DNA from: an uncultured Clostridia bacterium
GTDB taxonomy: Bacteria > Bacillota > Clostridia > Christensenellales > CAG-917
Assembly: GCA_944363035.1 (NCBI GenBank)
Contig: CALVTS010000003.1
Span: forward strand, 1 to 64,000
DNA length: 64,000 nt
Direction of reading: 5' to 3'
The position numbers and the translations under genes are program-made. The notes below the pieces were generated by a model that was given only the letters and a program-made list of their open reading frames with translations, was not told the DNA's origin and searched no databases. Every line of letters begins with the position of its first letter. Positions within the stretch are counted from its first letter, which is position 1. Of this stretch, positions 1-64,000 are shown in pieces.

Positions 1-48
1 CACGGGAGGAGGAATTCGGCGCTCGCAAGTTAAAGCCCGTGTCTTTTT
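1..48 (+). terminator. Possible terminator-like stem at window edge
   Basis: CACGGG at 1-6 is complementary to CCCGTG at 36-41 and is followed directly by TCTTTTT at 42-48. This is the form of an intrinsic terminator for a plus-strand transcript coming from outside the window. The 29-base loop is long and the stem may continue to the left of base 1, so the call is weak. Confidence 0.3.
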
Positions 49-80
49 AGGTTTACGGCGTTGCTCGGCACTCAGGAATA

Positions 81-138
81 CGCGCCGCGGCGTTCAAGAG
101 GCGGCACGCCGCCTGTGAACGCTTGGCTGAGCGGCGCG
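81..138. repeat. Nested GC-rich inverted repeat
   Basis: CGCGCCGC at 81-88 is the exact reverse complement of GCGGCGCG at 131-138. Inside it GTTCA (92-96) pairs with TGAAC (116-120), and GGCGG pairs with CCGCC around a tight loop near 106. The result is a long, stable, non-coding stem beside the tandem array that follows. It could be part of an RNA or a cruciform. No gene is seen in 1-355. Confidence 0.55.
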
Positions 139-147
139 TGAGACCGT

Positions 148-360
148 CTCCGAATAAATGTACGTAAAGTTCAGGCTCCACTCCGAAAGAGTGTTCGTGG
201 GAATCAGGCACACTCCGAATAAGTGTACGTGGGGTTCAAACACGTCTCCGAAAGAGAGACGCAAAGTTCAAGCTCCACTCCGAATGGGTATACGTGGAGT
301 TCAAACACGCCCAGAATAAGTTCACGTGGGAGTCAGGCACACCCCGAAGCGGGCGTCAGC
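148..360. repeat. Seven-unit 32-33-bp tandem hairpin repeat array
   Basis: A CCGAA core (CAGAA in unit 6) recurs at about 150, 183, 215, 248, 280, 312 and 344, a period of 33/32/33/32/32/32 bases. Around the core the flanking bases are complementary and change together: ACTC-CGAAA-GAGT, TCTC-CGAAA-GAGA, ACTC-CGAAT-GGGT, CCC-CGAAGC-GGG. Several units also have an outer CCAC/GTGG or CACG/CGTG pairing, joined by a linker resembling GTTCAAAC or ATCAGGC. The array lies just beyond the 3' end of hisIE. It is not CRISPR, because there are no unique spacers between identical repeats. Function is unknown; an RNA element or a degenerate intergenic repeat are both possible. Confidence 0.7.
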
Positions 361-1003
361 GCATGGTTTCTTGTTTTACCTTGGTGTCCACCACGTGCCT
401 CTTCTCCAGCTCTTTGGCAACGTCTTGGAGGGTGATGCCCATATGGACCATGAGGACGGTGAGATGATAGATGAGATCGGAGATCTCGAAGACGGTCTCC
501 TCCCGACTGCCGCCTTTGCCTGCGACGATGACTTCGGTGCACTCTTCGCCGACTTTTTTCAGGATCTTGTCGATGCCTTTGTCAAAGAGATAGGTGGTGT
601 AGGAGCCCTCCTTGGGAGAGGTCTTTCTGCCCGCGATGAGCTTGTAGAGACCCTCGTAGGAAAACTGTTTGAGGGTGTCCGAAACATAAAGCGGCGCATG
701 GAAGCAACTCTCCTCGCCGGTGTGGCAGGCAGGACCGTCCTTTATCACCTCGACGACGAGCGCGTCACGGTCGCAGTCGGCGGTGACGGAAACGACGTGC
801 TGGAAATTGCCGCTGGTCTCCCCTTTCAGCCAAAGCTCCTTGCGGGAGCGGCTGTAAAAACAGGTGAGCCCCTTTTGAAGGGTGATGGCAAGACTCTCTT
901 TGTTCATATAGGCGAGAGTGAGCACCTCTTTGGTGTAATGATCCACCACCACGGCGGGGATGAGACCGTTTGCATCGAATTTCAAATCTTCCGCATTAAG
1001 CAT
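356..1003 (-). CDS. hisIE: Bifunctional phosphoribosyl-AMP cyclohydrolase / phosphoribosyl-ATP pyrophosphatase
   Basis: Catalyses steps 2 and 3 of histidine biosynthesis in the cytoplasm. The N-terminal HisI domain (about residues 1-105) shows the family segments AYMN, FYSRSR, ADCDRDA and GPACHTGEESCF, which carry the zinc- and magnesium-binding residues. The C-terminal HisE domain (about 115-215) has the EECTEV helix expected for the pyrophosphohydrolase. The start was set at 1003 because GGAG lies 7 bases upstream and the protein then begins like B. subtilis HisI. A longer reading to 1024 adds seven residues without a ribosome site. It is the last gene of the his operon, 49 bases after hisF. 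Confidence 0.95.
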   Translation of the reverse strand: MLNAEDLKFDANGLIPAVVVDHYTKEVLTLAYMNKESLAITLQKGLTCFYSRSRKELWLKGETSGNFQHVVSVTADCDRDALVVEVIKDGPACHTGEESCFHAPLYVSDTLKQFSYEGLYKLIAGRKTSPKEGSYTTYLFDKGIDKILKKVGEECTEVIVAGKGGSREETVFEISDLIYHLTVLMVHMGITLQDVAKELEKRHVVDTKVKQETMR

Positions 1004-1052
1004 ATAAAACTCCGTTTTGTGCACGATAAAGTGCCCGTTTTGTCAATATTCC

Positions 1053-1811
1053 TCAAAGCCTCACGGCGACTCCCGCCGCCGCAAGCGTGCGTTTGAGGTG
1101 ATGTATGTCCACTTCTCCGTAGTGGAATATCCCCGCCGCGAGACCCGCGTCCACGCTCGGGATCTCCCGAAACAGGGTGACGAAATCCTCCTCTTTCCCC
1201 GCGCCGCCCGAAGCGATGACGGGGATGCCGACGACGTCGCAGACCGCTTGCAACATCTCGATGTCAAAGCCTCCTCTCACGCCGTCTGTATCGATGCTGT
1301 TGAGCACTATCTCACCCGCGCCCTCCTCCTGACCGCGGCGAGCCCATTCCACGGCGTCGATGCCCGTGGGCACCCTCCCCCCTTTGGAGAACACCTCGAA
1401 TCTGCCGTTCACGCGCTTTGCGTCTATGGAGAGCACCACGCACTGGTCGCCGTACTTTTTGGCGGCACGCCCGATGAGGGAGGGATCGGCGATCGCGCCG
1501 GAATTGACGCTCACCTTGTCCGCCCCGCATTTCAGAACGCGCTCGAAATCGGAAAGCTCGTTTATGCCGCCGCCCACCGTCAACGGGATGAACACCTCCG
1601 ACGCCACGGCGGTGAGGGTCTCGGCAAAGAGCTTTCTGCCCTCGTTGGAGGCGGTGATGTCGTAAAACACCAGCTCGTCCGCACCCGCCGAATTATAAAA
1701 ACGCGCGAGCGCGACGGGATCGGCAACGTCCTGCAATCCCACGAATTTTCTGCCTTTGACGACTCTGCCGTCCCTGACGTCGAGACAGGGTATCACACGT
1801 TTTGCGAGCAT
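1053..1811 (-). CDS. hisF: Imidazole glycerol phosphate synthase, cyclase subunit
   Basis: A 252-residue TIM barrel that uses ammonia from HisH to convert PRFAR into imidazole glycerol phosphate and AICAR. The N-terminal RVIPCLDV segment holds the catalytic Asp (D11). The SIDAK strand holds the second catalytic Asp. VGGGI and ASGGAG form the two phosphate-binding loops. The start overlaps the end of hisA by 19 bases and has an internal GGAGGG site. Length and order match the family. Confidence 0.97.
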   Translation of the reverse strand: MLAKRVIPCLDVRDGRVVKGRKFVGLQDVADPVALARFYNSAGADELVFYDITASNEGRKLFAETLTAVASEVFIPLTVGGGINELSDFERVLKCGADKVSVNSGAIADPSLIGRAAKKYGDQCVVLSIDAKRVNGRFEVFSKGGRVPTGIDAVEWARRGQEEGAGEIVLNSIDTDGVRGGFDIEMLQAVCDVVGIPVIASGGAGKEEDFVTLFREIPSVDAGLAAGIFHYGEVDIHHLKRTLAAAGVAVRL

Positions 1812-2530
1812 GATCCCTCCTCTGCCGCCGCAAGCGCGGCATCCAACGTGAGCGCGCCGGCGTACAACGCCTTGCCCACTATCGCTCCGTACAACCCGAG
1901 AGAGGAAAGAGCGCGCACGTCCTCCACCCCCGTCACGCCGCCCGAAGCGATGACTTTGAGCCCGTCCAACGCGGACAGCGTACGATATGCAGAGATGTTT
2001 GCGCCGCCCAAAGTCCCGTCGCGGGAGATGTCGGTATACACCACGCAGTCCACTCCCGCGTCGCGGAGGAACTCGCAGAATTCAAAGGAGTCCTTGTCCG
2101 TAACCGTCTTCCAGCCGTTTACGGCGACTCTGCCCCCTTTTGCGTCCACTCCGACGGCGATGGCGTCGCCATACTTTTGCACCATTTTTAGCACAAACGC
2201 AGGATCATCCACCGCAATAGTGCCCATTATCACCCGTTTTGCGCCGACATCCAGATACCGCGCTATGCGCTCCTCGTTGCGTATGCCTCCGCCCACCTGA
2301 ACTGCCAGCCCGCTCTCTTTCACTATGCGTTCGATGACGTCGGCGTTCACCGCTTCGCCCGCGAGAGCGCCGTCAAGGTCAACGACGTGAAGTTGACTCA
2401 CGCCGCTTTCGGCAAAGCCGCAGGCGGTCGCCACGGGGTCGGAGCCGTACACCGTCATCCTGTCGTAATCCCCCTCCGTCAGCCGCACCACTCTGCCGCC
2501 GCGAAGGTCTATCGCCGGGAATATCTTCAT
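1793..2530 (-). CDS. hisA: ProFAR isomerase (HisA)
   Basis: A 245-residue TIM-barrel isomerase that opens the ProFAR ribose to give PRFAR. The opening FPAIDLRGG motif carries the catalytic Asp. VGGGIR and IASGGV are the phosphate-binding loops, and YTDISRDGTL is the conserved strand 6 region. The half-barrel symmetry with the neighbouring hisF is visible. The start codon overlaps the hisH stop in an ATGA. Confidence 0.96.
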   Translation of the reverse strand: MKIFPAIDLRGGRVVRLTEGDYDRMTVYGSDPVATACGFAESGVSQLHVVDLDGALAGEAVNADVIERIVKESGLAVQVGGGIRNEERIARYLDVGAKRVIMGTIAVDDPAFVLKMVQKYGDAIAVGVDAKGGRVAVNGWKTVTDKDSFEFCEFLRDAGVDCVVYTDISRDGTLGGANISAYRTLSALDGLKVIASGGVTGVEDVRALSSLGLYGAIVGKALYAGALTLDAALAAAEEGSCSQNV

Positions 2531-3144
2531 CGTCCGCCCTCCGATATCCGCTTGAACGCGCGCAGGATGTTAAGCCCCGTTTCACCGCTCTTTTCGGGGT
2601 GGAACTGGGTGCCGAACACATTGCCGCGAGCCACCGCTCCCGTCACGGTCACGCCGTATCCGCTGACTGCGACGGTGTCCTCTTCGCACCCCGTTGCGTA
2701 ATAGGAGTGCACGTAATAGACATACTCCCCCTCCGAGACGCCCTCAAAGAGAGGAGAGCTTTTCAAAAAGTGCAGGCTGTTCCAGCCCATGTGCGGCACC
2801 TTCATGCCTGCGGGGAGTCTGAGAGGCACCACCTCGCCGGGGATGAGCCCCAACCCCTCGTGCACGCCGTACTCGTAACTGCGCTCGAAAAGCATCTGCA
2901 TCCCCAGACAAATGCCGAGGAAGGGTTTGCCCTTCGCCACCTCGTCGCGGATGACGGATTCCGCCCCCGAAGCACGGAGTTTCGCGCGTGCGTCGGCGAA
3001 CGCGCCCACGCCCGGCAATATTATCCCGTCGGCGGCGCGGAGTTTGCCCGCGTCCGAGGTCACCGTCGTCTCGGCGCCTATGAAGCGCAGGGAGCCAGTG
3101 AGGGAAAACAGATTCCCCACGCCGTAATCCACGACCGCTATCAT
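2527..3144 (-). CDS. hisH: Imidazole glycerol phosphate synthase, glutaminase subunit
   Basis: A class I glutamine amidotransferase of 205 residues that feeds ammonia to HisF. The nucleophile elbow is GICLGMQ with Cys79, and the His-Glu pair is in QFHPEKSG near the C-terminus. Oxyanion-strand PGVGAF is present. The ATG at 3144 is preferred because a GGGG site precedes it and the protein then starts MIAVVDYGVGN as in the family; an upstream extension to 3198 is non-homologous. It overlaps hisB by an ATGA. Confidence 0.95.
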   Translation of the reverse strand: MIAVVDYGVGNLFSLTGSLRFIGAETTVTSDAGKLRAADGIILPGVGAFADARAKLRASGAESVIRDEVAKGKPFLGICLGMQMLFERSYEYGVHEGLGLIPGEVVPLRLPAGMKVPHMGWNSLHFLKSSPLFEGVSEGEYVYYVHSYYATGCEEDTVAVSGYGVTVTGAVARGNVFGTQFHPEKSGETGLNILRAFKRISEGGR

Positions 3145-3731
3145 AATGTCCCCTTTGTGCTGGGAAGCACGTCCGCGCGCGCCGCGTCCACGGAGCAAGC
3201 CTCGCGGAGCGCTCTGCCGAACGCCTTGAACACCGCCTCGGCGATATGGTGCACGTTGTCGCCGTACAACAGCTTGAAATGCACCGTGGCTGCCGCCGAA
3301 CGCGCGAATGCGGCGAAAAATTCCTTGATGAGTTCGGTGTCAAGGTCGCCGACCTTGTATTCGGGAGGGAACGCGACGTCGAAATTGAGGTGCGCCCTGC
3401 CGCTGAGATCGAGAGCGCAGAGCACCAACGCCTCGTCCATGGGCAATATGCAACTGCCGTAACGGCAGATGCCCCGCTTGTCGCCGAGCGCCTCCGAGAG
3501 AGCCTTGCCGAGGCAGATGCCGACGTCCTCTGCCGAATGGTGGAAATCCACGTTCACGTCTCCGTCGCAACTGAGAGCGAGGTCGAACGCGCCGTGCTTT
3601 GCGAGCTGTTCCAACATATGGTCGAAAAATCCGCTCCCGGACTTCACGTCGTACATCCCCTTGCCGTCCAGGGTCAGGGAAAGGGAGATGTCCGTCTCTG
3701 CAGTTTTTCTCATAATTTGCGATTTCCTCAT
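3141..3731 (-). CDS. hisB: Imidazoleglycerol-phosphate dehydratase
   Basis: A monofunctional IGP dehydratase of 196 residues. The manganese-binding motifs are in place: DHMLEQLAKH, DFHHSAED and the second-half HHIAEAVFK. It aligns from its first residue with B. subtilis HisB. There is no N-terminal HAD phosphatase domain, so the operon itself provides no histidinol-phosphatase. ATGA overlap with hisC. Confidence 0.96.
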   Translation of the reverse strand: MRKSQIMRKTAETDISLSLTLDGKGMYDVKSGSGFFDHMLEQLAKHGAFDLALSCDGDVNVDFHHSAEDVGICLGKALSEALGDKRGICRYGSCILPMDEALVLCALDLSGRAHLNFDVAFPPEYKVGDLDTELIKEFFAAFARSAAATVHFKLLYGDNVHHIAEAVFKAFGRALREACSVDAARADVLPSTKGTL

Positions 3732-4816
3732 AGCGATCTCTCCTTTATGATATCCTTCACGGCGGCGAGCAACACATCGTTTTCACGCGCGGATCCCACC
3801 GTTATGCGCACATATCCCGAGAGCTTGCCGCCGAGATATCTCACCAGCACTCCCCTCTCTTTCAGGGCGAGATACATCTCCTCGCCGCCTATGCCCTCAT
3901 GCCTCACGAGGAGGAAGTTGGCAAGAGAATCGGGAAATTCGCACCCGAGCTCGGAAAAGCTCTTTTTCAGCCTCTCGCGCTCCTTTGCCACCTCGCCCGT
4001 AGTGAATGAAAAATATTCCTCGTCCGAGAGCGCGGCGACCCCTGCCGCCATATCCGTCCTGCTGATGTTGTAAGGGTTGAACCCGAACTTCAACCTCTCG
4101 ATGTCCGAAATGAGCGCGGGATCGCCTATTGCGTAACCGACGCGTCCCCCCGCAAGCTGGCGTGACTTGGACATGGTGCGCACCACCAACAGATTTTCAA
4201 ATTCCCAAACGAGGGGGACTGCGCTCTCTCCGCCGAAATCGCAGTACGCCTCATCCACTATGACGACCCTGTCCTTGTTTTCCGAAAGCAATGTTTTTAT
4301 CTCGGAAACGGGGATATAAACTCCCGTTTGCGCGTTAGGATTGGCGATGACTATGGTCTCCCTCCTCCCCTTGAACGCCGAAACGTCCACGCCTAGATCC
4401 GCCCGCATGGGGAGGGTGACGGCGGGCAGAGAAAAGAACTCGGCAAACACGGGATAGAACCCGTAGCCTATCTCGGGAAAGGCGACTCCCTTCTCGCCGA
4501 ACGCCGCAAACGCGAACGCCAGCACCTCGTCCGACCCGTTGCCCGCAAACACCATGTCGGGAGTTATCTCCTTTTCTCCATTGCCGTAGGCGGAGGTATA
4601 TCTTTTCGCTATCGCGCGCACGAGCGCGTCCGCAGTCGGATCGGAATACAGGTTGAGACTGAGCGCGTTTTCATCTTTCAGCGCGGCGAGGACGGCGGGA
4701 GAAGGAGGAAAGGGAGACTCGTTGGTGTTGAGCTTGATATACCTGCGGTCGCGGGGCTGTTCGCCCGGGACGTAAGGGAGCATGGAGGCGTATCTCGAGC
4801 TCATGAATCTGCTCAT
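3728..4816 (-). CDS. hisC: Histidinol-phosphate aminotransferase
   Basis: A PLP-dependent fold-type I aminotransferase of 362 residues that converts imidazole acetol phosphate to histidinol phosphate. It shows KLNTNESPFPPSP near the N-terminus, FAGNGSDEVL, IANPNAQTG, VDEAYCDFGG (PLP-binding Asp/Tyr) and TMSKSRQLAGGRVG with the Schiff-base Lys. The ATG at 4816 overlaps the hisD stop (ATGA) and follows GGAGG. The longer frame to 4921 is hisD sequence read out of phase. Confidence 0.95.
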   Translation of the reverse strand: MSRFMSSRYASMLPYVPGEQPRDRRYIKLNTNESPFPPSPAVLAALKDENALSLNLYSDPTADALVRAIAKRYTSAYGNGEKEITPDMVFAGNGSDEVLAFAFAAFGEKGVAFPEIGYGFYPVFAEFFSLPAVTLPMRADLGVDVSAFKGRRETIVIANPNAQTGVYIPVSEIKTLLSENKDRVVIVDEAYCDFGGESAVPLVWEFENLLVVRTMSKSRQLAGGRVGYAIGDPALISDIERLKFGFNPYNISRTDMAAGVAALSDEEYFSFTTGEVAKERERLKKSFSELGCEFPDSLANFLLVRHEGIGGEEMYLALKERGVLVRYLGGKLSGYVRITVGSARENDVLLAAVKDIIKERSL

Positions 4817-6084
4817 CTTCTTCTCTCCTCCGCCGAGCGCGCATGGGCGGTGAGCCCCTCGCTCTCGGCAAACATGACTATATCGTTTATTGCGTTTTTG
4901 AAGCCCTCTTCGGTATAGCAAAGATAGGAGGACTTCTTCACGAAATCGTCCACGGAAAGGGGGGAGGAAAATCTCGCGCTCCCGCTCGTGGGTAGGGTGT
5001 GGTTGGGACCCGCTACATAGTCCCCCGCGGCTTCGGGAGTGTTCCCGCCCAGGAATATCGAACCTGCGGCGGTGATTTTCTCCAACAGTTCGAAGGGCTC
5101 TTTGACATAAAGTTCGAGGTGTTCGGGCGCGATCTCGTTGCTTGCCCTGACCGCGTCGGCGAGGCTGTCGGCGAGGATGATCTTGCCGTTGTTCTCGATG
5201 GACGCGCGCGCTATCTCCTCTCTCGGGAGAAGGGAAAGTTTCTCCTCCACACGCTTTGAGACCTCGCGCGCCAAACTTTCGTCGGTGGTGACAAGAACCG
5301 CGCTTGCAAGACGGTCGTGCTCAGCTTGCGAGAGGAGGTCGGCAGCCACTCTGCCCGCGTCCGCGCTTTCGTCGGCGAGGACGAGTATCTCGCTGGGACC
5401 TGCCACCATATCTATGCCCACGGTGCCGAACACCAGCTTTTTGGCGAGGGCTACGTAGATGTTGCCGGGGCCCGTGATCTTGTCCACTCGGGGGAAGCTC
5501 TCTGTGCCGAACGCGAGCGCCGCCACGGCTCCCGCGCCGCCCGCGAGGAAGATGCGGTCCACGCCCGCGATCTCCGCCGCCGCCACTATCTCGTCGCGTA
5601 TCCCGCCGCCCCGCGAGGAGGGCGTCGTCATGACTATCTCTTTGACTCCCGCGACCTTCGCGGGGATGGCGTTCATCAAAACGGTGCTGGGATAGCTCGC
5701 CGTGCCGCCGGGGACGTAGATGCCCACCCTCTCTATCGGGGTGATCTTCTGCCCGAGCACGGTGCCGTCGGGACGGGTGTAGCAAAACCCATCCCTCTTC
5801 TGCCTTTCGTGGAACTCGCGGATGTTCGCCGCCGCTCTTCGGAGCATGGCTTTATACTCCTCCGAGACCCGCGCGACAGCCGCCCTTTTCTCCTCTTTTG
5901 AGAGCTCGAACCTTTCGGGAGCTCCGCCGTCGAACTTTTCCGCGTAATATCTGAGCGCGGCGTCTCCTTCTTGGCGCACTCTTGCGATTATCTCTTTTAC
6001 CGCGGGCTCGTATTCGGCGTAATCGTCTATCCTGCGGTTGAGCAATTCGCCCTCTTTGAGCTCGGAGGATCTGTATATCTTCAT
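4813..6084 (-). CDS. hisD: Histidinol dehydrogenase
   Basis: A 423-residue zinc-dependent NAD enzyme that carries out the last two oxidations to histidine. Visible family segments are YVPGGTASYPST, GPGNIYVALAKK, AGPSEILVLAD, LSQAEHDRLASA (active-site Glu-His) and NHTLPTSGSARF. The start at 6084 overlaps the hisG stop; a much longer upstream frame is the hisG region out of phase. A GGTG site precedes the start. Confidence 0.97.
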   Translation of the reverse strand: MKIYRSSELKEGELLNRRIDDYAEYEPAVKEIIARVRQEGDAALRYYAEKFDGGAPERFELSKEEKRAAVARVSEEYKAMLRRAAANIREFHERQKRDGFCYTRPDGTVLGQKITPIERVGIYVPGGTASYPSTVLMNAIPAKVAGVKEIVMTTPSSRGGGIRDEIVAAAEIAGVDRIFLAGGAGAVAALAFGTESFPRVDKITGPGNIYVALAKKLVFGTVGIDMVAGPSEILVLADESADAGRVAADLLSQAEHDRLASAVLVTTDESLAREVSKRVEEKLSLLPREEIARASIENNGKIILADSLADAVRASNEIAPEHLELYVKEPFELLEKITAAGSIFLGGNTPEAAGDYVAGPNHTLPTSGSARFSSPLSVDDFVKKSSYLCYTEEGFKNAINDIVMFAESEGLTAHARSAEERRR

Positions 6085-6704
6085 TTTGCGGTCACCTCTT
6101 TCATCCTGCGCACGATCTCGCGCATCTCGCTCTCTTTGAATTTGTAAGCCGCCTTGTTTGCGATGAGGCGGGCGCTGACGGGGAATATCTCCTCTGTCAC
6201 TTTGAGTCTGTTTTCTTTCAGAGTGGTGCCCGTTTCCACGAGGTCCACGATGACGTCGGACATCCCGAGGATGGGCGCGAGCTCTATGGAACCGTACAGT
6301 TTGATGACTTCTATCTCGCGGTTGGTATCCATGAAATATTTGCGCGCGACGCGGGGGAATTTGGTGGCGACGACGGTCGCTCTGCCCGTATCTTCGACGT
6401 AATCCTCCCTTGCCGCCACACACATACGGCATCTGCCTATGCCGAGGTCGAGGAGCTCGTATACGTCCGCGCCGCTTTCGAGGAGGACGTCCTTGCCCAC
6501 CACGCCGATGTCCGCCGCGCCGTATTCGACGTATATCGCGACGTCGGAGGGCTTGACCAAGAAATATCTCACCCCGCACGCCTCGTTTTCGAACACGAGC
6601 TTCCTGCTCTCCTCCGCGAGCTCGCCCGCGGTGTAGCCGCATTCTTCGAGTATCTTGTACGCCTTGTTCCCGAGTCTGCCTTTCGGAAGAGCTATGCTTA
6701 TCAT
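6081..6704 (-). CDS. hisG: ATP phosphoribosyltransferase, short-form catalytic subunit
   Basis: First and committed enzyme of histidine synthesis, joining ATP and PRPP. It begins ISIALPKGRLG and has the PRPP-binding segment DLVETGTTLKEN. At 207 residues it is the short form, which lacks the C-terminal regulatory domain and depends on HisZ. The hisZ gene lies immediately upstream with an ATGA overlap, as expected for the hetero-octameric enzyme. Confidence 0.97.
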   Translation of the reverse strand: MISIALPKGRLGNKAYKILEECGYTAGELAEESRKLVFENEACGVRYFLVKPSDVAIYVEYGAADIGVVGKDVLLESGADVYELLDLGIGRCRMCVAAREDYVEDTGRATVVATKFPRVARKYFMDTNREIEVIKLYGSIELAPILGMSDVIVDLVETGTTLKENRLKVTEEIFPVSARLIANKAAYKFKESEMREIVRRMKEVTAK

Positions 6705-7642
6705 ATCCTCTCCTCCCTTTTTACGGGATAGAACGCATTGAGTTCCCCGAGGTTCAGGGCGAAGCCCATCGCGCCCTGCTCCCTGCCTATCCTGGAAAGC
6801 AGACCGTCGTATCTGCCGCCCGAGAGTATCATCTTGGGCACGCGGGACACATAGCCCTGGAATATCATCCCGTTGTAGTAGTCCACATCGTTGACGATGC
6901 TGAGATCGAGCCTTATCCTGCCGCGATAGGGAGTGGAGGCAAAACTCTCGTAAAGCGCGACCAGTTCCTCTGCCGCAGCTCTTGTCCCCTCCCCCTTCGC
7001 GAGGGAGATGACGACGGCGAGAGCGGAGGAAAAATCGGTGTCGGTGCCTATCACCCGCGCAAGCGTGTCGGTGTCCGCGCCCTCTCCCGCGACGGCGGGA
7101 AGATCATGAGCGTTTCGTGCGCGAAGGCATTCTATCACCGCGCGCCTGTTTTTTTCGTCCGCGACGCCGCACTCGTCCAACAGCGCGGAAAGATAGCCCA
7201 TGTGCGACACCGCGAAGATGAAATCTTCGTCTATCACCGAAAGGGACTCCGCCGCGAGCGCGCATATCCCGCGCACGTCCTCCTCGGTGAGCGCGCCTAT
7301 ACATTCCAGCCCCATCTGGTTTATCTCTTTGAAATCCGTGCCACCTCTTTCCGTTCGGTACACGCTCTCGCGGTAATACAGTTTGAGACAGCCTTTCTCG
7401 GGGACGCGCGCGTTTTTCACTATGCTCAGGGTCACGTCCGGTTTCAATGCCATGAGCTTCCCGCCGAACCCCTGAAAGGTCAGGACGGACTCGCTGCCGA
7501 GAAAATTCCTGTTGTCGAGATAAAGGGAGTACTCCTCGAATTTTTTCATCTTGTAAAGAGCGTACCCCTGCTTTTCGTAAAGCGCGCCCAATTCGAGATA
7601 GGTGCGCTCGTCCTTTGGAAGAGAACGGGTGTCAATCAACAT
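6701..7642 (-). CDS. hisZ: ATP phosphoribosyltransferase regulatory subunit
   Basis: A HisRS-like protein without tRNA-charging function that activates short HisG and makes it histidine-sensitive. It keeps class II synthetase motifs (LMALKPDVTLSI; YYRESVYRTER; GGRYDGLLSRIG) but ends at 313 residues, lacking the HisRS anticodon-binding domain. The ATG at 7642 has GGGAGG upstream; a GTG nine bases earlier is possible. The start overlaps the end of the regulator gene by 11 bases. Confidence 0.93.
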   Translation of the reverse strand: MLIDTRSLPKDERTYLELGALYEKQGYALYKMKKFEEYSLYLDNRNFLGSESVLTFQGFGGKLMALKPDVTLSIVKNARVPEKGCLKLYYRESVYRTERGGTDFKEINQMGLECIGALTEEDVRGICALAAESLSVIDEDFIFAVSHMGYLSALLDECGVADEKNRRAVIECLRARNAHDLPAVAGEGADTDTLARVIGTDTDFSSALAVVISLAKGEGTRAAAEELVALYESFASTPYRGRIRLDLSIVNDVDYYNGMIFQGYVSRVPKMILSGGRYDGLLSRIGREQGAMGFALNLGELNAFYPVKREERI

Positions 7643-7922
7643 CCTTTTCACCTCCCGCCTCCTCGACTATCCCTTTGAGCACCCTGCTGTAACCGCCGCT
7701 CCCGTGCCTCAGACAGCGGGACACGCGGGAAAGCGTGGCGGAGGAAATGTCCGTCTTTTCTATGATGCGGTTGTATGTGTCGCCGCCGAGAAGGAGCTGA
7801 GCGCACTCCACGCGCTGTTCCATCTTCTCTATCTCGGCATAGGTGCAAAGATCCTCGAAGAACGCTTTGAGATCCTCCTCGGACCCGATACGGGACAACA
7901 CCTCGAACAGTTTCATCGTCAT
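7632..7922 (-). CDS. yerC: TrpR/YerC-family transcriptional regulator, first gene of his operon
   Basis: A 96-residue all-helical protein of the TrpR/YerC/YecD family. The C-terminal half carries a helix-turn-helix around YNRIIEKTDISSATLSRVSR, like the TrpR DNA-binding helices. It is the first gene of the his operon and sits next to inverted-repeat sites in the promoter. Comparative genomics has assigned such YerC/HisR proteins to control of his genes in Firmicutes, which fits. Autoregulation with histidine as corepressor is inference. A strong AGGAG precedes the ATG at 7922. Confidence 0.88.
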   Translation of the reverse strand: MTMKLFEVLSRIGSEEDLKAFFEDLCTYAEIEKMEQRVECAQLLLGGDTYNRIIEKTDISSATLSRVSRCLRHGSGGYSRVLKGIVEEAGGEKDVD

Positions 7923-7936
7923 GATATCTCCTTTTG

Positions 7937-8023
7937 ATGCCGAAAAGCTCTCCCGACGCCTCGCGGCGTCCGCGCGAGCCCCGCGCGGCGGGTCGGACAG
8001 ACAAGTTCCGTCCCGTTCGGCAT
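7937..8023 (-). ncRNA. Predicted cloverleaf 5' leader of the his operon
   Basis: Read on the minus strand from the predicted +1 at 8023, ATGCCGAA (8023-8016) pairs perfectly with TTCGGCAT (7944-7937). This closes three hairpins: CGGG-A-CGGA with TCCG-A-CCCG; CCGCGCG with CGCGCGG around GGGCT; ACGCC with GGCGT around GCGA. The 3' strand of the closing stem ends just before the AGGAG site of the yerC-like gene. The fold was read by eye. It could be a regulatory leader, a stability element or chance in GC-rich DNA. No known riboswitch class was recognised. Confidence 0.5.
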
Positions 8024-8029
8024 ACCGTA

Positions 8030-8058
8030 ATTATACATAGGCACTTTAACGATGTAAA
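8030..8058 (-). promoter_or_regulatory. his operon promoter
   Basis: On the minus strand TTTACA (8058-8053) is separated by exactly 17 bases from a perfect TATAAT (8035-8030), predicting transcription start at A8023. The spacer contains TCGTTAAAGTGC, one arm of a 12-bp inverted repeat, so a bound repressor would block RNA polymerase directly. Confidence 0.85.
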
Positions 8059-8102
8059 GCGTTTTGAGGGAATTTCTTTAACAATTTAATTCGTTAAAGT
8101 GC
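8041..8102. promoter_or_regulatory. Inverted-repeat operator sites upstream of his operon
   Basis: GCACTTTAACGA (8041-8052) and TCGTTAAAGTGC (8091-8102) are perfect 12-bp inverted copies. A third half-like copy, CTTTAAC, is at 8076-8082 and pairs with GTTAAAG (8093-8099). One site fills the promoter spacer. The likely ligand is the YerC/HisR-type regulator encoded by the first gene, by position only. Confidence 0.65.
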
Positions 8103-8167
8103 GCCCTCTCATAACCTCGTCCCGCCCTTCATATGATGGAAAAGAATATGTTCAACGAGGTGTCGGA

Positions 8168-9145
8168 GTGGCTTTTGAAAAACGTATCGTGGTGCTGAGC
8201 GGGAGCGGGAGCACGGGGCTCGTCAAGCTGTACGGCAGTTTCGACGGGCTCAACAAGGTCAAGGGAGAGTGCCGTCTGGACGCGGCTGGGAAGGAAGCGA
8301 AACTATATCTCATCGCGGATGACGTGGCAGAAGTGGATGTTTTGGCGCCCAAAACGTCATTTGAAGTGCAGTTATGCGCAAAAGACAGCATTTGTTGCCT
8401 TTTGACCACGCAAGGAAAAACCCTGGTAGGGAGCTCGGGCGGACGCGCGGACAGACGGCAGCTTGAAGGGCGGGTGGAATTTTGGAAGAGGGAAAAAGCC
8501 CGCGCCGCAAAGGCGGGTGCCGAACGCTCCGCCCTTTCTGACGGACAAGGAAAAAAACAAGACGCACCTCCAGATGTCTCCGACCTGCGGCGATCCGCCG
8601 AAAAGGAGGAGGACGCCGACAAGCGCCCCCGCGAGTCGGAGTCGGACAAAGAGGAGACAAAAGGGAGGGAGGAAGAAATGACGGGCGTCGATGACCCGCC
8701 GAAACGCGAGGATACGAAAAGCGCACCTCGGGAAGCGAGAGCCTTCTCCTCCCCTCGGGAAGCTCCGTTCGCGCCGCAGGGAGGGACCCCTCTCGGCGGA
8801 AAGGGCGCGCGCTACGACGGCACCAATTTTTATCAGGCGATAAAGCCTCAGATAGACGAGCTGTTCGTGCGCTATCCCGCAGAGCGCAGGCTCAACGCGC
8901 TGGTCCCGAACTCAGAGTGGGTGCGCGTGGACGCCGAGGACGGGGACTATTATGTTGTCGGCGTGCTCTTTGACCTCTCCACCCCCATCTTCGTGTGTTA
9001 CGGCGTGCCCGGGAGGGGCAACGTCCCGCCGCCTCGCGAGATAGCGGACGCGTGCGTATGGCTCCCATTGGAAAACGCGCATCCCGAGGGGGAGGGGTTT
9101 TGGATGATATATCAATCCGCAACGGACGGAAAGTGCGTAAAGTGA
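8168..9145 (+). CDS. Uncharacterised two-domain protein with charged linker
   Basis: A protein of about 325 residues of unknown function. Residues 1-110 form a small beta-rich domain. About 115-225 are a highly charged, low-complexity linker rich in Lys, Glu, Arg and Asp. The last about 100 residues form a separate domain with conserved-looking NFYQAIKPQIDELFVRYP, VPNSEWVRVD, YYVVGVLFD, CYGVPG and WMIYQSA. I recall similar C-terminal domains in uncharacterised Clostridia proteins but know no function. No signal peptide or membrane segment is seen. The GTG at 8168 follows GAGG by 7 bases; no ATG in frame precedes it, so the start is uncertain. It diverges from the his operon. Confidence 0.7.
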   Translation: MAFEKRIVVLSGSGSTGLVKLYGSFDGLNKVKGECRLDAAGKEAKLYLIADDVAEVDVLAPKTSFEVQLCAKDSICCLLTTQGKTLVGSSGGRADRRQLEGRVEFWKREKARAAKAGAERSALSDGQGKKQDAPPDVSDLRRSAEKEEDADKRPRESESDKEETKGREEEMTGVDDPPKREDTKSAPREARAFSSPREAPFAPQGGTPLGGKGARYDGTNFYQAIKPQIDELFVRYPAERRLNALVPNSEWVRVDAEDGDYYVVGVLFDLSTPIFVCYGVPGRGNVPPPREIADACVWLPLENAHPEGEGFWMIYQSATDGKCVK

Positions 9146-9437
9146 GTAGGGACGTTTCGTAGTTGTCTCGGGCGTTATCTCCCTCAAACGCGCCCCGTAC
9201 GGACGATCCGCCGTATTTAAGCTAATTTAAATTACAGTACCTTTTGCTTTAACCGCAACGCGCCGAAGGCGGCGGATGGAACCGCAGTCTTCGGCGCGTC
9301 ATCACATTAAGATCCGGAAGCGATGGGCATGACGCTCATCGCGGGGTCAAGGGGCGGAGCCCCTGTCGGGGCCGCTTGACGACATACGGGCAAGGGACAG
9401 AGCTCATCGCGCATCCCCGCAGGAGCGCGGGGCGTTT
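9146..9437. other. Intergenic region with hairpins
   Basis: No gene is seen in these 292 bases. ACGCGCCGAAG at 9258-9268 pairs perfectly with CTTCGGCGCGT at 9289-9299, and GTCAAG...CTTGAC forms a second stem near 9348-9380. Neither is followed by a clear T-run, so they are not confident terminators, though they lie between two convergent genes. Confidence 0.5.
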
Positions 9438-10274
9438 TCAGCGCGGGAGCGCGCGGGAGAGGCGTATGAAATCGTCGAGAGTGAGTCTTTCCCCTCTGAC
9501 GTCGGCTGAGAATCCGCAGGAAGCGACGATCTCGGAGGCTTCTGCCTTGGGGATGCCGTACGCCGAGGACAGATTGTTGGCAAGCGTCTTGCGGCGCATC
9601 GCGAACGCGGCGCGCACCGCGCGTTTCACCGCCTTTACCTCCCCTTCCGCCACCCTTTCGGGGACGCGGTCTATCCTGACCACCGCGCTGTCCACATTCG
9701 GAGCGGGACGGAACATATGCCTGTCCACCGTGCGGGTGACCGTCGCGTCGCCGAACATCTCCACGGCGAGCGTGACGGCAGAATAATCCGCCGTTCCGCA
9801 ACGTGCGCGCAGTCTGTCTGCGACCTCCTTCTGCACCATGACGGTGAGGGAGTCGGGCGCGAGCCCGCTCTCGATGAAGCGCATTATGAGCGGAGTGGTG
9901 ATATAGTAAGGCAGATTCGCCACCACCTTGAAGCTCCCCTCCCCGATAACGGCGCGGAACTCGGCGTCGGACATCTTCATCACGTCGCGGAAGACGACCT
10001 CGACGTTCTCTCTGCCCCGCAGGGTGAGATCGAGCACCTCTTTGAGCCTCTCGTCCACCTCGAAGGAAAACACTTTCCCCGCCCTTTCGGCAAGGCGCGC
10101 GGTGAGAGTGCCCGCGCCTGTGCCTATCTCCACGACCGTATCAAAGCCTGTCACGCCGCTGTCGGCGACGATCGCGTCGAGAAGGTTGCTGTCGAAAATG
10201 AAATTCTGCCCCAACGCCTTGTTGAAGCGGAACTCCTTTTGTCTCAGAATGTCGGAAACGACGATGTTTTCCAT
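9438..10274 (-). CDS. rsmA: 16S rRNA dimethyladenosine transferase
   Basis: KsgA/RsmA, 278 residues, dimethylates two adjacent adenosines near the 3' end of 16S rRNA during 30S assembly. It shows the N-terminal KALGQNFIFD motif, the SAM-binding EIGTGAGTLT, and the NLPYYITTP catalytic motif typical of N6-adenine methylation. The ATG at 10274 follows GGAGGG and gives family length; the longer frame to 10412 is spurious. Confidence 0.97.
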   Translation of the reverse strand: MENIVVSDILRQKEFRFNKALGQNFIFDSNLLDAIVADSGVTGFDTVVEIGTGAGTLTARLAERAGKVFSFEVDERLKEVLDLTLRGRENVEVVFRDVMKMSDAEFRAVIGEGSFKVVANLPYYITTPLIMRFIESGLAPDSLTVMVQKEVADRLRARCGTADYSAVTLAVEMFGDATVTRTVDRHMFRPAPNVDSAVVRIDRVPERVAEGEVKAVKRAVRAAFAMRRKTLANNLSSAYGIPKAEASEIVASCGFSADVRGERLTLDDFIRLSRALPR

Positions 10275-10443
10275 AAATTCCCTCCTCGTACGCCGTATGG
10301 AGAGCGGGGATCCGCGCAAATTAAGAGCGTACCGAAGACAAACGCAGTCGAAGTACAAAAGATGAGCGGATCTCATCCGCAAGATGAAAGCAGGGGCTCG
10401 ACAAAACCACAAGTCGAACTTCTGCTTTTATCCTTTCTTCGGG

Positions 10444-11070
10444 TCAATAGTCGGAATCCGCCTCTATCGCGGGGCGCACGCGGTACTTCGCGCCCAGGCT
10501 TGCGGCGATCCTGCCGCACTCCTCCACTTCTTTCTCCCCGATGAGGTCTACGACGGAGACGGTGGTGTCTATCCCCGCGCGCACGCAATCCCGCACGAAA
10601 TCCAGCATGGCGGCGTATCCCTTCTCGCCGAAACGGCTGTGACAGGTCGCCTGATACTTTTCCGCCGAAGAGGCGTTGAGGGAGACGGAGACGCTGTCCA
10701 TGACGGGGGCGAGCCTTTCTGCCGCGTCCGTGGTGCCGCAGATGAGATTTGCCTGTCCGTTGGTGTTGAGGCGGGTGGAGACGCCGCGCGCTTTGAGCCA
10801 AGCCGCCACTTCCAGCAATCTGTCAAATGCGCAGGTGGGCTCCCCGAACCCGCAGAACACCGCGCCGTCATAGGAGGCGAGATCCCTCTTTTCGAGCTCC
10901 GCTTCCACCTCTGCGGCGGAGGGCTCGTGATCCAACCAGAGCTCGCTCCCGCCCACGCCCTCTTTGAAATTGCGGATGCAGAAATCGCAGGAGTTGGAGC
11001 ACTCGTTGGTGAGATTGATGTAGATGCTTTTCCCGAATTCGTAAACGCAGTTTTGCATGATATACAACAT
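10444..11070 (-). CDS. TatD family-associated radical SAM protein
   Basis: A compact 208-residue radical SAM protein. Cys24, Cys28 and Cys31 in CSNSCDFC match the CxxxCxxC [4Fe-4S] motif; GFGEPT resembles the GGE-like SAM-binding strand. It matches the description of the small radical SAM family found beside TatD nucleases, and it directly follows a tatD-like gene (19-base gap) in the same direction. Substrate unknown. There is no strong ribosome site; ATG 11070 or 11058 is possible. Co-transcription with the upstream metG-tatD genes is likely. Confidence 0.85.
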   Translation of the reverse strand: MLYIMQNCVYEFGKSIYINLTNECSNSCDFCIRNFKEGVGGSELWLDHEPSAAEVEAELEKRDLASYDGAVFCGFGEPTCAFDRLLEVAAWLKARGVSTRLNTNGQANLICGTTDAAERLAPVMDSVSVSLNASSAEKYQATCHSRFGEKGYAAMLDFVRDCVRAGIDTTVSVVDLIGEKEVEECGRIAASLGAKYRVRPAIEADSDY

Positions 11071-11088
11071 AAAAGCGCTTTTACACGC

Positions 11089-11862
11089 TCATTTCATCCT
11101 TTTGAACAGTCTTTTTGTGTTTTCAGCGGTGATCCTTTCCACTTCCTCGGCGCTCATGCCCGTCACCTCCGCCGCCTTGTCGCGAACAAGAGCTACGTAC
11201 TTGGGGAAGTTGGTCTTCCCGCGGTAAGGAACGGGAGCCATATACGGACAATCCGTCTCCAACAACAATCTGTCGCGGGGGACGGCGGCGAGGGCTTCAA
11301 CATTCTTTTTCGCGTTTTTGAATGTGATCGCTCCGCCGAATGCGAAGTACGCGTCCAGGCGGGAGAATTCCCTCACCATCTCGCGAGACCCCGAATAGCA
11401 ATGCAACAGCACGCCGTTTTTCAGCATGGGCTCGCACTCTTTCAGCGCTTCGAGGCAATCCCCGTAGGCGTCCCTCACATGGAGGCACACGGGGAGCCCG
11501 CATTCCTCCGCGAGCGCGATCTGTCTGAAAAAGGCATCTTTCTGCACCTCGCGGGGGGATAGGTCGTAAAAATAGTCCAGCCCTATCTCGCCGATGCCCA
11601 CCACCTTGGGGTCCGCCGCAAGAGCGCGAAACTCCGCCAGCGTCTCGTCGTCGAGCTTGTCCGCGTCGTGGGGATGCACCCCGAGGGTGCACCAGACGTG
11701 CGGATGCTCTTTTGCGAGCGCGAGACCGCCGAGGGAGGACTCCCTGTCATACCCGACGGTGACGAGGTCGGAGAGCCCGTCCGAGGACATGGAGGCTATC
11801 ACCTCCTCCGCTACGGGGGCTATCCTCTCGTCCGTGAGATGACAATGGCTGTCTATGAGCAT
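11089..11862 (-). CDS. TatD family metal-dependent hydrolase (DNase-like)
   Basis: A 257-residue amidohydrolase-fold protein of the TatD/YcfH/YabD family, associated with DNA 3'-5' exonuclease or D-Tyr-tRNA-like hydrolysis in homologues. Metal ligands appear in order: DSHCHL (His6, His8), GEIGLDYFY (Glu), LHVRDA (His), LLHCYSG (His) and LETDCPYM (Asp). It overlaps the metG stop by one base (TGATG). The metG-tatD pairing is common in Firmicutes. Confidence 0.93.
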   Translation of the reverse strand: MLIDSHCHLTDERIAPVAEEVIASMSSDGLSDLVTVGYDRESSLGGLALAKEHPHVWCTLGVHPHDADKLDDETLAEFRALAADPKVVGIGEIGLDYFYDLSPREVQKDAFFRQIALAEECGLPVCLHVRDAYGDCLEALKECEPMLKNGVLLHCYSGSREMVREFSRLDAYFAFGGAITFKNAKKNVEALAAVPRDRLLLETDCPYMAPVPYRGKTNFPKYVALVRDKAAEVTGMSAEEVERITAENTKRLFKRMK

Positions 11863-13862
11863 CAGCAGACCTCGCTTCCCGCGGGCACTCTCTTTTCGGG
11901 AGAGACGAGGACGACGTCGCCGTCGGCGGACACCGCGCAAAGGAGCATACCCTGACTCTCGATGCCGCGCAGTTTGGCGGGTTTGAGGTTGGCGACCACG
12001 ACCACCTGTTTGCCCACCATCTCCTCGGGAGAGTAATATTTCGCGATGCCGCTCACTATGGTGCGCTTCTCCTCGCCGAGATCCACCGTGAATTTGAGGA
12101 GCTTGTCCGTTTTTTCCACCTTTTCGGCGGTGAGGATGTGCCCCACGCGCAGGGATACCGTCTTGAACTGCGCGATGTCTATCATCGAGACGGTGCCCTC
12201 GGGGGCTCCGCCCTCCTTTTTTTCTTCCTTGACGTCCGCCTTTGCGGGCTCGGTCGCTTTCACGCTCTCGGGAGAGAGAGCCGCCTTTCTTTCTTCGTAC
12301 ATTTTTTCCGCCTTTTCCACCACTTCGGTGGCGTCCAGTCTCTTGAAAAGTATCTCCGGTCTTTCTGCGACGCGGGTGCCGTTCGGGAGTAGCCCGAACT
12401 CTCCCAGCCTGTCGAAGGGACGGAGCTCTGCCCCGCACTCCTTCACCGCCGCCTTTGCAGCCTCGGGCATACAGCACGCCAGCATACTGGAACCGATGAT
12501 GATGCTCTCGGTGAGGTTATAAAGCACGGTGGCGAGCCTGTCCTGTGCGGACGCGTCGCGCGCGAGCACCCAGGGCGCGGTCTCGTCGATATATTTGTTG
12601 GCTCTGCGGAACACGGTCATTATCTCGCTCACGGCGTCCGCCACGCGGAAAGCGTCCACGAGCTTTGCGACCTTGGAGTACGCGCCCGTGACCACGGCTT
12701 TGAGTTCCTCATCCACGGGCTCGGACGCGCCCCTGTTCTCCACCACGCCGCCGAAATACTTGTTGGACATGGCGACGGTGCGGTTGACGAGGTTGCCGTA
12801 CACGTTGGCAAGCTCGCTGTTGACGGTGTCGCACACCATCTCCCAGCTTATGAGCCCGTCGTTGTCGTAGGGCATGGCGGAAAGCAGATAATATCTCAGA
12901 GCGTCTACGCCGAACACTTCGGCAAGGTCGTCGGCATAGAGCACGTTGCCCTTGGATTTGGACATCTTGCCGCCGTCCTGCAACAGCCACGGATGTCCGT
13001 AGACGTGCTTGGGAAGGGGGACTCCCAGCGCCATCAGGAAGATGGGCCAGTATATGGTGTGGAAGCGCACGATGTCCTTGCCTATGACGTGCACGTCGGC
13101 GGGCCAATATCTCATATTCTCGGGCACGCTCTTGCCCTCGCAGTCATATCCCAGCCCCGTGATGTAGTTGGTGAGCGCGTCCAGCCACACGTATACAACG
13201 TGCTTGGGATCGGACTTCACCGGGATGCCCCAGCTGAAAGAGGAACGCGACACGCAAAGATCCTGCAAGCCGGGTTTCAGAAAATTGTTGACCATCTCGT
13301 TGCGGCGGGACACGGGCAGGATGAAATCGGGGTGTTCCTCGTAATACTTCATCAGCCTGTCGGCATACTTGCTCATGCGGAAGAAGTATGCCTCCTCCTC
13401 GGCGACGGTGACCTCTCTGCCGCAGTCGGGGCACTTGCCGTCCACAAGCTGGCTCTCAGTCCAGAAGGACTCGCAGGGAGTGCAATACAGTCCCTTATAC
13501 GACCCTTTGTAGATATCCCCCTGATCCAGGAGTTTTTGGAAAATCTTCTGCACCTCGCTGACGTGATCGGGGTCCGTGGTGCGGATGAATTTGTCATAGG
13601 ACGACCCCATGAGGTCCCATATCCTTTTGACCTCGCCCGCAACTCCGTCCACGAACGCTTTGGGAGTGACGCCTGCGGCGGCGGCTTTCAGTTCCACCTT
13701 TTCGCCGTGCTCGTCCGTGCCCGTCTGGAAGCGGACGTCGTAGCCCTGCGCGCGCCTGAACCGCGCAAGAAAATCGGCAAGCACTATCTCGTAGGTGTTG
13801 CCTATGTGCGGCTTGCCGGAGGTGTAGGTTATCGCCGTAGTGATATAATATTTTTCTGCCAT
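11862..13862 (-). CDS. metG: Methionyl-tRNA synthetase
   Basis: Class I synthetase of 666 residues charging tRNA-Met. It shows the HIGNTYEIV form of the HIGH motif near residue 19, a zinc knuckle CTPCESFW...CPDCGR, and KMSKSKGNV. The C-terminal about 110 residues (from about 555, IDIAQFKTVSLRVGHI) are the Trbp111-like tRNA-binding domain used for dimerisation. A proline/lysine-rich linker lies before it. GAGGA precedes the start and a strong promoter is upstream. Confidence 0.97.
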   Translation of the reverse strand: MAEKYYITTAITYTSGKPHIGNTYEIVLADFLARFRRAQGYDVRFQTGTDEHGEKVELKAAAAGVTPKAFVDGVAGEVKRIWDLMGSSYDKFIRTTDPDHVSEVQKIFQKLLDQGDIYKGSYKGLYCTPCESFWTESQLVDGKCPDCGREVTVAEEEAYFFRMSKYADRLMKYYEEHPDFILPVSRRNEMVNNFLKPGLQDLCVSRSSFSWGIPVKSDPKHVVYVWLDALTNYITGLGYDCEGKSVPENMRYWPADVHVIGKDIVRFHTIYWPIFLMALGVPLPKHVYGHPWLLQDGGKMSKSKGNVLYADDLAEVFGVDALRYYLLSAMPYDNDGLISWEMVCDTVNSELANVYGNLVNRTVAMSNKYFGGVVENRGASEPVDEELKAVVTGAYSKVAKLVDAFRVADAVSEIMTVFRRANKYIDETAPWVLARDASAQDRLATVLYNLTESIIIGSSMLACCMPEAAKAAVKECGAELRPFDRLGEFGLLPNGTRVAERPEILFKRLDATEVVEKAEKMYEERKAALSPESVKATEPAKADVKEEKKEGGAPEGTVSMIDIAQFKTVSLRVGHILTAEKVEKTDKLLKFTVDLGEEKRTIVSGIAKYYSPEEMVGKQVVVVANLKPAKLRGIESQGMLLCAVSADGDVVLVSPEKRVPAGSEVC

Positions 13863-13902
13863 ATTTCCTCCTCTCGGGAGTGAGTCTTTTCGGATTTGGA
13901 TA

Positions 13903-13931
13903 ATTATACAACTTATATCCGCTTTTGTAAA
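13903..13931 (-). promoter_or_regulatory. metG promoter
   Basis: On the minus strand TTTACA (13931-13926), a 17-base spacer and a perfect TATAAT (13908-13903). Predicted start about 13896, giving a 34-base leader to metG with GAGGA inside it. No T-box is visible; the leader is too short for one. Confidence 0.85.
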
Positions 13932-13988
13932 CGAAAATACGCGCCCGTGCCTGCGCATATGCCCTCCGCGCGCGAAATAGAATGTAGC

Positions 13989-14567
13989 ATGAACATAGTT
14001 TTCGTCGCCCTCACCCTGCTCTCGCTGGTGTTCATGACCTTTGCCGCGCCCACAGCCGCTCTTCCCTCCATGATATCGGGGGTGACCGACGCCGTCGTGC
14101 TCGCGCTCAAACTCACCGCGATATACGCCGTATGGCTCTCCGTCCTCAAAATGGCGGAGGCTACGGGGCTGGATCGCAAACTTTCCCGCGCCCTCCGCCC
14201 AGTCATACGCCGCATATTCAAGGGAGAGAGCGAAAGGAGCTACGACCACATTTCGGTCAATCTCGCCTCCAATATGCTGGGAATGGGTGGCGCGACCACT
14301 CCCGCCGCCATAGAAGCCATGGCGTCCATGTGCCGCGAGGAGGGAAAAGCCACGGACAATATGCTCATGCTCCTCGTCATCAACGCCACCTCCATACAGA
14401 TAATCCCCGCCACCGTCATAGCTCTGCGCGCCGCGGCGGGGAGCGCGAACGCCGCGTCCGTATTCCTTCCCACCCTCATCGCCACATCCTGCGCGACGGG
14501 GATAGGCATGATACTTGCAAAGGTGTGCGCCTCTGCCTCCGCCCAAAAGGAAAAGAGAGGGAAATGA
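13989..14567 (+). CDS. spmA: Spore maturation protein A
   Basis: A 192-residue integral membrane protein of the nucleoside-recognition (Gate) family; with SpmB it is needed for spore core dehydration in B. subtilis. Visible: an N-terminal hydrophobic segment after MNIVFVAL, the SNMLGMGGATTPAAIEAM motif and hydrophobic C-terminal helices. The start was set at 13989 to give family length; the ribosome site is weak and ATG 13959 is possible. Its presence indicates a sporulating lineage. Confidence 0.92.
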   Translation: MNIVFVALTLLSLVFMTFAAPTAALPSMISGVTDAVVLALKLTAIYAVWLSVLKMAEATGLDRKLSRALRPVIRRIFKGESERSYDHISVNLASNMLGMGGATTPAAIEAMASMCREEGKATDNMLMLLVINATSIQIIPATVIALRAAAGSANAASVFLPTLIATSCATGIGMILAKVCASASAQKEKRGK

Positions 14568-15070
14568 CAGCCTATCTCCTCCCCGTGATACTCGTCGGCG
14601 CCATGGTGTACGCCCTCGTGAAAAAGGTGAACGTCTACGACTGTTTCCTGGACGGCGCGCGGGACAGCCTCACGCTCGTCCGCAACATCTTCCCCTACAT
14701 CGCCGTCATCTTCATCGCGATAGAACTCTTTCGCGCGAGCGGGCTCGCCGCGATAGTCTCGGGCTGGCTCTCTCACCCCATGAAGTATCTGGGCATACCC
14801 CCCGAGATCGCGGAACTCGTCCTGCTCGTCCCCCTCTCGGGCAACGGCGCGATAGCTCTTTTGGAGGATATCATCAACACCTACGGAGTGGACTCCTACA
14901 TCGCAAGATGCGCGGCGACGATAGCGGGCGCGTCTGAGACGATATTTTACGTATCGGCGGTTTATTTCACAAAATGTAAGGTTAAAACCCTACGTTATGC
15001 GATACCCGTCTCTCTCTTTTCCTCTTTTTGCGGGATGGTGACGGCGTGCGCGCTCTGCCGCGTGATGTGA
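14564..15070 (+). CDS. spmB: Spore maturation protein B
   Basis: A 168-residue membrane protein with Gate-family features, including PLSGNGAIALLEDI. It overlaps spmA by an ATGA, the usual arrangement for this pair. At least four hydrophobic helices are seen. Length agrees with SpmB of other Clostridia. Sporulation-sigma control is expected from the family, but no sporulation promoter was identified here. Confidence 0.93.
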   Translation: MTAYLLPVILVGAMVYALVKKVNVYDCFLDGARDSLTLVRNIFPYIAVIFIAIELFRASGLAAIVSGWLSHPMKYLGIPPEIAELVLLVPLSGNGAIALLEDIINTYGVDSYIARCAATIAGASETIFYVSAVYFTKCKVKTLRYAIPVSLFSSFCGMVTACALCRVM

Positions 15071-15079
15071 GCGACTTCC

Positions 15080-15172
15080 CATCCCGACAACATGAAACGC
15101 ATTTTGCGGGATGTCATATCGGCATCACGGACCGAAACGGTACGAACCGATTTCGGTATGCCGGTCCGGCAT
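15080..15172. repeat. Cluster of intergenic inverted repeats
   Basis: CATCCCG (15080-15086) pairs with CGGGATG (15107-15113); ACCGAAA (15131-15137) pairs with TTTCGGT (15151-15157); ATGCCGG-T-CCGGCAT (15158-15172) is a near-perfect palindrome. GGACCGAAACGGTACG here resembles GGACCGAAATGATACG near 55825, so this may be a tip of a dispersed repeat. The non-coding stretch 15071-15732 otherwise holds only the element below. Confidence 0.5.
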
Positions 15173-15240
15173 AAAAACCACGTCCGAAAAACTTAAAACG
15201 GGCTCATCCGCATGAAAGAAAACTCGCGGGAGCTCGGTGT

Positions 15241-15714
15241 ATGCCAGGCAGGAATAATACGAACCAGGTTCAGCGCCGCCGATTTCCGCCTGAACCGCGT
15301 CATTCGCCTTGCTAATACAGTCAAGTATTAGCTACGGCGACTTTTACCCCAACTGAAAATCATAGATTTTCACTCGGGGACCCCGAAATTGCTCAGCCAA
15401 AAATCGGTTGGCGCGGAACTGCTCGCACCTCAGAGCAAGAGATTTTCGGATGATTTTGCTTCGGGGTCCCCGCAAAGCGGCGCAGCGCGGGAGCCTCGCC
15501 GAGAGTTTTTTGACGAGGTTAAAGCGAGCACGATTTGTGGGGGAAAGGAGCCGCAGGCTTTGATGCGGGCACCTTGCATATATGCAAGGTGTCGCGAACT
15601 TTGCCTTGCGGCGACATGGCGCAGGCAATAGTATACATATTGGCAAGGTTCGGCTGTGCAAAAGCGCCGAAAAGAATTGCTCCGAGGCTGGTTCGTATTA
15701 TTCCTGTCTGGCAT
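15241..15714. mobile_element. MITE-like element with 27-bp terminal inverted repeats
   Basis: The ends 15241-15267 and 15688-15714 are inverted copies identical at 26 of 27 bases (starting ATGCCAGGCAGGAATAATAC). The 474-bp interior has no plausible gene but much secondary structure: GCTAATAC/GTATTAGC at 15311-15332, a 13-bp inverted pair CGGGGACCCCGAA (15375-15387) with 15460-15472, and a 22-bp perfect palindrome at 15570-15591 around TGCATATATGCA. No target-site duplication is evident. The form is that of a non-autonomous transposable element. A related fragment lies near 55840-55880. Confidence 0.7.
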
Positions 15715-15732
15715 GAGGGGATGCGAAGCGGT

Positions 15733-16908
15733 TCACTCCTGCGGGGCTACGCTCCTTCTCGCCTTTTTCGTGACAGCGAAAGTGAGTTCCGTCATCGCGA
15801 TCATGAGCGCCACGAAGATGAGGAGGTATACGGGCAGGATGTTGAACCCCAGCCTGTTTGCGATAAGTCCGAAGAGCGGAGGGATGAAGGTGGAACCGAC
15901 ATACGCGCTCGCCATCTGTATGCCTATTATCGCGCCCGAATTTTCCGCGCCGAAGTTGGCAGGGGTGGAATGTATGATGCTGGGATAAATCGGCGCGCAC
16001 CCCAGCCCTATCACGATAAAGCCCGCTATCGCCACTTCGACGTCCGCGGGGATGAAGAGGAGCACTATGCCGCAGGTGAGGATGCAGGCGCCTATCACTA
16101 TCATACGCCTGTCCCCGAGCTTCCCCGAGAGGAACCCGCTGACGAAGCGTCCCGCCGTGATGCCGATATAAAACAGCGACGCCAGCTGAGCCGCCTGCGC
16201 CTCGGAGATCTGTCTGACCTCGACGAAATAGGTGCTCGCCCACTGCATGGACGTCGCCTCCGCCGCGCAATAGGCAAAAAAGCCCAGAAGTATCAAAGGC
16301 ACACCCTTTATCTTCACCGCGCCGATGAGTCCGAGACTCTTTTGGGACTGCGCCTCCGGGGTCTTGTTGATCTTCCACACCGAGAGCGTGGCGAGGAGGA
16401 GCGTGCCTATGCCGAGCTGTATATACCCCACTATGCGGTAGCCGTCGTTCCAGGTGGAGGATGTGAGCGCATAGCTCATGATGAAGGGACTGACGATGGT
16501 GCCCACTCCCCAGAAGCAATGCAACCAGCTCATGTGGCGGGCGGAATAATGCAAGGCGATGTAGTTGTTGAGGGCGGCGTCTATCGCCCCCGCGCCGAGC
16601 CCGTACGGGATCGAGAAGAGGATGAGCATCCAGAATCTGTCCGAAAAAGAGAATCCGAACAGCGCCGCCGCCGTGAGGAACACGCTCACCACGGTGACCC
16701 AACGCGCGCCGAATTTTCTTGTCAGTCTGTCAGAGAGCAGACTGGACACTATGGTGCCTCCCGAGATGACCATTGTGACTATGCCCATATACGACACTTC
16801 CACCCCGAGGTCGAGGTGCATGACGGGCCAGCCCGCCCCCAAAAGGGAATCGGGGAGCCCGAGGCTTATGAAAGCGAGATATATGAGCGCGAGCAACAGG
16901 GAATACAT
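15733..16908 (-). CDS. MFS transporter
   Basis: A 391-residue major facilitator with about 12 hydrophobic helices. The first begins MYSLLLALIYLAFISLGLPD, which resembles the FGLPDSLLG opening of FucP/fucose-like or YfkF-like MFS members. The cytoplasmic loop DRLTRKFGARW after helix 2 matches the MFS signature. Substrate cannot be assigned; sugar import is one family possibility. GGAGGA precedes the ATG at 16908. It stands alone next to the MITE-like element. Confidence 0.88.
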   Translation of the reverse strand: MYSLLLALIYLAFISLGLPDSLLGAGWPVMHLDLGVEVSYMGIVTMVISGGTIVSSLLSDRLTRKFGARWVTVVSVFLTAAALFGFSFSDRFWMLILFSIPYGLGAGAIDAALNNYIALHYSARHMSWLHCFWGVGTIVSPFIMSYALTSSTWNDGYRIVGYIQLGIGTLLLATLSVWKINKTPEAQSQKSLGLIGAVKIKGVPLILLGFFAYCAAEATSMQWASTYFVEVRQISEAQAAQLASLFYIGITAGRFVSGFLSGKLGDRRMIVIGACILTCGIVLLFIPADVEVAIAGFIVIGLGCAPIYPSIIHSTPANFGAENSGAIIGIQMASAYVGSTFIPPLFGLIANRLGFNILPVYLLIFVALMIAMTELTFAVTKKARRSVAPQE

Positions 16909-16992
16909 ATCCTCCTCCGAGGACGCTGGCGACAAAAAGCGGAGCGCGTCACACCGATTATATCAACCCCTCTCCCGAGAGGCAACCGAAAG

Positions 16993-17030
16993 CGAAAAAA
17001 AGAAAAAACCGCCGCCCGAAAGGACGGCGG
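16993..17030 (-). terminator. Rho-independent terminator after the XRE-cupin gene
   Basis: On the minus strand CCGCCG and CGGCGG (17009-17014 with 17025-17030), extended by GG/CC around a GAAA-type loop, are followed by a T-rich tract opposite A-runs at 16993-17008. It lies 21 bases beyond the stop at 17051. Confidence 0.85.
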
Positions 17031-17050
17031 CAGACTGTCTTGCGAGAGAG

Positions 17051-17602
17051 TCACTCGTTGATGACGGTGAGGAACTTTGCCGCCTTCCCGCCCATTGCGA
17101 GCTGTGCGTGCGGATAGGAGGGATCGAAATAGATGCTGTCCCCCGCGCGCAGGAAGTACTCCTTGTCGTCCACGATGACTCTGAGCTCCCCTTCCAGCAC
17201 GAAATTGAACTCCTGCCCGCCGTGCACGACGAGCTCGGGAGTGTCGGTAGGCGCGATGGTGACGAGCATGGGATTCATCGTCTTTTTGCGGAAGTCACCG
17301 CCGAGAGAGGTGAAGGAATACCCCTCGTAACGCTTGACGGACATACCCTTGCCGTCATAGACGACGTTGACCTTCTCCTTGGAGGGCAGGACGCCGCTCA
17401 TGACATACGCCGCCTCGGTGTCCATGATGGAGGCGAACTTATAGATGAGATTGATGGGTATCTCCTCCCTGCCCGTCTCGTAGGCGACGTACTCCTCCTC
17501 GTCTATGCCGAGCCGCTCGGCGACTTCCGCCGTGGAGAAATCGGAGAAAGTGCGGAGCTCTTTGAGCCTGGCTGAGATCGCCGCGATGTCTGAGCCCTGC
17601 AT
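17051..17602 (-). CDS. XRE-family regulator with C-terminal cupin domain
   Basis: A 183-residue cytoplasmic protein. Residues about 8-60 form an XRE-type helix-turn-helix (TAEVAERLGIDEEEYVAYETG). Residues about 105-180 form a cupin barrel with VVHGGQEFNFVLEGELRV and DSIYFDPSYPHAQ. Such HTH-cupin proteins (PuuR/YdcN type) sense small metabolites. The ATG at 17602 follows GAGGTG; GTG 17608 is alternative. It starts 8 bases after a DUF1858 gene, so the two form one unit ending at a terminator. Target genes unknown; the preceding transcript partner suggests a redox- or anaerobic-metabolism link, but that is inference. Confidence 0.85.
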   Translation of the reverse strand: MQGSDIAAISARLKELRTFSDFSTAEVAERLGIDEEEYVAYETGREEIPINLIYKFASIMDTEAAYVMSGVLPSKEKVNVVYDGKGMSVKRYEGYSFTSLGGDFRKKTMNPMLVTIAPTDTPELVVHGGQEFNFVLEGELRVIVDDKEYFLRAGDSIYFDPSYPHAQLAMGGKAAKFLTVINE

Positions 17603-17609
17603 AGTCACC

Positions 17610-17804
17610 TCACAAAACGGCGTTGAGCTTTTTCACGAGCTCTTCGACATCGATGCCGTGGACGGCGGCGGCTTCTTCTATGGTCTCGCCGTGGGCGAGC
17701 ATACAATGCAGGCAGTGCATACCGCTTTCCTGAAGCACGGCGGCGATCTTGTCCGCGTCCCCTTCTTTGAGCGCGTCGATGATGAGCATATCCTTGGTTA
17801 TCAT
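17610..17804 (-). CDS. DUF1858 domain protein
   Basis: A 64-residue protein that is essentially one DUF1858 domain. The family hallmark CxxC followed by A/G-x-x-x-x-T-I-E-E-A is visible as HCLHCMLAHGETIEEAA. This small helical domain occurs alone or fused to hybrid-cluster, ScdA/Ric-like or redox proteins in anaerobes. The Cys pair could bind a metal or switch redox state. A strong GGAGG precedes it and it is transcribed with the XRE-cupin gene. Confidence 0.9.
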   Translation of the reverse strand: MITKDMLIIDALKEGDADKIAAVLQESGMHCLHCMLAHGETIEEAAAVHGIDVEELVKKLNAVL

Positions 17805-17819
17805 ATATTACCTCCTGTG

Positions 17820-17850
17820 TCATAACGCCAAAACCGGACGTTATGCGACA
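17820..17850 (-). other. Hairpin between zinc-ribbon gene and DUF1858 gene
   Basis: CATAACG and CGTTATG form a 7-bp stem near 17821-17845 with outer GTC/GAC pairing. It lies downstream of the gene ending at 17875. The T-run is weak on the minus strand, so it is a poor terminator and may act as an mRNA 3'-end stem. Confidence 0.4.
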
Positions 17851-17874
17851 TATTTTTGCATTGTAAACCCCGTT

Positions 17875-18933
17875 TTACGCGACATAAGTCACGATGAGCC
17901 ACGCCAACAAAGCGATGAGCCCCGCCGCCGCGATCGCGGTGCAAAGGGCTTTGGGGATGCTGACGGGCGCTTTGCCCGCGGCTTTTCCCGTCCTGCCGTT
18001 GACCAAAAAGGACCATAGCTTTTCACGGAACTTGTAGCCGCACACCCACACGGGGAGGAGGGTGTAGTTGAACTTGATATTGCTGTATTGGGTGGTGATG
18101 TTGAGATATCCCACCCTGTCATAGTGATACTGCGCCAGTACGGAGCGGCGGATGTCATCGTCCATCATTCCCTTTGCCGTGCCGAAGGAATCGTCCAACG
18201 AGGAGTCGTAGCGTTCGGCGGCGAAGCCCGCAAGATACTCCCTCTTATATTGCTCGGCGGAGCCGAGGTCATACGGCAGGAGGGACTCCATCTGTTTCTG
18301 GTCGAGGTTGGCGCTCGCCTCCACGACTATATCGTTGTATCCCTTCCCGTAGGTGCCCGAGATGTTGAACCACCTTGTGCGCACCTCGGTGTAGGTGTTT
18401 TTGCCCCGTTTCACGGTGACGTAGTAGTCCTCGCCCAGTCTCCCGTCATAGGTGGAGAAAGTGTCCGACGCAAAGACGAAGTTGGGCTCGTATATCCCCT
18501 TGAACTGCTCCACCCTGAAATTCTTTTTGAGTTTGGTGGGGGCGAATATCTTCCTTTTGAGCCACTTTTTCCCGCTGACGAACGCGCTGTCACGGGTGAC
18601 GGCAAAGGGCAGGATGCTGTCCGGCTTCAAGCCCTTCAACCTCTCCTTTTTGACGATGTTGGTCGCGCCGCAATAGGGGCACTCCTCCGTGGTGGCGAAG
18701 TTTTCCAGCACCACCTTGCCGCCGCAGTTGGGGCACTCGTACTCCGTACCGCCCTCATCCACATCGCCGTCCTCTCTTTCCAAGAGGAAGTCGCGGGGAA
18801 AGGTGACGCGTTTTTCCACGCTTCTGGTGCCGCCGCAGTACTCGCAGACGAGCTCGCCCGACGCGGGGTCGAACACCATATCCGCGCCGCACCCGAGGCA
18901 CTTTATCACAGAGACGCCGCTGTTTTCCGCCAT
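17875..18933 (-). CDS. TFIIB-type zinc-ribbon membrane protein (YdjG-like)
   Basis: A 352-residue protein with two N-terminal zinc ribbons: Cys12/15 with Cys30/33, and Cys67/70 with Cys85/88. A long beta-rich middle follows, with a Tyr-rich region, and one C-terminal hydrophobic helix at about 329-352. This architecture matches the TFIIB-zinc-ribbon proteins such as B. subtilis YdjG, encoded with PspA-like and SPFH proteins and linked to membrane stress. It overlaps by one base the SPFH gene upstream (TAATG). No PspA or YdjH homologue is adjacent here. Confidence 0.8.
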   Translation of the reverse strand: MAENSGVSVIKCLGCGADMVFDPASGELVCEYCGGTRSVEKRVTFPRDFLLEREDGDVDEGGTEYECPNCGGKVVLENFATTEECPYCGATNIVKKERLKGLKPDSILPFAVTRDSAFVSGKKWLKRKIFAPTKLKKNFRVEQFKGIYEPNFVFASDTFSTYDGRLGEDYYVTVKRGKNTYTEVRTRWFNISGTYGKGYNDIVVEASANLDQKQMESLLPYDLGSAEQYKREYLAGFAAERYDSSLDDSFGTAKGMMDDDIRRSVLAQYHYDRVGYLNITTQYSNIKFNYTLLPVWVCGYKFREKLWSFLVNGRTGKAAGKAPVSIPKALCTAIAAAGLIALLAWLIVTYVA

Positions 18934-20054
18934 TATTTTATCTTAGCTCCGCACTCGGGACAGAATTTGGCGCCCGCTTTCACATCCACGCCGCACTTAG
19001 GGCACTTTGCCGCAAGGCTCGCGCCGCACTCGGGGCAGAACTTCGCCTTTGCAGAGACGGGCTTGCCGCATTTGGGACACACCGCGCTCCCCTCCGGGAC
19101 GGCTCTTGCGCCGCACTCGGGACAGAATTTTGCCGAAGGAGACATCTTTGCGCCGCATTTGGCGCACTTCACGGAGGCTTCGCTCTTTTCGGCGGCGTCC
19201 AGACCCGCTCCGAACTTGTCAGCCATGCGCGCGCCCAGACCGAGCCCCATGCCCATGGACGCGAACGCGCCGCCCGCGCTGGGATTGCGTGCGGAATCCC
19301 TCATCGCCTGCACGGACTCGTACTGCGCGTATTCGGACATCTTGCCGTCAAACACTCCGAGGGTGGTGCGCTTGTCCATCGCCTTTTCCACGGCTTCGGG
19401 GAGCTTGAAATTGCGGATGACGATCTGATCCACCGCAAGCCCCAGCTTGCCGAAGCGCGCCGACGCGTGGTCGCGCGCGGTGTCGCCGAGCTCGAGATAA
19501 TTTGCCGCAAGATCCAGCGCGGGGATCTGGCACTCGCCGAGAAGATCGGTGAGTTCGGCAAGCACCATACTGCGCAGATAGTCCGAGATGTCGTCCGTCT
19601 TGAAGGAATGTATCGTGCCGAAGCACTCGCGCATGAACAGCGCGGGATCGCAGACGTGGAAGCTGTACTCGCCGTGTCCCATGATGCGGATCATGCCGAA
19701 GTCCTTATCCCTCATCATGATGGGATTCGCAGTGCCCCATTTCATGCCGATGAACTGTTTCAGACTGACGTAATATATATCCGACTTTTTGGGCATATCC
19801 CAGCCGTACTTCCACGCGCCGAGCTTGGAGAGGACGGGGACGTTGTCGGGAGAGAGCTCCCAAGTGCCCGCGGTGAACACGTCGGCGATCTGCCCTTCGG
19901 TGACGAAGATGGCTGCCTGAGATTCCCTGACCACGAGCTGGGAGCCTTTCATTATCTCATAGCGATCCGGGACGGGGAACTTGTAGACTATGGTGTCGGT
20001 GTCCGTCTCCGTCCAGGCGATGACTTTGAGCAGATTTTTTTTGATGAAACCCAT
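18933..20054 (-). CDS. SPFH-domain protein with C-terminal zinc ribbons (YdjI-like)
   Basis: A 373-residue protein. Residues about 25-235 form an SPFH/band-7-like domain (QAAIFVTEGQIADVF; DLLGECQIPALDLAANY). A glycine-rich linker (about 260-285) leads to three tandem zinc ribbons from about 297 to the end, each with two CxxC pairs (CAKCGAK, FCPECGA and so on). It matches the virion-core-protein-like YdjI family of Firmicutes, which scaffolds membrane-stress proteins. It lacks an obvious transmembrane helix. Strong GGAGGTG ribosome site. Confidence 0.88.
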   Translation of the reverse strand: MGFIKKNLLKVIAWTETDTDTIVYKFPVPDRYEIMKGSQLVVRESQAAIFVTEGQIADVFTAGTWELSPDNVPVLSKLGAWKYGWDMPKKSDIYYVSLKQFIGMKWGTANPIMMRDKDFGMIRIMGHGEYSFHVCDPALFMRECFGTIHSFKTDDISDYLRSMVLAELTDLLGECQIPALDLAANYLELGDTARDHASARFGKLGLAVDQIVIRNFKLPEAVEKAMDKRTTLGVFDGKMSEYAQYESVQAMRDSARNPSAGGAFASMGMGLGLGARMADKFGAGLDAAEKSEASVKCAKCGAKMSPSAKFCPECGARAVPEGSAVCPKCGKPVSAKAKFCPECGASLAAKCPKCGVDVKAGAKFCPECGAKIK

Positions 20055-20119
20055 ATTTCACCTCCGATTTCCTACATTATATCATTATACCAAGCCGCCC
20101 GCCAAATTTCAACACTTTG

Positions 20120-21151
20120 TCAGAACAACAGCATGAGGAGGGGGATGGTGAGGATGCTCAGCACCGTGGACACCAGGATGGAATTTGCCGCCGACTTCTG
20201 ATCCGCGCCGTACAGTTCGGCGAGGTTGAGGTTGATGGTGGCGGCGGGCATACCCGAGAGGAGCACCAGCGCCACGCGGAGCATATCGTCCATCCGAAAA
20301 GGCAGGAGGACGAGATAGACAAGGAGGGGGAAGACCAGAGTCTTGACCACCGCAGAGATGTACACCCTCGCGTCCGTGAAGAGCTCTACAAGGGGCGCGA
20401 GCGCGAAGCGCATCCCGAGGATGAGCATACAAAGGGGCGCGGTCATATCCGCGAGGTAGCCGATGACGGTGTTGACGGCGTCAGGGAGGTCCCCCGCGCT
20501 CACTCCCGCGAAAAAGAGAGGGAGGGAGATGACGAGGGTGACCGTCTGCGGATTGATGAGAGCGCGTTTCAGGCTGACGTGTTTTTTGTCCCCCGTGAGC
20601 ACATATGAGCCCACCGTCCAGCTCATCAGGTTGAGTGAGACGATGAACACGGCGGAATACGCTATGGCTTCGTGCGCCTCGGGGAAGAGGAATTGGAGCA
20701 CGGGCACGCCGAAGAACCCCACGTTGCCGAAAGCGGAGGCGAGCACCATGGCACGGTTTGCCCTGCCCGCGACGGACCTTTTTATCGCGGCGTTGAGGGC
20801 GGGCTCGCGGGTGAAGGAATCCCCTCCTATGAACCCGTCGCGGATGAGCGCGGCGGTGGACTCGGGGTCGTCGAACCTGCGGCGGAGGATGAGCCACATC
20901 ACACCGAATATCACCCCTTGCGCAAGCATGGACACGCCGAAGACTATCGCGAGATTGACGGCGAGCCGAGGGGTGTAGCTGACTTCGAGGAAGGAGCGGA
21001 TGGACAAAAAGGGCTGACTGACATAAAGCAACAGCACGGAAAGATAGGTTATGGCTTTTTCGGGCAACATCTTCGTCTTGATGAGCAGATAGCCCGGCAC
21101 CGCCATCGCGATGAGGATGAGCACGCTGAGAGCCGTTGTGAGAAATTGCAT
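20120..21151 (-). CDS. AEC family transporter
   Basis: A 343-residue integral membrane protein with about 10 hydrophobic helices and the two-lobed layout of the auxin efflux carrier (AEC) family. FGNVGFFGVPVLQFLFP and MTAPLCMLILGMRFA are typical AEC segments. Bacterial members often export or import carboxylates such as malate; no substrate is assigned here. The ribosome site is weak; a TATAAT lies upstream. Confidence 0.88.
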   Translation of the reverse strand: MQFLTTALSVLILIAMAVPGYLLIKTKMLPEKAITYLSVLLLYVSQPFLSIRSFLEVSYTPRLAVNLAIVFGVSMLAQGVIFGVMWLILRRRFDDPESTAALIRDGFIGGDSFTREPALNAAIKRSVAGRANRAMVLASAFGNVGFFGVPVLQFLFPEAHEAIAYSAVFIVSLNLMSWTVGSYVLTGDKKHVSLKRALINPQTVTLVISLPLFFAGVSAGDLPDAVNTVIGYLADMTAPLCMLILGMRFALAPLVELFTDARVYISAVVKTLVFPLLVYLVLLPFRMDDMLRVALVLLSGMPAATINLNLAELYGADQKSAANSILVSTVLSILTIPLLMLLF

Positions 21152-21189
21152 ACCGTCCGACCCGTCCCTCGGGACAGTCCTCCGACAAG

Positions 21190-21218
21190 ATTATACTTTA
21201 CCCCGCGCCGCAGAGCAA
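21190..21218 (-). promoter_or_regulatory. Candidate promoter of AEC transporter
   Basis: Minus-strand TATAAT (21195-21190) lies 17 bases after TTGCTC (21218-21213). The -10 is perfect, the -35 is poor (TTG only). Predicted start about 21183, 32 bases before the ATG. Confidence 0.5.
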
Positions 21219-21242
21219 CACTTTACGTCCGCGAAAAAAATT

Positions 21243-21335
21243 TTGCGTGAGAGAGGGAGGGAAAGGAGGGAGAGGGAGACGGGTCGTCGAGCGGGAGGGA
21301 GGGAAAGGAGGGAGGGAGACGGGTCGTCGAGGGGG
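21243..21335 (+). repeat. Purine-rich tandem repeat with G-quadruplex motifs
   Basis: Two copies of about 40 bp, each containing GGGAGGGAAAGGAGGGAG and GAGACGGGTCGTCGAG, lie in tandem. The plus strand has several sets of four or more GGG runs separated by 1-6 bases, the standard G-quadruplex pattern. The near-uninterrupted purine strand could also form a triplex. It lies between the AEC gene and the 3' end of the giant gene. Confidence 0.7.
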
Positions 21336-21395
21336 AGTGACAACACAAAAAGGAGACGGACGTGTCAAGGGTGGGAGCGTCGGGGCGGCGTTTTG

Positions 21396-21511
21396 AGGGA
21401 GGGACTGCCCTGTTGCGGAGTTTCCGTCCGAAAACAGCTTTGAGTCTGCGAATTTGTGTGGCGATGGTTTGCGTCCACGCAAATGAAAAGGGAGGGACTG
21501 CCCTGTTGCGG
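21396..21511. repeat. Pair of 23-bp direct repeats
   Basis: The block containing GGGACTGCCCTGTTGCGG occurs identically at 21396-21418 and 21489-21511, 93 bases apart. Together with the G-rich tandem and a terminator this fills the non-coding stretch 21152-21600. No gene is seen there. Confidence 0.75.
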
Positions 21512-21534
21512 GGCTGCGTTTGACGGGCACAAGA

Positions 21535-21561
21535 AACGGACGCCCCGAAAGGGCGTCCGTT
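21535..21561 (-). terminator. Terminator of the giant gene
   Basis: AACGGACGCCC and GGGCGTCCGTT form a perfect 11-bp stem with a 5-base loop, 40 bases past the stop of the giant gene. On the minus strand the stem ends in TT followed by TCTTGT, a modest T-tract. Confidence 0.75.
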
Positions 21562-21600
21562 CTTGTTGCCGTTCTCTCCCCTGAGGGAGGTCTCTCCTCG

Positions 21601-24600
21601 TCATCTGTTCACGGTGAATACTCCGCTGGCGATGAATTGCGCCTTGGGGCTGCCGTCCGCATTCTTGTCGATGACCTTGCCGGAGGCGTCCACCACCGCG
21701 CCGATATAGGCTCGGAGCTTGTACGTCACGGATCTGCCGGGGATGGAGGGGACTTCGATGTTGCCGCCGGTGGGATTTGTCAGAGTGACATTGTAAGTCG
21801 CCTCAGACCAGTTGTCCTCAGACCAGTTGTTGTAGGAAACGGTCGCGGTGCCGTACCACACGACGAGCACATCGCCGAGCTTACCCTGAGCGGTCGCGCC
21901 GGGGGTGGACACCGACAGGTTGTTGTTGTACGCGGTCGCCTGTATCTTGACGGGGATACGGATGCGCTGACCGCCCGTGACCTGCATGGTGGCGTTGCCC
22001 GCGTTTTCAAGCCCGCTCGTTGCATTTGCGACAGTCACCGCCGCGGTGGACGGCATGATGACGCTGACGTAAGCCATCGACGGAGTATCCTGTCTTACTC
22101 TTGCGCCGAAGGTCACCTGCCCCGTCTCGACATTGAGGGTGGGCTGATAGACGTCAACGGTGAGAGTCCAGCCCGTGGGCATCTTGTGCGTGGAGGGCTG
22201 ATAGGGATAGATGGTGTACTTGCTCACAGCCGTGCCGAGGTCCGCGCCAACGGTGGTGTTGATATTCGATGAGAAGCTGCCGCCCTTGGTGGCATTGATG
22301 CGGCTCACGAGCTTGCGCTCGACGACGTAATCCACCTCATAGTTCTGCGTAGAGCCGTCGGGACCGGTGAGCTGAGCCACCAGCGCGACCCTGCCGCCGA
22401 GGTAGGTGACGGACATACTCGTGTAGCTCCACACAAAGGAGAATCCCGTCTCTTCGGCTTCCTGGGTGCCCGCCTTGTAGAAGATGACGGAACCGTCCGT
22501 GCCGGTGCCGCCGGTATAGCCCGTGATCTTGACCTTGACGGCGGTGATCTTTTCGGCTTCTTCACGGAAAGCGGAGAGGTCGAAGGAATAGGGGTCGATA
22601 AAGTTTCCGAGCCCGTTGTTCGGTCTGTCTCTCCAACCGACCGCGAGCGGATTGCCGCTTGTTACGAAGGGCGCGCCGTCGCCCGTGGTCGCCTCGACCT
22701 GGAGCCCGAAGTTCTGCGCATCGCCGCCCTCGATGACCCTCCTTTCCTCTATCCTGACCATCCCTTCTGCGGTGAAGCCCTGTTGCGCCATATGGGTGAC
22801 GGTGGCGCCGTTGGCGTCCGTGCCCGTGATGGCGGGGACGGTGAAGCGTGCGCCGAAGCTACCGCCGCGATAGGTGTTGCGGATAGCCGCGAGGTTGGAC
22901 CAAGTGACCGCGCTCTGCCTGACTATCGCGCCGCTCGTGGTGATGAAGTCCACCTTTTCGGGGAAGTAGAGATAGTATTGCTCCGCGACGGTCGTGCCGT
23001 CCTCGCCGAGGACCTCAACGACCTCGTCCACATCCAGCCCGTCGAAGGGGTCGAAGGAGAGCACGGAGCCGTCCCAATTCACCTTGAAGTAGTCAAGCCC
23101 TGCGGCGTTATCCCCGCGGAAGTAGACGGAGTAGTCGGAGGCTCCCTCCGCGTCCTTATTTTCAAAGGCGACGCTCTGCACTCTGCCGCTCTCGATATAG
23201 ATGGGCAGGGTGACGGTGCCCGTGACAGTGCTCTCTGCGCCGTCTTCGGACGCGACGTGCTTGACGCTGACGGAGGTGCGTTTGAGACCGCCGTTGTAGT
23301 TGTAGCTGACGGAGGAGTGATCCCAGGTGAGCTCCTCGCCCGCGAGGGTGTAGCTCGCGCCGTAGACGAAGACGTAGCCGCCGTTCATGCCCTCCGCAAG
23401 GACGTAGGAGTTGCCGACTCGGTTATAGCTCCTGTCCGCGAGCACGGTATAGCGCGCGACGTCTGCTCCTTCGGGGACAGAGGTGTAGTCGCCCACAGAG
23501 GAGCTCGACACGAACATGGAGTCGATATAGATCGTGATGTCGCCCACGCGGTGAGTGACGGTCTCGGTCACGGGCTCGGCGTCGGGATCGTCGGCGGGCG
23601 CGGGCTCGATGACGACTTCCTCGGTGTAGTTGAACCCGGAGAGGAGCGTGCCGTGTGTGGCGCGCTCGCCGTAGAGGACGGGCATGGGCTCCTGCTCATA
23701 GCCGTCCTCGGTCTTGGCGTACATATTGTCGTAGGGCGCGAAGGTGACGACGCCCTCCTCCGTGCCGCCGAGGTCGCCGTAGGCTATCGCGGAATCGAGG
23801 TTGTTGCCGTTGACGCGGACTGTCATGAAGTTGACCGCGATGGAACCGCTCAACGCCGCGCCCTCGCCGCTCTCGTAGCGGAGCTCGTAAGTGAGGCTGA
23901 GCTCGGTGGCGCTGTCTGCGGACTCGGGGACGATGAGCCCCGCGATGGCGAATGCGTACACCTTGACCTCGCCGCCCTCCGCGAAGGTGACGTCGATGAG
24001 GATATTGCCCTCTTCATCCCTCTCGAAGGGGTTGGCGTCTGCAAACCTGTACGCGTTGTAGACGGTGATCTCGGTGGGCAGAGCGGTGTCGGGGGAATAA
24101 GCCACTTCCACCACCTGACCGGGCCCGTTGTAGCGGCGCACGGTGTTGGAGAAGCGTCTTGTGGAGCCCGCGAAGGCGAACTCGTTGCCCTCCTCCTCGG
24201 AGAACCTTATCTCGGTGCTCTCGATGGTGCGCGCGTTGACGATGACGGGGACGACCGCCGTATAGACATTGCCCTCGTCGTCCTGCATGGTGACGATATT
24301 TTCGGGATAGCGCGCGCCCGCGAGGGAGAGGACGGAGTCATCCGTGAGGGTGTCGCTCCAGCTCGTGACGGTGACGGTCTTCTGATCCTGACCGACCACG
24401 ACCTCTATCTCCGCGCCCGCGAGCCCGTTGCCCGCGAGGTAGTCGCCGAAGGTGGCGTACTCAAGAGGATCGATGGAGAGCGCGCGATAGCGTGCGCTGA
24501 CTATCTTGTCCACCTGACTTGCCTGTTTGGCGTCGTCGAGGGTGGCGAGAGCCTCCTCGACATCCGCGTTGTCCGCGAGGGTGACCAGGACTTCCGTCTC

Positions 24601-26013
24601 CGTGCTCACGCCCTTCGAGGTGACGGTGAGGGTGGCGACGTCCGCCGTGCGGTCGGTGTCGAAGACGAATCCGTTCCAATCAAACGCCGCCTTGCGGGTC
24701 TTGCCCGTGCCGCCGTCCAGGACGGAGCCGCTCTCGGGCATCGCGCCGTAGAGTTGCTCCGCCGTGCTTATCGTGTAGGTCTGCACCCCGCCGCTGAGGA
24801 CGGTGGCGCTGTCATCCGAGAAGAGATAGGTGTCCGCACCCGTCGTGACGGGAGGCTCCTCCGAAGCGACGTTCCACTCGAATTCCCTATTCTCGCCTAT
24901 CGTGACGGTGAGGGTGACAGCCTGAGCCACGGAGGCGTAGCCCTTGCTCGCTATCTCGGAGGCTATCACGGAGTGATGCTCCTGCGAAGAGGCAATGACC
25001 CAGGACGCTTCGCTCGACTCGGGATCGGTGTAGTATATCGCGACGTCGTCCATCATGCCGTGCGCCAGCGAGAGCTCGCCGAGGGCGGAGGTCTCATACT
25101 GCCTCCAGATGTTGAATCCGCCGACATACATCGTCACGGGCACAGCGACCTCCTCGCCGACGTTGTTGACGAGGGCGTCTTTGAGCGCCGTGAGGTCCCA
25201 AGCCACTATCTCCCCGTTGCTGAAGGTGTTGTTGTAGTTCGGAGTGCCGTCGCCATTCACGAAGTTCCCGCTGACGGGACCGAAGGCTTCGAAGTAGGTC
25301 TCGATGAGCCCTCCGAGCTCGTTGAGATCGACGAGCCCGGTCGCGCCGATCGCAGTCGCGAGAGCTCCCCAATCGAAGAAGTCAAGGCTCCTGCCGTTTG
25401 AGAACTGATAGTTGCTCTGCTCCTGAGCTCCCAGCTTGGCAGTCTGGATGGTGACGGGGATCTCGGCATACTGCTCTGCCGCAAAGCCCCATTGATACCT
25501 GATGCCGACAGTCACCTGCCCGCCGTCCTCATAGGAGCTCTCGCCGTCCCAGCCGTAGTCGAAGTAGGAGAGATCCCACTCAAACACGCCGTCGGGCAGA
25601 TAGTTCGCGCCGTTGGAGGTCTTGATGACGTAGTAATCCACACCGGACTTCGTCACCGTGACGGGAGCGCCGTCCTTGAAGTCCATCAACCCGACATATG
25701 CGGGATAGACGTTGTAGAGCCCGTCGCTGTTCTTCCGATAGTCGTTGATGGTGTCATCCCACAGGAGCGCGAGACCCGCGTTGCCTGCGGCGTCGTAATA
25801 CCTTGTGCCGAAGAGGACGCTGTTGCTGTAGTCGTAGCCGCCGCCGAAATAGACGCGCACGAGGTCGGGCAACTCATACTTGCCGGAGTCGCCGTACATA
25901 ACGACGGTGATATCGTCGCCGCTGTCATTGGTTGTGGCGTCCAAGGCTTTTGCGAACTTCTGATCGTCGGTGATGTAGACGGGGATCTTCCCGACCACAA
26001 GGTTCAACGCATA
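21601..26013 (-). other. C-terminal Ig-like region of the giant protein
   Basis: Residues about 6,800-8,271 lack the EAVTA-type linkers and the Y-x-D-x-LY hairpin. They show repeated patterns common in bacterial Ig-like domains: short strands ending in VTIQTA, IPVYIESGRV, VPVIVNARTI and AEIPVTIQ, spaced about 90-150 residues apart, each with IxVxxxxV strands. The exact domain count could not be settled by eye. In surface proteins such a tail is usually a stalk or a binding region. Confidence 0.55.
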
Positions 26014-29000
26014 GCCGTACACATAGCCCGCGAGCCTGCCGCCCTCGCCGCTTACCATAGTATCCTCGTCCGCAGGCGTGTAATCGATCGCGCCGGCGTC
26101 CCAAGAGACGGGCACGGTGTGCGTCTGAGTGTCCTGGTTGACGAGATGGACTTTTGCATCCTTGGGCAGAGCCGCACCCACACCGCTCTCTCCGACGAGG
26201 AAGTCCGCGTTGAGAGTGCCCTCTGCCAAGGACTTCCCGCTTCCGTCATAGAGGGTGGCGTGCTTGGTTCCCACATCGTCCACAACTATCTTGTAGCCAT
26301 TCGTATCGATGTTCGTCTCCAGCCTGTCCGCCTCGAGGAGCTCGAAGAGCCCTTCGCCGGAATAGGTCGCCGAGGTGTCCACCAGGTTGCGCGGATTGAT
26401 GGATAGGACGTACGCCTCTTTGAGCGTACCGTTAGCGACGCTCGACGTGTTGAACAGATTCTGCCCGTAGATCGGTGTGCCGCTGTCGTTGATGCCTGCG
26501 AGCAGCCTTTGACCGCCGTCCTTCTCCACATTGACCATGAGCTCTATCGCCTGGATGCCGGGAGCCATCTCCCTTGCCGCATAACCGTTGTTCGCCTTGC
26601 CGTCCAATCCGTAGAAGGACTCGCTGGGGTTGAGGTCGATGTAGATGTTGAGCGAGGGGTTGGGAGCGTCGCTGTCATAGCTTGCGAACGTGGGCAGCAG
26701 CGAAGATACCAGCGCAGTCGCATCGCCAAGGCCTTTTCTTGCATTGCCGAGCAGACCTGCGAGGAAGGCTGAGAGATGGAACATATCGCGCAGCACCCAG
26801 TTCAGGAGCGCGGAAGGAATGGCCCTCGCATAAGGCTCGAGCAACTGCACCCTGCGCACCGTCTTCTCGTGCTCGGAGATGTTCATGTAGTCTATGCTGT
26901 CCAGTTCCGCAAACAGGTTGGACATCACCCACTTGCTGTTGCCGCTGCTGTTCTCGTGACGCCTGATTATATTTCCGAATTCATCTTCACCAGATCCACC
27001 CATCATCCAATTCGTGTCATAAGCGAAGTAGTAGAACTCCTTCCCACCTTCATGCTCCGCAACGCCGGTGCTGAGGTTCTTCCCGTCTATGGTCCATGTC
27101 ATGGCGCCGTTGGCGTCGATGGCGACATGGAGGAGGGAGAGGATGGTGGTGTACAGGAATATCATCAACTCGTTATACGCATCCTTGTTGAGCTCCACCT
27201 TGACGGAGATGAGGGAGGAGTCGGTGTCTGCAACGCCCTCGCCGCTGTGGTCGGGCATGGTGGCAAGATAGGGCTGATAGCCGTTCTTGTTGAAGAGGTT
27301 GACCTCCACCTTGTTGACCAGCCCGTTAAGGATGGACATGATGTCGCCGCCGCCATACGAATAGCCGGAAGTCCAGCTGGTGCCGTCGTCGGAGATAGCC
27401 CACTTGTATGGTCCGTTGACGTTGGTCGCTGCCGAGCCTCTTGTGGTGAACGCATTCTTGTCCAGAGTGTCGTTGTCGGTGACTATGCTACCGTCGCCGT
27501 TCGTCTTGAGTCCGTTGCCGTACAGCACGGTGTCATCTGCCGCAACGCCTGCCTCACCTTCGGACGCCGTGGTGGCGACAGGATCGCCGGGCTGCCAGGT
27601 CGCGGCGTCGCGGTCGTCGCCGTAGGCAAAGCTCGGGAAGAGTTGTCCTCCGCCTATGAGCGTTCCGAGGTTTATCCAGTTAAAGACTTTGAGCAAGTCT
27701 GCAAGACCAGACGCCCAGCCCATACCGACATCAACATCCGCTATCATGAGGTTGTTATTGCCGAAGTAGACTTTCGCCGTGAGCGCTTTGTCTTGGGAAG
27801 CGTCCGGATGATTTGCGGCGAGGTCCAGCCTGATTGCATAATCGTTGAGAGTGGTGAGACCGCCAAGCTGCTCCATACCGTTGCCTCCGGCTTGCTGATA
27901 CCCGTAGGATGACACTATGGACAGCGAGCTGTTGGTGGTCGTTCTCACCGACTTCAGGTCGCGCCCGACGCCGAAGTAGGTGTCACCGCTCGTGTCGAGG
28001 ACGACGCTGTAAGCCCTCCTGTCCACATTGATGGAGAGGTTCGGATCGATGCCGTCGATGAGGGACTGCAACAGGGTCATCACGCCTGCGGTGCCGGAAT
28101 AGGTGACGCCCGCGAACTGCGTCTTGACCATGTTGACCAGGTTGCCGGTGTCAAGCTGGTTTTCAAGCGCGATGTTGAAGTCGCCGAGGGTGAGGTGCAA
28201 GCCCGTGCCCGCGCCGTCCACGACGGCGTCCAGCGCGATGGAGCTGATGCCCCTGTCGCCGAAGGTGAGCCCCAAGCCGAGGGACTGCACATCGGGCAGT
28301 CCGCCTATGCCCGCGCTTTCCAGCGTGGGAGTGAGCAAGCCGAACACCATCTGGATGAGGGAGCGGTCGATGTTGAGACCGACATAGTTTTCCGCCAAGT
28401 CGATGCCCAGCGAGACGCTGTACGCGGCGCCGCCGTTGGCGGTCTCTTCCTCCGAGGTCTCCTCTTCGGGATCAGCCGCAGTCGCCGCTTCCTCCACGGG
28501 GTCGTATATCTCGCCTATGTTGGCGCCCAGCAAGCCCGCGATGCCCTGGAACTTGATCTTGCCCAGTCCGAGACCGCTGGCGTCGATGAAGATCGCGTCA
28601 TTGAATGCCGCAAGCTCGCCCGCTTCCACCGCGGTGGTGAGCTCGTATATCGTGCCGGTCTTGGCGTTGCTCAGCCTGGAGGAGCCGAGATAGTACACTT
28701 CCAGGATGGTGGAGTTGAAGGGAGAGCCCATGCCCACCGAGAGCCTGAGGTCGCTCAGGAGTATGCCGCCGATGCCGTACGCCATCAGCGCGCCGATGTT
28801 GAGGTCCGCCTCGAGGTCTATCGTGAGGTTGACTTCGCCCGCCGCGAAGGTGGCTTCGATCATAGTGGTGCGGTAGAACTGCTGTTCGCCAAGCGCTATG
28901 TACTGCTTAAGCTCGCCGTTCATGTCCGTGTAAAGGGACGTGTTGTAAGCGGTGCCTATCTGCTCATAAGTGACGGCGCCGTTGTCATCCGTCTTCGCCA

Positions 29001-32000
29001 CGTAGACGGGACCCTGATATTTGTTGTACTCGGCGTCCGTCTTGGGATCGAACGCAGACACGAAGAAGGAGTTGGAGCCGAGAAGCCCCGTGAGGAGCTC
29101 TATCACCCAGCCCGCCAGGGATTCGTCGTACTTGTCGCTCTCGGGAGTGAGCCCTTCGCTGGTCATGGAGATGGTCGCGGACGCGCTCGCCGAGATGGTG
29201 AACTCGTCATTGAGACCCGTCACCACGTCGTAGATGGGTTTGTACGCACCCTCACCCTCTGTCTTGAATTCTCCGATATCCTCGCTGGTGAAGACGGGCT
29301 CCGTGCCGATGTAGAGGTGATTGATGTCAAGCGACGCGCCGAAGTCCTCGGACATCTTGAGGTTGAGCGAGAGCAGGTTGCCGTCCTTGCCTTCGGACTC
29401 TATCTGGATGTCGCCGATGTCGGGCAGTTCCATGTCAAGACCGAGGTCGGGATTGTCCTCCGCCACCTTGGCTATGATGGCGTCCACCACCGCCATGGTC
29501 AGCTGGATGGAGAAGTAGCCCGGGTTGATGAGCACCGCAAGGTAGGCGTAATCGTGCAACGTGAGACCCGCCGTGTCCCCTATGGACGCGGTGAACGCCT
29601 CCGCCTGCCCCGTGCCGTCCGTGCCGAGCAAGCCGCCCAGCTCCGTCGCGAGCAGTTCCTCTATGCCGAGGCTCGTGATCGCCACGCGCACACCCTCGCC
29701 GAGAAGCGCCGAGAGGTCTGCGTAAAGAGTGTCGTCCACAAGGTACACCGCGATGAGCTTATCGCCCTCGGTGCCGTCCGCGTTGTTGCGGTAGACTTCC
29801 AGCGCCGCCTGCATGGTGTAGGTCGCCATGTCGAGATAGGCGTCCAGCTTCACCGTGAAGTAGGGATACTCGTCGCTGCCCATGTCCCCCGTGATGTTGA
29901 TGTCAAGGTCGGAGCCGACAAGCGTCGCGCCGCCCAAAGCCCCCTTGATGGCGTCCAGACCGAAGAGCATATCCGCAAGCGCGCCAAGGTTGATGTTCGC
30001 GCCCGTGTTGCCCCAGAAGCCGACGTCTATCGCGGTGCTCAGCCTCAGGGAGGCTTCGTTCACCGCCGTCATATCGGTGTAATGCTTGGTGACATCTATG
30101 CCCTCGTCCATATCGTAGTAGGTGAAGGTCTCGGGCGCAGAGAAGGGCTGGTTGACCGAAAGCCCCAGGTCGCCCAGCGAGAGCGCGATGGTCACGTCGC
30201 CGAGGAGAGCGTATTCGCCCACCACGTGGTCCTCGTCAAAGGAGTAGCGAGCGCCCGTATATGCCTCGCCGGTGAGGCGCTCGATGCGGCTCACGAGCAT
30301 ATGGGTGCCCGCGCCGTAGGTCACGTAGTCGCCCTCGCTCACCTGTCCGCCGAGCATACCCTGATAATCCTGATATTCCTCAGGCAGTATGCCGTACGCG
30401 CCGTTCGGGCTCCCGACGAACGCGTTCTTGTACGCGATCTCGTCCGCCACGGGCTCGAGGGTGTAGCGGTAGGTGTGGTTGTCCTTGCCTTCGACAGCCT
30501 CGCCCTCTGTCTCGAGATCGCCGTTTTCGTCACGCACCCAGCTTCCGAACACGGGGTTCCCGTCCGCGTCGAAGTCCACGATCTCATAGCGGTCGCCAAG
30601 CCACGCCTCCTCGGGAGACGCGTAGACCGCGAGCGCGTATTCCTCGGTGGAGAGCACGATCGCCGCATTCTGCGCCGTAGCCTGCGCGGTCGTCACCTGA
30701 CCCTTCTCTCCCCTCACGGGCGAGAAGGTGCCGTCCTCGTTCTCCGTCATGTAGGCGACGGATCTGAGATAGGTGTCAAAGCTGTCTATGCCGTAGGTGT
30801 TGTTGCCTTCCGCGCCGATGAGACGCTCGATGAGTTCGGCGTCCAGATCCTCGATCGCGGTGAAGTCGTCAAAGCCGCCCTTCACCCCAAGGTTGACGGT
30901 GAGACCCAATGAGCCGCCGCCCACGTTGAGGTTGATGCCGCTGGTGTCGTCGCCGTCCGTCACCGTGAAGGTGGGCAGGAGGACAAGATCCTCTTCGTCA
31001 AATTCGGGCACCAGCACCGCGATGAGTTCCGCAATGAGGTTCTCGGTGATGCCCACAGACACCATGTCTCTGGCAAACAGCACCTGCCCCAGGATGAGGT
31101 CGAGGACCCCCCAGATGTCTTCGGAAAGCAGTCCCGTGGACGCCTGTCCGATGTCCACGATGATGCCCGAGCCGCCCTCTGCCGCCGTCACCGCCTCCGA
31201 AGAGCCGCCGCCCGCGCCCGAAAGCAGGTCGCCCAGGTTGATGAGGTTCTCGATCTTCACGCCCTGCGCGAAGAAGTCGCCTATCGCCGTGTTGACCGTG
31301 CTTGCGTCGGTGGGATCGCTATACTCCGCAAGCCCCACCACTCTGCCGAGGTCGGGTGCGGTGATGTAGATGTTGAGATAAAGGTCGTCCGTCACGTCCA
31401 CCCACAGCTTGATGGGTTCAGCATCCATTATGGATTCGCCGTAGAAGTTGGTGTCGATGGCGACTTCGAGGTATATCTTCGCGCCCGCGAGTATGGCGGG
31501 AAGCAGACTTGCCACGTCGGGCGTCGCACCCTCGGGCATACTGAGCAGCTCGGGAAGCATCCCGATGAGCCCTTCCACATTGAGTTGCAGGGCAAGATCC
31601 ACGTCAAGCCCTATCATGGACACGAATTCCGCGCTGTTCTGCGCCAGCGAGGCAAGCAGCATCTGGAAGTAGTTGTCATCTCTGCCGTCCACTTCCATGA
31701 GCCTGGTCATCTGACGGGTCCAGTTGAGCACATCGCTGAATGTCAGATCCAGCGAGAGCGTGCCGCCCAGCTCCACCGTCTTGAGACCCGCAGACTGCAA
31801 GCCGCCCACGATGACGCCGAGAGCGTCCACCGCGCCGCAACCCGTGCAGACGTTGTCCTGATAGGTGTGCTCGTGCGTGGGATCTTTTGCCACTTCCTCG
31901 TTGGTCTCGCCGCCGAGGAGCACCCCCAGATCCAGCGCGAGCAGAGTCTGATAGTTGCCGAACACGGAGTACGCCTTGTGTCCGCCGTTGGCGTCTTTTG

Positions 32001-35000
32001 CGTAACGGACGGTGTTCGCCTCATCCGCCGTCGTGATGCCGAAGCGGGAATTGACTACCGCCGCGCCGCTACGTCTCACCGCCTCGCTGTACGACACGTA
32101 CAGTCTCGCGCTGCCCGTGCTTCTCCCGGTGTTGTCGTAGTCAACAAACTCCGCCTCGCCGCCGGGCGCCGCAGGATACGCCACTCTGTACTGCGTCATC
32201 ATGCCGCTCGCATTGGTGGCGTTGTAGTTATAATAGTAGAGAGTCAGCTTAGTGCCGGAATAGGTCTTCGTCGCCGCGTAGAGTTGCTTGCCCGCAAAAT
32301 CCGTCTTGGCAAGCTCGAGCACGCTCGTGTATTTGTATTCCGGTTTCTGCTCGCTCCCGCTCTCGTCGGAGCCGTCGCCCGTGCCGTCGCCCGTGCCGTC
32401 GCCGGAGGGCTCTTCGGGTTCGGTGGGTTTTTCGTCGCGCACGTAATACACCTCGCCCTCCTTGATGGCGGTGGCGTCCGAGACCGCGACGTATTCGCCC
32501 GAGTCGAGTTTGTACAGGGCTCTGCCGTTAATGCTCGCCCAAGTGGCATAGTAGTTGTTGAGCCCCTGGAATACGCCGCCATCGTTGAGGAAGTAGTACT
32601 TGTTTCCGCCTTCGAGCGGCGCACCCGCTTCCACTTTCTCGTAGTAGTTGCCGCCCGAAGCCCATGCGTAATCGTCCGCGTCTTCAAGCATGATGTAGCC
32701 TGCGGGGATCTCCACGTAAAGGTCCTCCACGGGAGTGGCGCTGACGGCGTCGTTGCCTTTCAGAGGTTCGTAGTAAGTCTCGTTGTCAAGGACGAAGAGC
32801 TTGCCTTCCTCGGCGAGCTTGGCGGGATCGTCGCCAGCTTCGATAGGCGCATATCCCTTCTCGCCCTCGCCGCCTTGCTTGTAATACGTCCTGCCGTCCT
32901 CGGCATATTCCTCCACGCGGGTGAACATACCGTGATAGTACATATAGTCCGCGCCCGTGGCTTCGCCCTTCGTGAGCTCGTGGAGTCTCTCGGCAGACAT
33001 CTCGGCATAGCTTTCAAGCGAGCCGAAGCCAATTTGCAGACCTTCCGTCTTCTCCTCCGTGTTGAAGAGGTTCAGAGTGATGCCGAGGTCGATGAGCCCG
33101 TTGCCCTCGTTGTCGAACAGGGACGCCCCTATCGTGATGTCATAGGGCGCCGCGTCTATCTGCGCGTGTATGGCAAGGTTGGGGAGCATCTCCTCCAACG
33201 TGTTCGTCATGTCGGGCGCGATGAGGTCGATGACCAGCTTCAGGAAGCCCGCGCTCGCTTTCAGCGCGATGGAACGCGAGAAGACGTTGAGGAGCACCGT
33301 CGCTTTGTCGGGATCCGCAACGGGGTCTATCGCCGCCGTCACAGCCTCAGAGGAGCCCGTCGTGTCCTCCTCGCCGTCGCCCAGCAGACTGCTCAGCACC
33401 ATGTCGTTGAGCAGGGTCTCCAACGGGTAGTCCGAAAGATCCACTTTCACCTTGGCGGTGGGCCCCAGGATCCAGCTCAGATCCAGATAGAGCGCGGACG
33501 TGTTGAGGACGTCGTTGCTGTCGTTGTTGTCGCCGATGTTCATCGGATCGCTCATGTAATAGAGCCCGAGCACATGGGTGAGGGTCTCGTCCGCCTCGGT
33601 GCGCCACAGGTCTATCGCAAGTTCCAGACCCGCGACATACAGGGTGTTGTATGCGTCTTCGTCCGCGCTTGCGTAGTCTATCATCACAGTCGCGCGGATC
33701 TCGAAGGGCAAGGTGGCTTCATAGCCGTCCTGCACCGTGAACAGAGCGTCCATGTCGCCGAATATCGCGCCGAGGACGTTCTGCACCGTGGAGGTGCTGG
33801 CGGCATACATACCGTACTGTTTGAGACCGGCGTGCGCCGCGTCGTCCCACGCCACATAGTGCCCTCTCACGAGAGCGTACTTGGGAGCCGCCGCCCAGCC
33901 TTCCGTGTTGCCGAAGCGGAGGTTCCAATCCTCTTCGGTGAGATATTCCTTATACTGGCTGACGGAGATGGAGCCGCGTATCGTCAGGTTGATGTAGTAA
34001 AGCTCGCCCGTGTCGCCGTAATTGACGTATTCGCCGTCGTAGAAGATGGGAGTGCCCGCAAGGTCTGCGCCCGCGTCTTCGCCGTAGACGTCGAAGTTCT
34101 CTGAGAGGTAGACAGAGAAGTTCATGTTGAAATCGTTCGCCGTCGCCTCGTCCACAACGCCGTCGCCGTCGCTGTCGTAGGTCGGCGCCCACATCTCGAG
34201 GAACGCCTCTCTCGCGTCGGACACCGAGGTGAACCTGCCCGTATCCGCGCTGTGCACGAAGGTGAAGTCGTCGCGCACATACGTCACGCCGTCGTACTCT
34301 TCGTCCTCGAGGACTTGCAGGTTGCCGGACGCGTCAACGTAATATTTGCTCGCGTCATCGCCCATGACGTAATCCGCCGAGGGCTGATTGAAGTCCGCGT
34401 GGAACTCGGGCACGCTGATGAGGGAGGACGTGGTGTTGCGCTTATAGTCCCCTTCGCCTTTGCCCACGTATTCGTAGACGGTCTTGTAGACCTGCTGTTC
34501 GTATACATCCGCACGGGTGATGGGGATGTACGCCATAAACCCTTCGTCGGAGACGATGTGCAGATAATAGTCGCCGTCATAGGGAGCGCTGCGGAAGGCT
34601 TCCCAATCCGTCACGGAAACGAAGTCGTTGCCCTGAACAAGTTTGTCAAGTTTGATCTGATAGTAGTTGCCGCGATAGTACAGATAGTCTCTGCCGTTCT
34701 CCGCGTCCTCGCCTATCTCGGCGTCGGGAGCGTAGGTCACTTTCTCAACGGCTCTGTAATCGCCGCCCGCCTGCTCGGTGTAGGTGTATTCCGCACCCTC
34801 CGTGGTGGGCATATTGATGCCAAGGCTCACGGAGTGATCCCACAGCCAGATGCGCGCCTCGATGAAGGGCTTCTGCGTAGCGGAGGGATAGACCACGTAG
34901 ATCTTTTCGCCGTTGGCGAATTCCGCCATGCCTTTATCGTTGGCAACGCCCGCGTATTCGGTGCCGGCGGGCACATAGAACTTGTATGTGCCGATGAGAG

Positions 35001-38000
35001 CCTCGTTGAACTCTGCCATGCCGTCGGTGGCTTCATACCTTTCCGCTCTCAGCCAATCCGCGTTGGAAGCATCCGTCGTGGGGATGTATTCTCCGTTCAC
35101 GTTGAGGTAGGTCTCGATGGGGATGATGTTCCAGTATCCGAGCTCCTCCACATCGTAGCTCGCCAGTTCCGCCGCGCTCATATCGTCGCGGAGCGCGAAC
35201 ACGCTCTCTCCCGCGAGGGTCACCGAGACATAGTACATCCCGTTCGCGTCGTCGCGTTCGATGGCGAACCTGGTGTCGGAGAACACTATCTGGTCGTGAT
35301 CCGCCGCGGCTATGACGTTGCCCTTCTCATCCGTGGTGCCCACGAGAGGAGCGTACAGGTAGTTGTTGACGTCCACGTTGATGCCCAGATAGGACTGCTC
35401 GAATTCGGCGCCGAAGTTGAAGTCGCCCGTGAGCAGAGTGAGGATCTGATCCAGGAAATCCGTCTGGACAAGTATCCTGATGTAGGTGGACGTGATGCGC
35501 GCGCCGAACACGAACGCGCGGATGTATGCGGCTATCTCGGAAGTGAGCAGAGGCAGACTGTCGCTGAGGTCGCCCTGCACGCCGAGGAGTTCGCCGAGGT
35601 CGATGGGCAGGGAGAATCCTTCATCCGTCGTGCCGTCGCCGTTTGCGGCGGTCACCGCTTCGCCGGTGCTCTCGGTCCCTTCCTCGGACGCCGAGGAGGT
35701 GTCCTTCATCATGCCGTTGACAAAGTCGATGAGCTCGGTGAGGTCGATGAACACTCCGGGCTGTCCCAGATAGCTCAGATCGACATAGAAGCCCGCGTCT
35801 TCACGCACGAGGTCGCCCTTCTCGTCGGGATAGAGGAAGGAGGGATCGTAGGAATAGCGCACCCCGTCATATCCGCCGACGATGTCGGAGATGGGAGTGT
35901 AGCCCTGACCCTCCACATAGCCGTAGTCGCCGTAGACGTTGGCATAGTAGTGGGAATAGAGCTGCTGTCCTTCGTGGTCGGGATCGTCCTTGTCATACGT
36001 CACTCCCTCGTTGTCGCCCAGCGTCATATACACGCCGAGCATGGTGTGTTCGGGAGTGCCGTCGCTCGAAGTGGTCGTGAGGACGACGGACGCGTTGATG
36101 AAGTACAGGAAGGTCTCAAGACCGAACAGGTCTTCCACGTTGTCGTCTTCGTAATAGATGCTGCCGTCGCGCTCTTCCGCCTTGGCGCCTATCATGGTCA
36201 TGATGAGCTCGATGAAGGTGACGAGGTCGAGGTCGCCTTCGGGCAGAGCCGCCAGCGCCTGGAACGTGCCGTCTTCGGCTATGGTCCCGAGGTCATACAG
36301 GGCGTCGAGACTGCGCAGATAGTTGATGAACGCGCCCAGCTTGAATTCCAGGGACACGGTGATGGCAAGCCCGCGCTCGATGTTGTTGAGCGCGTCGCTG
36401 CCCGAGGTCACGCCGACTATCGTCTCGAAGTCGTAGGCGCTGTCCGGGAAGAGATACTCGAACAGAGCCGCGAGGTCGATGTCGCTGCCGTCCGCGAAGA
36501 GCAGGTCGAGGGAGATGGTCTCGCTCAGCGACACGGTGTCGAGCTGGTTGAAATCATAGAATTCGGAGAGTTCTTCCTGCGAGAGGGAGTATTCGCGCTC
36601 CTCCGTGAAGAACATATCCACGTTGTTCACGCCGAGATAGAGGCTCAGGACGGTGTCGTAATCGTTGACGTTCGCCGACGTGCCCTCTTCCATGAGATAG
36701 ACGCCGCGGTTCTCGACCGCCTTGGTCTCGCGTGCATACAGCTTCGCGCCGTTTTCCACTTCGTTGCGGACCATGGAGACGTAGACGTCGCCCTCCGTGC
36801 CCGTCCTCTTGACGTAATACACGGTGCCCTCCACGAGGTCGCCCTCGTAGAGCGCGTACCCGTAGGAGTGTTCATAGAGCGTGGTGCCCGCAGGGATCTC
36901 GGTGAGAGACCCTTCGTACACGGTGTAGACGTCGCCCTCTTCGGTCACGGTCTTGACATAATAGGTCTTGCCCTCCTCCAATCCATCGGGGATGGCGGGT
37001 GCGGGCTCGGCGCCCTCGTCGGGAGTCGTCGTCTCGCCGCCCGCGGTCTCGTCCTGAGTGTCAACACCGGGTTCGGGCTCGGGCTCGGGCTCGGGCTCCG
37101 GTTCGGGTTCGGGCTCCGGTTCGGGCTCGGGAGTGGGCTCGGTGTACACCTCGGTGTAGACGTCCTCGCGGGTGTAGAGAGGCTCTTTTGTCTCGAAGAC
37201 ATATTCCTTATAAGCGTCCGTCGCCTCGTCGAAGACGTAGTAGACGTCGTACGCCGCGTCCGTGCCGTCCGTGAGGGAGTAGACATAGTACACCCATGCG
37301 TCGCCGACTTTCTCCGCCTCGTAACGCACATAGGTGTCGGCGTCGCCGTTCAGGTCTTCGGAGCTCGCCTCGCGGTACACTTCGTCGGACACAGCCACGA
37401 AGAGACCTTCGGGATGCTCGTTGCCGTCGCCGTTCGCGTCGAAGACGAAGTAACGCTCGCCTTCGTCAAGCGTGCCCGTGCCTGCCACGAGCTGATAACG
37501 GTCGCCCTCGAGCATGAGTTCCGCGCCGATGGAGACCTCGACGCCGTCCGAGACGTCGATGGTGACGTCCAGCCCGCCGAGGAGCTCGTCATAGACGAGG
37601 TCGCTCAGAGGATCGTCGCCTATGGTGAGGATGGAAAGCACGTATCTCATCATCGCGTTGCCGATGGAGATGGCGAGTTTGCGCGGGCTGATGAGCAACG
37701 CCGCGACTTTTTCTTCCGTGGTGAGATCCGCCACCGCGTCGGCGTCCGCCTCGGCGACATCGTCTGCGGTGATCGCTTCGGAGGAGCCGGTGCCGACTTC
37801 GACGTCGTCATACACGGACGCGTTGAGCAGGTCTCCCAAAGTGTCCTCTATCCAGGTGGATATCTCGGTCATGGGCACGGCGAGCTTGGGCAGGTTGAAG
37901 AAGGACAGGTCGATGTAGATCATGTCGTTCAGATAATACGCCGCAAGCCAGCGCACCTCTGCGCCGGATTCGGAGGAGAGGTTGTATATCTCGACCGCAA

Positions 38001-41000
38001 ACTCAGAGCTCGCGAGGTCGAACATATCAAGCACCAGGGTGAGGTCCAGACGCAGGTGCGCCGAGGAGTAACCCTTGTTGGTCTCGGGTATCTCGATGAC
38101 CAGCCCCTCAAGATCGCCCAGGATGGACTTGAAGATCTGACCGAGGTCTATGGTGCCTTCCGAGATGGAGAGCTCGAGTTCCACGGACGCGCCCACCGTG
38201 ATGACGGAATCGTAGAACGGGAGCAGAGGTATATCGAAGTAGTACTCCGCGCCGTCCACGGGCTGGGTCACCTCGGTGTAGGTACCGTTTTCGTAGGTGT
38301 AGACATTCTTGTCCGCATCCGCTGCGGCGTCATACTTCTCGGGGACTTTGGTCTTGCCCTGAGTGATGTAGTCGGGCACCACTTTGCCCGTGCCGCCGAA
38401 GCTCAGCCCTATGCCGCCCAGCGAGAGCCCCAGATTCATGGTGCCGACGTGCGCGCCGAGAGAGAGATAGAACTCGTCGATGTGAGTGTAGGGATCGTAG
38501 ATGCGCAGAAGTTCGCCGTCGTCCTCGCGGACATAGCCGTACTTCCTCTCATAGGTCTGGACATAGCCGTTGTCGTCCAACTTGACCGCCTGATACGCCC
38601 CTTCGCGGAACACGGTCACCACGGTGTGCGCGGGCAGAGCCGTGGCGTCGGTGACCACCACACGGTCGCCGTCCGCGTTCTCGGCGTAGAAGGTGTATCT
38701 GTCGCGGTCGAGGATGACATCCTCGTCCTCCGCGAGCCTGACATACCTGCCCGTGCCGTCCGCGACCTCGGGATAGCTCACTTCCTCATAGAGGTTGTAT
38801 CTCCTGCCCTCTATGTCATAGAAGTTGCCGTCCTTGTCCTCGGCGTAGAAGGGACCCTCGTCCCCGGAAACTACCGCCACCAGATCGTAAGTGCCGCCCT
38901 CCGAAACGGGGGTGTAGCCTATCACTTTGCCGTCCTCGGTGATGGGCGCGTAACCGTCGCCCGCGATCGCCTTCATGAGTCCGGCTTCGTAGATGTTTTC
39001 GTATGCGTATTTGCCGATATCCGCGCCTATGGAGACCTCGAAGTTGTCAAAGATGTCCGCAAGACTGCCGATGTCGGGCACCAGCGCCGCAAGCAGAGCG
39101 CTGATGATGCTCTTGGTGATGACGATCTGCATCGCGGTGTCGGAATAGACCAGCTCGATGAGAGCGTCCCTCATCGCGTCGTCATCGCCGTTCGCCGCCG
39201 TGACCGCCGCCGCTTTCGCGAGGACCGCCTCTCCCGTCGCGGGGTCGTTGCCGTCTTCGCCGCTCGTGCCGACGAGCTCAGCCGCTTCAAGCACGAATTG
39301 CAGGAAGTTGGGCACATAAGAATAGTTGCTCACTATGTCGAACACGCCCGTGCCGTCGATATAGAGATTGCCGCCGGAGAGATAGATGCCCGCAAGCACC
39401 GTATCCTGATCCACGTTGCCCGCCGCGTCGATATCCAGCAGTTCGAGCGCGACTTCCAGGCTGTTGAGGTCGGACTCTTCCAGGAACTTGGCAAGTTTCT
39501 GATCGGAGTCGAGGGTGGCGTCGGCGAGCACGGAGAATGCGAGCTTGCCGAGATCCAGCCCTGCGGTGAGCCTGAACGCTATGCCGTCCTCGAATGCGGA
39601 ATCCGTGTTGAGTTCCAGCACTATGTCTTCAAGATACTGCGCGATGAGGGAGCCAAGATCGTAGCTGCCCTCGCCGTCCGTCTCGAAGGTCGCCATGCCG
39701 GACAGGCTCAGCGTCACCACCTGGGAGCCGAGCTCTGCTCCCTCCTCCTTGTTGACGAGGTTGATGATGTTCATCACCATGTCGGTCATGTTGATGTAGG
39801 TGCGTTTCTGCGCCGCGGTGAGCACGTCGGGGTTGGAGGTCGCGATGTCGATCTCTATGCCCGCGCTTGCCGCGATTTCGAATTCGAAGCCCGCGTTGGA
39901 CTCTGCCGCGACGACGAGTTCCAGCCCGTTGCCGCCGCCCACGTTGAGGCTTATCTTGCTGTCCTCGTCAAGGACGAAGTCCTCGAAGCGGAAGCCTTCC
40001 TCGGAACCCGCGATGAACGCGACGAGGTTGCCGAGCAGGTTGGACGGGAGCAGGATGTCCAGCCCCAGCCCGTTTTCGAGCAGGTTGAAGGAGCCGCCCG
40101 CAAGCGCGGCGTCCACGTTGCTGCGGATGACTATCTGACGCACGAGCGCGTTGAGGAACCCGTTGACGTCGAAGCTCTCCGTCGTGCCCTCCGTGCCGCC
40201 CTCGGCGCCGCCCTCCGTGCCGTTCGTCGCCGTGACGGCTTCGCCGGAACCCTCGGGGGTCTGTTCCTTCTCAAAGAAGGGAGCCACTTCCATCTCTTTC
40301 AGGATGCCGAACAGATCCGCGCTGATCTTGGGTCCGCCCAGCCCCGAGAGATCGAGGTAGACATAACCGTTGGCGAGATACACGCCGATGGCGGCGGTGT
40401 CGTTCTCGTCCTCGGGATTGAAGACTATCTGCAAACCGACCTGCAACGCGTTGAGTATCTCAAGGACGTCGAAAGTGGGCAACGCGAAATCGGAGAGTAT
40501 GCCCGAGAGCCCGAGCGTCTCGAGATCCAGCGTGCCGAAGATGCTTATCGCAAGGTCGTCGCCGATGGGATCGTCGATGTAAAGCTCCGCGCCGAGGGAC
40601 GCCACCAGCATATCCACTATGGCGCGCAGAGTCGCGTCCATCTCTCCGCCGCCTATCGCGTCGGAAACGGCGTCCAGACCGAACACGGTGTCGATGATAT
40701 CGCTGAGGCCAACGCCCCTGCGGATATACTTGCCCTCGTTGTCCTGCACGAAGGTGCCGTCGGGCAGTTTGGTGAACCTGTCCGCAAGCGGATAAGCGTC
40801 GAGCTCATCCTCGTTGGCGAGAGTGTATGTCGCGTCTGCGGAGTAACGGACGGTGAGGTCCAGCCCGAAGCGCGCGATGCTGCTCCTCTGATAGCTCTGG
40901 AAGGAGTTGTCGCTCGCCACCGCCGTGATGGTGTCGTTGACGTCGACGTTGACGGAATTGCTGACGTAGGGCTCTTCTATCGCTATGGCTATGTTCGCAT

Positions 41001-44000
41001 ATTTGGTGAAGACCTCCACGCTGACGGCGGGTCTGTCAAAGTCCACCGCAACGGAGACTTCCGCACCGAGATCCAGCGCGTCGAAGATGCCGTCGATGTC
41101 CGCATCCGTGCCCGCCACCGCGCCTATGACGCCGAGGAGCACCGCTTCGGTGACATTGAGCGCGAGATGCCCTTCGCTTATTTCGAGGATGATGTCCAGA
41201 GGAGTCTTTTCGGGCTCGACGGTCTCGGTCCCGTCCGTCGCCGTGACCGCTTCGGAGGTCGCCGAAGCGTCCGCCTCCGTGGCAAGCGCGCCGTTGACCG
41301 CGTCGAGCACGGCGGACACGAGAGCGGTGTTTTCGATCTTGAACCTGTTGCCCTCCGAGATCATGCCGAGGTCGACATAGAGCACGTCTCCTCTGACATA
41401 TGCGCCGAGGATGAGAGCGCCGTCGGCGCTGCCGCCGTCGCGCAGTTCGAGCATGACTTCCGTCTTCTCGGGATCGTTGAAGTAGATGTTCGCGCCCAGG
41501 CGGACGTCCACCGCGAGGGTGAGGTCGTCCCTTATCGCCACGCCGAGGTCGAGCATGATGGCGCTGGTCAGCGCGGAGAGTATGTCGCCGATGGGCAGTT
41601 CGCCGTTTTCAAGTTCCTCCGTATTGAGCAGAGTGAGCTCGAGAGACAACGTGGTGTCGAGGGACACGGCGACGTCATCGTCGTAGATGTTCTTGTATTC
41701 GGCGAGTTCCGCCTTGTCGATGACGCTCGCGCTTGCGTCGTTGACCGAGACGCCGAGGTCGCCGAGAGTTATGCCTATCGTCATGGGATCGGGCGCTATC
41801 GAGAGTTCGATGCCGATGTCGCGCCCCTCTTCGCCCATACCGTAGAACACCGAGACGAAGCTCCCTTCGGGATCCAGTTGCAGGAAGTTCTCCTCATCCA
41901 GCTCGTAGCCGGGCAGGAGGAGGTTGAGCAGAGTCACGAGCAGATTCGCCCCGAAGTTCACTCTCGCCTCGTCGTTGGTCACGTAAATGCGGTTGATGAG
42001 CCCGAATATCGTGCCGAGGATGTCCGTTTCCTCCTCGGGAGTTTCGGTGGTCGCGTCGCCCTCCGTCGAGGTGACCGCGCCGCCCTCTTCGCCTCCTTCG
42101 GGCGCGGAGGGAGTCTCCGTGCTCGCGATGAGAGAGCCGAGATCTATGCCGGGCACCGCGATCTTGCCGCCTATTATGCCGCCATCGGCGGAGCTTATGT
42201 ACAGAGTGCTCCTGCCGTCCTCACCCGCGATGATGTAGAGCGCGAGCAGATATTCGCCCTCCGCCATGTCGGGGGTGGAGATCTCCAACGCGATGTCGGA
42301 ATTGGAGAGGATATATTTCACCAGATCCTTGTCGTTCAGGCTCTCGGGGAAGCGCAGGAGCGCGCGGAGGTTGAAGTCTATCTCCTGAGACACGGTCTTG
42401 TCGATGACGAAGGAGAACACCAACCTCTCGATGAGGCTCTGCAAATTCGCGGTGATGCCCTCGATGCCGCCGGTGAAGTTGCCTATCCATTCGCCTATGC
42501 TCCACTCCGTCTCGCCGTCCGCACTCGCGGAGAGTTTGACGGAACCGCCGAGCTCGGCGTACACGCTGTCAAGGTCGAGCCCGTCCGCGCTGAACTCGTT
42601 GTTTTCGTTGAACAGAGAACCTATGCTCGGATAAGTCTCCGTCGTGACGTCGGCGGGGATGACGCTCGCCGCCTCGTCGAAGGCGACCTTGCCCAGCCCG
42701 ATGCCGAAGGGAGCCAGCGTCACTCTCACGTCCGCGAGAGTGCCGACGCCCACGGTCACATCGAGAAGATTGCCGTTTTCGTCCGCGTCGCCCGTGATAT
42801 TGCTCCAATCCAGGCTGAGCGCGGCGTCTATCTCGCCGAGGTCGATGCCGATGAGGTCGGTTATCACCTGAGTGAGACCCTGCGCCACTTCGATGACGAA
42901 GCCCTTGGAGGTGACCGTCATCAGGAATTCGAACGCACCCACGCTGTAATCGCCGTTCGCCGTGGTGACGGCGTCCCCTTCCGTGCCGGAAGAGGCGAGC
43001 AGGCTTTCGAGCAGAGCCATTATGTCGAGCTCCGTGCTCACGCGTGCGCCTATAAGCGCGCTCGCGTCAACATAGAGTATACCGTCTGCGTAATATGCGC
43101 CGAGCAGGACTTCGTCCGCGTCGTCCGCCTTGTTGAGGAGGCGCAGAGCGAGTTCCGTCTCGTTGTCACCGCTGACCGTCGCTCCCGTGAAGGAGGAGAG
43201 CAAGCTCCTGAGGTCGAGTTTCGCGTCAAGTTCGAGCGCGAGATCGAGGTCCACTCCCGTCGGGAAGCTGATGGTGCCGAGGTCGCCGCCCAAAGACATA
43301 TTGTTGGCGTGCAGATCGACGTCAAGCCCGAGCGCGAGGTCGAGGTTGACGTAAGGTTCGTTGAGGAAGTCCACAAAGACGAGACTGTCGTCCACCGCGA
43401 TGGAACTCTCGCCGTTGATGACGGCGTTGATCCCGCCCAGGGTCACGCCGAAGTCAAAGTTGTCGCCCACACCGAGAGTGAGCCCTATGGACAGCCCCTC
43501 CGAGGTGGAGCCGCCCGCTATCTGCAAGCCGTCGTTGAAGTCGATGCTCACACCGGCTTCCAGCCCGAGGGTCTCGTCCGTACCTGCGGCGTTTATCTCG
43601 AGCCCCGTCACTCCGATGAGGTCGAGGAGGGCGCCGAGCAGACCGGAACCGAGCACCACGTCGAGATAGAGGTCGCCAAGGGTCACGTCCGCCGTGGCGA
43701 TGATGGCAAGCAGTTGGGGAGGTATGACCGCGGCGGTACCCGTCGTATCATCCGTCGTGCCGTCGGTCGTACCGTCCGTCGTGCCGTCCGTGGCGGCGTC
43801 ATCCGCCGCTATCGCCTCGCTCGCTCCCGCCGCGTCGGCGAGGAAGGGGTTGAGGTCCACTTGCAGGGAAAGCCCGCCCAACAGCTCTTCGGAGGTGGCG
43901 ATGTACGCCACGCCCTCCACCAGCCATATGCGGAGAGGCGCGGTGCCCGTGCCGCCCTTCTGCGCAAGCTCAACATAGATGTTGAGGTCGGGGATGAGAG

Positions 44001-46416
44001 ACATGAAGTCGAATGCCTGAGTGCCATCGGCGAGAGTGGCTATGAGCTCGTTGACATTGGTGAGCTCGGCGTTGAGAGTGAGAGTCGCCGAAGTGCCGAA
44101 GGATTCGCCGAACGCCGCGAGCACCGAGACCATGAAGTCGTTCGCCTGCTCGAATTTGATGTCCGCGAAGTCGCCGCCCTTGACGTCGATGTTGAGATCG
44201 GCTTGGAGACCTATCTGTACGGACTCCACGCCCGAGAACATTTTGCCGATGTCCAGATCCACAAAGTCGTCGAGGGTCGCGAGCTTGATATACTCGCCGC
44301 TCTCGTGTTCGCTCACGAAAGTGGCGATCCTGTCATTGTAATAGGTCTCGTCCGCCACCGAGCCGAAGCGCGCGGTGATGGTCACGCCGAGGGAGGCGAA
44401 CTGCTCTTTGAGTTCGTCCATGCCCGTGAAGAGCCCGAGGTTGAGCTTGATCTCCTTGTCGCTTGCGAAACCGTGATTTTCGTAGGTCAGGCTCACGTCC
44501 TCGAGGGGGATACGCGCGCCTTCCATGTCTCCCGTGAACACGAGAGCGAATATGGATTGCAGGACGCCCTCGGTGAGAGCGATCTGTATCTTTTCGATGT
44601 TGAAGATGTTGCCGTTCATCTCAACGTCTATGCAGTTGAGTATGGACTGCACCATGCCGATGATGTCCACCTGAGGCTCGCCCTCATCGTTCGCGCTTAT
44701 CGCGCGCACGACCTTGCCCTCGTTCACCGCTTCCTGCGCGGCGGAAACGAAGGAGGCTACCCTCTCCTCTTCCTCGATGGTCAGACCGGCGTCGTAGAGA
44801 GCCGCCTGCACCGTGCCGACGAGATACTCGAAAGCGTTGCCGAGGATGCGGTTGACGTCCACGCCGTCAACATAGAATTTGCCCGTGCCGAGGAGCCCGG
44901 ACAGATCGACGTAGACGGATTCCTTCTCGCCCACGTAGCCTATGCTCGCGCGCACGTCCTCCGCGCTGTCCGCGCCCGTGAGTTCGATGAGAAGGTTGGT
45001 CTGCGTATTGTCGAACATATTGATGTCGCCGACGATGTGCAGTTTGAGGGTGCGATCGAGCCCCGAAATGTCGATCTGCTTGTCAAGGATATCGGCAATG
45101 TCGTCGGTGATGGAACCCTCGGGGAGAAGCCCCGTGATGAGGGTGCCGAATGCGCTCAGGAGCTCATTGGGCGTGACATCCCTCTCGTTGAGTTTGAGGT
45201 TGAGCGCAAGGGTGAGGTCCACCGTGACGAGGGAATATTCCGTCAGGCTGTCGAGGGTGGTCTCCCCCGTCTCCTCGTTCACTACGCCGAGCCCTCTGCC
45301 GCCCTCTTCCTCGGGGGCGAGCAGATAGCCCTCGACGTCCAGGAGAGGACGATCGTTGTTCCACTGTATGCCGTCTCCGCCGATGGAGATCTCGATGTGG
45401 TTCTGCTGTATGCCGATCTCATCCGCGAGATCGGTGCCGTAGGTGTCGAAGTCGAGCCCGACGTTGAGCCCTGCCGAAGAGAGCTCTCTCATGCCGTTGC
45501 CGTCATCGGGAGTGAGCTCGGCGACAAGATACAGCGACATATCCGAAAGAGCCTGCAAATAGGTAAGATCGATGCCCGTAAGGTCGTCCACGAGCCCGAA
45601 GATGTCGTTCAGCGTCATGCCGCCGAGCGCGTCTCCGATGACGTCGTCGAGCGCGCCGCCGAATATGCCGCTCAACGCGCCGCCGATGATGTCCGCAAGA
45701 GGTATGGGCATCTCAAGACGCTGAGAGCCGTCCTCGTTGGTGATGAGTCTGGAAGAGCCGAAGAGGTTGGGAAGTATGCCCGTGATGGCGCCGAGCACCC
45801 CTTCGTCGGAGGAAAGAATGTTGTTGAGAAGGAACTGAGCAAGACTGTTGTCGTCGAGAAGTCCGCGCAAAGTATCGACGACCGCCGTCATATTCATCCT
45901 GTCCGTCTTGACCACGGTCGCGCCGGCTTTCAGCCCGGTGCAGTCGTAGACGACGGTGGAATCGAAATAATATACGCCGAGGAGCACGTCGCCGAGGGTG
46001 ACCTCGCCGTTCACGTCGCTCGCTTCGCACAGCTCGAAACGGAACTGCGTGTTGGCGTCGTTTTCAAGATCGATGTCCGCCTGGACCTTGAACGCGTATG
46101 TATATGTCACGGCGTCCTTGACGTACTTGAACGTCACGACGTAATCGTTGAACACATACGGCTCCACGTTGGAATTGGAGGCTTTGGCGGCGTCCATGAG
46201 CGTGTTCCACGCTTCAAGCCCCGTCAGAGTCTCATAGCCTTGGTCATCGGGATCTTCGCCGTCCGGAGTGACGGGGATGGGAGGAGTGATATCCGTCCCG
46301 CCGTCCGGACCGGTGCCGCCGCCGGTGCCCGTCGTGGGTTCGTTGCACGCCACGAAAAGCGCCGCCGTAAGGCAGAGTACGAGAATAATCAAAAACGCGA
46401 ACTTCAGTTTTCTCAT
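21601..46416 (-). CDS. Giant modular lipoprotein, 8,271 residues, function unknown
   Basis: One uninterrupted 24.8-kb frame, roughly 0.87 MDa. The ATG at 46416 follows GGAGGGA; it begins MRKLKFAF, has a hydrophobic core and the lipobox-like LFVAC with Cys24, then a Gly/Thr/Pro linker, so it should be exported and lipid-anchored. About 14-15 divergent beta-rich modules fill residues 60-6,400. Each has alternating hydrophobic strands, a hallmark hairpin such as YLVDDTLYADLSAL or YYADGILYVDASAL, then an acidic linker like SSEAVTA near residues 573, 868, 1149, 1446, 1723, 2061, 2402, 2881, 3588, 4359, 5076, 5607, 5978 and 6288. Middle modules carry Tyr-rich insertions, a Pro-Glu run (about 3,094-3,117) and one zinc-knuckle-like HTYQDNVCTGCGA (about 4,855). 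Residues about 6,800-8,271 resemble Ig-like beta repeats. There is no LPxTG or transmembrane C-terminus. Each module's strand pattern recalls LolA/LppX-type lipid-binding lipoproteins, but this is inference; adhesion or a surface stalk is equally possible. Confidence 0.9.
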   Translation of the reverse strand: MRKLKFAFLIILVLCLTAALFVACNEPTTGTGGGTGPDGGTDITPPIPVTPDGEDPDDQGYETLTGLEAWNTLMDAAKASNSNVEPYVFNDYVVTFKYVKDAVTYTYAFKVQADIDLENDANTQFRFELCEASDVNGEVTLGDVLLGVYYFDSTVVYDCTGLKAGATVVKTDRMNMTAVVDTLRGLLDDNSLAQFLLNNILSSDEGVLGAITGILPNLFGSSRLITNEDGSQRLEMPIPLADIIGGALSGIFGGALDDVIGDALGGMTLNDIFGLVDDLTGIDLTYLQALSDMSLYLVAELTPDDGNGMRELSSAGLNVGLDFDTYGTDLADEIGIQQNHIEISIGGDGIQWNNDRPLLDVEGYLLAPEEEGGRGLGVVNEETGETTLDSLTEYSLVTVDLTLALNLKLNERDVTPNELLSAFGTLITGLLPEGSITDDIADILDKQIDISGLDRTLKLHIVGDINMFDNTQTNLLIELTGADSAEDVRASIGYVGEKESVYVDLSGLLGTGKFYVDGVDVNRILGNAFEYLVGTVQAALYDAGLTIEEEERVASFVSAAQEAVNEGKVVRAISANDEGEPQVDIIGMVQSILNCIDVEMNGNIFNIEKIQIALTEGVLQSIFALVFTGDMEGARIPLEDVSLTYENHGFASDKEIKLNLGLFTGMDELKEQFASLGVTITARFGSVADETYYNDRIATFVSEHESGEYIKLATLDDFVDLDIGKMFSGVESVQIGLQADLNIDVKGGDFADIKFEQANDFMVSVLAAFGESFGTSATLTLNAELTNVNELIATLADGTQAFDFMSLIPDLNIYVELAQKGGTGTAPLRIWLVEGVAYIATSEELLGGLSLQVDLNPFLADAAGASEAIAADDAATDGTTDGTTDGTTDDTTGTAAVIPPQLLAIIATADVTLGDLYLDVVLGSGLLGALLDLIGVTGLEINAAGTDETLGLEAGVSIDFNDGLQIAGGSTSEGLSIGLTLGVGDNFDFGVTLGGINAVINGESSIAVDDSLVFVDFLNEPYVNLDLALGLDVDLHANNMSLGGDLGTISFPTGVDLDLALELDAKLDLRSLLSSFTGATVSGDNETELALRLLNKADDADEVLLGAYYADGILYVDASALIGARVSTELDIMALLESLLASSGTEGDAVTTANGDYSVGAFEFLMTVTSKGFVIEVAQGLTQVITDLIGIDLGEIDAALSLDWSNITGDADENGNLLDVTVGVGTLADVRVTLAPFGIGLGKVAFDEAASVIPADVTTETYPSIGSLFNENNEFSADGLDLDSVYAELGGSVKLSASADGETEWSIGEWIGNFTGGIEGITANLQSLIERLVFSFVIDKTVSQEIDFNLRALLRFPESLNDKDLVKYILSNSDIALEISTPDMAEGEYLLALYIIAGEDGRSTLYISSADGGIIGGKIAVPGIDLGSLIASTETPSAPEGGEEGGAVTSTEGDATTETPEEETDILGTIFGLINRIYVTNDEARVNFGANLLVTLLNLLLPGYELDEENFLQLDPEGSFVSVFYGMGEEGRDIGIELSIAPDPMTIGITLGDLGVSVNDASASVIDKAELAEYKNIYDDDVAVSLDTTLSLELTLLNTEELENGELPIGDILSALTSAIMLDLGVAIRDDLTLAVDVRLGANIYFNDPEKTEVMLELRDGGSADGALILGAYVRGDVLYVDLGMISEGNRFKIENTALVSAVLDAVNGALATEADASATSEAVTATDGTETVEPEKTPLDIILEISEGHLALNVTEAVLLGVIGAVAGTDADIDGIFDALDLGAEVSVAVDFDRPAVSVEVFTKYANIAIAIEEPYVSNSVNVDVNDTITAVASDNSFQSYQRSSIARFGLDLTVRYSADATYTLANEDELDAYPLADRFTKLPDGTFVQDNEGKYIRRGVGLSDIIDTVFGLDAVSDAIGGGEMDATLRAIVDMLVASLGAELYIDDPIGDDLAISIFGTLDLETLGLSGILSDFALPTFDVLEILNALQVGLQIVFNPEDENDTAAIGVYLANGYVYLDLSGLGGPKISADLFGILKEMEVAPFFEKEQTPEGSGEAVTATNGTEGGAEGGTEGTTESFDVNGFLNALVRQIVIRSNVDAALAGGSFNLLENGLGLDILLPSNLLGNLVAFIAGSEEGFRFEDFVLDEDSKISLNVGGGNGLELVVAAESNAGFEFEIAASAGIEIDIATSNPDVLTAAQKRTYINMTDMVMNIINLVNKEEGAELGSQVVTLSLSGMATFETDGEGSYDLGSLIAQYLEDIVLELNTDSAFEDGIAFRLTAGLDLGKLAFSVLADATLDSDQKLAKFLEESDLNSLEVALELLDIDAAGNVDQDTVLAGIYLSGGNLYIDGTGVFDIVSNYSYVPNFLQFVLEAAELVGTSGEDGNDPATGEAVLAKAAAVTAANGDDDAMRDALIELVYSDTAMQIVITKSIISALLAALVPDIGSLADIFDNFEVSIGADIGKYAYENIYEAGLMKAIAGDGYAPITEDGKVIGYTPVSEGGTYDLVAVVSGDEGPFYAEDKDGNFYDIEGRRYNLYEEVSYPEVADGTGRYVRLAEDEDVILDRDRYTFYAENADGDRVVVTDATALPAHTVVTVFREGAYQAVKLDDNGYVQTYERKYGYVREDDGELLRIYDPYTHIDEFYLSLGAHVGTMNLGLSLGGIGLSFGGTGKVVPDYITQGKTKVPEKYDAAADADKNVYTYENGTYTEVTQPVDGAEYYFDIPLLPFYDSVITVGASVELELSISEGTIDLGQIFKSILGDLEGLVIEIPETNKGYSSAHLRLDLTLVLDMFDLASSEFAVEIYNLSSESGAEVRWLAAYYLNDMIYIDLSFFNLPKLAVPMTEISTWIEDTLGDLLNASVYDDVEVGTGSSEAITADDVAEADADAVADLTTEEKVAALLISPRKLAISIGNAMMRYVLSILTIGDDPLSDLVYDELLGGLDVTIDVSDGVEVSIGAELMLEGDRYQLVAGTGTLDEGERYFVFDANGDGNEHPEGLFVAVSDEVYREASSEDLNGDADTYVRYEAEKVGDAWVYYVYSLTDGTDAAYDVYYVFDEATDAYKEYVFETKEPLYTREDVYTEVYTEPTPEPEPEPEPEPEPEPEPEPEPGVDTQDETAGGETTTPDEGAEPAPAIPDGLEEGKTYYVKTVTEEGDVYTVYEGSLTEIPAGTTLYEHSYGYALYEGDLVEGTVYYVKRTGTEGDVYVSMVRNEVENGAKLYARETKAVENRGVYLMEEGTSANVNDYDTVLSLYLGVNNVDMFFTEEREYSLSQEELSEFYDFNQLDTVSLSETISLDLLFADGSDIDLAALFEYLFPDSAYDFETIVGVTSGSDALNNIERGLAITVSLEFKLGAFINYLRSLDALYDLGTIAEDGTFQALAALPEGDLDLVTFIELIMTMIGAKAEERDGSIYYEDDNVEDLFGLETFLYFINASVVLTTTSSDGTPEHTMLGVYMTLGDNEGVTYDKDDPDHEGQQLYSHYYANVYGDYGYVEGQGYTPISDIVGGYDGVRYSYDPSFLYPDEKGDLVREDAGFYVDLSYLGQPGVFIDLTELIDFVNGMMKDTSSASEEGTESTGEAVTAANGDGTTDEGFSLPIDLGELLGVQGDLSDSLPLLTSEIAAYIRAFVFGARITSTYIRILVQTDFLDQILTLLTGDFNFGAEFEQSYLGINVDVNNYLYAPLVGTTDEKGNVIAAADHDQIVFSDTRFAIERDDANGMYYVSVTLAGESVFALRDDMSAAELASYDVEELGYWNIIPIETYLNVNGEYIPTTDASNADWLRAERYEATDGMAEFNEALIGTYKFYVPAGTEYAGVANDKGMAEFANGEKIYVVYPSATQKPFIEARIWLWDHSVSLGINMPTTEGAEYTYTEQAGGDYRAVEKVTYAPDAEIGEDAENGRDYLYYRGNYYQIKLDKLVQGNDFVSVTDWEAFRSAPYDGDYYLHIVSDEGFMAYIPITRADVYEQQVYKTVYEYVGKGEGDYKRNTTSSLISVPEFHADFNQPSADYVMGDDASKYYVDASGNLQVLEDEEYDGVTYVRDDFTFVHSADTGRFTSVSDAREAFLEMWAPTYDSDGDGVVDEATANDFNMNFSVYLSENFDVYGEDAGADLAGTPIFYDGEYVNYGDTGELYYINLTIRGSISVSQYKEYLTEEDWNLRFGNTEGWAAAPKYALVRGHYVAWDDAAHAGLKQYGMYAASTSTVQNVLGAIFGDMDALFTVQDGYEATLPFEIRATVMIDYASADEDAYNTLYVAGLELAIDLWRTEADETLTHVLGLYYMSDPMNIGDNNDSNDVLNTSALYLDLSWILGPTAKVKVDLSDYPLETLLNDMVLSSLLGDGEEDTTGSSEAVTAAIDPVADPDKATVLLNVFSRSIALKASAGFLKLVIDLIAPDMTNTLEEMLPNLAIHAQIDAAPYDITIGASLFDNEGNGLIDLGITLNLFNTEEKTEGLQIGFGSLESYAEMSAERLHELTKGEATGADYMYYHGMFTRVEEYAEDGRTYYKQGGEGEKGYAPIEAGDDPAKLAEEGKLFVLDNETYYEPLKGNDAVSATPVEDLYVEIPAGYIMLEDADDYAWASGGNYYEKVEAGAPLEGGNKYYFLNDGGVFQGLNNYYATWASINGRALYKLDSGEYVAVSDATAIKEGEVYYVRDEKPTEPEEPSGDGTGDGTGDGSDESGSEQKPEYKYTSVLELAKTDFAGKQLYAATKTYSGTKLTLYYYNYNATNASGMMTQYRVAYPAAPGGEAEFVDYDNTGRSTGSARLYVSYSEAVRRSGAAVVNSRFGITTADEANTVRYAKDANGGHKAYSVFGNYQTLLALDLGVLLGGETNEEVAKDPTHEHTYQDNVCTGCGAVDALGVIVGGLQSAGLKTVELGGTLSLDLTFSDVLNWTRQMTRLMEVDGRDDNYFQMLLASLAQNSAEFVSMIGLDVDLALQLNVEGLIGMLPELLSMPEGATPDVASLLPAILAGAKIYLEVAIDTNFYGESIMDAEPIKLWVDVTDDLYLNIYITAPDLGRVVGLAEYSDPTDASTVNTAIGDFFAQGVKIENLINLGDLLSGAGGGSSEAVTAAEGGSGIIVDIGQASTGLLSEDIWGVLDLILGQVLFARDMVSVGITENLIAELIAVLVPEFDEEDLVLLPTFTVTDGDDTSGINLNVGGGSLGLTVNLGVKGGFDDFTAIEDLDAELIERLIGAEGNNTYGIDSFDTYLRSVAYMTENEDGTFSPVRGEKGQVTTAQATAQNAAIVLSTEEYALAVYASPEEAWLGDRYEIVDFDADGNPVFGSWVRDENGDLETEGEAVEGKDNHTYRYTLEPVADEIAYKNAFVGSPNGAYGILPEEYQDYQGMLGGQVSEGDYVTYGAGTHMLVSRIERLTGEAYTGARYSFDEDHVVGEYALLGDVTIALSLGDLGLSVNQPFSAPETFTYYDMDEGIDVTKHYTDMTAVNEASLRLSTAIDVGFWGNTGANINLGALADMLFGLDAIKGALGGATLVGSDLDINITGDMGSDEYPYFTVKLDAYLDMATYTMQAALEVYRNNADGTEGDKLIAVYLVDDTLYADLSALLGEGVRVAITSLGIEELLATELGGLLGTDGTGQAEAFTASIGDTAGLTLHDYAYLAVLINPGYFSIQLTMAVVDAIIAKVAEDNPDLGLDMELPDIGDIQIESEGKDGNLLSLNLKMSEDFGASLDINHLYIGTEPVFTSEDIGEFKTEGEGAYKPIYDVVTGLNDEFTISASASATISMTSEGLTPESDKYDESLAGWVIELLTGLLGSNSFFVSAFDPKTDAEYNKYQGPVYVAKTDDNGAVTYEQIGTAYNTSLYTDMNGELKQYIALGEQQFYRTTMIEATFAAGEVNLTIDLEADLNIGALMAYGIGGILLSDLRLSVGMGSPFNSTILEVYYLGSSRLSNAKTGTIYELTTAVEAGELAAFNDAIFIDASGLGLGKIKFQGIAGLLGANIGEIYDPVEEAATAADPEEETSEEETANGGAAYSVSLGIDLAENYVGLNIDRSLIQMVFGLLTPTLESAGIGGLPDVQSLGLGLTFGDRGISSIALDAVVDGAGTGLHLTLGDFNIALENQLDTGNLVNMVKTQFAGVTYSGTAGVMTLLQSLIDGIDPNLSINVDRRAYSVVLDTSGDTYFGVGRDLKSVRTTTNSSLSIVSSYGYQQAGGNGMEQLGGLTTLNDYAIRLDLAANHPDASQDKALTAKVYFGNNNLMIADVDVGMGWASGLADLLKVFNWINLGTLIGGGQLFPSFAYGDDRDAATWQPGDPVATTASEGEAGVAADDTVLYGNGLKTNGDGSIVTDNDTLDKNAFTTRGSAATNVNGPYKWAISDDGTSWTSGYSYGGGDIMSILNGLVNKVEVNLFNKNGYQPYLATMPDHSGEGVADTDSSLISVKVELNKDAYNELMIFLYTTILSLLHVAIDANGAMTWTIDGKNLSTGVAEHEGGKEFYYFAYDTNWMMGGSGEDEFGNIIRRHENSSGNSKWVMSNLFAELDSIDYMNISEHEKTVRRVQLLEPYARAIPSALLNWVLRDMFHLSAFLAGLLGNARKGLGDATALVSSLLPTFASYDSDAPNPSLNIYIDLNPSESFYGLDGKANNGYAAREMAPGIQAIELMVNVEKDGGQRLLAGINDSGTPIYGQNLFNTSSVANGTLKEAYVLSINPRNLVDTSATYSGEGLFELLEADRLETNIDTNGYKIVVDDVGTKHATLYDGSGKSLAEGTLNADFLVGESGVGAALPKDAKVHLVNQDTQTHTVPVSWDAGAIDYTPADEDTMVSGEGGRLAGYVYGYALNLVVGKIPVYITDDQKFAKALDATTNDSGDDITVVMYGDSGKYELPDLVRVYFGGGYDYSNSVLFGTRYYDAAGNAGLALLWDDTINDYRKNSDGLYNVYPAYVGLMDFKDGAPVTVTKSGVDYYVIKTSNGANYLPDGVFEWDLSYFDYGWDGESSYEDGGQVTVGIRYQWGFAAEQYAEIPVTIQTAKLGAQEQSNYQFSNGRSLDFFDWGALATAIGATGLVDLNELGGLIETYFEAFGPVSGNFVNGDGTPNYNNTFSNGEIVAWDLTALKDALVNNVGEEVAVPVTMYVGGFNIWRQYETSALGELSLAHGMMDDVAIYYTDPESSEASWVIASSQEHHSVIASEIASKGYASVAQAVTLTVTIGENREFEWNVASEEPPVTTGADTYLFSDDSATVLSGGVQTYTISTAEQLYGAMPESGSVLDGGTGKTRKAAFDWNGFVFDTDRTADVATLTVTSKGVSTETEVLVTLADNADVEEALATLDDAKQASQVDKIVSARYRALSIDPLEYATFGDYLAGNGLAGAEIEVVVGQDQKTVTVTSWSDTLTDDSVLSLAGARYPENIVTMQDDEGNVYTAVVPVIVNARTIESTEIRFSEEEGNEFAFAGSTRRFSNTVRRYNGPGQVVEVAYSPDTALPTEITVYNAYRFADANPFERDEEGNILIDVTFAEGGEVKVYAFAIAGLIVPESADSATELSLTYELRYESGEGAALSGSIAVNFMTVRVNGNNLDSAIAYGDLGGTEEGVVTFAPYDNMYAKTEDGYEQEPMPVLYGERATHGTLLSGFNYTEEVVIEPAPADDPDAEPVTETVTHRVGDITIYIDSMFVSSSSVGDYTSVPEGADVARYTVLADRSYNRVGNSYVLAEGMNGGYVFVYGASYTLAGEELTWDHSSVSYNYNGGLKRTSVSVKHVASEDGAESTVTGTVTLPIYIESGRVQSVAFENKDAEGASDYSVYFRGDNAAGLDYFKVNWDGSVLSFDPFDGLDVDEVVEVLGEDGTTVAEQYYLYFPEKVDFITTSGAIVRQSAVTWSNLAAIRNTYRGGSFGARFTVPAITGTDANGATVTHMAQQGFTAEGMVRIEERRVIEGGDAQNFGLQVEATTGDGAPFVTSGNPLAVGWRDRPNNGLGNFIDPYSFDLSAFREEAEKITAVKVKITGYTGGTGTDGSVIFYKAGTQEAEETGFSFVWSYTSMSVTYLGGRVALVAQLTGPDGSTQNYEVDYVVERKLVSRINATKGGSFSSNINTTVGADLGTAVSKYTIYPYQPSTHKMPTGWTLTVDVYQPTLNVETGQVTFGARVRQDTPSMAYVSVIMPSTAAVTVANATSGLENAGNATMQVTGGQRIRIPVKIQATAYNNNLSVSTPGATAQGKLGDVLVVWYGTATVSYNNWSEDNWSEATYNVTLTNPTGGNIEVPSIPGRSVTYKLRAYIGAVVDASGKVIDKNADGSPKAQFIASGVFTVNR
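27530..44710 (-). repeat. Tandem module region with EAVTA-type linkers
   Basis: Fourteen acidic linkers punctuate this stretch. Well-preserved copies are SGEAVTATNG, TSEAVTATDG, SSEAITADD, TGEAVTAANG and SSEAVTAA (twice); degenerate ones are VRAISAND, QAEAFTAS, EEAATAADP and GEAGVAAD. Spacing in residues is about 295, 281, 297, 277, 338, 341, 479, 707, 771, 717, 531, 371 and 310. DNA identity between modules is low, so this is an old amplification followed by divergence and insertion, not a recent duplication. Confidence 0.8.
37065..37138 (-). repeat. Pro-Glu dipeptide run within the giant gene
   Basis: About a dozen consecutive Pro-Glu dipeptides, encoded by GGCTCG/GGTTCG-type hexamers on the plus strand. 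It is preceded by TEPTP and followed by an acidic, Thr-rich stretch. Such PE runs form stiff, extended spacers and are prone to copy-number change by slippage. Confidence 0.9.
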
Positions 46417-46476
46417 AACTTCCCTCCTATGCTCTTGCGCACGTAAACGCGCTCGCATAGATAATAATACGAAGCA

Positions 46477-46505
46477 ATTATACGCACGCCCGTAGGGCGT
46501 TGCAC
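46477..46505 (-). promoter_or_regulatory. Candidate promoter of the giant gene with palindrome
   Basis: A perfect TATAAT (46482-46477, minus) predicts a start near 46470 and a 54-base leader. The -35 at 17 bases is weak (GTGCAA). The spacer contains the palindrome ACGCCC-GTA-GGGCGT (46486-46500), a possible operator. A strongly AT-rich tract (46510-46576) upstream could act as an UP element. The remaining intergenic bases hold no gene. Confidence 0.45.
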
Positions 46506-46576
46506 GGGGGGTTAAATATAATTAACAAAACCTTAAAATGTGAAAAGCGTGAAAAATTCGTAAAAAAATTCAAAGA

Positions 46577-46598
46577 CGGAAAGAGTTAACTCTTTCCG
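46577..46598 (-). terminator. Palindromic terminator after the PIG-L gene
   Basis: A 22-bp perfect palindrome centred on GAGTTAACTC lies 76 bases beyond the PIG-L stop. T-rich tracts flank it on both sides, so it could act in both directions; on the minus strand it is followed by TCTTTGAATTTTTTT. Confidence 0.75.
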
Positions 46599-46673
46599 CG
46601 CTTTTTGTCTTTTTTTGCCGAAAATTGACCGGGAGGGGCGCTTTCTCCCTTCCGCGCCCGCCGAGGCTTGACG

Positions 46674-47465
46674 CTAGACGTGCAGATCCCGACGAAAATC
46701 CTCCAGCTTGCTTTCGACAAACTCCGCAAGGGAGGCTCCGCGCACCAGAGGGGTCATGTCCACGCCGTATACGAGGGATGTCGCCTCGTCCCCCTCGTGG
46801 CTCTGATAGAAGGTGGCGTTTGCCGCGCGTCTCGCCGCCGCGGCTATGTCGTAACGCTTCACCGCGTTCTGGGACTCGAAACAGGACATCAGAGCGGCAG
46901 AGAGCTCCTCCGACCCGCTGACGTCCATCGCCACCTTGTCTCCCTCGGCAAGCCAATCCAGATCCCGCCACACCTCACAGCCGTAGACGGCGCGGGGCTT
47001 CATCTCCTCGGGGAGGGAATTTACCGCGGCGAGCGCGACGAGGCAAGCCGCGACGTGGGTGGGATGGCGATCGAAGGGGTTGTGGAGATAGAGCGCGTCG
47101 AGGCAGGGGTTTTCCCTCAGTACTGCCGCGAGCTCCTCGACGAGAGCCCCTCCTTCCTTTGCCGCGAGTTTGACCTCGGCGGAAGACCTCTCGAACAGAT
47201 AGAGCTTTTCGTATCGTCCCGCCTCGGCTGCTCTCTTCTGTTCCGCCGTGCGCAGAAGCGCCATATCCTCGTCGCTCACCGAAGCGTACGCCCCCGAACG
47301 CGGGCATTGCCCACCGTCCGTCAGTACGGCGGCGGCAAAGCCGCCGTCTCGGTATGCGCGGTATATCCCGTCAAGAGCGAGCATCTCCACGTCGTCCTTG
47401 TGGGCGGACACCGCCATATATCTCACACGAGCGCCCTTTGCGCTCCTAGGCACGAATTTTTCCAT
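46674..47465 (-). CDS. PIG-L family (LmbE-like) deacetylase
   Basis: A 263-residue zinc-dependent N-acetyl-glucosaminyl deacetylase-like protein. The metal site is in AHKDDVEM (the usual HPDDE with substitutions) and the distal DRHPTHVAA. Family members deacetylate GlcNAc conjugates such as GlcNAc-PI, GlcNAc-Ins, BSH/mycothiol precursors or sugars. The start follows GGAAAGGA. It follows the DUF4380 and GH20 genes in the same direction, suggesting amino-sugar breakdown. No signal peptide. Confidence 0.88.
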   Translation of the reverse strand: MEKFVPRSAKGARVRYMAVSAHKDDVEMLALDGIYRAYRDGGFAAAVLTDGGQCPRSGAYASVSDEDMALLRTAEQKRAAEAGRYEKLYLFERSSAEVKLAAKEGGALVEELAAVLRENPCLDALYLHNPFDRHPTHVAACLVALAAVNSLPEEMKPRAVYGCEVWRDLDWLAEGDKVAMDVSGSEELSAALMSCFESQNAVKRYDIAAAARRAANATFYQSHEGDEATSLVYGVDMTPLVRGASLAEFVESKLEDFRRDLHV

Positions 47466-47496
47466 TTCCTTTCCTTGAAACTCTCGTGATTGCAAC

Positions 47497-47624
47497 ACGA
47501 TACGTGTTTTACGTCTGTCTGCGCCGTTGCGCTTCTGCGGACAAAATCATACGATACGTGTATTTTTCTCCGCCATTCGGCGGTTTTTCCCGCCGCCTGC
47601 GGACAATCGACGCACGATACGTGT
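47497..47624. repeat. Tandem intergenic repeat (ACGATACGTGT units)
   Basis: ACGATACGTGT recurs at 47497, 47551 and 47614, each followed by a T-rich stretch. CTGCGGACAA recurs at 47535 and 47597, 7-8 bases before the next copy. Together this is about 2.3 copies of a 54-63-bp unit filling the gap between the DUF4380 stop and the PIG-L start. A CCGCC-ATTC-GGCGG stem followed by TTTTT on the plus strand lies inside. Function unknown. Confidence 0.7.
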
Positions 47625-47625
47625 T

Positions 47626-48501
47626 TTACGCCAACGCCAGCGCCGCCGCGACTTCCGGGAGCGTGGCGAGGTCTTGCACCCGCCAGACCTCCGTCATGGT
47701 ATGGCTCTCTCCCTTTTTCAGGGTCACTTTGCGGGAGAGCCATTCCACTTCCAGGATGTGCTCGTTGGTGTAACTCTCGAAGTTGCAGAAGAAGTCGCCG
47801 TATTCGCCCTCCTCGGGCGCGCACTTCCAGCTCATCACCTTGTCGCCCACGGCGTAATACGCCTCTCCCTTTTTGGAGAAAGTGCCTATCTTTATCGCCT
47901 CGGGACGGGAGGTCTGCCTCAGAGTGAGGAATTTTTCTCCCACGCGGAGGCGGGCGTCGTGAGGGTCGTTGTAGGGCCAACGCACCAGGTTGTATACCGG
48001 ATTGAGGTCGTCCGTGGGGTCGTTGAGGGGGAGCATGAGCGTGCCTCCCTTTCTCGCCACCGTGAGCCCCCACACCGCGAGAGTGCGTTCCTCTCCCTTG
48101 TTGAACACCGTGTTTGCGACGGTGAGAGAGCCGTCCTCGGCGAGCTCGAGGTCGAGCGCGTAATCCAACCATTTCGCGGCGCGGCATATGAACCTGCCTC
48201 CGTTTTCCCTTTCCTCGCACTCCACGGGGAAGTTGTCGGGGGTGTAGGTCTCGAGGTCTTCGGGGGACTTCCACACGCGGTGTCCGCCGTAAAGATACCA
48301 GGTCGTGCCCTTGCCGTAATGTTCGTCGAAGAACTCCCCGCCCTTGCGCACGTTGCGCTCGAGATCCTCATTCATGAAATTGAGCTCTTCCGTGCCGAAC
48401 CATATGATGCGCGGACCTATGTCCAGCGTGACCATCACTTTCACTCCGCCGCGTCTCAGCACGGCGCATTTGCCGTAATTTTTATAATTTTCCGTTTTCA
48501 T
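47626..48501 (-). CDS. DUF4380-like / galactose mutarotase-fold protein
   Basis: A 291-residue cytoplasmic protein, all-beta, resembling DUF4380 members with an aldose-epimerase-like supersandwich. Segments TLDIGPRIIWFG, YGGHRVWKSPED and MLPLNDPTDDLNPVYNLVRWPYN are family-like. Substrate unknown; a sugar-binding or isomerising role is plausible from the fold and the hexosaminidase neighbour. GGAGGGAAGG precedes the ATG. Confidence 0.75.
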   Translation of the reverse strand: MKTENYKNYGKCAVLRRGGVKVMVTLDIGPRIIWFGTEELNFMNEDLERNVRKGGEFFDEHYGKGTTWYLYGGHRVWKSPEDLETYTPDNFPVECEERENGGRFICRAAKWLDYALDLELAEDGSLTVANTVFNKGEERTLAVWGLTVARKGGTLMLPLNDPTDDLNPVYNLVRWPYNDPHDARLRVGEKFLTLRQTSRPEAIKIGTFSKKGEAYYAVGDKVMSWKCAPEEGEYGDFFCNFESYTNEHILEVEWLSRKVTLKKGESHTMTEVWRVQDLATLPEVAAALALA

Positions 48502-48554
48502 TCCTTCCCTCCGAGGTATCGCGCTCCGAGAGCGCGTACCTCACGCCGCAGGCT

Positions 48555-50075
48555 TCACACCTTGGGCTCTTTCAGCCTCATGCTCTGCCAGTTGCGCGCG
48601 GACATGGGATCGCTCACCCTCTGCATCCTGAGCGCGAAGGAGACCTTCTGCCTCCATGCGGCAAATCTCGCGGGGTCGCACTCTTTGACGGGGATATAGG
48701 GCACCCCTCTTTCCTCCAACAGGAAGAGGACGCCCTGCAATCTTTTTTTGAAATCCTCATAGTCTTTGCCGGGCGCGCTCCACCCCGTCTCGGCTACCGC
48801 GAGCGCGCGTGGATAGAAGTGTCTGAAAAGTTCCTCTTCCTCTGATATCTGTTCCGTCCAAAGAGGGCACTCCACGCCCATGATGCCCTTTTCCGCCGAG
48901 GCTCCGAGCTCCTCGTCGGGTTCCAGCTCGTACATCGCTTTCAGGGAATGCGTGCCGCAGGGATAGTCCAGATAATAAGGCGCGCAACGGCTCATGATGA
49001 CCTTGCGCCCCTCCTCGGATATAGCCCTCGCCACGCGCTCGGCGGACTTTTTGTCCGTCGTCCAATATTGCACCGCGGCGCGCTTGTCCAGCATTTCCGA
49101 ATTGAGAGCCTCATTCCACAATATCGGGGTCTTACCGTACTTTTCCAGCAGTTTTATCACGCGATTCGTAAAATATGCCTGCAATTCTTCGAGGTTTTTC
49201 ATCCCCTCCTTGCGGTATAGCGCGGCGCAATCGGGACACTTTGCCCATTCCAGTTTCGCCACCTCGTCTCCGCCCAGATGGAAGAGCTCGGAGGGGAACA
49301 TCTCGGCGACCTCGGAAAATATCCTGTCCACCGCTTCGTACACTCTCTCCTTGCCCACGCAGAGTATTTTGGAATGGATGCCGAACCAACTCGCGACCTC
49401 GGTGGGCTTCCCCGAGCACGAGAGCTCGGGATACGCCGCGACTATCGCGCGGGTGTGACCGGGCATATCTATCTCGGGCACTATCTCGATGTACCGCTCT
49501 GCGGCGTAGCTCACTATCTCGGCTATCTGCGCCTTGGTGTAGTATCCGCCCGTAGGTCTGCCGTCCCCGCAGGTGCCCTTTCTTTCACTGCCTATCTGGT
49601 GCAGTTTGGGCATGGAGTCTATGCACAGGCGGAAGCCCTGATCGTCGCTGAGATGGAAGTGCAGATGGCTGAATTTGAACATCGCCATCGTGTCGATGAG
49701 CTTCTTTATCGTCTCCACCCCGAAGAAGTGGCGGCAGACGTCTATCATCCCCGCGCGGTAGGTATACCGAGGCTTATCCCAAATCGTACAGGCGGGGATC
49801 GCCGTGCTCTTCCCGCCCGTGAGCTGTTTCAGGGTGACGGCGGCGTGAAAGAGTCCCTCGTCGGTGGAAGAGAGCGCGAGCACGCCCTCGGGAGAGACTT
49901 TCAGCACATGATCCCACTCCGTGTCCCCTTTGACGAACCTGATGGGCGAGGAGGGATCCCCTCCTCCGAACAGGGAAAGGATGACGGGAAGTTCGGCGGC
50001 GACTTTCATATCCGCGGAATATGCGAACGCGCCCTCGCCGAGCTCTATCCTGAAAGGTTTCGGCAGTATGTTCAT
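48555..50075 (-). CDS. Beta-N-acetylhexosaminidase, GH20 family
   Basis: A 506-residue enzyme removing terminal GlcNAc/GalNAc. The N-terminal GH20b-like domain (about 1-100) leads to the catalytic barrel (about 103-440), with HLHFHLSDDQGFR and the catalytic Asp270-Glu271 in FHLGGDEV. Aromatic Trp residues for the sugar subsite are present (WNEAL; YWTT). No signal peptide is seen, so it should act inside the cell on imported oligosaccharides or wall fragments. GGAGG precedes the start. It leads the unit with the DUF4380 and PIG-L genes. Confidence 0.93.
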   Translation of the reverse strand: MNILPKPFRIELGEGAFAYSADMKVAAELPVILSLFGGGDPSSPIRFVKGDTEWDHVLKVSPEGVLALSSTDEGLFHAAVTLKQLTGGKSTAIPACTIWDKPRYTYRAGMIDVCRHFFGVETIKKLIDTMAMFKFSHLHFHLSDDQGFRLCIDSMPKLHQIGSERKGTCGDGRPTGGYYTKAQIAEIVSYAAERYIEIVPEIDMPGHTRAIVAAYPELSCSGKPTEVASWFGIHSKILCVGKERVYEAVDRIFSEVAEMFPSELFHLGGDEVAKLEWAKCPDCAALYRKEGMKNLEELQAYFTNRVIKLLEKYGKTPILWNEALNSEMLDKRAAVQYWTTDKKSAERVARAISEEGRKVIMSRCAPYYLDYPCGTHSLKAMYELEPDEELGASAEKGIMGVECPLWTEQISEEEELFRHFYPRALAVAETGWSAPGKDYEDFKKRLQGVLFLLEERGVPYIPVKECDPARFAAWRQKVSFALRMQRVSDPMSARNWQSMRLKEPKV

Positions 50076-50150
50076 AACTCCTCCGTTCCCCGTACGCGCG
50101 CCTCGGGACGGGACGTCCGCCCCGTCCCCGAAAGAGCCGTCGGGGTATTT

Positions 50151-50191
50151 TTGTCATGACAATGATAGCACCTCTCTCTGTCTCATGTCAA
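50151..50191 (-). promoter_or_regulatory. GH20 promoter with palindromic operator
   Basis: Minus-strand TTGACA (50191-50186), an 18-base spacer and TATCAT (50167-50162) predict a start near 50155. A perfect 12-bp palindrome TTGTCATGACAA (50151-50162) covers the start site. A GntR-like or LacI-like repressor of amino-sugar genes would fit, but none is encoded nearby. Confidence 0.65.
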
Positions 50192-50339
50192 TACGCGCAC
50201 GAGCGCGCACCCGCCCGAATTTCGCCTCCGAACGCGATAAAACGCGCTTTTTTGTCATCACGCGACGCCGAAAGAAGGCGCTTCGCGCTCATTCGCCTTT
50301 GACACCGCCCTCCCGTTGTGCTATCCTCAAGGGGTGAAA

Positions 50340-50816
50340 ATGACGGGCTGTCTCTTCGGCGGAGCGGTGTCGGCAGCGCTCGGAGCGGCGGCAAAGCTCC
50401 TCATCACGGGTGTGAGATACGCCTTCAAGGCGGTGCGCACCTTCGGGCTGTACGTCCCGATGATATACCTCGCCTACGGCGGAGTGCTTTGGCTCGCGTT
50501 CGGGTTCACCCTGTTTGAGGACAGCGTGGACGGCAAACTGTACATTTTCGGGTTCGCTCTCTCGCTGGGATGCTCCGTCGTGATAACGGTGCGCAAACTC
50601 ATCGTCAAACCCCTCGGCGAATATTTCAGAGGCGAGGTGATAGAGTACGACAAAGAACGCAAGAGCCCGCATACTCCCGAAGCCCCCAAGATCTACCGCA
50701 GCCGCGTCAACCGCGGAGTGATAGTCTACGAATACGCAAACAGATACGACCTTTACGAAAAGCGCGGCGACGGACTCGCGCTTGTCGCAACGGAGTGGAA
50801 AAAACACGGAAGATGA
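50340..50816 (+). CDS. Small membrane protein of unknown function
   Basis: 158 residues. Two or three hydrophobic helices fill the first half (AVSAALGAAAKLLI; GLYVPMIYLAYGGVLWLAFGF; IFGFALSLGCSVVITV). The second half is soluble, charged and ends near a Tyr-rich segment. No family was recognised. AAGGGG precedes the ATG at 50340. It overlaps the HGSNAT-like gene by an ATGA, so the two are probably co-translated. Confidence 0.75.
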   Translation: MTGCLFGGAVSAALGAAAKLLITGVRYAFKAVRTFGLYVPMIYLAYGGVLWLAFGFTLFEDSVDGKLYIFGFALSLGCSVVITVRKLIVKPLGEYFRGEVIEYDKERKSPHTPEAPKIYRSRVNRGVIVYEYANRYDLYEKRGDGLALVATEWKKHGR

Positions 50817-51709
50817 CCTATTCTCACCTCATCTCTGACGACGTCCGCATCACCCTTCTGCCCTCCCGTCCTCGCACGAGGATATGGGAGATAGATTTTT
50901 TGCGCGGCGTCTGCATCCTGCTCATGGTGCTGGATCACCTCTCCATGTTTTTGGGGCTGTATTTCGGTCCCGCGTGGTTCGGGAGCTCCATGGCGGGGGA
51001 CGGGGGCGCGGCGTTCTGCCGCTGGTGCGCATGGTTCCATACCAGCGAAGTGAGGGAAACGCTCCACACCGTGGTGCTCTTCATCTTCTTTTCCATATCC
51101 GGCATCTCCTGCACCTTTTCCCGTTCCAATCTCAAACGCGGGCTGATACTCGCCTGTATCGCGATGTGCTACACGGGGGTGACTTACGCCGCCGAAAGCC
51201 TGCTCTCCCTGCACATACACGTCAACTTCGGTGTGCTCCACTTCTACGCCGCGTGCATACTGATATGGACGGTGGCGGACTTCCTTTCTCGGGACAACAC
51301 CGTCTTGAAAACGGCGATGAGCCTCGGCATCATCGTGCTTGTGGTGTGCCTGTATTATCTCTACACTCCCCCTGCGGACACCTCGATATTCTTCGTCCCC
51401 CTCTTCCCTCCGGAAGGGGCGGACGGGAGCCCGAACCTCTTCTACGACCCGTCGAAATTTTCGCCGGGAGACCTCTTCACCCTCATACCGTGGGCGGCGT
51501 TCTTCTTCGCGGGGACGGCGATGGCGCCCTATCTCTATCCCAGGAGATACAGCCTCCTCCCCTTTATGGACGGCAAATGGCACAAGCCCGTGTCCTTTGT
51601 GGGAAAGTGGGCGATATTCTTCTTCCTCTTCCACCTCGTGGCGCTGGCGGCGGTGCTCATGCTGGTGAGCTATCTATTCGTGACTCCGGGGAGCTGGGGG
51701 CTTATATGA
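50813..51709 (+). CDS. HGSNAT-like (DUF1624) membrane acetyltransferase
   Basis: A 298-residue membrane protein resembling the heparan-alpha-glucosaminide N-acetyltransferase catalytic domain. The opening RIWEIDFLRGVCILLMVLDH fits the conserved first helix with the active-site His. Several helices follow, including FHTSEVRETLHTVVLFIFF and HFYAACILIWTV. The family acetylates terminal glucosamine using acetyl-CoA across the membrane; bacterial roles are poorly known. Proximity to PIG-L and GH20 genes suggests amino-sugar handling, but on the other strand. Confidence 0.85.
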   Translation: MTYSHLISDDVRITLLPSRPRTRIWEIDFLRGVCILLMVLDHLSMFLGLYFGPAWFGSSMAGDGGAAFCRWCAWFHTSEVRETLHTVVLFIFFSISGISCTFSRSNLKRGLILACIAMCYTGVTYAAESLLSLHIHVNFGVLHFYAACILIWTVADFLSRDNTVLKTAMSLGIIVLVVCLYYLYTPPADTSIFFVPLFPPEGADGSPNLFYDPSKFSPGDLFTLIPWAAFFFAGTAMAPYLYPRRYSLLPFMDGKWHKPVSFVGKWAIFFFLFHLVALAAVLMLVSYLFVTPGSWGLI

Positions 51710-51740
51710 GCGCGTGAGACAAACAAAAACGAACAAAAAA

Positions 51741-51780
51741 ACGCCGTTAATGCTGTCGATTTGCAACATGAACGGCGTTT
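51741..51780. terminator. Bidirectional terminator
   Basis: AACGCCGTT (51741-51749) and AACGGCGTT (51772-51780) form a 9-bp stem with a 22-base loop, preceded by A-runs and followed by TTTTTGTG. It lies between the convergent HGSNAT-like and apgM genes and suits both. Confidence 0.85.
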
Positions 51781-51799
51781 TTGTGTTGTTTCGGTTTTT

Positions 51800-53020
51800 T
51801 TATTCGGCGTCGCCGACTTTCAGAAAATCGCGCATGAGAGCGCTCGCCTCGGGATAATATATGCCGCTTTCCGCCGCGGACTTTTCGTTGTAGGGACGTC
51901 CGCCGCCGAGCGCCTTTTGTGAATAGTACATCAAGAACGGGACGGGCTCGCGGGTGTGGGTGCGCACCGAGATCGGGGTGAAATGGTCGGGCATGACCAT
52001 GACTGCGAAGGGCTCTCCGCTCTCTTTCAGATGCTCGTATATCGGGCGCAGTATCTTTTTGTCCACGCACTCGATGGCTTTCGTCTTGCCTTCGAGGTCG
52101 CCGTGATGTCCGCATTCGTCCGGCGCTTCGAGGTGCACGAAGACGAAATCGCATCCGCCGTCCAGCAGGTCGCAAGCCGCCTTGGCTTTTCCCGCGAAGT
52201 TGGTGGAAAGGGTGCCCGTGGCTCCTTCCACGTCCGCGCTCTTCATGCCCGCGCCCACCGCTATGCCTTTGAGGAGGTCCACCGCGCTCACCATGCCGCC
52301 TTTCAGACCGTATCTCGCCTCGAAATTTTCCAGCATCGGGCGGGTGCCCTGCCCCCAGAACCAGATGCAGTTGGCGGGCTCTTTGCCCTCCTCTGTCCTT
52401 TTCAGGTTGACGGGGTGGTTTTTCAGGAGCGCATACGCGCGCTCCATGAGCGCGAGGAGTTCCTCCGACTGCGCGCCCTCGGGGAGATGATCCCCTATCC
52501 TCCTGCCGCTGATGTCGTGAGGAGGCGTGAGGCGCATATCGGCGTCCCCGTGCGCGATGATGAGGAGGTGACGGTAACTCACCCCCGCGTAAAACGTGAA
52601 TTTTTCTGAGCCGAGCTCCCTTTGGACATACTCTATGAGTTCCCTCGCTTCGGCGGTGGAGATCTCGCCTGCGGAGTAATCCTCCATCACGAGGTCGCAG
52701 AACTCTCCCTCGCCGGACAGCGTGACGAGGTTTGTCCTGAGCGCCACGTCGTCCTCTTTCATGTCCACGCCGATGGAGAGCGCCTCCAAAGGAGAACGCC
52801 CCGTATAGCAATCCCGCGCGTCGTATCCGAGCGCGCCGAGATTCGCCACGTCGCTGCCCGGCTTATAGCCGTCGGGCACGGTCTTGACCAGTCCTATCCT
52901 GCCCGTCTTTGCGAGCTCGTCCATACATGGGGTATCGGCGACTTCGAGCGGGGTCTTCCCGCCCAATGAGGGCACGGGGTAATCCGCCATGCCGTCTCCG
53001 AGAATGATCGCGTATTTCAT
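51800..53020 (-). CDS. apgM: Cofactor-independent phosphoglycerate mutase (archaeal-type)
   Basis: A 406-residue alkaline-phosphatase-superfamily mutase interconverting 3- and 2-phosphoglycerate. Visible: AIILGDGMADYPVPSLGGKTPLE, SDVANLGALGYD, FVHLEAPDECGHHGD and VMPDHFTPI, which carry the metal ligands. This ApgM form is distinct from GpmI. The Met at 53020 follows AGAGGTG; GTG at 53026 is possible. It stands alone between convergent and divergent neighbours. Confidence 0.95.
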   Translation of the reverse strand: MKYAIILGDGMADYPVPSLGGKTPLEVADTPCMDELAKTGRIGLVKTVPDGYKPGSDVANLGALGYDARDCYTGRSPLEALSIGVDMKEDDVALRTNLVTLSGEGEFCDLVMEDYSAGEISTAEARELIEYVQRELGSEKFTFYAGVSYRHLLIIAHGDADMRLTPPHDISGRRIGDHLPEGAQSEELLALMERAYALLKNHPVNLKRTEEGKEPANCIWFWGQGTRPMLENFEARYGLKGGMVSAVDLLKGIAVGAGMKSADVEGATGTLSTNFAGKAKAACDLLDGGCDFVFVHLEAPDECGHHGDLEGKTKAIECVDKKILRPIYEHLKESGEPFAVMVMPDHFTPISVRTHTREPVPFLMYYSQKALGGGRPYNEKSAAESGIYYPEASALMRDFLKVGDAE

Positions 53021-53159
53021 ATCCACCTCTGCAACATCTTAATTCCCGCGAGGGCGTTTTGTCAAATCCTTGCGCGCGACCGCCGCCCAAAGACTTGCAA
53101 AATGTGCGGATGTGGTGTACAACATGATTGAAAGCGCCTACGGCGCAAGCGAGGAAATC

Positions 53160-55100
53160 ATGCAAAAATCCCCCGACAGTTTCGAGCTCCTGCCCGTCGG
53201 CAGCGTCACCCCCGAAGGCTGGCTGAAAGACCAGATGGGGCTTGTCAACGACCTCCAAAAGAGGCTGGGGGCGGATCCCGCCGTATCGCGGGACGGGAAA
53301 TGGACCAACGGTGAGATACTTCCCCGTTACGTCAGAGGGCTCTGCCTGCTCGCGGGCACTCTCAACGACCCCCAACTGCGCGCCAAAGCCGAGAGTTTCG
53401 TCTCTGCGATATTCGACAGCGCGGACAGAGGAGGAGACATCGGAGCTCAGGCGGGAGGAGGACTTGCCGCCAAGATAGAAGCCGTCAAAGCCGTTCTCTC
53501 CTTTTACGAGCTGACGGGAGATGAGCGCGCGGCGACTTTCCTCCGCAAATTTTTCAAGAATCAATTCAACACCCTTTCGGTGACCCCCATGTGGTACAAC
53601 GGCAGAGCCCGCCTTTCGGAGGAGATCCCCGCGATCGCCGCCGTGGGAGGCGAGGACGCCCCCGTATGGCTGAAAGAACTGGCGGCAAAACTCGCCACGC
53701 GCTCCTGTGACTGGCAGAGGCTGGCGGACAGATTCCCCTTCAAGCGTCCCTTTGAAAAACTCATATCTCCGACTGCGGTGCGCAGGGTCATGAGCGTGGT
53801 GAGGAGCGCGGACGCCGCCTCCCCCGAAAGGCGCGCGAAATATCTCACCGCCGCCCGCGCCGACGCAGAATGGAAAAAGCCATCCCACCGCCTGGTGGTG
53901 GAGACAGACGGCGTGAACCTCGCGAAAGCGGTCAAATATCCCGTGATATACGACTCCTTCTTCGGCTATGCCGAGAGGGAGACCCTCTCTTTGAAACTCG
54001 CGGGCGCGCTGGAACGCTATCACGGCAACGCCACGGGTATGTTCGCCTCCGACCCCAAACTCGCGGGGGTATCCGCCGTGCGCGGCATAGACATAGAGTG
54101 CGCGGCGGAATTTACCGAATCCCTGGTCGAGGTGCTGGCGGCGACGGGAGAGGCGGCGTGCGCGGACATCATCGAGAGTATAGTCTACAACGTCATGGGA
54201 AGAGCCGCGACGGAGGACGTATCCTCGGTGGCTGACGTCGTCGCCCCAAATCTCACCGAGGCGGACCCCGAGATAGGGAAAGGAGGATACCCCTACGGCA
54301 CGGCATATGTCACCGGCGCACCCTCGCGGGGCGCGATAGCTTTGCTTTCGGTCTACCCCGTATTCCTGCGCTCGGTGTGCATGAAAAAGGAGAACAGGCT
54401 CAATTTCTTCTCATACGCGCCATGCACCGTAAACACGGACATAAACGGTGCAAAACTGCGCATAAAACTCGAAACCGGTTATCCTTTCCGCAACACGGTG
54501 GTATTCCGCGTGGAGGAAGCGGACGACGACGTATCCGTCACCCTCAATTTCAGAGTGCCCCGCCGCACCACGATGCAGCTCATCTCGGGAGGTCAGGTGG
54601 TGGCGAGCGGCGAACGCGACATCCTGGTGAAATGCATCCTGCGCACGGGGAGCACTTTCATGCTCAAACTCAACATACCCCTCACCGTGTCCGCCAACAG
54701 AGACGGCACCGTGAGCTTGTACAAAGGCAGTCTGCTCATGGCGGGCGCGCCCGGGGAAACGTGGCGCAGATCGGGCGCGAACTCCCCCGCAAGGTCCGCT
54801 CATCCCATAGACAGGTGGGCGTACGCTCCCGTCCTCGGGAAGCGTCCCGGGGTGCGGTTCAACCTCGCCGAGAACGAACGCACCGTGGTCAACGCGTTTT
54901 CCACCCGTCCGCTCAGTCACACCGCGCCCCCCTTTGCCCTCAAAGTGCTCTGCCGCAACATCGCCAACTGGGAGTGCGACGAGTACGGGCGTCCCGTCCT
55001 CCCGCAAAAGCCGATATTCGCAGAGGAAGGGATAGTGCGCAACTTCGTGCCCTTCTGTTGTACGGCGGTGGGCATCTCTCACTTCCCCGTGTGCCGCTAG
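53160..55100 (+). CDS. Divergent GH127/DUF1680-like protein
   Basis: A 646-residue protein with an (alpha/alpha) barrel-like first half (ILPRYVRGLCLLAG; SFYELTGDERAATFLRKFF) and beta-sandwich second half (LRIKLETGYPFRNTVVFRVEE; SVTLNFRVPRRTT), typical of DUF1680/GH127 beta-L-arabinofuranosidase-like proteins. The family's Cys-Cys-Pro-Pro-Asn region with the catalytic Cys is not recognisable, so activity is doubtful or changed. No signal peptide. GAGGA precedes the ATG at 53160; upstream ATGs (53124, 53070) lack a good site. It is divergent from apgM. Confidence 0.75.
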   Translation: MQKSPDSFELLPVGSVTPEGWLKDQMGLVNDLQKRLGADPAVSRDGKWTNGEILPRYVRGLCLLAGTLNDPQLRAKAESFVSAIFDSADRGGDIGAQAGGGLAAKIEAVKAVLSFYELTGDERAATFLRKFFKNQFNTLSVTPMWYNGRARLSEEIPAIAAVGGEDAPVWLKELAAKLATRSCDWQRLADRFPFKRPFEKLISPTAVRRVMSVVRSADAASPERRAKYLTAARADAEWKKPSHRLVVETDGVNLAKAVKYPVIYDSFFGYAERETLSLKLAGALERYHGNATGMFASDPKLAGVSAVRGIDIECAAEFTESLVEVLAATGEAACADIIESIVYNVMGRAATEDVSSVADVVAPNLTEADPEIGKGGYPYGTAYVTGAPSRGAIALLSVYPVFLRSVCMKKENRLNFFSYAPCTVNTDINGAKLRIKLETGYPFRNTVVFRVEEADDDVSVTLNFRVPRRTTMQLISGGQVVASGERDILVKCILRTGSTFMLKLNIPLTVSANRDGTVSLYKGSLLMAGAPGETWRRSGANSPARSAHPIDRWAYAPVLGKRPGVRFNLAENERTVVNAFSTRPLSHTAPPFALKVLCRNIANWECDEYGRPVLPQKPIFAEEGIVRNFVPFCCTAVGISHFPVCR

Positions 55101-55109
55101 GCGGAAAAC

Positions 55110-55138
55110 TTGACACGGGCGCGGAAAAGTATTAGACT
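55110..55138 (+). promoter_or_regulatory. Promoter of the PH-domain gene
   Basis: TTGACA (55110-55115), a 17-base spacer and TAGACT (55133-55138) predict a start near 55145, 36 bases before the ATG. The -35 is perfect and the -10 matches 4 of 6. Confidence 0.7.
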
Positions 55139-55180
55139 CTGTGTATAAATAAAGGCGGTCGCAAGACCCCAAGGCAGGAT

Positions 55181-55750
55181 ATGCGAAAACTCGAACGCAC
55201 CTATTCCGGCACCGAACGTATCGTAGCGCGCGCACGCTTCTCGGCGTGGGCGTTTTTGCGCGAGGTGTTCATCGCCGCCCTTTTGGGCGGGATCATCGCC
55301 GTACTGTGGGTGTTCGCGGGGGACATCGAGGGCGCGCTGGACCCGAACTTCTCCGGCGAACCGCGCTATCTCACTCCCGAAGTCTTCAAATGGACGATGG
55401 TGGGCGCGGGCGGCTTCGTCATACTGCTCGCCCTCTTGCACGCGCTCTCCCTCTATATGCAGGAGATAATCATCACCGAGGACAAATTCCTATACCGCTC
55501 GGGCATAGGCAGCACGGTCAACGTCATGCTCCCCCTGGGCGAAATAAGGTATATCGACGTGAGACAGAACGCCGTCCAGCTCCTCTTGGGCTACGGCAAG
55601 ATAAAGATAATCACGGACGGTGAGGAACCTTTCGTCATCTGCAATCTCGTGCGCCCCGAACGCTTCGCGCGCAGGATAATGAAGCAATGCTCGGTGGCGC
55701 GCGCGAGCATACGCCCCCGCCTGAAACTCGCGGTGGGGAGCAAACATTGA
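55181..55750 (+). CDS. Bacterial PH-domain (YdbS/YdbT-like) membrane protein
   Basis: 189 residues. Two hydrophobic helices (LREVFIAALLGGIIAVLWVFAG, and GAGGFVILLALLHALSLYM) precede a PH-like domain with IIITEDKFLYRSGI, PLGEIRYIDVRQ and KIIITDG. The layout matches the bPH2 proteins of the YdbS type. These may bind membranes; precise role unknown. AGG precedes the ATG at 55181. Confidence 0.82.
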   Translation: MRKLERTYSGTERIVARARFSAWAFLREVFIAALLGGIIAVLWVFAGDIEGALDPNFSGEPRYLTPEVFKWTMVGAGGFVILLALLHALSLYMQEIIITEDKFLYRSGIGSTVNVMLPLGEIRYIDVRQNAVQLLLGYGKIKIITDGEEPFVICNLVRPERFARRIMKQCSVARASIRPRLKLAVGSKH

Positions 55751-55782
55751 CCTGCCGTCCCTTCCGCAAGACCTCGACATTG

Positions 55783-55810
55783 AAAAAGACGCCGTTCTCG
55801 GCGTCTTTTT
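55783..55810 (+). terminator. Terminator after the PH-domain gene
   Basis: AAAAAGACGCCG-TTCT-CGGCGTCTTTTT is a perfect 12-bp stem with a four-base loop ending in a T-run, 33 bases after the stop. It is a strong plus-strand terminator and would also work from the minus side. Confidence 0.92.
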
Positions 55811-55905
55811 GATGTCGGACCGAAATGATACGCGCCGACCTCGGAGCAATTCTCTTGGCGCTTTTCCCGACAGAAACTTGCAAGCAAGTGATGGCAGGCA
55901 AACTG
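55811..55905. repeat. Decayed relative of the 15.2-kb inverted-repeat element
   Basis: CCTCGGAGCAATTCTCTTGG followed by CGCTTTT at about 55850-55876 matches, in opposite orientation, the right end of the element at 15241-15714 (AAAAGCGCC...GAATTGCTCCGAGG, 15660-15685). Just before it GGACCGAAATGATACG resembles the tip at 15128-15143. Only one end is recognisable, so it is a solo remnant. It occupies the gap between convergent genes. Confidence 0.6.
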
Positions 55906-55931
55906 TTGTCTGCGTTGTGGCGCCGAAAGAG

Positions 55932-56798
55932 TTATTTCCCCTCCTCGTCTCGGGAGCCCTCTTGAGCGGAACTTTCGGGAGTTCCCTTTTTTGCCGAAGC
56001 GCGCCCTCCCGCCTTTTCCGCGAGGCGCGCGGCGGCGGAGGCGGCAAATTCCCTCACCGCTTCCTTTGCGACTTTATACTTGACATTTTTCTGCTCCGCG
56101 GGCTTCTGCTCGGAGGGAGCGGGCGTGCGCGAGGCTTCGCCCTCCTCTTTCGCGGAGGCGGCGGGCTTTGTGACCTCGGTGCCGTAGAGTTTGCTCATCA
56201 CGGTACTCTTGGCTTTGTTTTCGCGCACTATGCCGTTGACGTAGGTCTGCACCTTGACGGTATACTTCTTCCCGACCTTTCTTGCGACTATGCCGACTAT
56301 GAACATGGCTATCTTCAAGGAGAGCTGTATCGCCGCGACCAGCATATTGCCGCCCAGCACCAACCACTCCACGAGACCCGTGCCCCTGGCTTCCACGACG
56401 CCCGCCATGGAGATCGCGGTGGCGACGAGGAACACCAGCGTGGTGAAGATGCGGAACATCCCGAAGAGTTTCTTGAAGGTCTTGATGCGCTTCTTGCCCT
56501 TTTTGGCGTCCTCGGCATAGCACACCAACAGTGCCGCGAACATCACCACATACACGCCGAGGAGCCCCGCCATGATGTAGGAATAGGGCGCAAGGATCCA
56601 GTTGTTGGAGATGAGCACCGCGCCCGAGATCAGCGCGTAGAGCATACTGATGACGGTCCAGACAAAACTCGCCTTGGCAAGGCGGGACTGCTTTTTCTCC
56701 TTTTTCTCTTCCTCCTCCCTGAGGGCGATCTCCTCGGGGGTCTCCACCTTTTTCGGCGCTCCGAATTCGGGGTCTATATCATAGTTCTTTTTCCTCAT
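55932..56798 (-). CDS. Uncharacterised membrane protein with charged tails
   Basis: 288 residues. An acidic/lysine N-terminal tail (EEEEKKEKKQSRLAK) leads to four hydrophobic segments from about 44 to 185, and a long Ala/Glu/Lys-rich C-terminal tail follows, possibly coiled. No family was recognised. GGGGAG precedes the ATG at 56798. It follows the second acyltransferase gene by 37 bases, so it is probably co-transcribed; whether it works with it is unknown. Confidence 0.75.
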   Translation of the reverse strand: MRKKNYDIDPEFGAPKKVETPEEIALREEEEKKEKKQSRLAKASFVWTVISMLYALISGAVLISNNWILAPYSYIMAGLLGVYVVMFAALLVCYAEDAKKGKKRIKTFKKLFGMFRIFTTLVFLVATAISMAGVVEARGTGLVEWLVLGGNMLVAAIQLSLKIAMFIVGIVARKVGKKYTVKVQTYVNGIVRENKAKSTVMSKLYGTEVTKPAASAKEEGEASRTPAPSEQKPAEQKNVKYKVAKEAVREFAASAAARLAEKAGGRASAKKGTPESSAQEGSRDEEGK

Positions 56799-56835
56799 AA
56801 TCTCCCCTTCACCGCACATTTCGTGCGGATAAACC

Positions 56836-58122
56836 TCATTTTATGCAATTTATCGTCTCGTCCACATTCTTCTCGAACACGTCGAAGAAGTTCTCCGCGA
56901 TCCTGACGTCGTCCTCATTGCCCGTGATGGCGATGGTGAACGTGACCTCCCCCTCGAAGGTGGTGAGCGCAAGCTGCATATAGGGCTTCCCTTTCACCGC
57001 GCCCGTATAGAAGCCGTCGTACGGAAGGGTGTCGCCGAGGGCGTATTCCGCAGGCTTTATGGAGCCGATGTTTGACATCCCGATGAGGGGGTTGTCATAG
57101 CCCAGACGTATCGCGATCTCGCTGAGGAAGTGGGGGAACACGGCGTATGCCAGGTGGAGGAGGGGCAGACTATACAGCCCGAGGAACCGGTCCTTTTTGT
57201 TCGCCGCCATAGCCGCCGCCACGATGTCGAGAGCCTCCCTCATATCCTTGCCCGCGCCCGTGACCGTCACGGTCATGAACCCCGTATGATTGGTGAGCCC
57301 CGTCTCGGCGCCCCCCTCTTTCATGTGCCGTCTGAGGTCCACCATGCAGGGGACGGTGAGGGTCTCGCCCTCCTTGAAAACGCCAATGTCACGCAGGGAG
57401 CGGATATAGACCGCGAGCAAGAGGTCGTTTACGGTGAAACCGTGCTTTTTGCCCGCCGCTCTGAGCTCGGCGAATTTCTCGGCGGAGAGCTTCCGCTTCA
57501 CTATCCTGTTGACGTCCTCCGCTCTCTTTTCGGTGAGGGGGAAGACGTGCTTGCTCTTGACCTCGCTGATGTTGCGGTAGAGGGACTTGGCTTTCTTCCT
57601 GTCCTCCTCGCTCATGCCGGAATACACCGCGTCATATGCGCGCGTGCCCCTCTTTATCGCGAGCTCTCCCTCCCCTTTCACGAGGACGGAATAGTTGCGT
57701 GCGAGCTGAGTCACGAAATATTTGAGGTCGCCGCCGTCGAAGCACATATGGTTGACCACGAACGCCAGCGCGCGGCGAGTCCCCTGCCTGAACAGCCCTA
57801 TCCTTATCTGTACGTTGCTCTCGATGGGGATGCGCTGTTCCAGAAACGCCGTGGCGGCGGCTTGGATGTCGTCGGTGTCCGTCGCGGTGAAAGCGTCCTC
57901 GAGCTTCCAATCCATGACCGTCCAATAGGGCTTGACGAAGTTGTTGTGATAGCGGGAATGCAACACGGGGACCTCGCTTATCTGGAACTCCAACGCGCGT
58001 TTCAGCGCGTCCTCGTCCACGGGGCCGTCATAGAAGAGCACGCAGTGCATCATCCTGTCGTAGTAGTTGCGGAACAGATACTGCATCTTGTCCCACATTT
58101 CCGCCTTCAAACGCTTTTTCAT
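56836..58122 (-). CDS. Condensation/WS-DGAT-like acyltransferase, paralogue 2
   Basis: A 428-residue CoA-dependent acyltransferase-fold protein. The catalytic HxxxDG motif is HMCFDGG (His125, Asp129). PCMVDLRRH and NPLIGMSNIG match the second-half conserved patches of PapA/alcohol-acyltransferase-like proteins. It aligns from its first residues (KAEMWDKMQYLFRN, PVLHS) with the paralogue at 59414-60730. Acyl donor and acceptor unknown. The ATG at 58122 follows AGGAGG; the longer frame to 58158 is unlikely. A minus-strand TATAAT at 58163-58158 may be its promoter. Confidence 0.85.
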   Translation of the reverse strand: MKKRLKAEMWDKMQYLFRNYYDRMMHCVLFYDGPVDEDALKRALEFQISEVPVLHSRYHNNFVKPYWTVMDWKLEDAFTATDTDDIQAAATAFLEQRIPIESNVQIRIGLFRQGTRRALAFVVNHMCFDGGDLKYFVTQLARNYSVLVKGEGELAIKRGTRAYDAVYSGMSEEDRKKAKSLYRNISEVKSKHVFPLTEKRAEDVNRIVKRKLSAEKFAELRAAGKKHGFTVNDLLLAVYIRSLRDIGVFKEGETLTVPCMVDLRRHMKEGGAETGLTNHTGFMTVTVTGAGKDMREALDIVAAAMAANKKDRFLGLYSLPLLHLAYAVFPHFLSEIAIRLGYDNPLIGMSNIGSIKPAEYALGDTLPYDGFYTGAVKGKPYMQLALTTFEGEVTFTIAITGNEDDVRIAENFFDVFEKNVDETINCIK

Positions 58123-58157
58123 ACACTTCCTCCTGTATTCCCCCGCGTCACGACGCA

Positions 58158-58163
58158 ATTATA
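58158..58163 (-). promoter_or_regulatory. Candidate -10 of acyltransferase paralogue 2
   Basis: A perfect TATAAT on the minus strand lies between the hydrolase terminator and the gene start, predicting initiation near 58151. The -35 region (TTGCGC at 17 bases) is poor. Confidence 0.4.
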
Positions 58164-58186
58164 CAACGAGGAAGGCGTGCGCGCAA

Positions 58187-58214
58187 ATAAAAAAGGGGGA
58201 GCTCACGCTCCCCC
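58187..58214 (-). terminator. Terminator after the esterase gene
   Basis: GGGGGAGC-TCAC-GCTCCCCC is an 8-bp stem, followed on the minus strand by TTTTTTATTT. It lies 15 bases past the hydrolase stop, so the hydrolase and the next acyltransferase are separate units. Confidence 0.92.
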
Positions 58215-58228
58215 GAAGGATATTTTTT

Positions 58229-59146
58229 TCAGATCCCGCCCTCTTTGAACTTTTTGAGGAACGCCGCGGTGCGTTCGTTGTTCTCCCGCGCCGCCTTTCC
58301 CGTCCAGTTGAGGGAGAAGCAATGGTTGTCCATGAACTTGACGGAGTGATACTCCTCGCAATATACTCCCTTTTCTTTGAGTATCTTGATGAGCGCGTCG
58401 CCCTGTCCGCCGCAGAAGATGTCCTTCTGCGCGTAGGTGACGAAGGACGCGGGGAACTCCTCGGTGACGAGCGGGAACACGCTGCCCATCTCCTTCCACT
58501 CGTAGGTGGGGAAATCCTTGACGCCGATGTTGGCGAAGTCTTTCAGGAGCTTGCCGCCGAGGTCGAAGGGGAACTTCTTCTGCAACGCGAGATTGACGTC
58601 GTAGATGCCGCAGTTGAGCACCGCGCCCTTGAACCTGAGAGAGGTGGAGACACCCAGCTTCTCCTGCAAGGGTTTGTTGAGGCAGATGCACGCGAGCATG
58701 GCGGAATAGTAGCCGCCCGCGCTGTCGCCGGACACCACCATCCTGTCGAGATCCAGCCCGTACTTTTCCGCATTGGCGCCCACCCAGTTGAGCGCGGACA
58801 CCAGCTGACGGTGCGGAGTGGGACATCTATACTCGGGGCAAAGCCCGTAATTGACATTGACCACAAAGTAGCCCATATTCGCCGCCCAGCGCGCGAGAGC
58901 CCTGCGGTAATGCTTGTCGCCCGCGACAAAGCCGCCGCCGTGGATATAGAAGAAGACGGGCTTTTTGCCCTGCGTCCCCTTGACGCAATAGGTGTCCAGG
59001 GTGCACGCGGCGGGAGCGGACTCGTCATAGACTATGTCCTTCTTGATGTCGAAATCCACATCCTTGAACTTGGTCATTCTCCTGCAATTCTGAGGCGCGT
59101 TGAAAAGTTTATCGATGGCTACAAACAAAAAACTCTGTAAACTCAT
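58229..59146 (-). CDS. Alpha/beta hydrolase, HSL family
   Basis: A 305-residue esterase-like enzyme. The oxyanion motif HGGG is at residues 69-72 and the nucleophile GDSAGG at 140-145 (Ser142). A late Asp (YAQKDIFCGG) and His (DNHCFSLNW) complete the triad. Family members cleave short-chain acyl or acetyl esters. AGGAGGAG precedes the ATG at 59146. It lies between two acyltransferase paralogues in the same orientation and has its own promoter and terminator. Confidence 0.9.
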   Translation of the reverse strand: MSLQSFLFVAIDKLFNAPQNCRRMTKFKDVDFDIKKDIVYDESAPAACTLDTYCVKGTQGKKPVFFYIHGGGFVAGDKHYRRALARWAANMGYFVVNVNYGLCPEYRCPTPHRQLVSALNWVGANAEKYGLDLDRMVVSGDSAGGYYSAMLACICLNKPLQEKLGVSTSLRFKGAVLNCGIYDVNLALQKKFPFDLGGKLLKDFANIGVKDFPTYEWKEMGSVFPLVTEEFPASFVTYAQKDIFCGGQGDALIKILKEKGVYCEEYHSVKFMDNHCFSLNWTGKAARENNERTAAFLKKFKEGGI

Positions 59147-59177
59147 TTTCTCCTCCTGTCGTCTTTCCGACAACGGC

Positions 59178-59206
59178 ATTTTAACATATGTCTAATATCT
59201 TGTAAA
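59178..59206 (-). promoter_or_regulatory. Promoter of the esterase gene
   Basis: Minus-strand TTTACA (59206-59201), a 17-base spacer and TAAAAT (59183-59178) predict a start near 59171, 25 bases before the ATG. The layout is the same as at the his and metG promoters. Confidence 0.8.
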
Positions 59207-59360
59207 CCTTTTCTTTCCTTTTCTCGCCTTTCCTTACGGGAGGACGCTTGGACCTATCGACAGGGCGAAGGGCGCACCCTGCGGCGCGCGGACCTATCCC
59301 CATCCCGCTCCGAGACAAGACCCTCGAAAGAAAAACACGCAACCAAAACGCACAATAAAA

Positions 59361-59395
59361 TACGCAAACAAAAAGCGCGCCCTTTTCGGGCGCGC
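59361..59395 (-). terminator. Terminator after acyltransferase paralogue 1
   Basis: GCGCGCCC (59375-59382) and GGGCGCGC (59388-59395) form an 8-bp stem, and on the minus strand TTTTTGTTTGC follows. It is 18 bases past the stop at 59414. The rest of 59207-59360 holds no gene. Confidence 0.9.
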
Positions 59396-59413
59396 CGTCC
59401 TGCTTCGAGCGGG

Positions 59414-60730
59414 TCACTTCTCGGCGGGAGAGGATCCGAGCTTCGCGCGGTTGAGCTCCACAAAGGAGTTCATGTTGGCGATTATCATGTCAAAGAATCT
59501 CTCCACTATCTTCTCGTCCTCGTCGTTGCCGCGTATGGCGATGGTCATCGTGATGTCGCCGAGGAGAGAGGTCAAAGCAAGCTGCATATAGGGCTTGTAC
59601 TTCACCGCTCCCGTCATGAAACCGTCAACGATGTTCGCGTCCCCCATTTTGAGAGCGCGGTCGTCCATCACGCCGATGTTGGACATCCCGATGAGGGGGT
59701 TGAGATAGCCTATCTTGATGGCTTGCTCGCTGATGATGTAGGGGAAGATGGTGTACGCCAGCTTGAGAAGGGGGAGGCTGTACAACCCCATATAGGGATC
59801 GTCCTTGCTCTTTCTCACCGAACGGAGCACCTCGATGAGGGTGTCGTTGATGGTCTCGCCCTTCTTCTCGGTGGAGCACTGCATGAACCCGGTATGATTG
59901 GTGAGCCCGGTGTGCACGCCGCCGTCCACGATGTGGCGTCTGAGGTCCACCATACAGGGGATGGTGAGCCGCTCGTCGTCGCGGAACATCCCTATCTCGT
60001 AAAGGGAGCGCACGTAGAACGCGAGCATGAGGTCGTTGACGGTGACGCCGAGCGACTTGCCTATCTTTCTGAAATCGGCGAACAGCTTTGTGCCCACCTT
60101 CCTGCGGCAGATGCGGGTGACATCCGAGGGAGAGGAGGGAGTGAGCGGGAAATAGTGCTCGTCCTTCACCTGGCTGATGTTTTTGTAAAGCCCTCTTGCC
60201 ACCTCCTCCTCTTCGGGAGTGAGCTTGGAATACACCTGGTCGTAACTGCGACTGCCCGTCTTGATGTCGAGGTCTCTCTCCCCGTCCAAGAGCTTGTTGT
60301 AATTTTCGGCGAGCTTTTTCATGAAATACTTGAAGTCGCCGCCGTCCATGCACATATGGTTGACGATCATGCACAGGACGGACCTGCCGTCCTTGTTGAA
60401 GAGCGCCATCTTGTACTGCACGTTGCTCTCCACCGGGATGCTCTGGCAGATGAACGCGTTGATGTCCGCCTCCAGATCCGTGCTCTCGCGGACGGTGAGG
60501 ATGTCGCTGACCTTGTAGTCCTCCACCTCCCAGTAGGGGTCGATGACATTGCTCTTGAAAGAGCTGTGGAGGACGGGGACTTTCTCGGTGGTGAACACTA
60601 TCACGCGTTTGAGCACGTCGGGGTCGATGAGCCCGTCGTAGTACTGCACGCAGTGCACCATTCTGTCGTAGAAATTGCGGAACAGATACTGCATCTTATC
60701 CCACATTTCCGCTTTCAAAATTTTAGCCAT
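59414..60730 (-). CDS. Condensation/WS-DGAT-like acyltransferase, paralogue 1
   Basis: 438 residues, same fold and co-linear with the 56836-58122 protein. The catalytic motif is HMCMDGG (His125, Asp129), and PCMVDLRRH, GLTNHTGFM and NPLIGMSNIG are shared. It might transfer an acyl or acetyl group to an alcohol or amine. AAAGGTG precedes the ATG at 60730. A membrane protein gene ends 54 bases upstream, so the two may be co-transcribed. Divergence between the paralogues suggests different substrates. Confidence 0.85.
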   Translation of the reverse strand: MAKILKAEMWDKMQYLFRNFYDRMVHCVQYYDGLIDPDVLKRVIVFTTEKVPVLHSSFKSNVIDPYWEVEDYKVSDILTVRESTDLEADINAFICQSIPVESNVQYKMALFNKDGRSVLCMIVNHMCMDGGDFKYFMKKLAENYNKLLDGERDLDIKTGSRSYDQVYSKLTPEEEEVARGLYKNISQVKDEHYFPLTPSSPSDVTRICRRKVGTKLFADFRKIGKSLGVTVNDLMLAFYVRSLYEIGMFRDDERLTIPCMVDLRRHIVDGGVHTGLTNHTGFMQCSTEKKGETINDTLIEVLRSVRKSKDDPYMGLYSLPLLKLAYTIFPYIISEQAIKIGYLNPLIGMSNIGVMDDRALKMGDANIVDGFMTGAVKYKPYMQLALTSLLGDITMTIAIRGNDEDEKIVERFFDMIIANMNSFVELNRAKLGSSPAEK

Positions 60731-60784
60731 AATAGCACCTTTATGACCGATTTTCGGCACGGTCAAGCCCGTTTTCGGAAAATA

Positions 60785-61639
60785 TCAGTCTTTCCAGGAG
60801 GTGTAATAGGACTCGTCCTCCTTGGTGTACTTGTCCTTTATGCGCACCTTCTCTTTCGCGTCCTTTTTGCTGTTGCGGTTCGCGATTATCGCAATGGCTT
60901 CGGCGACGGCAGCCACCACGCCGCCGAGGCACAACAGCCAGCCCGGATGCCAGAACGCGGCGCCCGCGGCGATGCCGATGATGACATACAGCATGACGCA
61001 GAACACTTCGATGACTATGGGGAGCTCTATCCAGCGGAATTTGAAGTCGGTGATGAACGCCATCACGCCGTCGAACACCGCTATCATCATGACCATCACG
61101 AGGAAGGTGAGCCACGCCATCTCGACCCCGGCGACCAGTTGGAGCAACAGGAAGAGATATACGCACAGCAACACTATGATCACGGGCGGCATCAGGCGCA
61201 TCGCGATATACTTCTTGGCTTTGCCGAACTTCACGAGAAGCACCACCGAAAACGCGATGACTCCCGCAAACGCTCCGCCCACCAGGATGAGCCATGTGAG
61301 TCCCCAGGAGTTGGGCACCAGGAAGCTGACGATGAGATAGATGACCACGAGGGCGAGCACCGCGCCCACTCCGCACACCGCGCCGAGAAGGGCGTTGCGC
61401 TTAGCGTTGGCGACCTTGTGTTCCTGCTCGTCGAACGCGGCGAGCGTCGCGCCGAAGTCGCCGAGCTCGTCTATGCACATATCATAGATGAGATCCTCGT
61501 CGTCCATGCCCTTGATGCGCAGTTCCTGCGCGCGGTCCATGAGCTGTTTGAGCATCTTTTCGCGATACTCCGCCGCCGCCAGCGTGGGACGGATGGCTCT
61601 GAACTGTTGTTCAAGATACCTTTTGAAACGTTCTTTCAT
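60785..61639 (-). CDS. Membrane protein with HAAS/DUF1700-like N-terminus
   Basis: 284 residues. The first about 70 form an amphipathic helical region (YREKMLKQLMDRAQELRIKGMDDEDLIYDMCIDELGD) like the HAAS/DUF1700 domain. Six to eight hydrophobic helices follow to about residue 255, then a Lys-rich tail. Family proteins often pair with PadR-type regulators; none is seen here. GGAGGG precedes the ATG. Likely first gene of the unit with acyltransferase paralogue 1. Confidence 0.72.
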   Translation of the reverse strand: MKERFKRYLEQQFRAIRPTLAAAEYREKMLKQLMDRAQELRIKGMDDEDLIYDMCIDELGDFGATLAAFDEQEHKVANAKRNALLGAVCGVGAVLALVVIYLIVSFLVPNSWGLTWLILVGGAFAGVIAFSVVLLVKFGKAKKYIAMRLMPPVIIVLLCVYLFLLLQLVAGVEMAWLTFLVMVMMIAVFDGVMAFITDFKFRWIELPIVIEVFCVMLYVIIGIAAGAAFWHPGWLLCLGGVVAAVAEAIAIIANRNSKKDAKEKVRIKDKYTKEDESYYTSWKD

Positions 61640-61762
61640 ATTACCCTCCGCAGAGTTTTTTCCTTATTCTATCTCAAAGCGCGGGTGGAGACCCTTTCGC
61701 CGTTGCTTACATCAATAACACGACCTTTTCAAGGAAAGGTTACACTTTCGCGCAAGAATTTT

Positions 61763-62518
61763 TCATATTTTTTGAAAGAGCCTCTCCGTCTCTTCGTTGA
61801 GCCTCCTCCTGAGCTCGGCGTGACGCGGGCATATCTCTTTCAGCAACGCGTAAAAATCCCTGTCGTGCCCTCCCTCTTCGAGGTGCGCGAGCTCGTGCAT
61901 ACAGACGTATCTCACGCACTCCGCGGGCGCGGCGACGAGCATCGCGCTCAGCCTTATCACCCTGTTTTTCCTGTCGCAGGAACCCCAGCGCGAACGCATG
62001 AGCCTGACCTCCACCCTCACGGGCGCGCCGAACCTGCCGCCGAGAGACTCCTCCGCCCTGCGGAATATCGTCGGGAGCTCCTCCCTCGCCGTCCTCACGA
62101 GCAGACGGGACACCGCCCTGTCCGCCGCCTCTTTGTCGCAGTCGGGAGAGGTGACCGCTATCTTCCCCTCCGAAAACACGGCGCGGGCGACGGCGCCATC
62201 CTTCACGACCACGGGCACCCTCTCGCCGAACAAGGGCGCATACCCCTCCTCCGAAAAGGACGGGGCAAGCCTTTTCAGAGCCTCATCGACGTGGCGGGAC
62301 ACCCATCCCGCCCGACGGAGCAAAAAATCCTCTATCTCGCGGAAAGGCATACTCGCGGGCGCGTTCACCGCGACGCTCCCGTCCCGCCGCACCCGCAGGT
62401 TGAGCCGCCGCACCCCTCCGCGCAGGAGGTCGAACTCTATCTCGCCGTAGCGCGTGCTTACCGACGCGCGCGTGACGGCGTTGCCCTTCTCCGTCTTTTC
62501 CTTTCCCGCAAACTTCAT
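61763..62518 (-). CDS. YgjP-type metallopeptidase (DUF45)
   Basis: A 251-residue protein of the SprT/YgjP-like M48 relatives. The zinc motif is CMHELAHLEEGGHDRDFY (HExxH plus a distal His), preceded by SRWGSCDRKNRVIRLS, both diagnostic. Function of YgjP proteins is not settled. The ATG at 62518 is chosen because the promoter start falls near 62542; the ribosome site is weak. Confidence 0.88.
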   Translation of the reverse strand: MKFAGKEKTEKGNAVTRASVSTRYGEIEFDLLRGGVRRLNLRVRRDGSVAVNAPASMPFREIEDFLLRRAGWVSRHVDEALKRLAPSFSEEGYAPLFGERVPVVVKDGAVARAVFSEGKIAVTSPDCDKEAADRAVSRLLVRTAREELPTIFRRAEESLGGRFGAPVRVEVRLMRSRWGSCDRKNRVIRLSAMLVAAPAECVRYVCMHELAHLEEGGHDRDFYALLKEICPRHAELRRRLNEETERLFQKI

Positions 62519-62548
62519 CCCGGTCAAACCGTCCTTTCGTATATTACC

Positions 62549-62577
62549 ATTATACCTCATTCTTTTTCCATATTCAA
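62549..62577 (-). promoter_or_regulatory. Promoter of the YgjP-like gene
   Basis: Minus-strand TTGAAT (62577-62572), a 17-base spacer and a perfect TATAAT (62554-62549) predict a start near 62542 and a leader of about 24 bases. Confidence 0.75.
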
Positions 62578-62587
62578 TAACGGCGGT

Positions 62588-62645
62588 CCGATATCTCCGT
62601 CCCCGTTCGGCATATCGGGACGTCGGCAGGTCTCTGCGTCCCGAT
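62588..62645. other. Two adjacent hairpins upstream of the ferritin-like gene
   Basis: CCGATA...TATCGG (about 62588-62618) and GGGACG...CGTCCC (about 62619-62645) are consecutive stems in the gap between divergent genes. They may belong to the leader of the ferritin-like gene or to a degenerate intergenic repeat. No clear promoter for the plus-strand gene was found between them and its start. Confidence 0.4.
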
Positions 62646-62764
62646 CCCCGCCCGGAACAGACCCTCCTTTTGCGCTTTGCGTTGACCCTCAACGGCATAA
62701 ATCCTCCTCGGACGGGACAAACTATCTTCGGGACTTTCCCGAATCCGAAAAAAAGGAGCACGAT

Positions 62765-64000
62765 ATGTCATTCGATCCATTCAAACAGAAAACAAAGCCC
62801 GTATGCGACGCCTTCGAGTGCTGGAAAGAGCTTCTCGTCAAGCCCTATGACAAGCTCAAGACGGATCCTTACACAAAACTGCGCATCATCCTGATGAACG
62901 GCACGGAATTTGAGGCGAACTGGTTTTCCCATCAGTTCTCCCGCCACTGCGGATGCAACGATCTGCGCCGCGAAATAGCCCTCCTGCGCAGGGTGGAACA
63001 GCAACAGCAAAAAAAGCTCAGCGCCCTCAAACCCGTGGACGAGACCGTGTTGGAGACCACGATAGGATATGAACAACTCGCCGTGGAACTCACCGCCAAC
63101 CTCGCCCGTCGCGAGAAGGATCCTTACGTCAAGATGACGCTGGACTTTGCCCTCCTTGAGGACTTCGACCATCTGTACCGCTTTTCCAATATGCTCATGC
63201 ACGACATGAACATAGACGCTACGGATCTCGTGGCGAAACGCACCGAGATAACCCCGGGACGTCCCACCATCGCGGAACACCGCTTCCCCGAAGACGACGT
63301 GCGCCGCGCCTGCGACTTCAAAAAGGCGGATCCCGTCACCCGTCTCAACACCGCGATAATCACCGCCGCGGAACAGCAGACCATGAACTTTTATATGAAC
63401 GTGGGCAACACCTATCCCACCGAAGAGGGCAAGAAGCTCTTCCTCGAGATCGCCATGATCGAGGAACAGCACGTCACGCAGTACGGGTGCCTGATGGACA
63501 CGGGGTGCACCTGGCTCACGGGACTTCTGGAACACGAATACACCGAGTGCTATCTCTATTACAGTTGCGCTCTGGACGAAAAGGACGCCCGCATCAAAAA
63601 GATATGGGAGGCGTTGCTGGAACAGGAGCTCTCCCACCTGCACAAGGCGGCGGAACTCCTCGAAAAATACGAGAAGAGGGACTACTCCTCCGTATTCCCC
63701 TCCCCCGCCTTCCCCGAGCCCCTCACCTTCGGGAAGGACAACATCCCGTATATCCGCAAAGTGCTCGCCGACACCGTGCGCATGACCTCCAAAAAGGAGG
63801 ATTATGTCAAGGTCGCCGACCTTAAGAAAGAGGACGTCTTTTTCGAGCACAACAAAAAGGTGAACGGGCGCGCGGGAGAAGTCCCCTCCCACAAGGTGAT
63901 AGAGTCCTATCTCTCCGCCCACGGCGAAGACCTCAGGTTCGAGACGGAGCCCAATCCCGTCCCCGAGCTTGCCTGCCGCACCCGAGACAACACCACGGTG
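62765..64000 (+). CDS. Ferritin-like protein with duplicated di-metal motifs, 3' end beyond the window
   Basis: 412 residues are visible; no stop occurs before base 64000. AAAAAAGGAGC precedes the ATG. Helical segments carry ferritin-type ligands: TEFEANWFSHQF (Glu48/Glu50, His56), LEDFDHL (Glu132, His136), AAEQQT (Glu203), IEEQH (Glu233-His236), YTECYLYY (Glu261) and EQELSHLH (Glu288-His291). This looks like two ferritin-like four-helix units, followed by a C-terminal extension from about 310. It may bind a di-iron or manganese centre for oxidative-stress or oxidase function; not rubrerythrin, as no rubredoxin knuckle is seen so far. A partner gene is unknown. Confidence 0.72.
   Translation, partial: MSFDPFKQKTKPVCDAFECWKELLVKPYDKLKTDPYTKLRIILMNGTEFEANWFSHQFSRHCGCNDLRREIALLRRVEQQQQKKLSALKPVDETVLETTIGYEQLAVELTANLARREKDPYVKMTLDFALLEDFDHLYRFSNMLMHDMNIDATDLVAKRTEITPGRPTIAEHRFPEDDVRRACDFKKADPVTRLNTAIITAAEQQTMNFYMNVGNTYPTEEGKKLFLEIAMIEEQHVTQYGCLMDTGCTWLTGLLEHEYTECYLYYSCALDEKDARIKKIWEALLEQELSHLHKAAELLEKYEKRDYSSVFPSPAFPEPLTFGKDNIPYIRKVLADTVRMTSKKEDYVKVADLKKEDVFFEHNKKVNGRAGEVPSHKVIESYLSAHGEDLRFETEPNPVPELACRTRDNTTV

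Follow-up and report, generated by a model that had tools for sequence, protein, structure and literature searches.

A conserved giant lipoprotein with a predicted array of fourteen LolA-like units in a family of uncultured gut Clostridia

The window analyzed here, a 64,000-nucleotide stretch of the genome of an uncultured Clostridia bacterium, harbors on its minus strand a single gene (21601..46416) that encodes a lipoprotein of 8,271 residues (887 kDa, pI 4.05) and comprises 1.5% of the 1.6-Mb assembly. This giant gene is real and conserved rather than an artefact or a pseudogene. The best overall explanation of its product, to which we would give an even chance of being correct, is a lipoprotein rod that handles amphipathic molecules outside the membrane.

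Results

A single frame with lipoprotein and ribosome-binding signals

An open reading frame listing extends the gene to 21601..46458 (minus strand), corresponding to 8,285 residues, when the upstream ATG is taken as the start. We assign the true start to the conserved ATG at 46416, giving 8,271 residues, because a ribosome-binding site, AGGAGGG (46422..46428, minus strand), lies 5 nt before it and because relatives with an intact 5′ end in the aligned set all start at the equivalent M(R/K)(R/K)...lipobox. Residues 1 to 23 and the lipobox cysteine C24 (46345..46416, minus strand) form a lipoprotein signal peptide, MRKLKFAFLIILVLCLTAALFVA followed by C24, which is kept in relatives with an intact 5′ end and has the layout of a bacterial lipoprotein of the Lgt/Lsp type, i.e., a charged n-region, a hydrophobic h-region, and a lipobox (LFVA-C) ending in Cys near the N terminus; a linker rich in Gly, Pro, and Asp comes right after C24. 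A promoter-like pair, TTCACA-18-TATATT (46515..46544, minus strand), which is a consensus match only (10/12 matches), and a terminator-like hairpin that separates the giant gene from the PIG-L gene upstream (46576..46599, minus strand) suggest a separate transcription unit.

An earlier sequence-only reading of this DNA had described one 8,271-residue frame (start 46416, stop 21601) with a clear lipoprotein signal, a strong ribosome site, and a dedicated terminator, and the first three of these stand. The terminator is likely rather than proven: a clear hairpin follows the stop codon (21531..21559, minus strand; CGGACGCCC-TTTCG-GGGCGTCCG-TTTCTT, read directly), but it is absent from the calls of the automatic terminator scan. 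That reading had further set the protein apart from NRPS, PKS, RTX, and FHA types and had seen no sortase signal. Scanning the full-length protein with Pfam and NCBIfam bears this out, with condensation, adenylation, KS, RTX nonapeptide, and haemagglutinin domains all absent, and the giant contains neither an LPxTG motif nor a hydrophobic C-terminal segment. No significant Pfam or NCBIfam domain of any kind is found in the entire giant, where only low-complexity or sub-threshold matches appear. Two intergenic tandem repeats are present in the window, one of 40 bp × 2 downstream of the giant gene (21253–21337) and one of 65 bp × 3 at the window edge (148–348).

Relatives keep the frame intact

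Searches with the C-terminal 999 residues and the N-terminal 2,319 residues of the giant reveal relatives in which the gene is a single frame without internal stops; a contig scan of genomes with a conserved stretch of the giant returned 15 loci, and one with its C-terminal 699 residues returned zero matches. The full-length alignment comprises 17 relatives with both ends in the DNA retrieved and one cut by a contig edge. Aligned relatives from the same family range from 7,256 to 10,437 residues and share 23 to 62% identity with the window protein, and the N-terminal lipobox is kept in 17 of them. GC-rich codons do not account for the open frame, because the GC content of the relatives' genomes spans 35% to 63% (ten genomes measured). 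The closest pair, G019/G023, is characterized by dN of 0.146 and dS of 0.745 over 10,395 codons (dN/dS ≈0.2), and a pair from the genus of the window, G000/G005, by dN of 0.308 and dS of 0.832 over 7,675 codons, the latter dS nearing saturation. By these substitution estimates, the giant gene is under purifying selection. Two outcomes that would have refuted the sequence-only reading, a frame disrupted in independent assemblies and a dN/dS near 1, are not seen: the frame is intact in such assemblies, and dN/dS falls far short of 1. The ortholog survey that the sequence-only reading had proposed for length and module number gives the lengths above and 13 to 15 units in full-length members. Among the sampled sources of the relatives are roe deer and water buffalo.

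A 4,064-residue frame (34252–46446, plus strand) lies antisense to the giant gene. We rejected a coding role for this frame, as antisense frames vary in length among the GC-rich relatives (5,757 residues in G002) and vanish in the low-GC G016 and G019; on this pattern, it is best read as a codon-usage shadow.

Fourteen diverged units and a distinct C-terminal part

Self-comparison of the alignment with hhalign reveals 14 diverged repeats of ≈290 residues each, spanning residues 75 to 6128, and with a unit HMM delimits an array of 14 LolA-like units (28033..46194, minus strand). Units 1 to 5 occupy residues 75–372, 389–727, 725–1017, 1014–1283, and 1278–1581; units 6 to 10 residues 1575–1865, 1908–2230, 2226–2559, 2730–3036, and 3539–3788; and units 11 to 14 residues 4197–4519, 5036–5233, 5449–5754, and 5812–6128. 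A unit profile built from 117 units detects exactly 14 in the window protein and 13 to 15 in other full-length family members. Sister units within one protein share little sequence. Several unit matches abut or overlap with no linker (725/727, 1014/1017, 1278/1283, 1575/1581, and 2226/2230), and inserts of 170 to 520 residues are found at several other junctions. Some of these inserts are of low complexity, Glu-Pro-rich and Gly/Asp-rich, and are absent from most relatives; low-complexity or hairpin-like inserts at residues 3071–3239 (36700–37206) and 4611–4721 (32254–32586) show a Glu-Pro repeat, a Gly/Asp repeat, and "YYVK/YYVR" motifs. Runs of at least nine alternating aliphatic and polar residues number 31, versus 8.7 ± 2.6 in shuffled sequences (a 3.6-fold excess). 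Such alternating strands are as expected for an amphipathic sheet and, at most, compatible with the binding of acyl chains in a cavity.

The C-terminal part (residues 6129–8271; 21604..28032, minus strand) harbors a conserved segment without an assigned family (residues ≈6170–6620), followed by stretches with weak Ig-like (Big_4-type) signals; LolA-like units are absent from these last ≈2,100 residues. Big_4 Ig-like matches are found in 9 of 19 family members at an E value of 0.1 (best E 1.6e-7), and in the window protein, Big_4 (PF07532) scores 13.6 to 15.9 bits against a cut-off of 22.1 (E 0.0097). The C-terminal part is conserved no better than the array. A shorter relative carries List_Bact repeats at its N terminus.

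The predicted unit fold is LolA-like

An AlphaFold2 model of unit 4 (residues 1018–1275; 42592..43365, minus strand), computed with the 117 units as input alignment, has a pLDDT of 86.7 and a pTM of 0.78 and adopts a LolA-like topology. In a Foldseek search of this model against 350,542 PDB chains, ranks 1 to 25 are all LolA, LolB, LprG, or LprF (E 1.4e-4 to 4e-3; probability 0.89–1.00), followed by unrelated chains at a probability of 0.23 or less; the overlay itself is loose (TM 0.24–0.35, rmsd 11–14 Å). VIA-align likewise places the LolA superfamily in nearly all of its top rows (best Z 7.3, rmsd 8.1, 146 aligned), with LolA, RseB, EPDR1, and LolB at Z scores of 6 to 7.3 and outer-membrane porins below at 5.2 to 5.5; a Z score under 8 may reflect no more than a shared arrangement. 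The predicted model thus has the open β-barrel topology with a helical lid that typifies LolA, at the TM and Z values just given.

Sequence comparisons return none of this relationship. At an E value of 0.1, none of the 117 units matches a LolA, LppX/LprG, or other lipid-binding Pfam family, apart from a single lipocalin-like match (E 0.066) at chance level, and the unit profile has zero matches among PDB sequences at an E value of 5. Because sequence profiles do not match, we call the units LolA-like and do not file them as LolA; the model points to a LolA-like topology in which the sheet is probably curved differently. A model of four neighboring units (residues 765–1957; 40546..44124, minus strand) has a mean pLDDT of 61 and a pTM of 0.46. 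Two different units in it match LolA-type chains independently, and the model is too uncertain for unit packing to be read from it.

Distribution and collinearity of the array

The giant is found in 25 of the 31 family genomes of at least 85% completeness and in 8/8 genera. A unit-profile search finds no array in G030, G032, G033, G034, or G011, except for a marginal match in a 1,025-residue frame of G032; some of these are fragmented assemblies, and G030, G032, G033, and G011 are at least 90% complete. With no array found by profile search in these four family genomes, the giant is not obviously essential, and assembly gaps may explain some of the absences.

The unit is present in 86 of 395 genomes of the order, distributed over six families; in a sample of the class, it is found in 3 of 393 genomes, all three within the order. 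These related poly-LolA-like lipoproteins contain 3 to 23 units in 1,834 to 13,589 residues, each with an N-terminal lipobox-like signal. The 13,589-residue lipoprotein frame belongs to another family of the order (L101–L104, G241:C2; 20851–61617 of the joined stretch). A 9,118-residue giant in G041:C2 (L134/L105) is directly followed downstream by a second very long frame, which exceeds 3,000 residues in the part retrieved and begins with a hydrophobic N terminus. The genome of the window itself encodes a second large lipoprotein in a 1,735-residue frame (L076, G000:C6), whose similarity to the giant is confined to the signal-peptide region (53% over about 60 residues).

In comparisons with G009, G013, and G020, each of the 14 units finds its best match in the unit at the same position, allowing in G009 for one unit split into two matches; this also applies to 13 of 14 units in G016 and G019, where the first unit is not found by profile search. 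Collinearity also holds between G084 and G225, members of another family, but not between families. Because arrays are collinear within families and not between them, each array was fixed early in its family and has diverged unit by unit thereafter. This frozen order suggests a constraint specific to each unit, unlike the length-variable repeats of adhesins.

Neighboring genes and the cell envelope

A PIG-L/LmbE-type deacetylase gene (46674..47498, minus strand) adjoins the giant gene upstream. Among the 31 family genomes, it is present in 15 and adjoins the giant in all 15. Genus g4 keeps its giants without the deacetylase, on which ground we rejected it as an obligate partner; gene content indicates a frequent neighbor. 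Further upstream and syntenic are genes for a mutarotase-like protein (47626..48501, minus strand; a match below the family cut-off) and a GH20 β-hexosaminidase family enzyme (48555..50075, minus strand). A heparan-α-glucosaminide N-acetyltransferase family membrane protein (50570–51709, plus strand) is encoded close to the GH20 and PIG-L genes, and these three form an apparent amino-sugar gene cluster, to which the giant may be linked. Downstream of the giant, an auxin-efflux-type transporter (20120–21151, minus strand) and an SPFH/band-7 zinc-ribbon protein (18933–20054, minus strand) are syntenic in most of the genera compared.

Mycobacterial LppX and LprG are LolA-like, and PapA5 makes waxy lipids. 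The window contains two related PapA5/condensation-type acyltransferase genes (56836–58158 and 59414–60766, minus strand), conserved in the family and both below NCBIfam cut-offs, with an α/β hydrolase between them (58229–59179). We rejected these PapA-like enzymes as obligate partners of the giant, since an acyltransferase persists in genomes without a giant.

No Omp85 is found in the genome of the window, and 7 of 14 control genomes have one. Its absence suggests a single membrane, in which case the giant would act outside that membrane, and leaves no sign in this genome of the outer-membrane lipoprotein pathway in which LolA and LolB have their place.

Discussion

The sequence-only reading correctly took the giant for an anchored lipoprotein, which proves to be conserved and under selection, but missed the 14-unit LolA-like array, the weak Ig-like signals, and the clade-wide family, some members of which are larger. 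The important surface function that it proposed is an inference. Given its signal peptide, the giant would be exported via the general secretion route, acquire a lipid at Cys24, and stay anchored in the single cell membrane. The first ≈6,100 residues would form a rod of 14 nonidentical LolA-like domains, each with an open β-sheet, lid helices, and an aliphatic inner face that could line a hydrophobic pocket, and the last ≈2,100 residues would form a distal part with Ig-like domains. Characterized members of this superfamily bind acyl chains, those of lipoproteins in LolA and LolB, of glycolipids in LprG and LprF, and of lipids in EPDR1. By analogy, the likeliest ligands are amphipathic molecules at the cell surface, i.e., lipids, glycolipids, lipid-linked glycans, or acylated proteins, which the rod might store or relay between the membrane and the outer surface or gut environment. 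The frozen order of units appears to fit unit-specific roles better than a passive spacer. Against lipid handling stand the loose structural overlay, the absence of a match to any lipid-binding family, an acyltransferase that does not track the giant, and the inserts at unit junctions.

The main rival, which we hold to be a real possibility though on the unlikely side of even, is a giant adhesin in which LolA-like units bind no lipid and serve as a stiff stalk, raising a C-terminal Ig-like tip past the cell wall so that it can attach to host mucus, food particles, or other cells. An N-terminal anchor, a repetitive middle, and an Ig-like distal part are the usual plan of adhesins. The Big_4 matches in 9 of 19 family members and the List_Bact repeats of the shorter relative fit this plan, and the upstream GH20, mutarotase, and PIG-L genes would point to host or dietary amino-sugar glycans. 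However, stalk repeats usually vary fast in number and stay alike in sequence, whereas the number and order of units here are frozen across the family and sister units share little sequence; moreover, a stalk has no need of a lipid-carrier fold, and the C-terminal part is conserved no better than the array. Known Big/Ig-like surface adhesins likewise combine an anchor, repeats, and an Ig-like distal part, the last being putative in the giant, but use sortase and Ig-like main arrays, in contrast to the lipid anchor, LolA-like main array, and frozen unit number of the giant.

We consider it improbable that the units instead line up edge to edge to create a single long hydrophobic groove along which lipids slide outward from the membrane. 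Such a bridge would work like eukaryotic VPS13/ATG2 or bacterial AsmA-type proteins, built of LolA-like units and without Omp85. The linkerless junctions (725/727 to 2226/2230) and the fixed unit order are consistent with a continuous groove, and the loose overlay on closed LolA could mean a flatter, more open sheet in the model. Other junctions carry inserts of 170 to 520 residues, however, the four-unit model, at a pTM of 0.46, is too uncertain to show a continuous groove, a second membrane to bridge to was not found, and AsmA or VPS13 chains, which we considered explicitly, are absent among the rows listed by Foldseek (neither list of best 50 rows) or VIA-align. The AsmA/TamB/YhdP and VPS13-type bridges do resemble the giant in their long arrays of diverged β units with amphipathic strands in fixed order, but they are built from another unit and bridge two membranes. 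Finally, the chance that the gene is an assembly error, a pseudogene, or a noncoding open frame is negligible. The window does come from a fragmented assembly (30 contigs), and long antisense frames in its GC-rich genus warn that open frames alone can mislead, but the ortholog survey already refutes this explanation with intact frames in many independent assemblies at 35 to 63% GC, signs of purifying selection, and a conserved start and signal.

Returning to the lipid-handling rod, its closest known counterparts are the proteins of the LolA/LolB superfamily (LolA, LolB, RseB, LprG, LprF, EPDR1, and the staphylococcal Csa1 lipoproteins), which have the same predicted unit topology; several members are lipoproteins or are found in Gram-positive bacteria, and most bind acyl chains. 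The solved chains matched here are about 150 to 280 residues long, as compared with 14 units in one chain in the giant, which also differs by its lack of a sequence match and its loose overlay, and by a genome with no Omp85 and hence no sign of an outer-membrane Lol pathway. Bacterial proteins exceeding 5,000 residues are mostly NRPS or PKS (PMC11573180), a set with which the giant shares its size class but none of the NRPS/PKS domains. Giant1–5 of Apilactobacillus kunkeei, a host-associated Firmicute with a small genome, are extracellular proteins of 3,000 to 8,000 residues conserved across related species (PMC12863079). They resemble the giant in size class and conservation and differ in architecture, with a β-solenoid N terminus and α-helical repeats and, in the text of that paper, no mention of lipoproteins or LolA (PMC12863079). 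We found no description of tandem LolA-like giants in the open-access literature (preprints outside its scope) or the databases searched.

A broader proposal, which we regard as doubtful, is that an order of Clostridia without detected Omp85 handles lipids at the cell surface by means of a rod or conduit, formed by giants that fuse as many as 23 LolA-like units and reach 13,600 residues; this would be a previously undescribed lipid-transfer machine, parallel to the VPS13/AsmA bridges but of a different fold. The group to which the giant belongs is among the largest nonenzymatic bacterial proteins, is family-wide in uncultured gut bacteria and spread over the order, and is marked by no domain in Pfam or NCBIfam. 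Its recognizable fold raises a testable idea, namely whether a fold that elsewhere carries single lipids can work as a chain of fourteen, which, if true, would be relevant to the ways in which lipids are moved or stored by bacteria outside the membrane. The frozen unit order makes these proteins a good case for asking why evolution keeps a gene of 25 to 40 kb intact in a 1.6-Mb genome. A three-unit relative of 1,834 residues (L133, G039:C12; 2292–7793), encoded in a genome that also harbors a 12-unit protein of 7,109 residues, is of a handy size for experiments.
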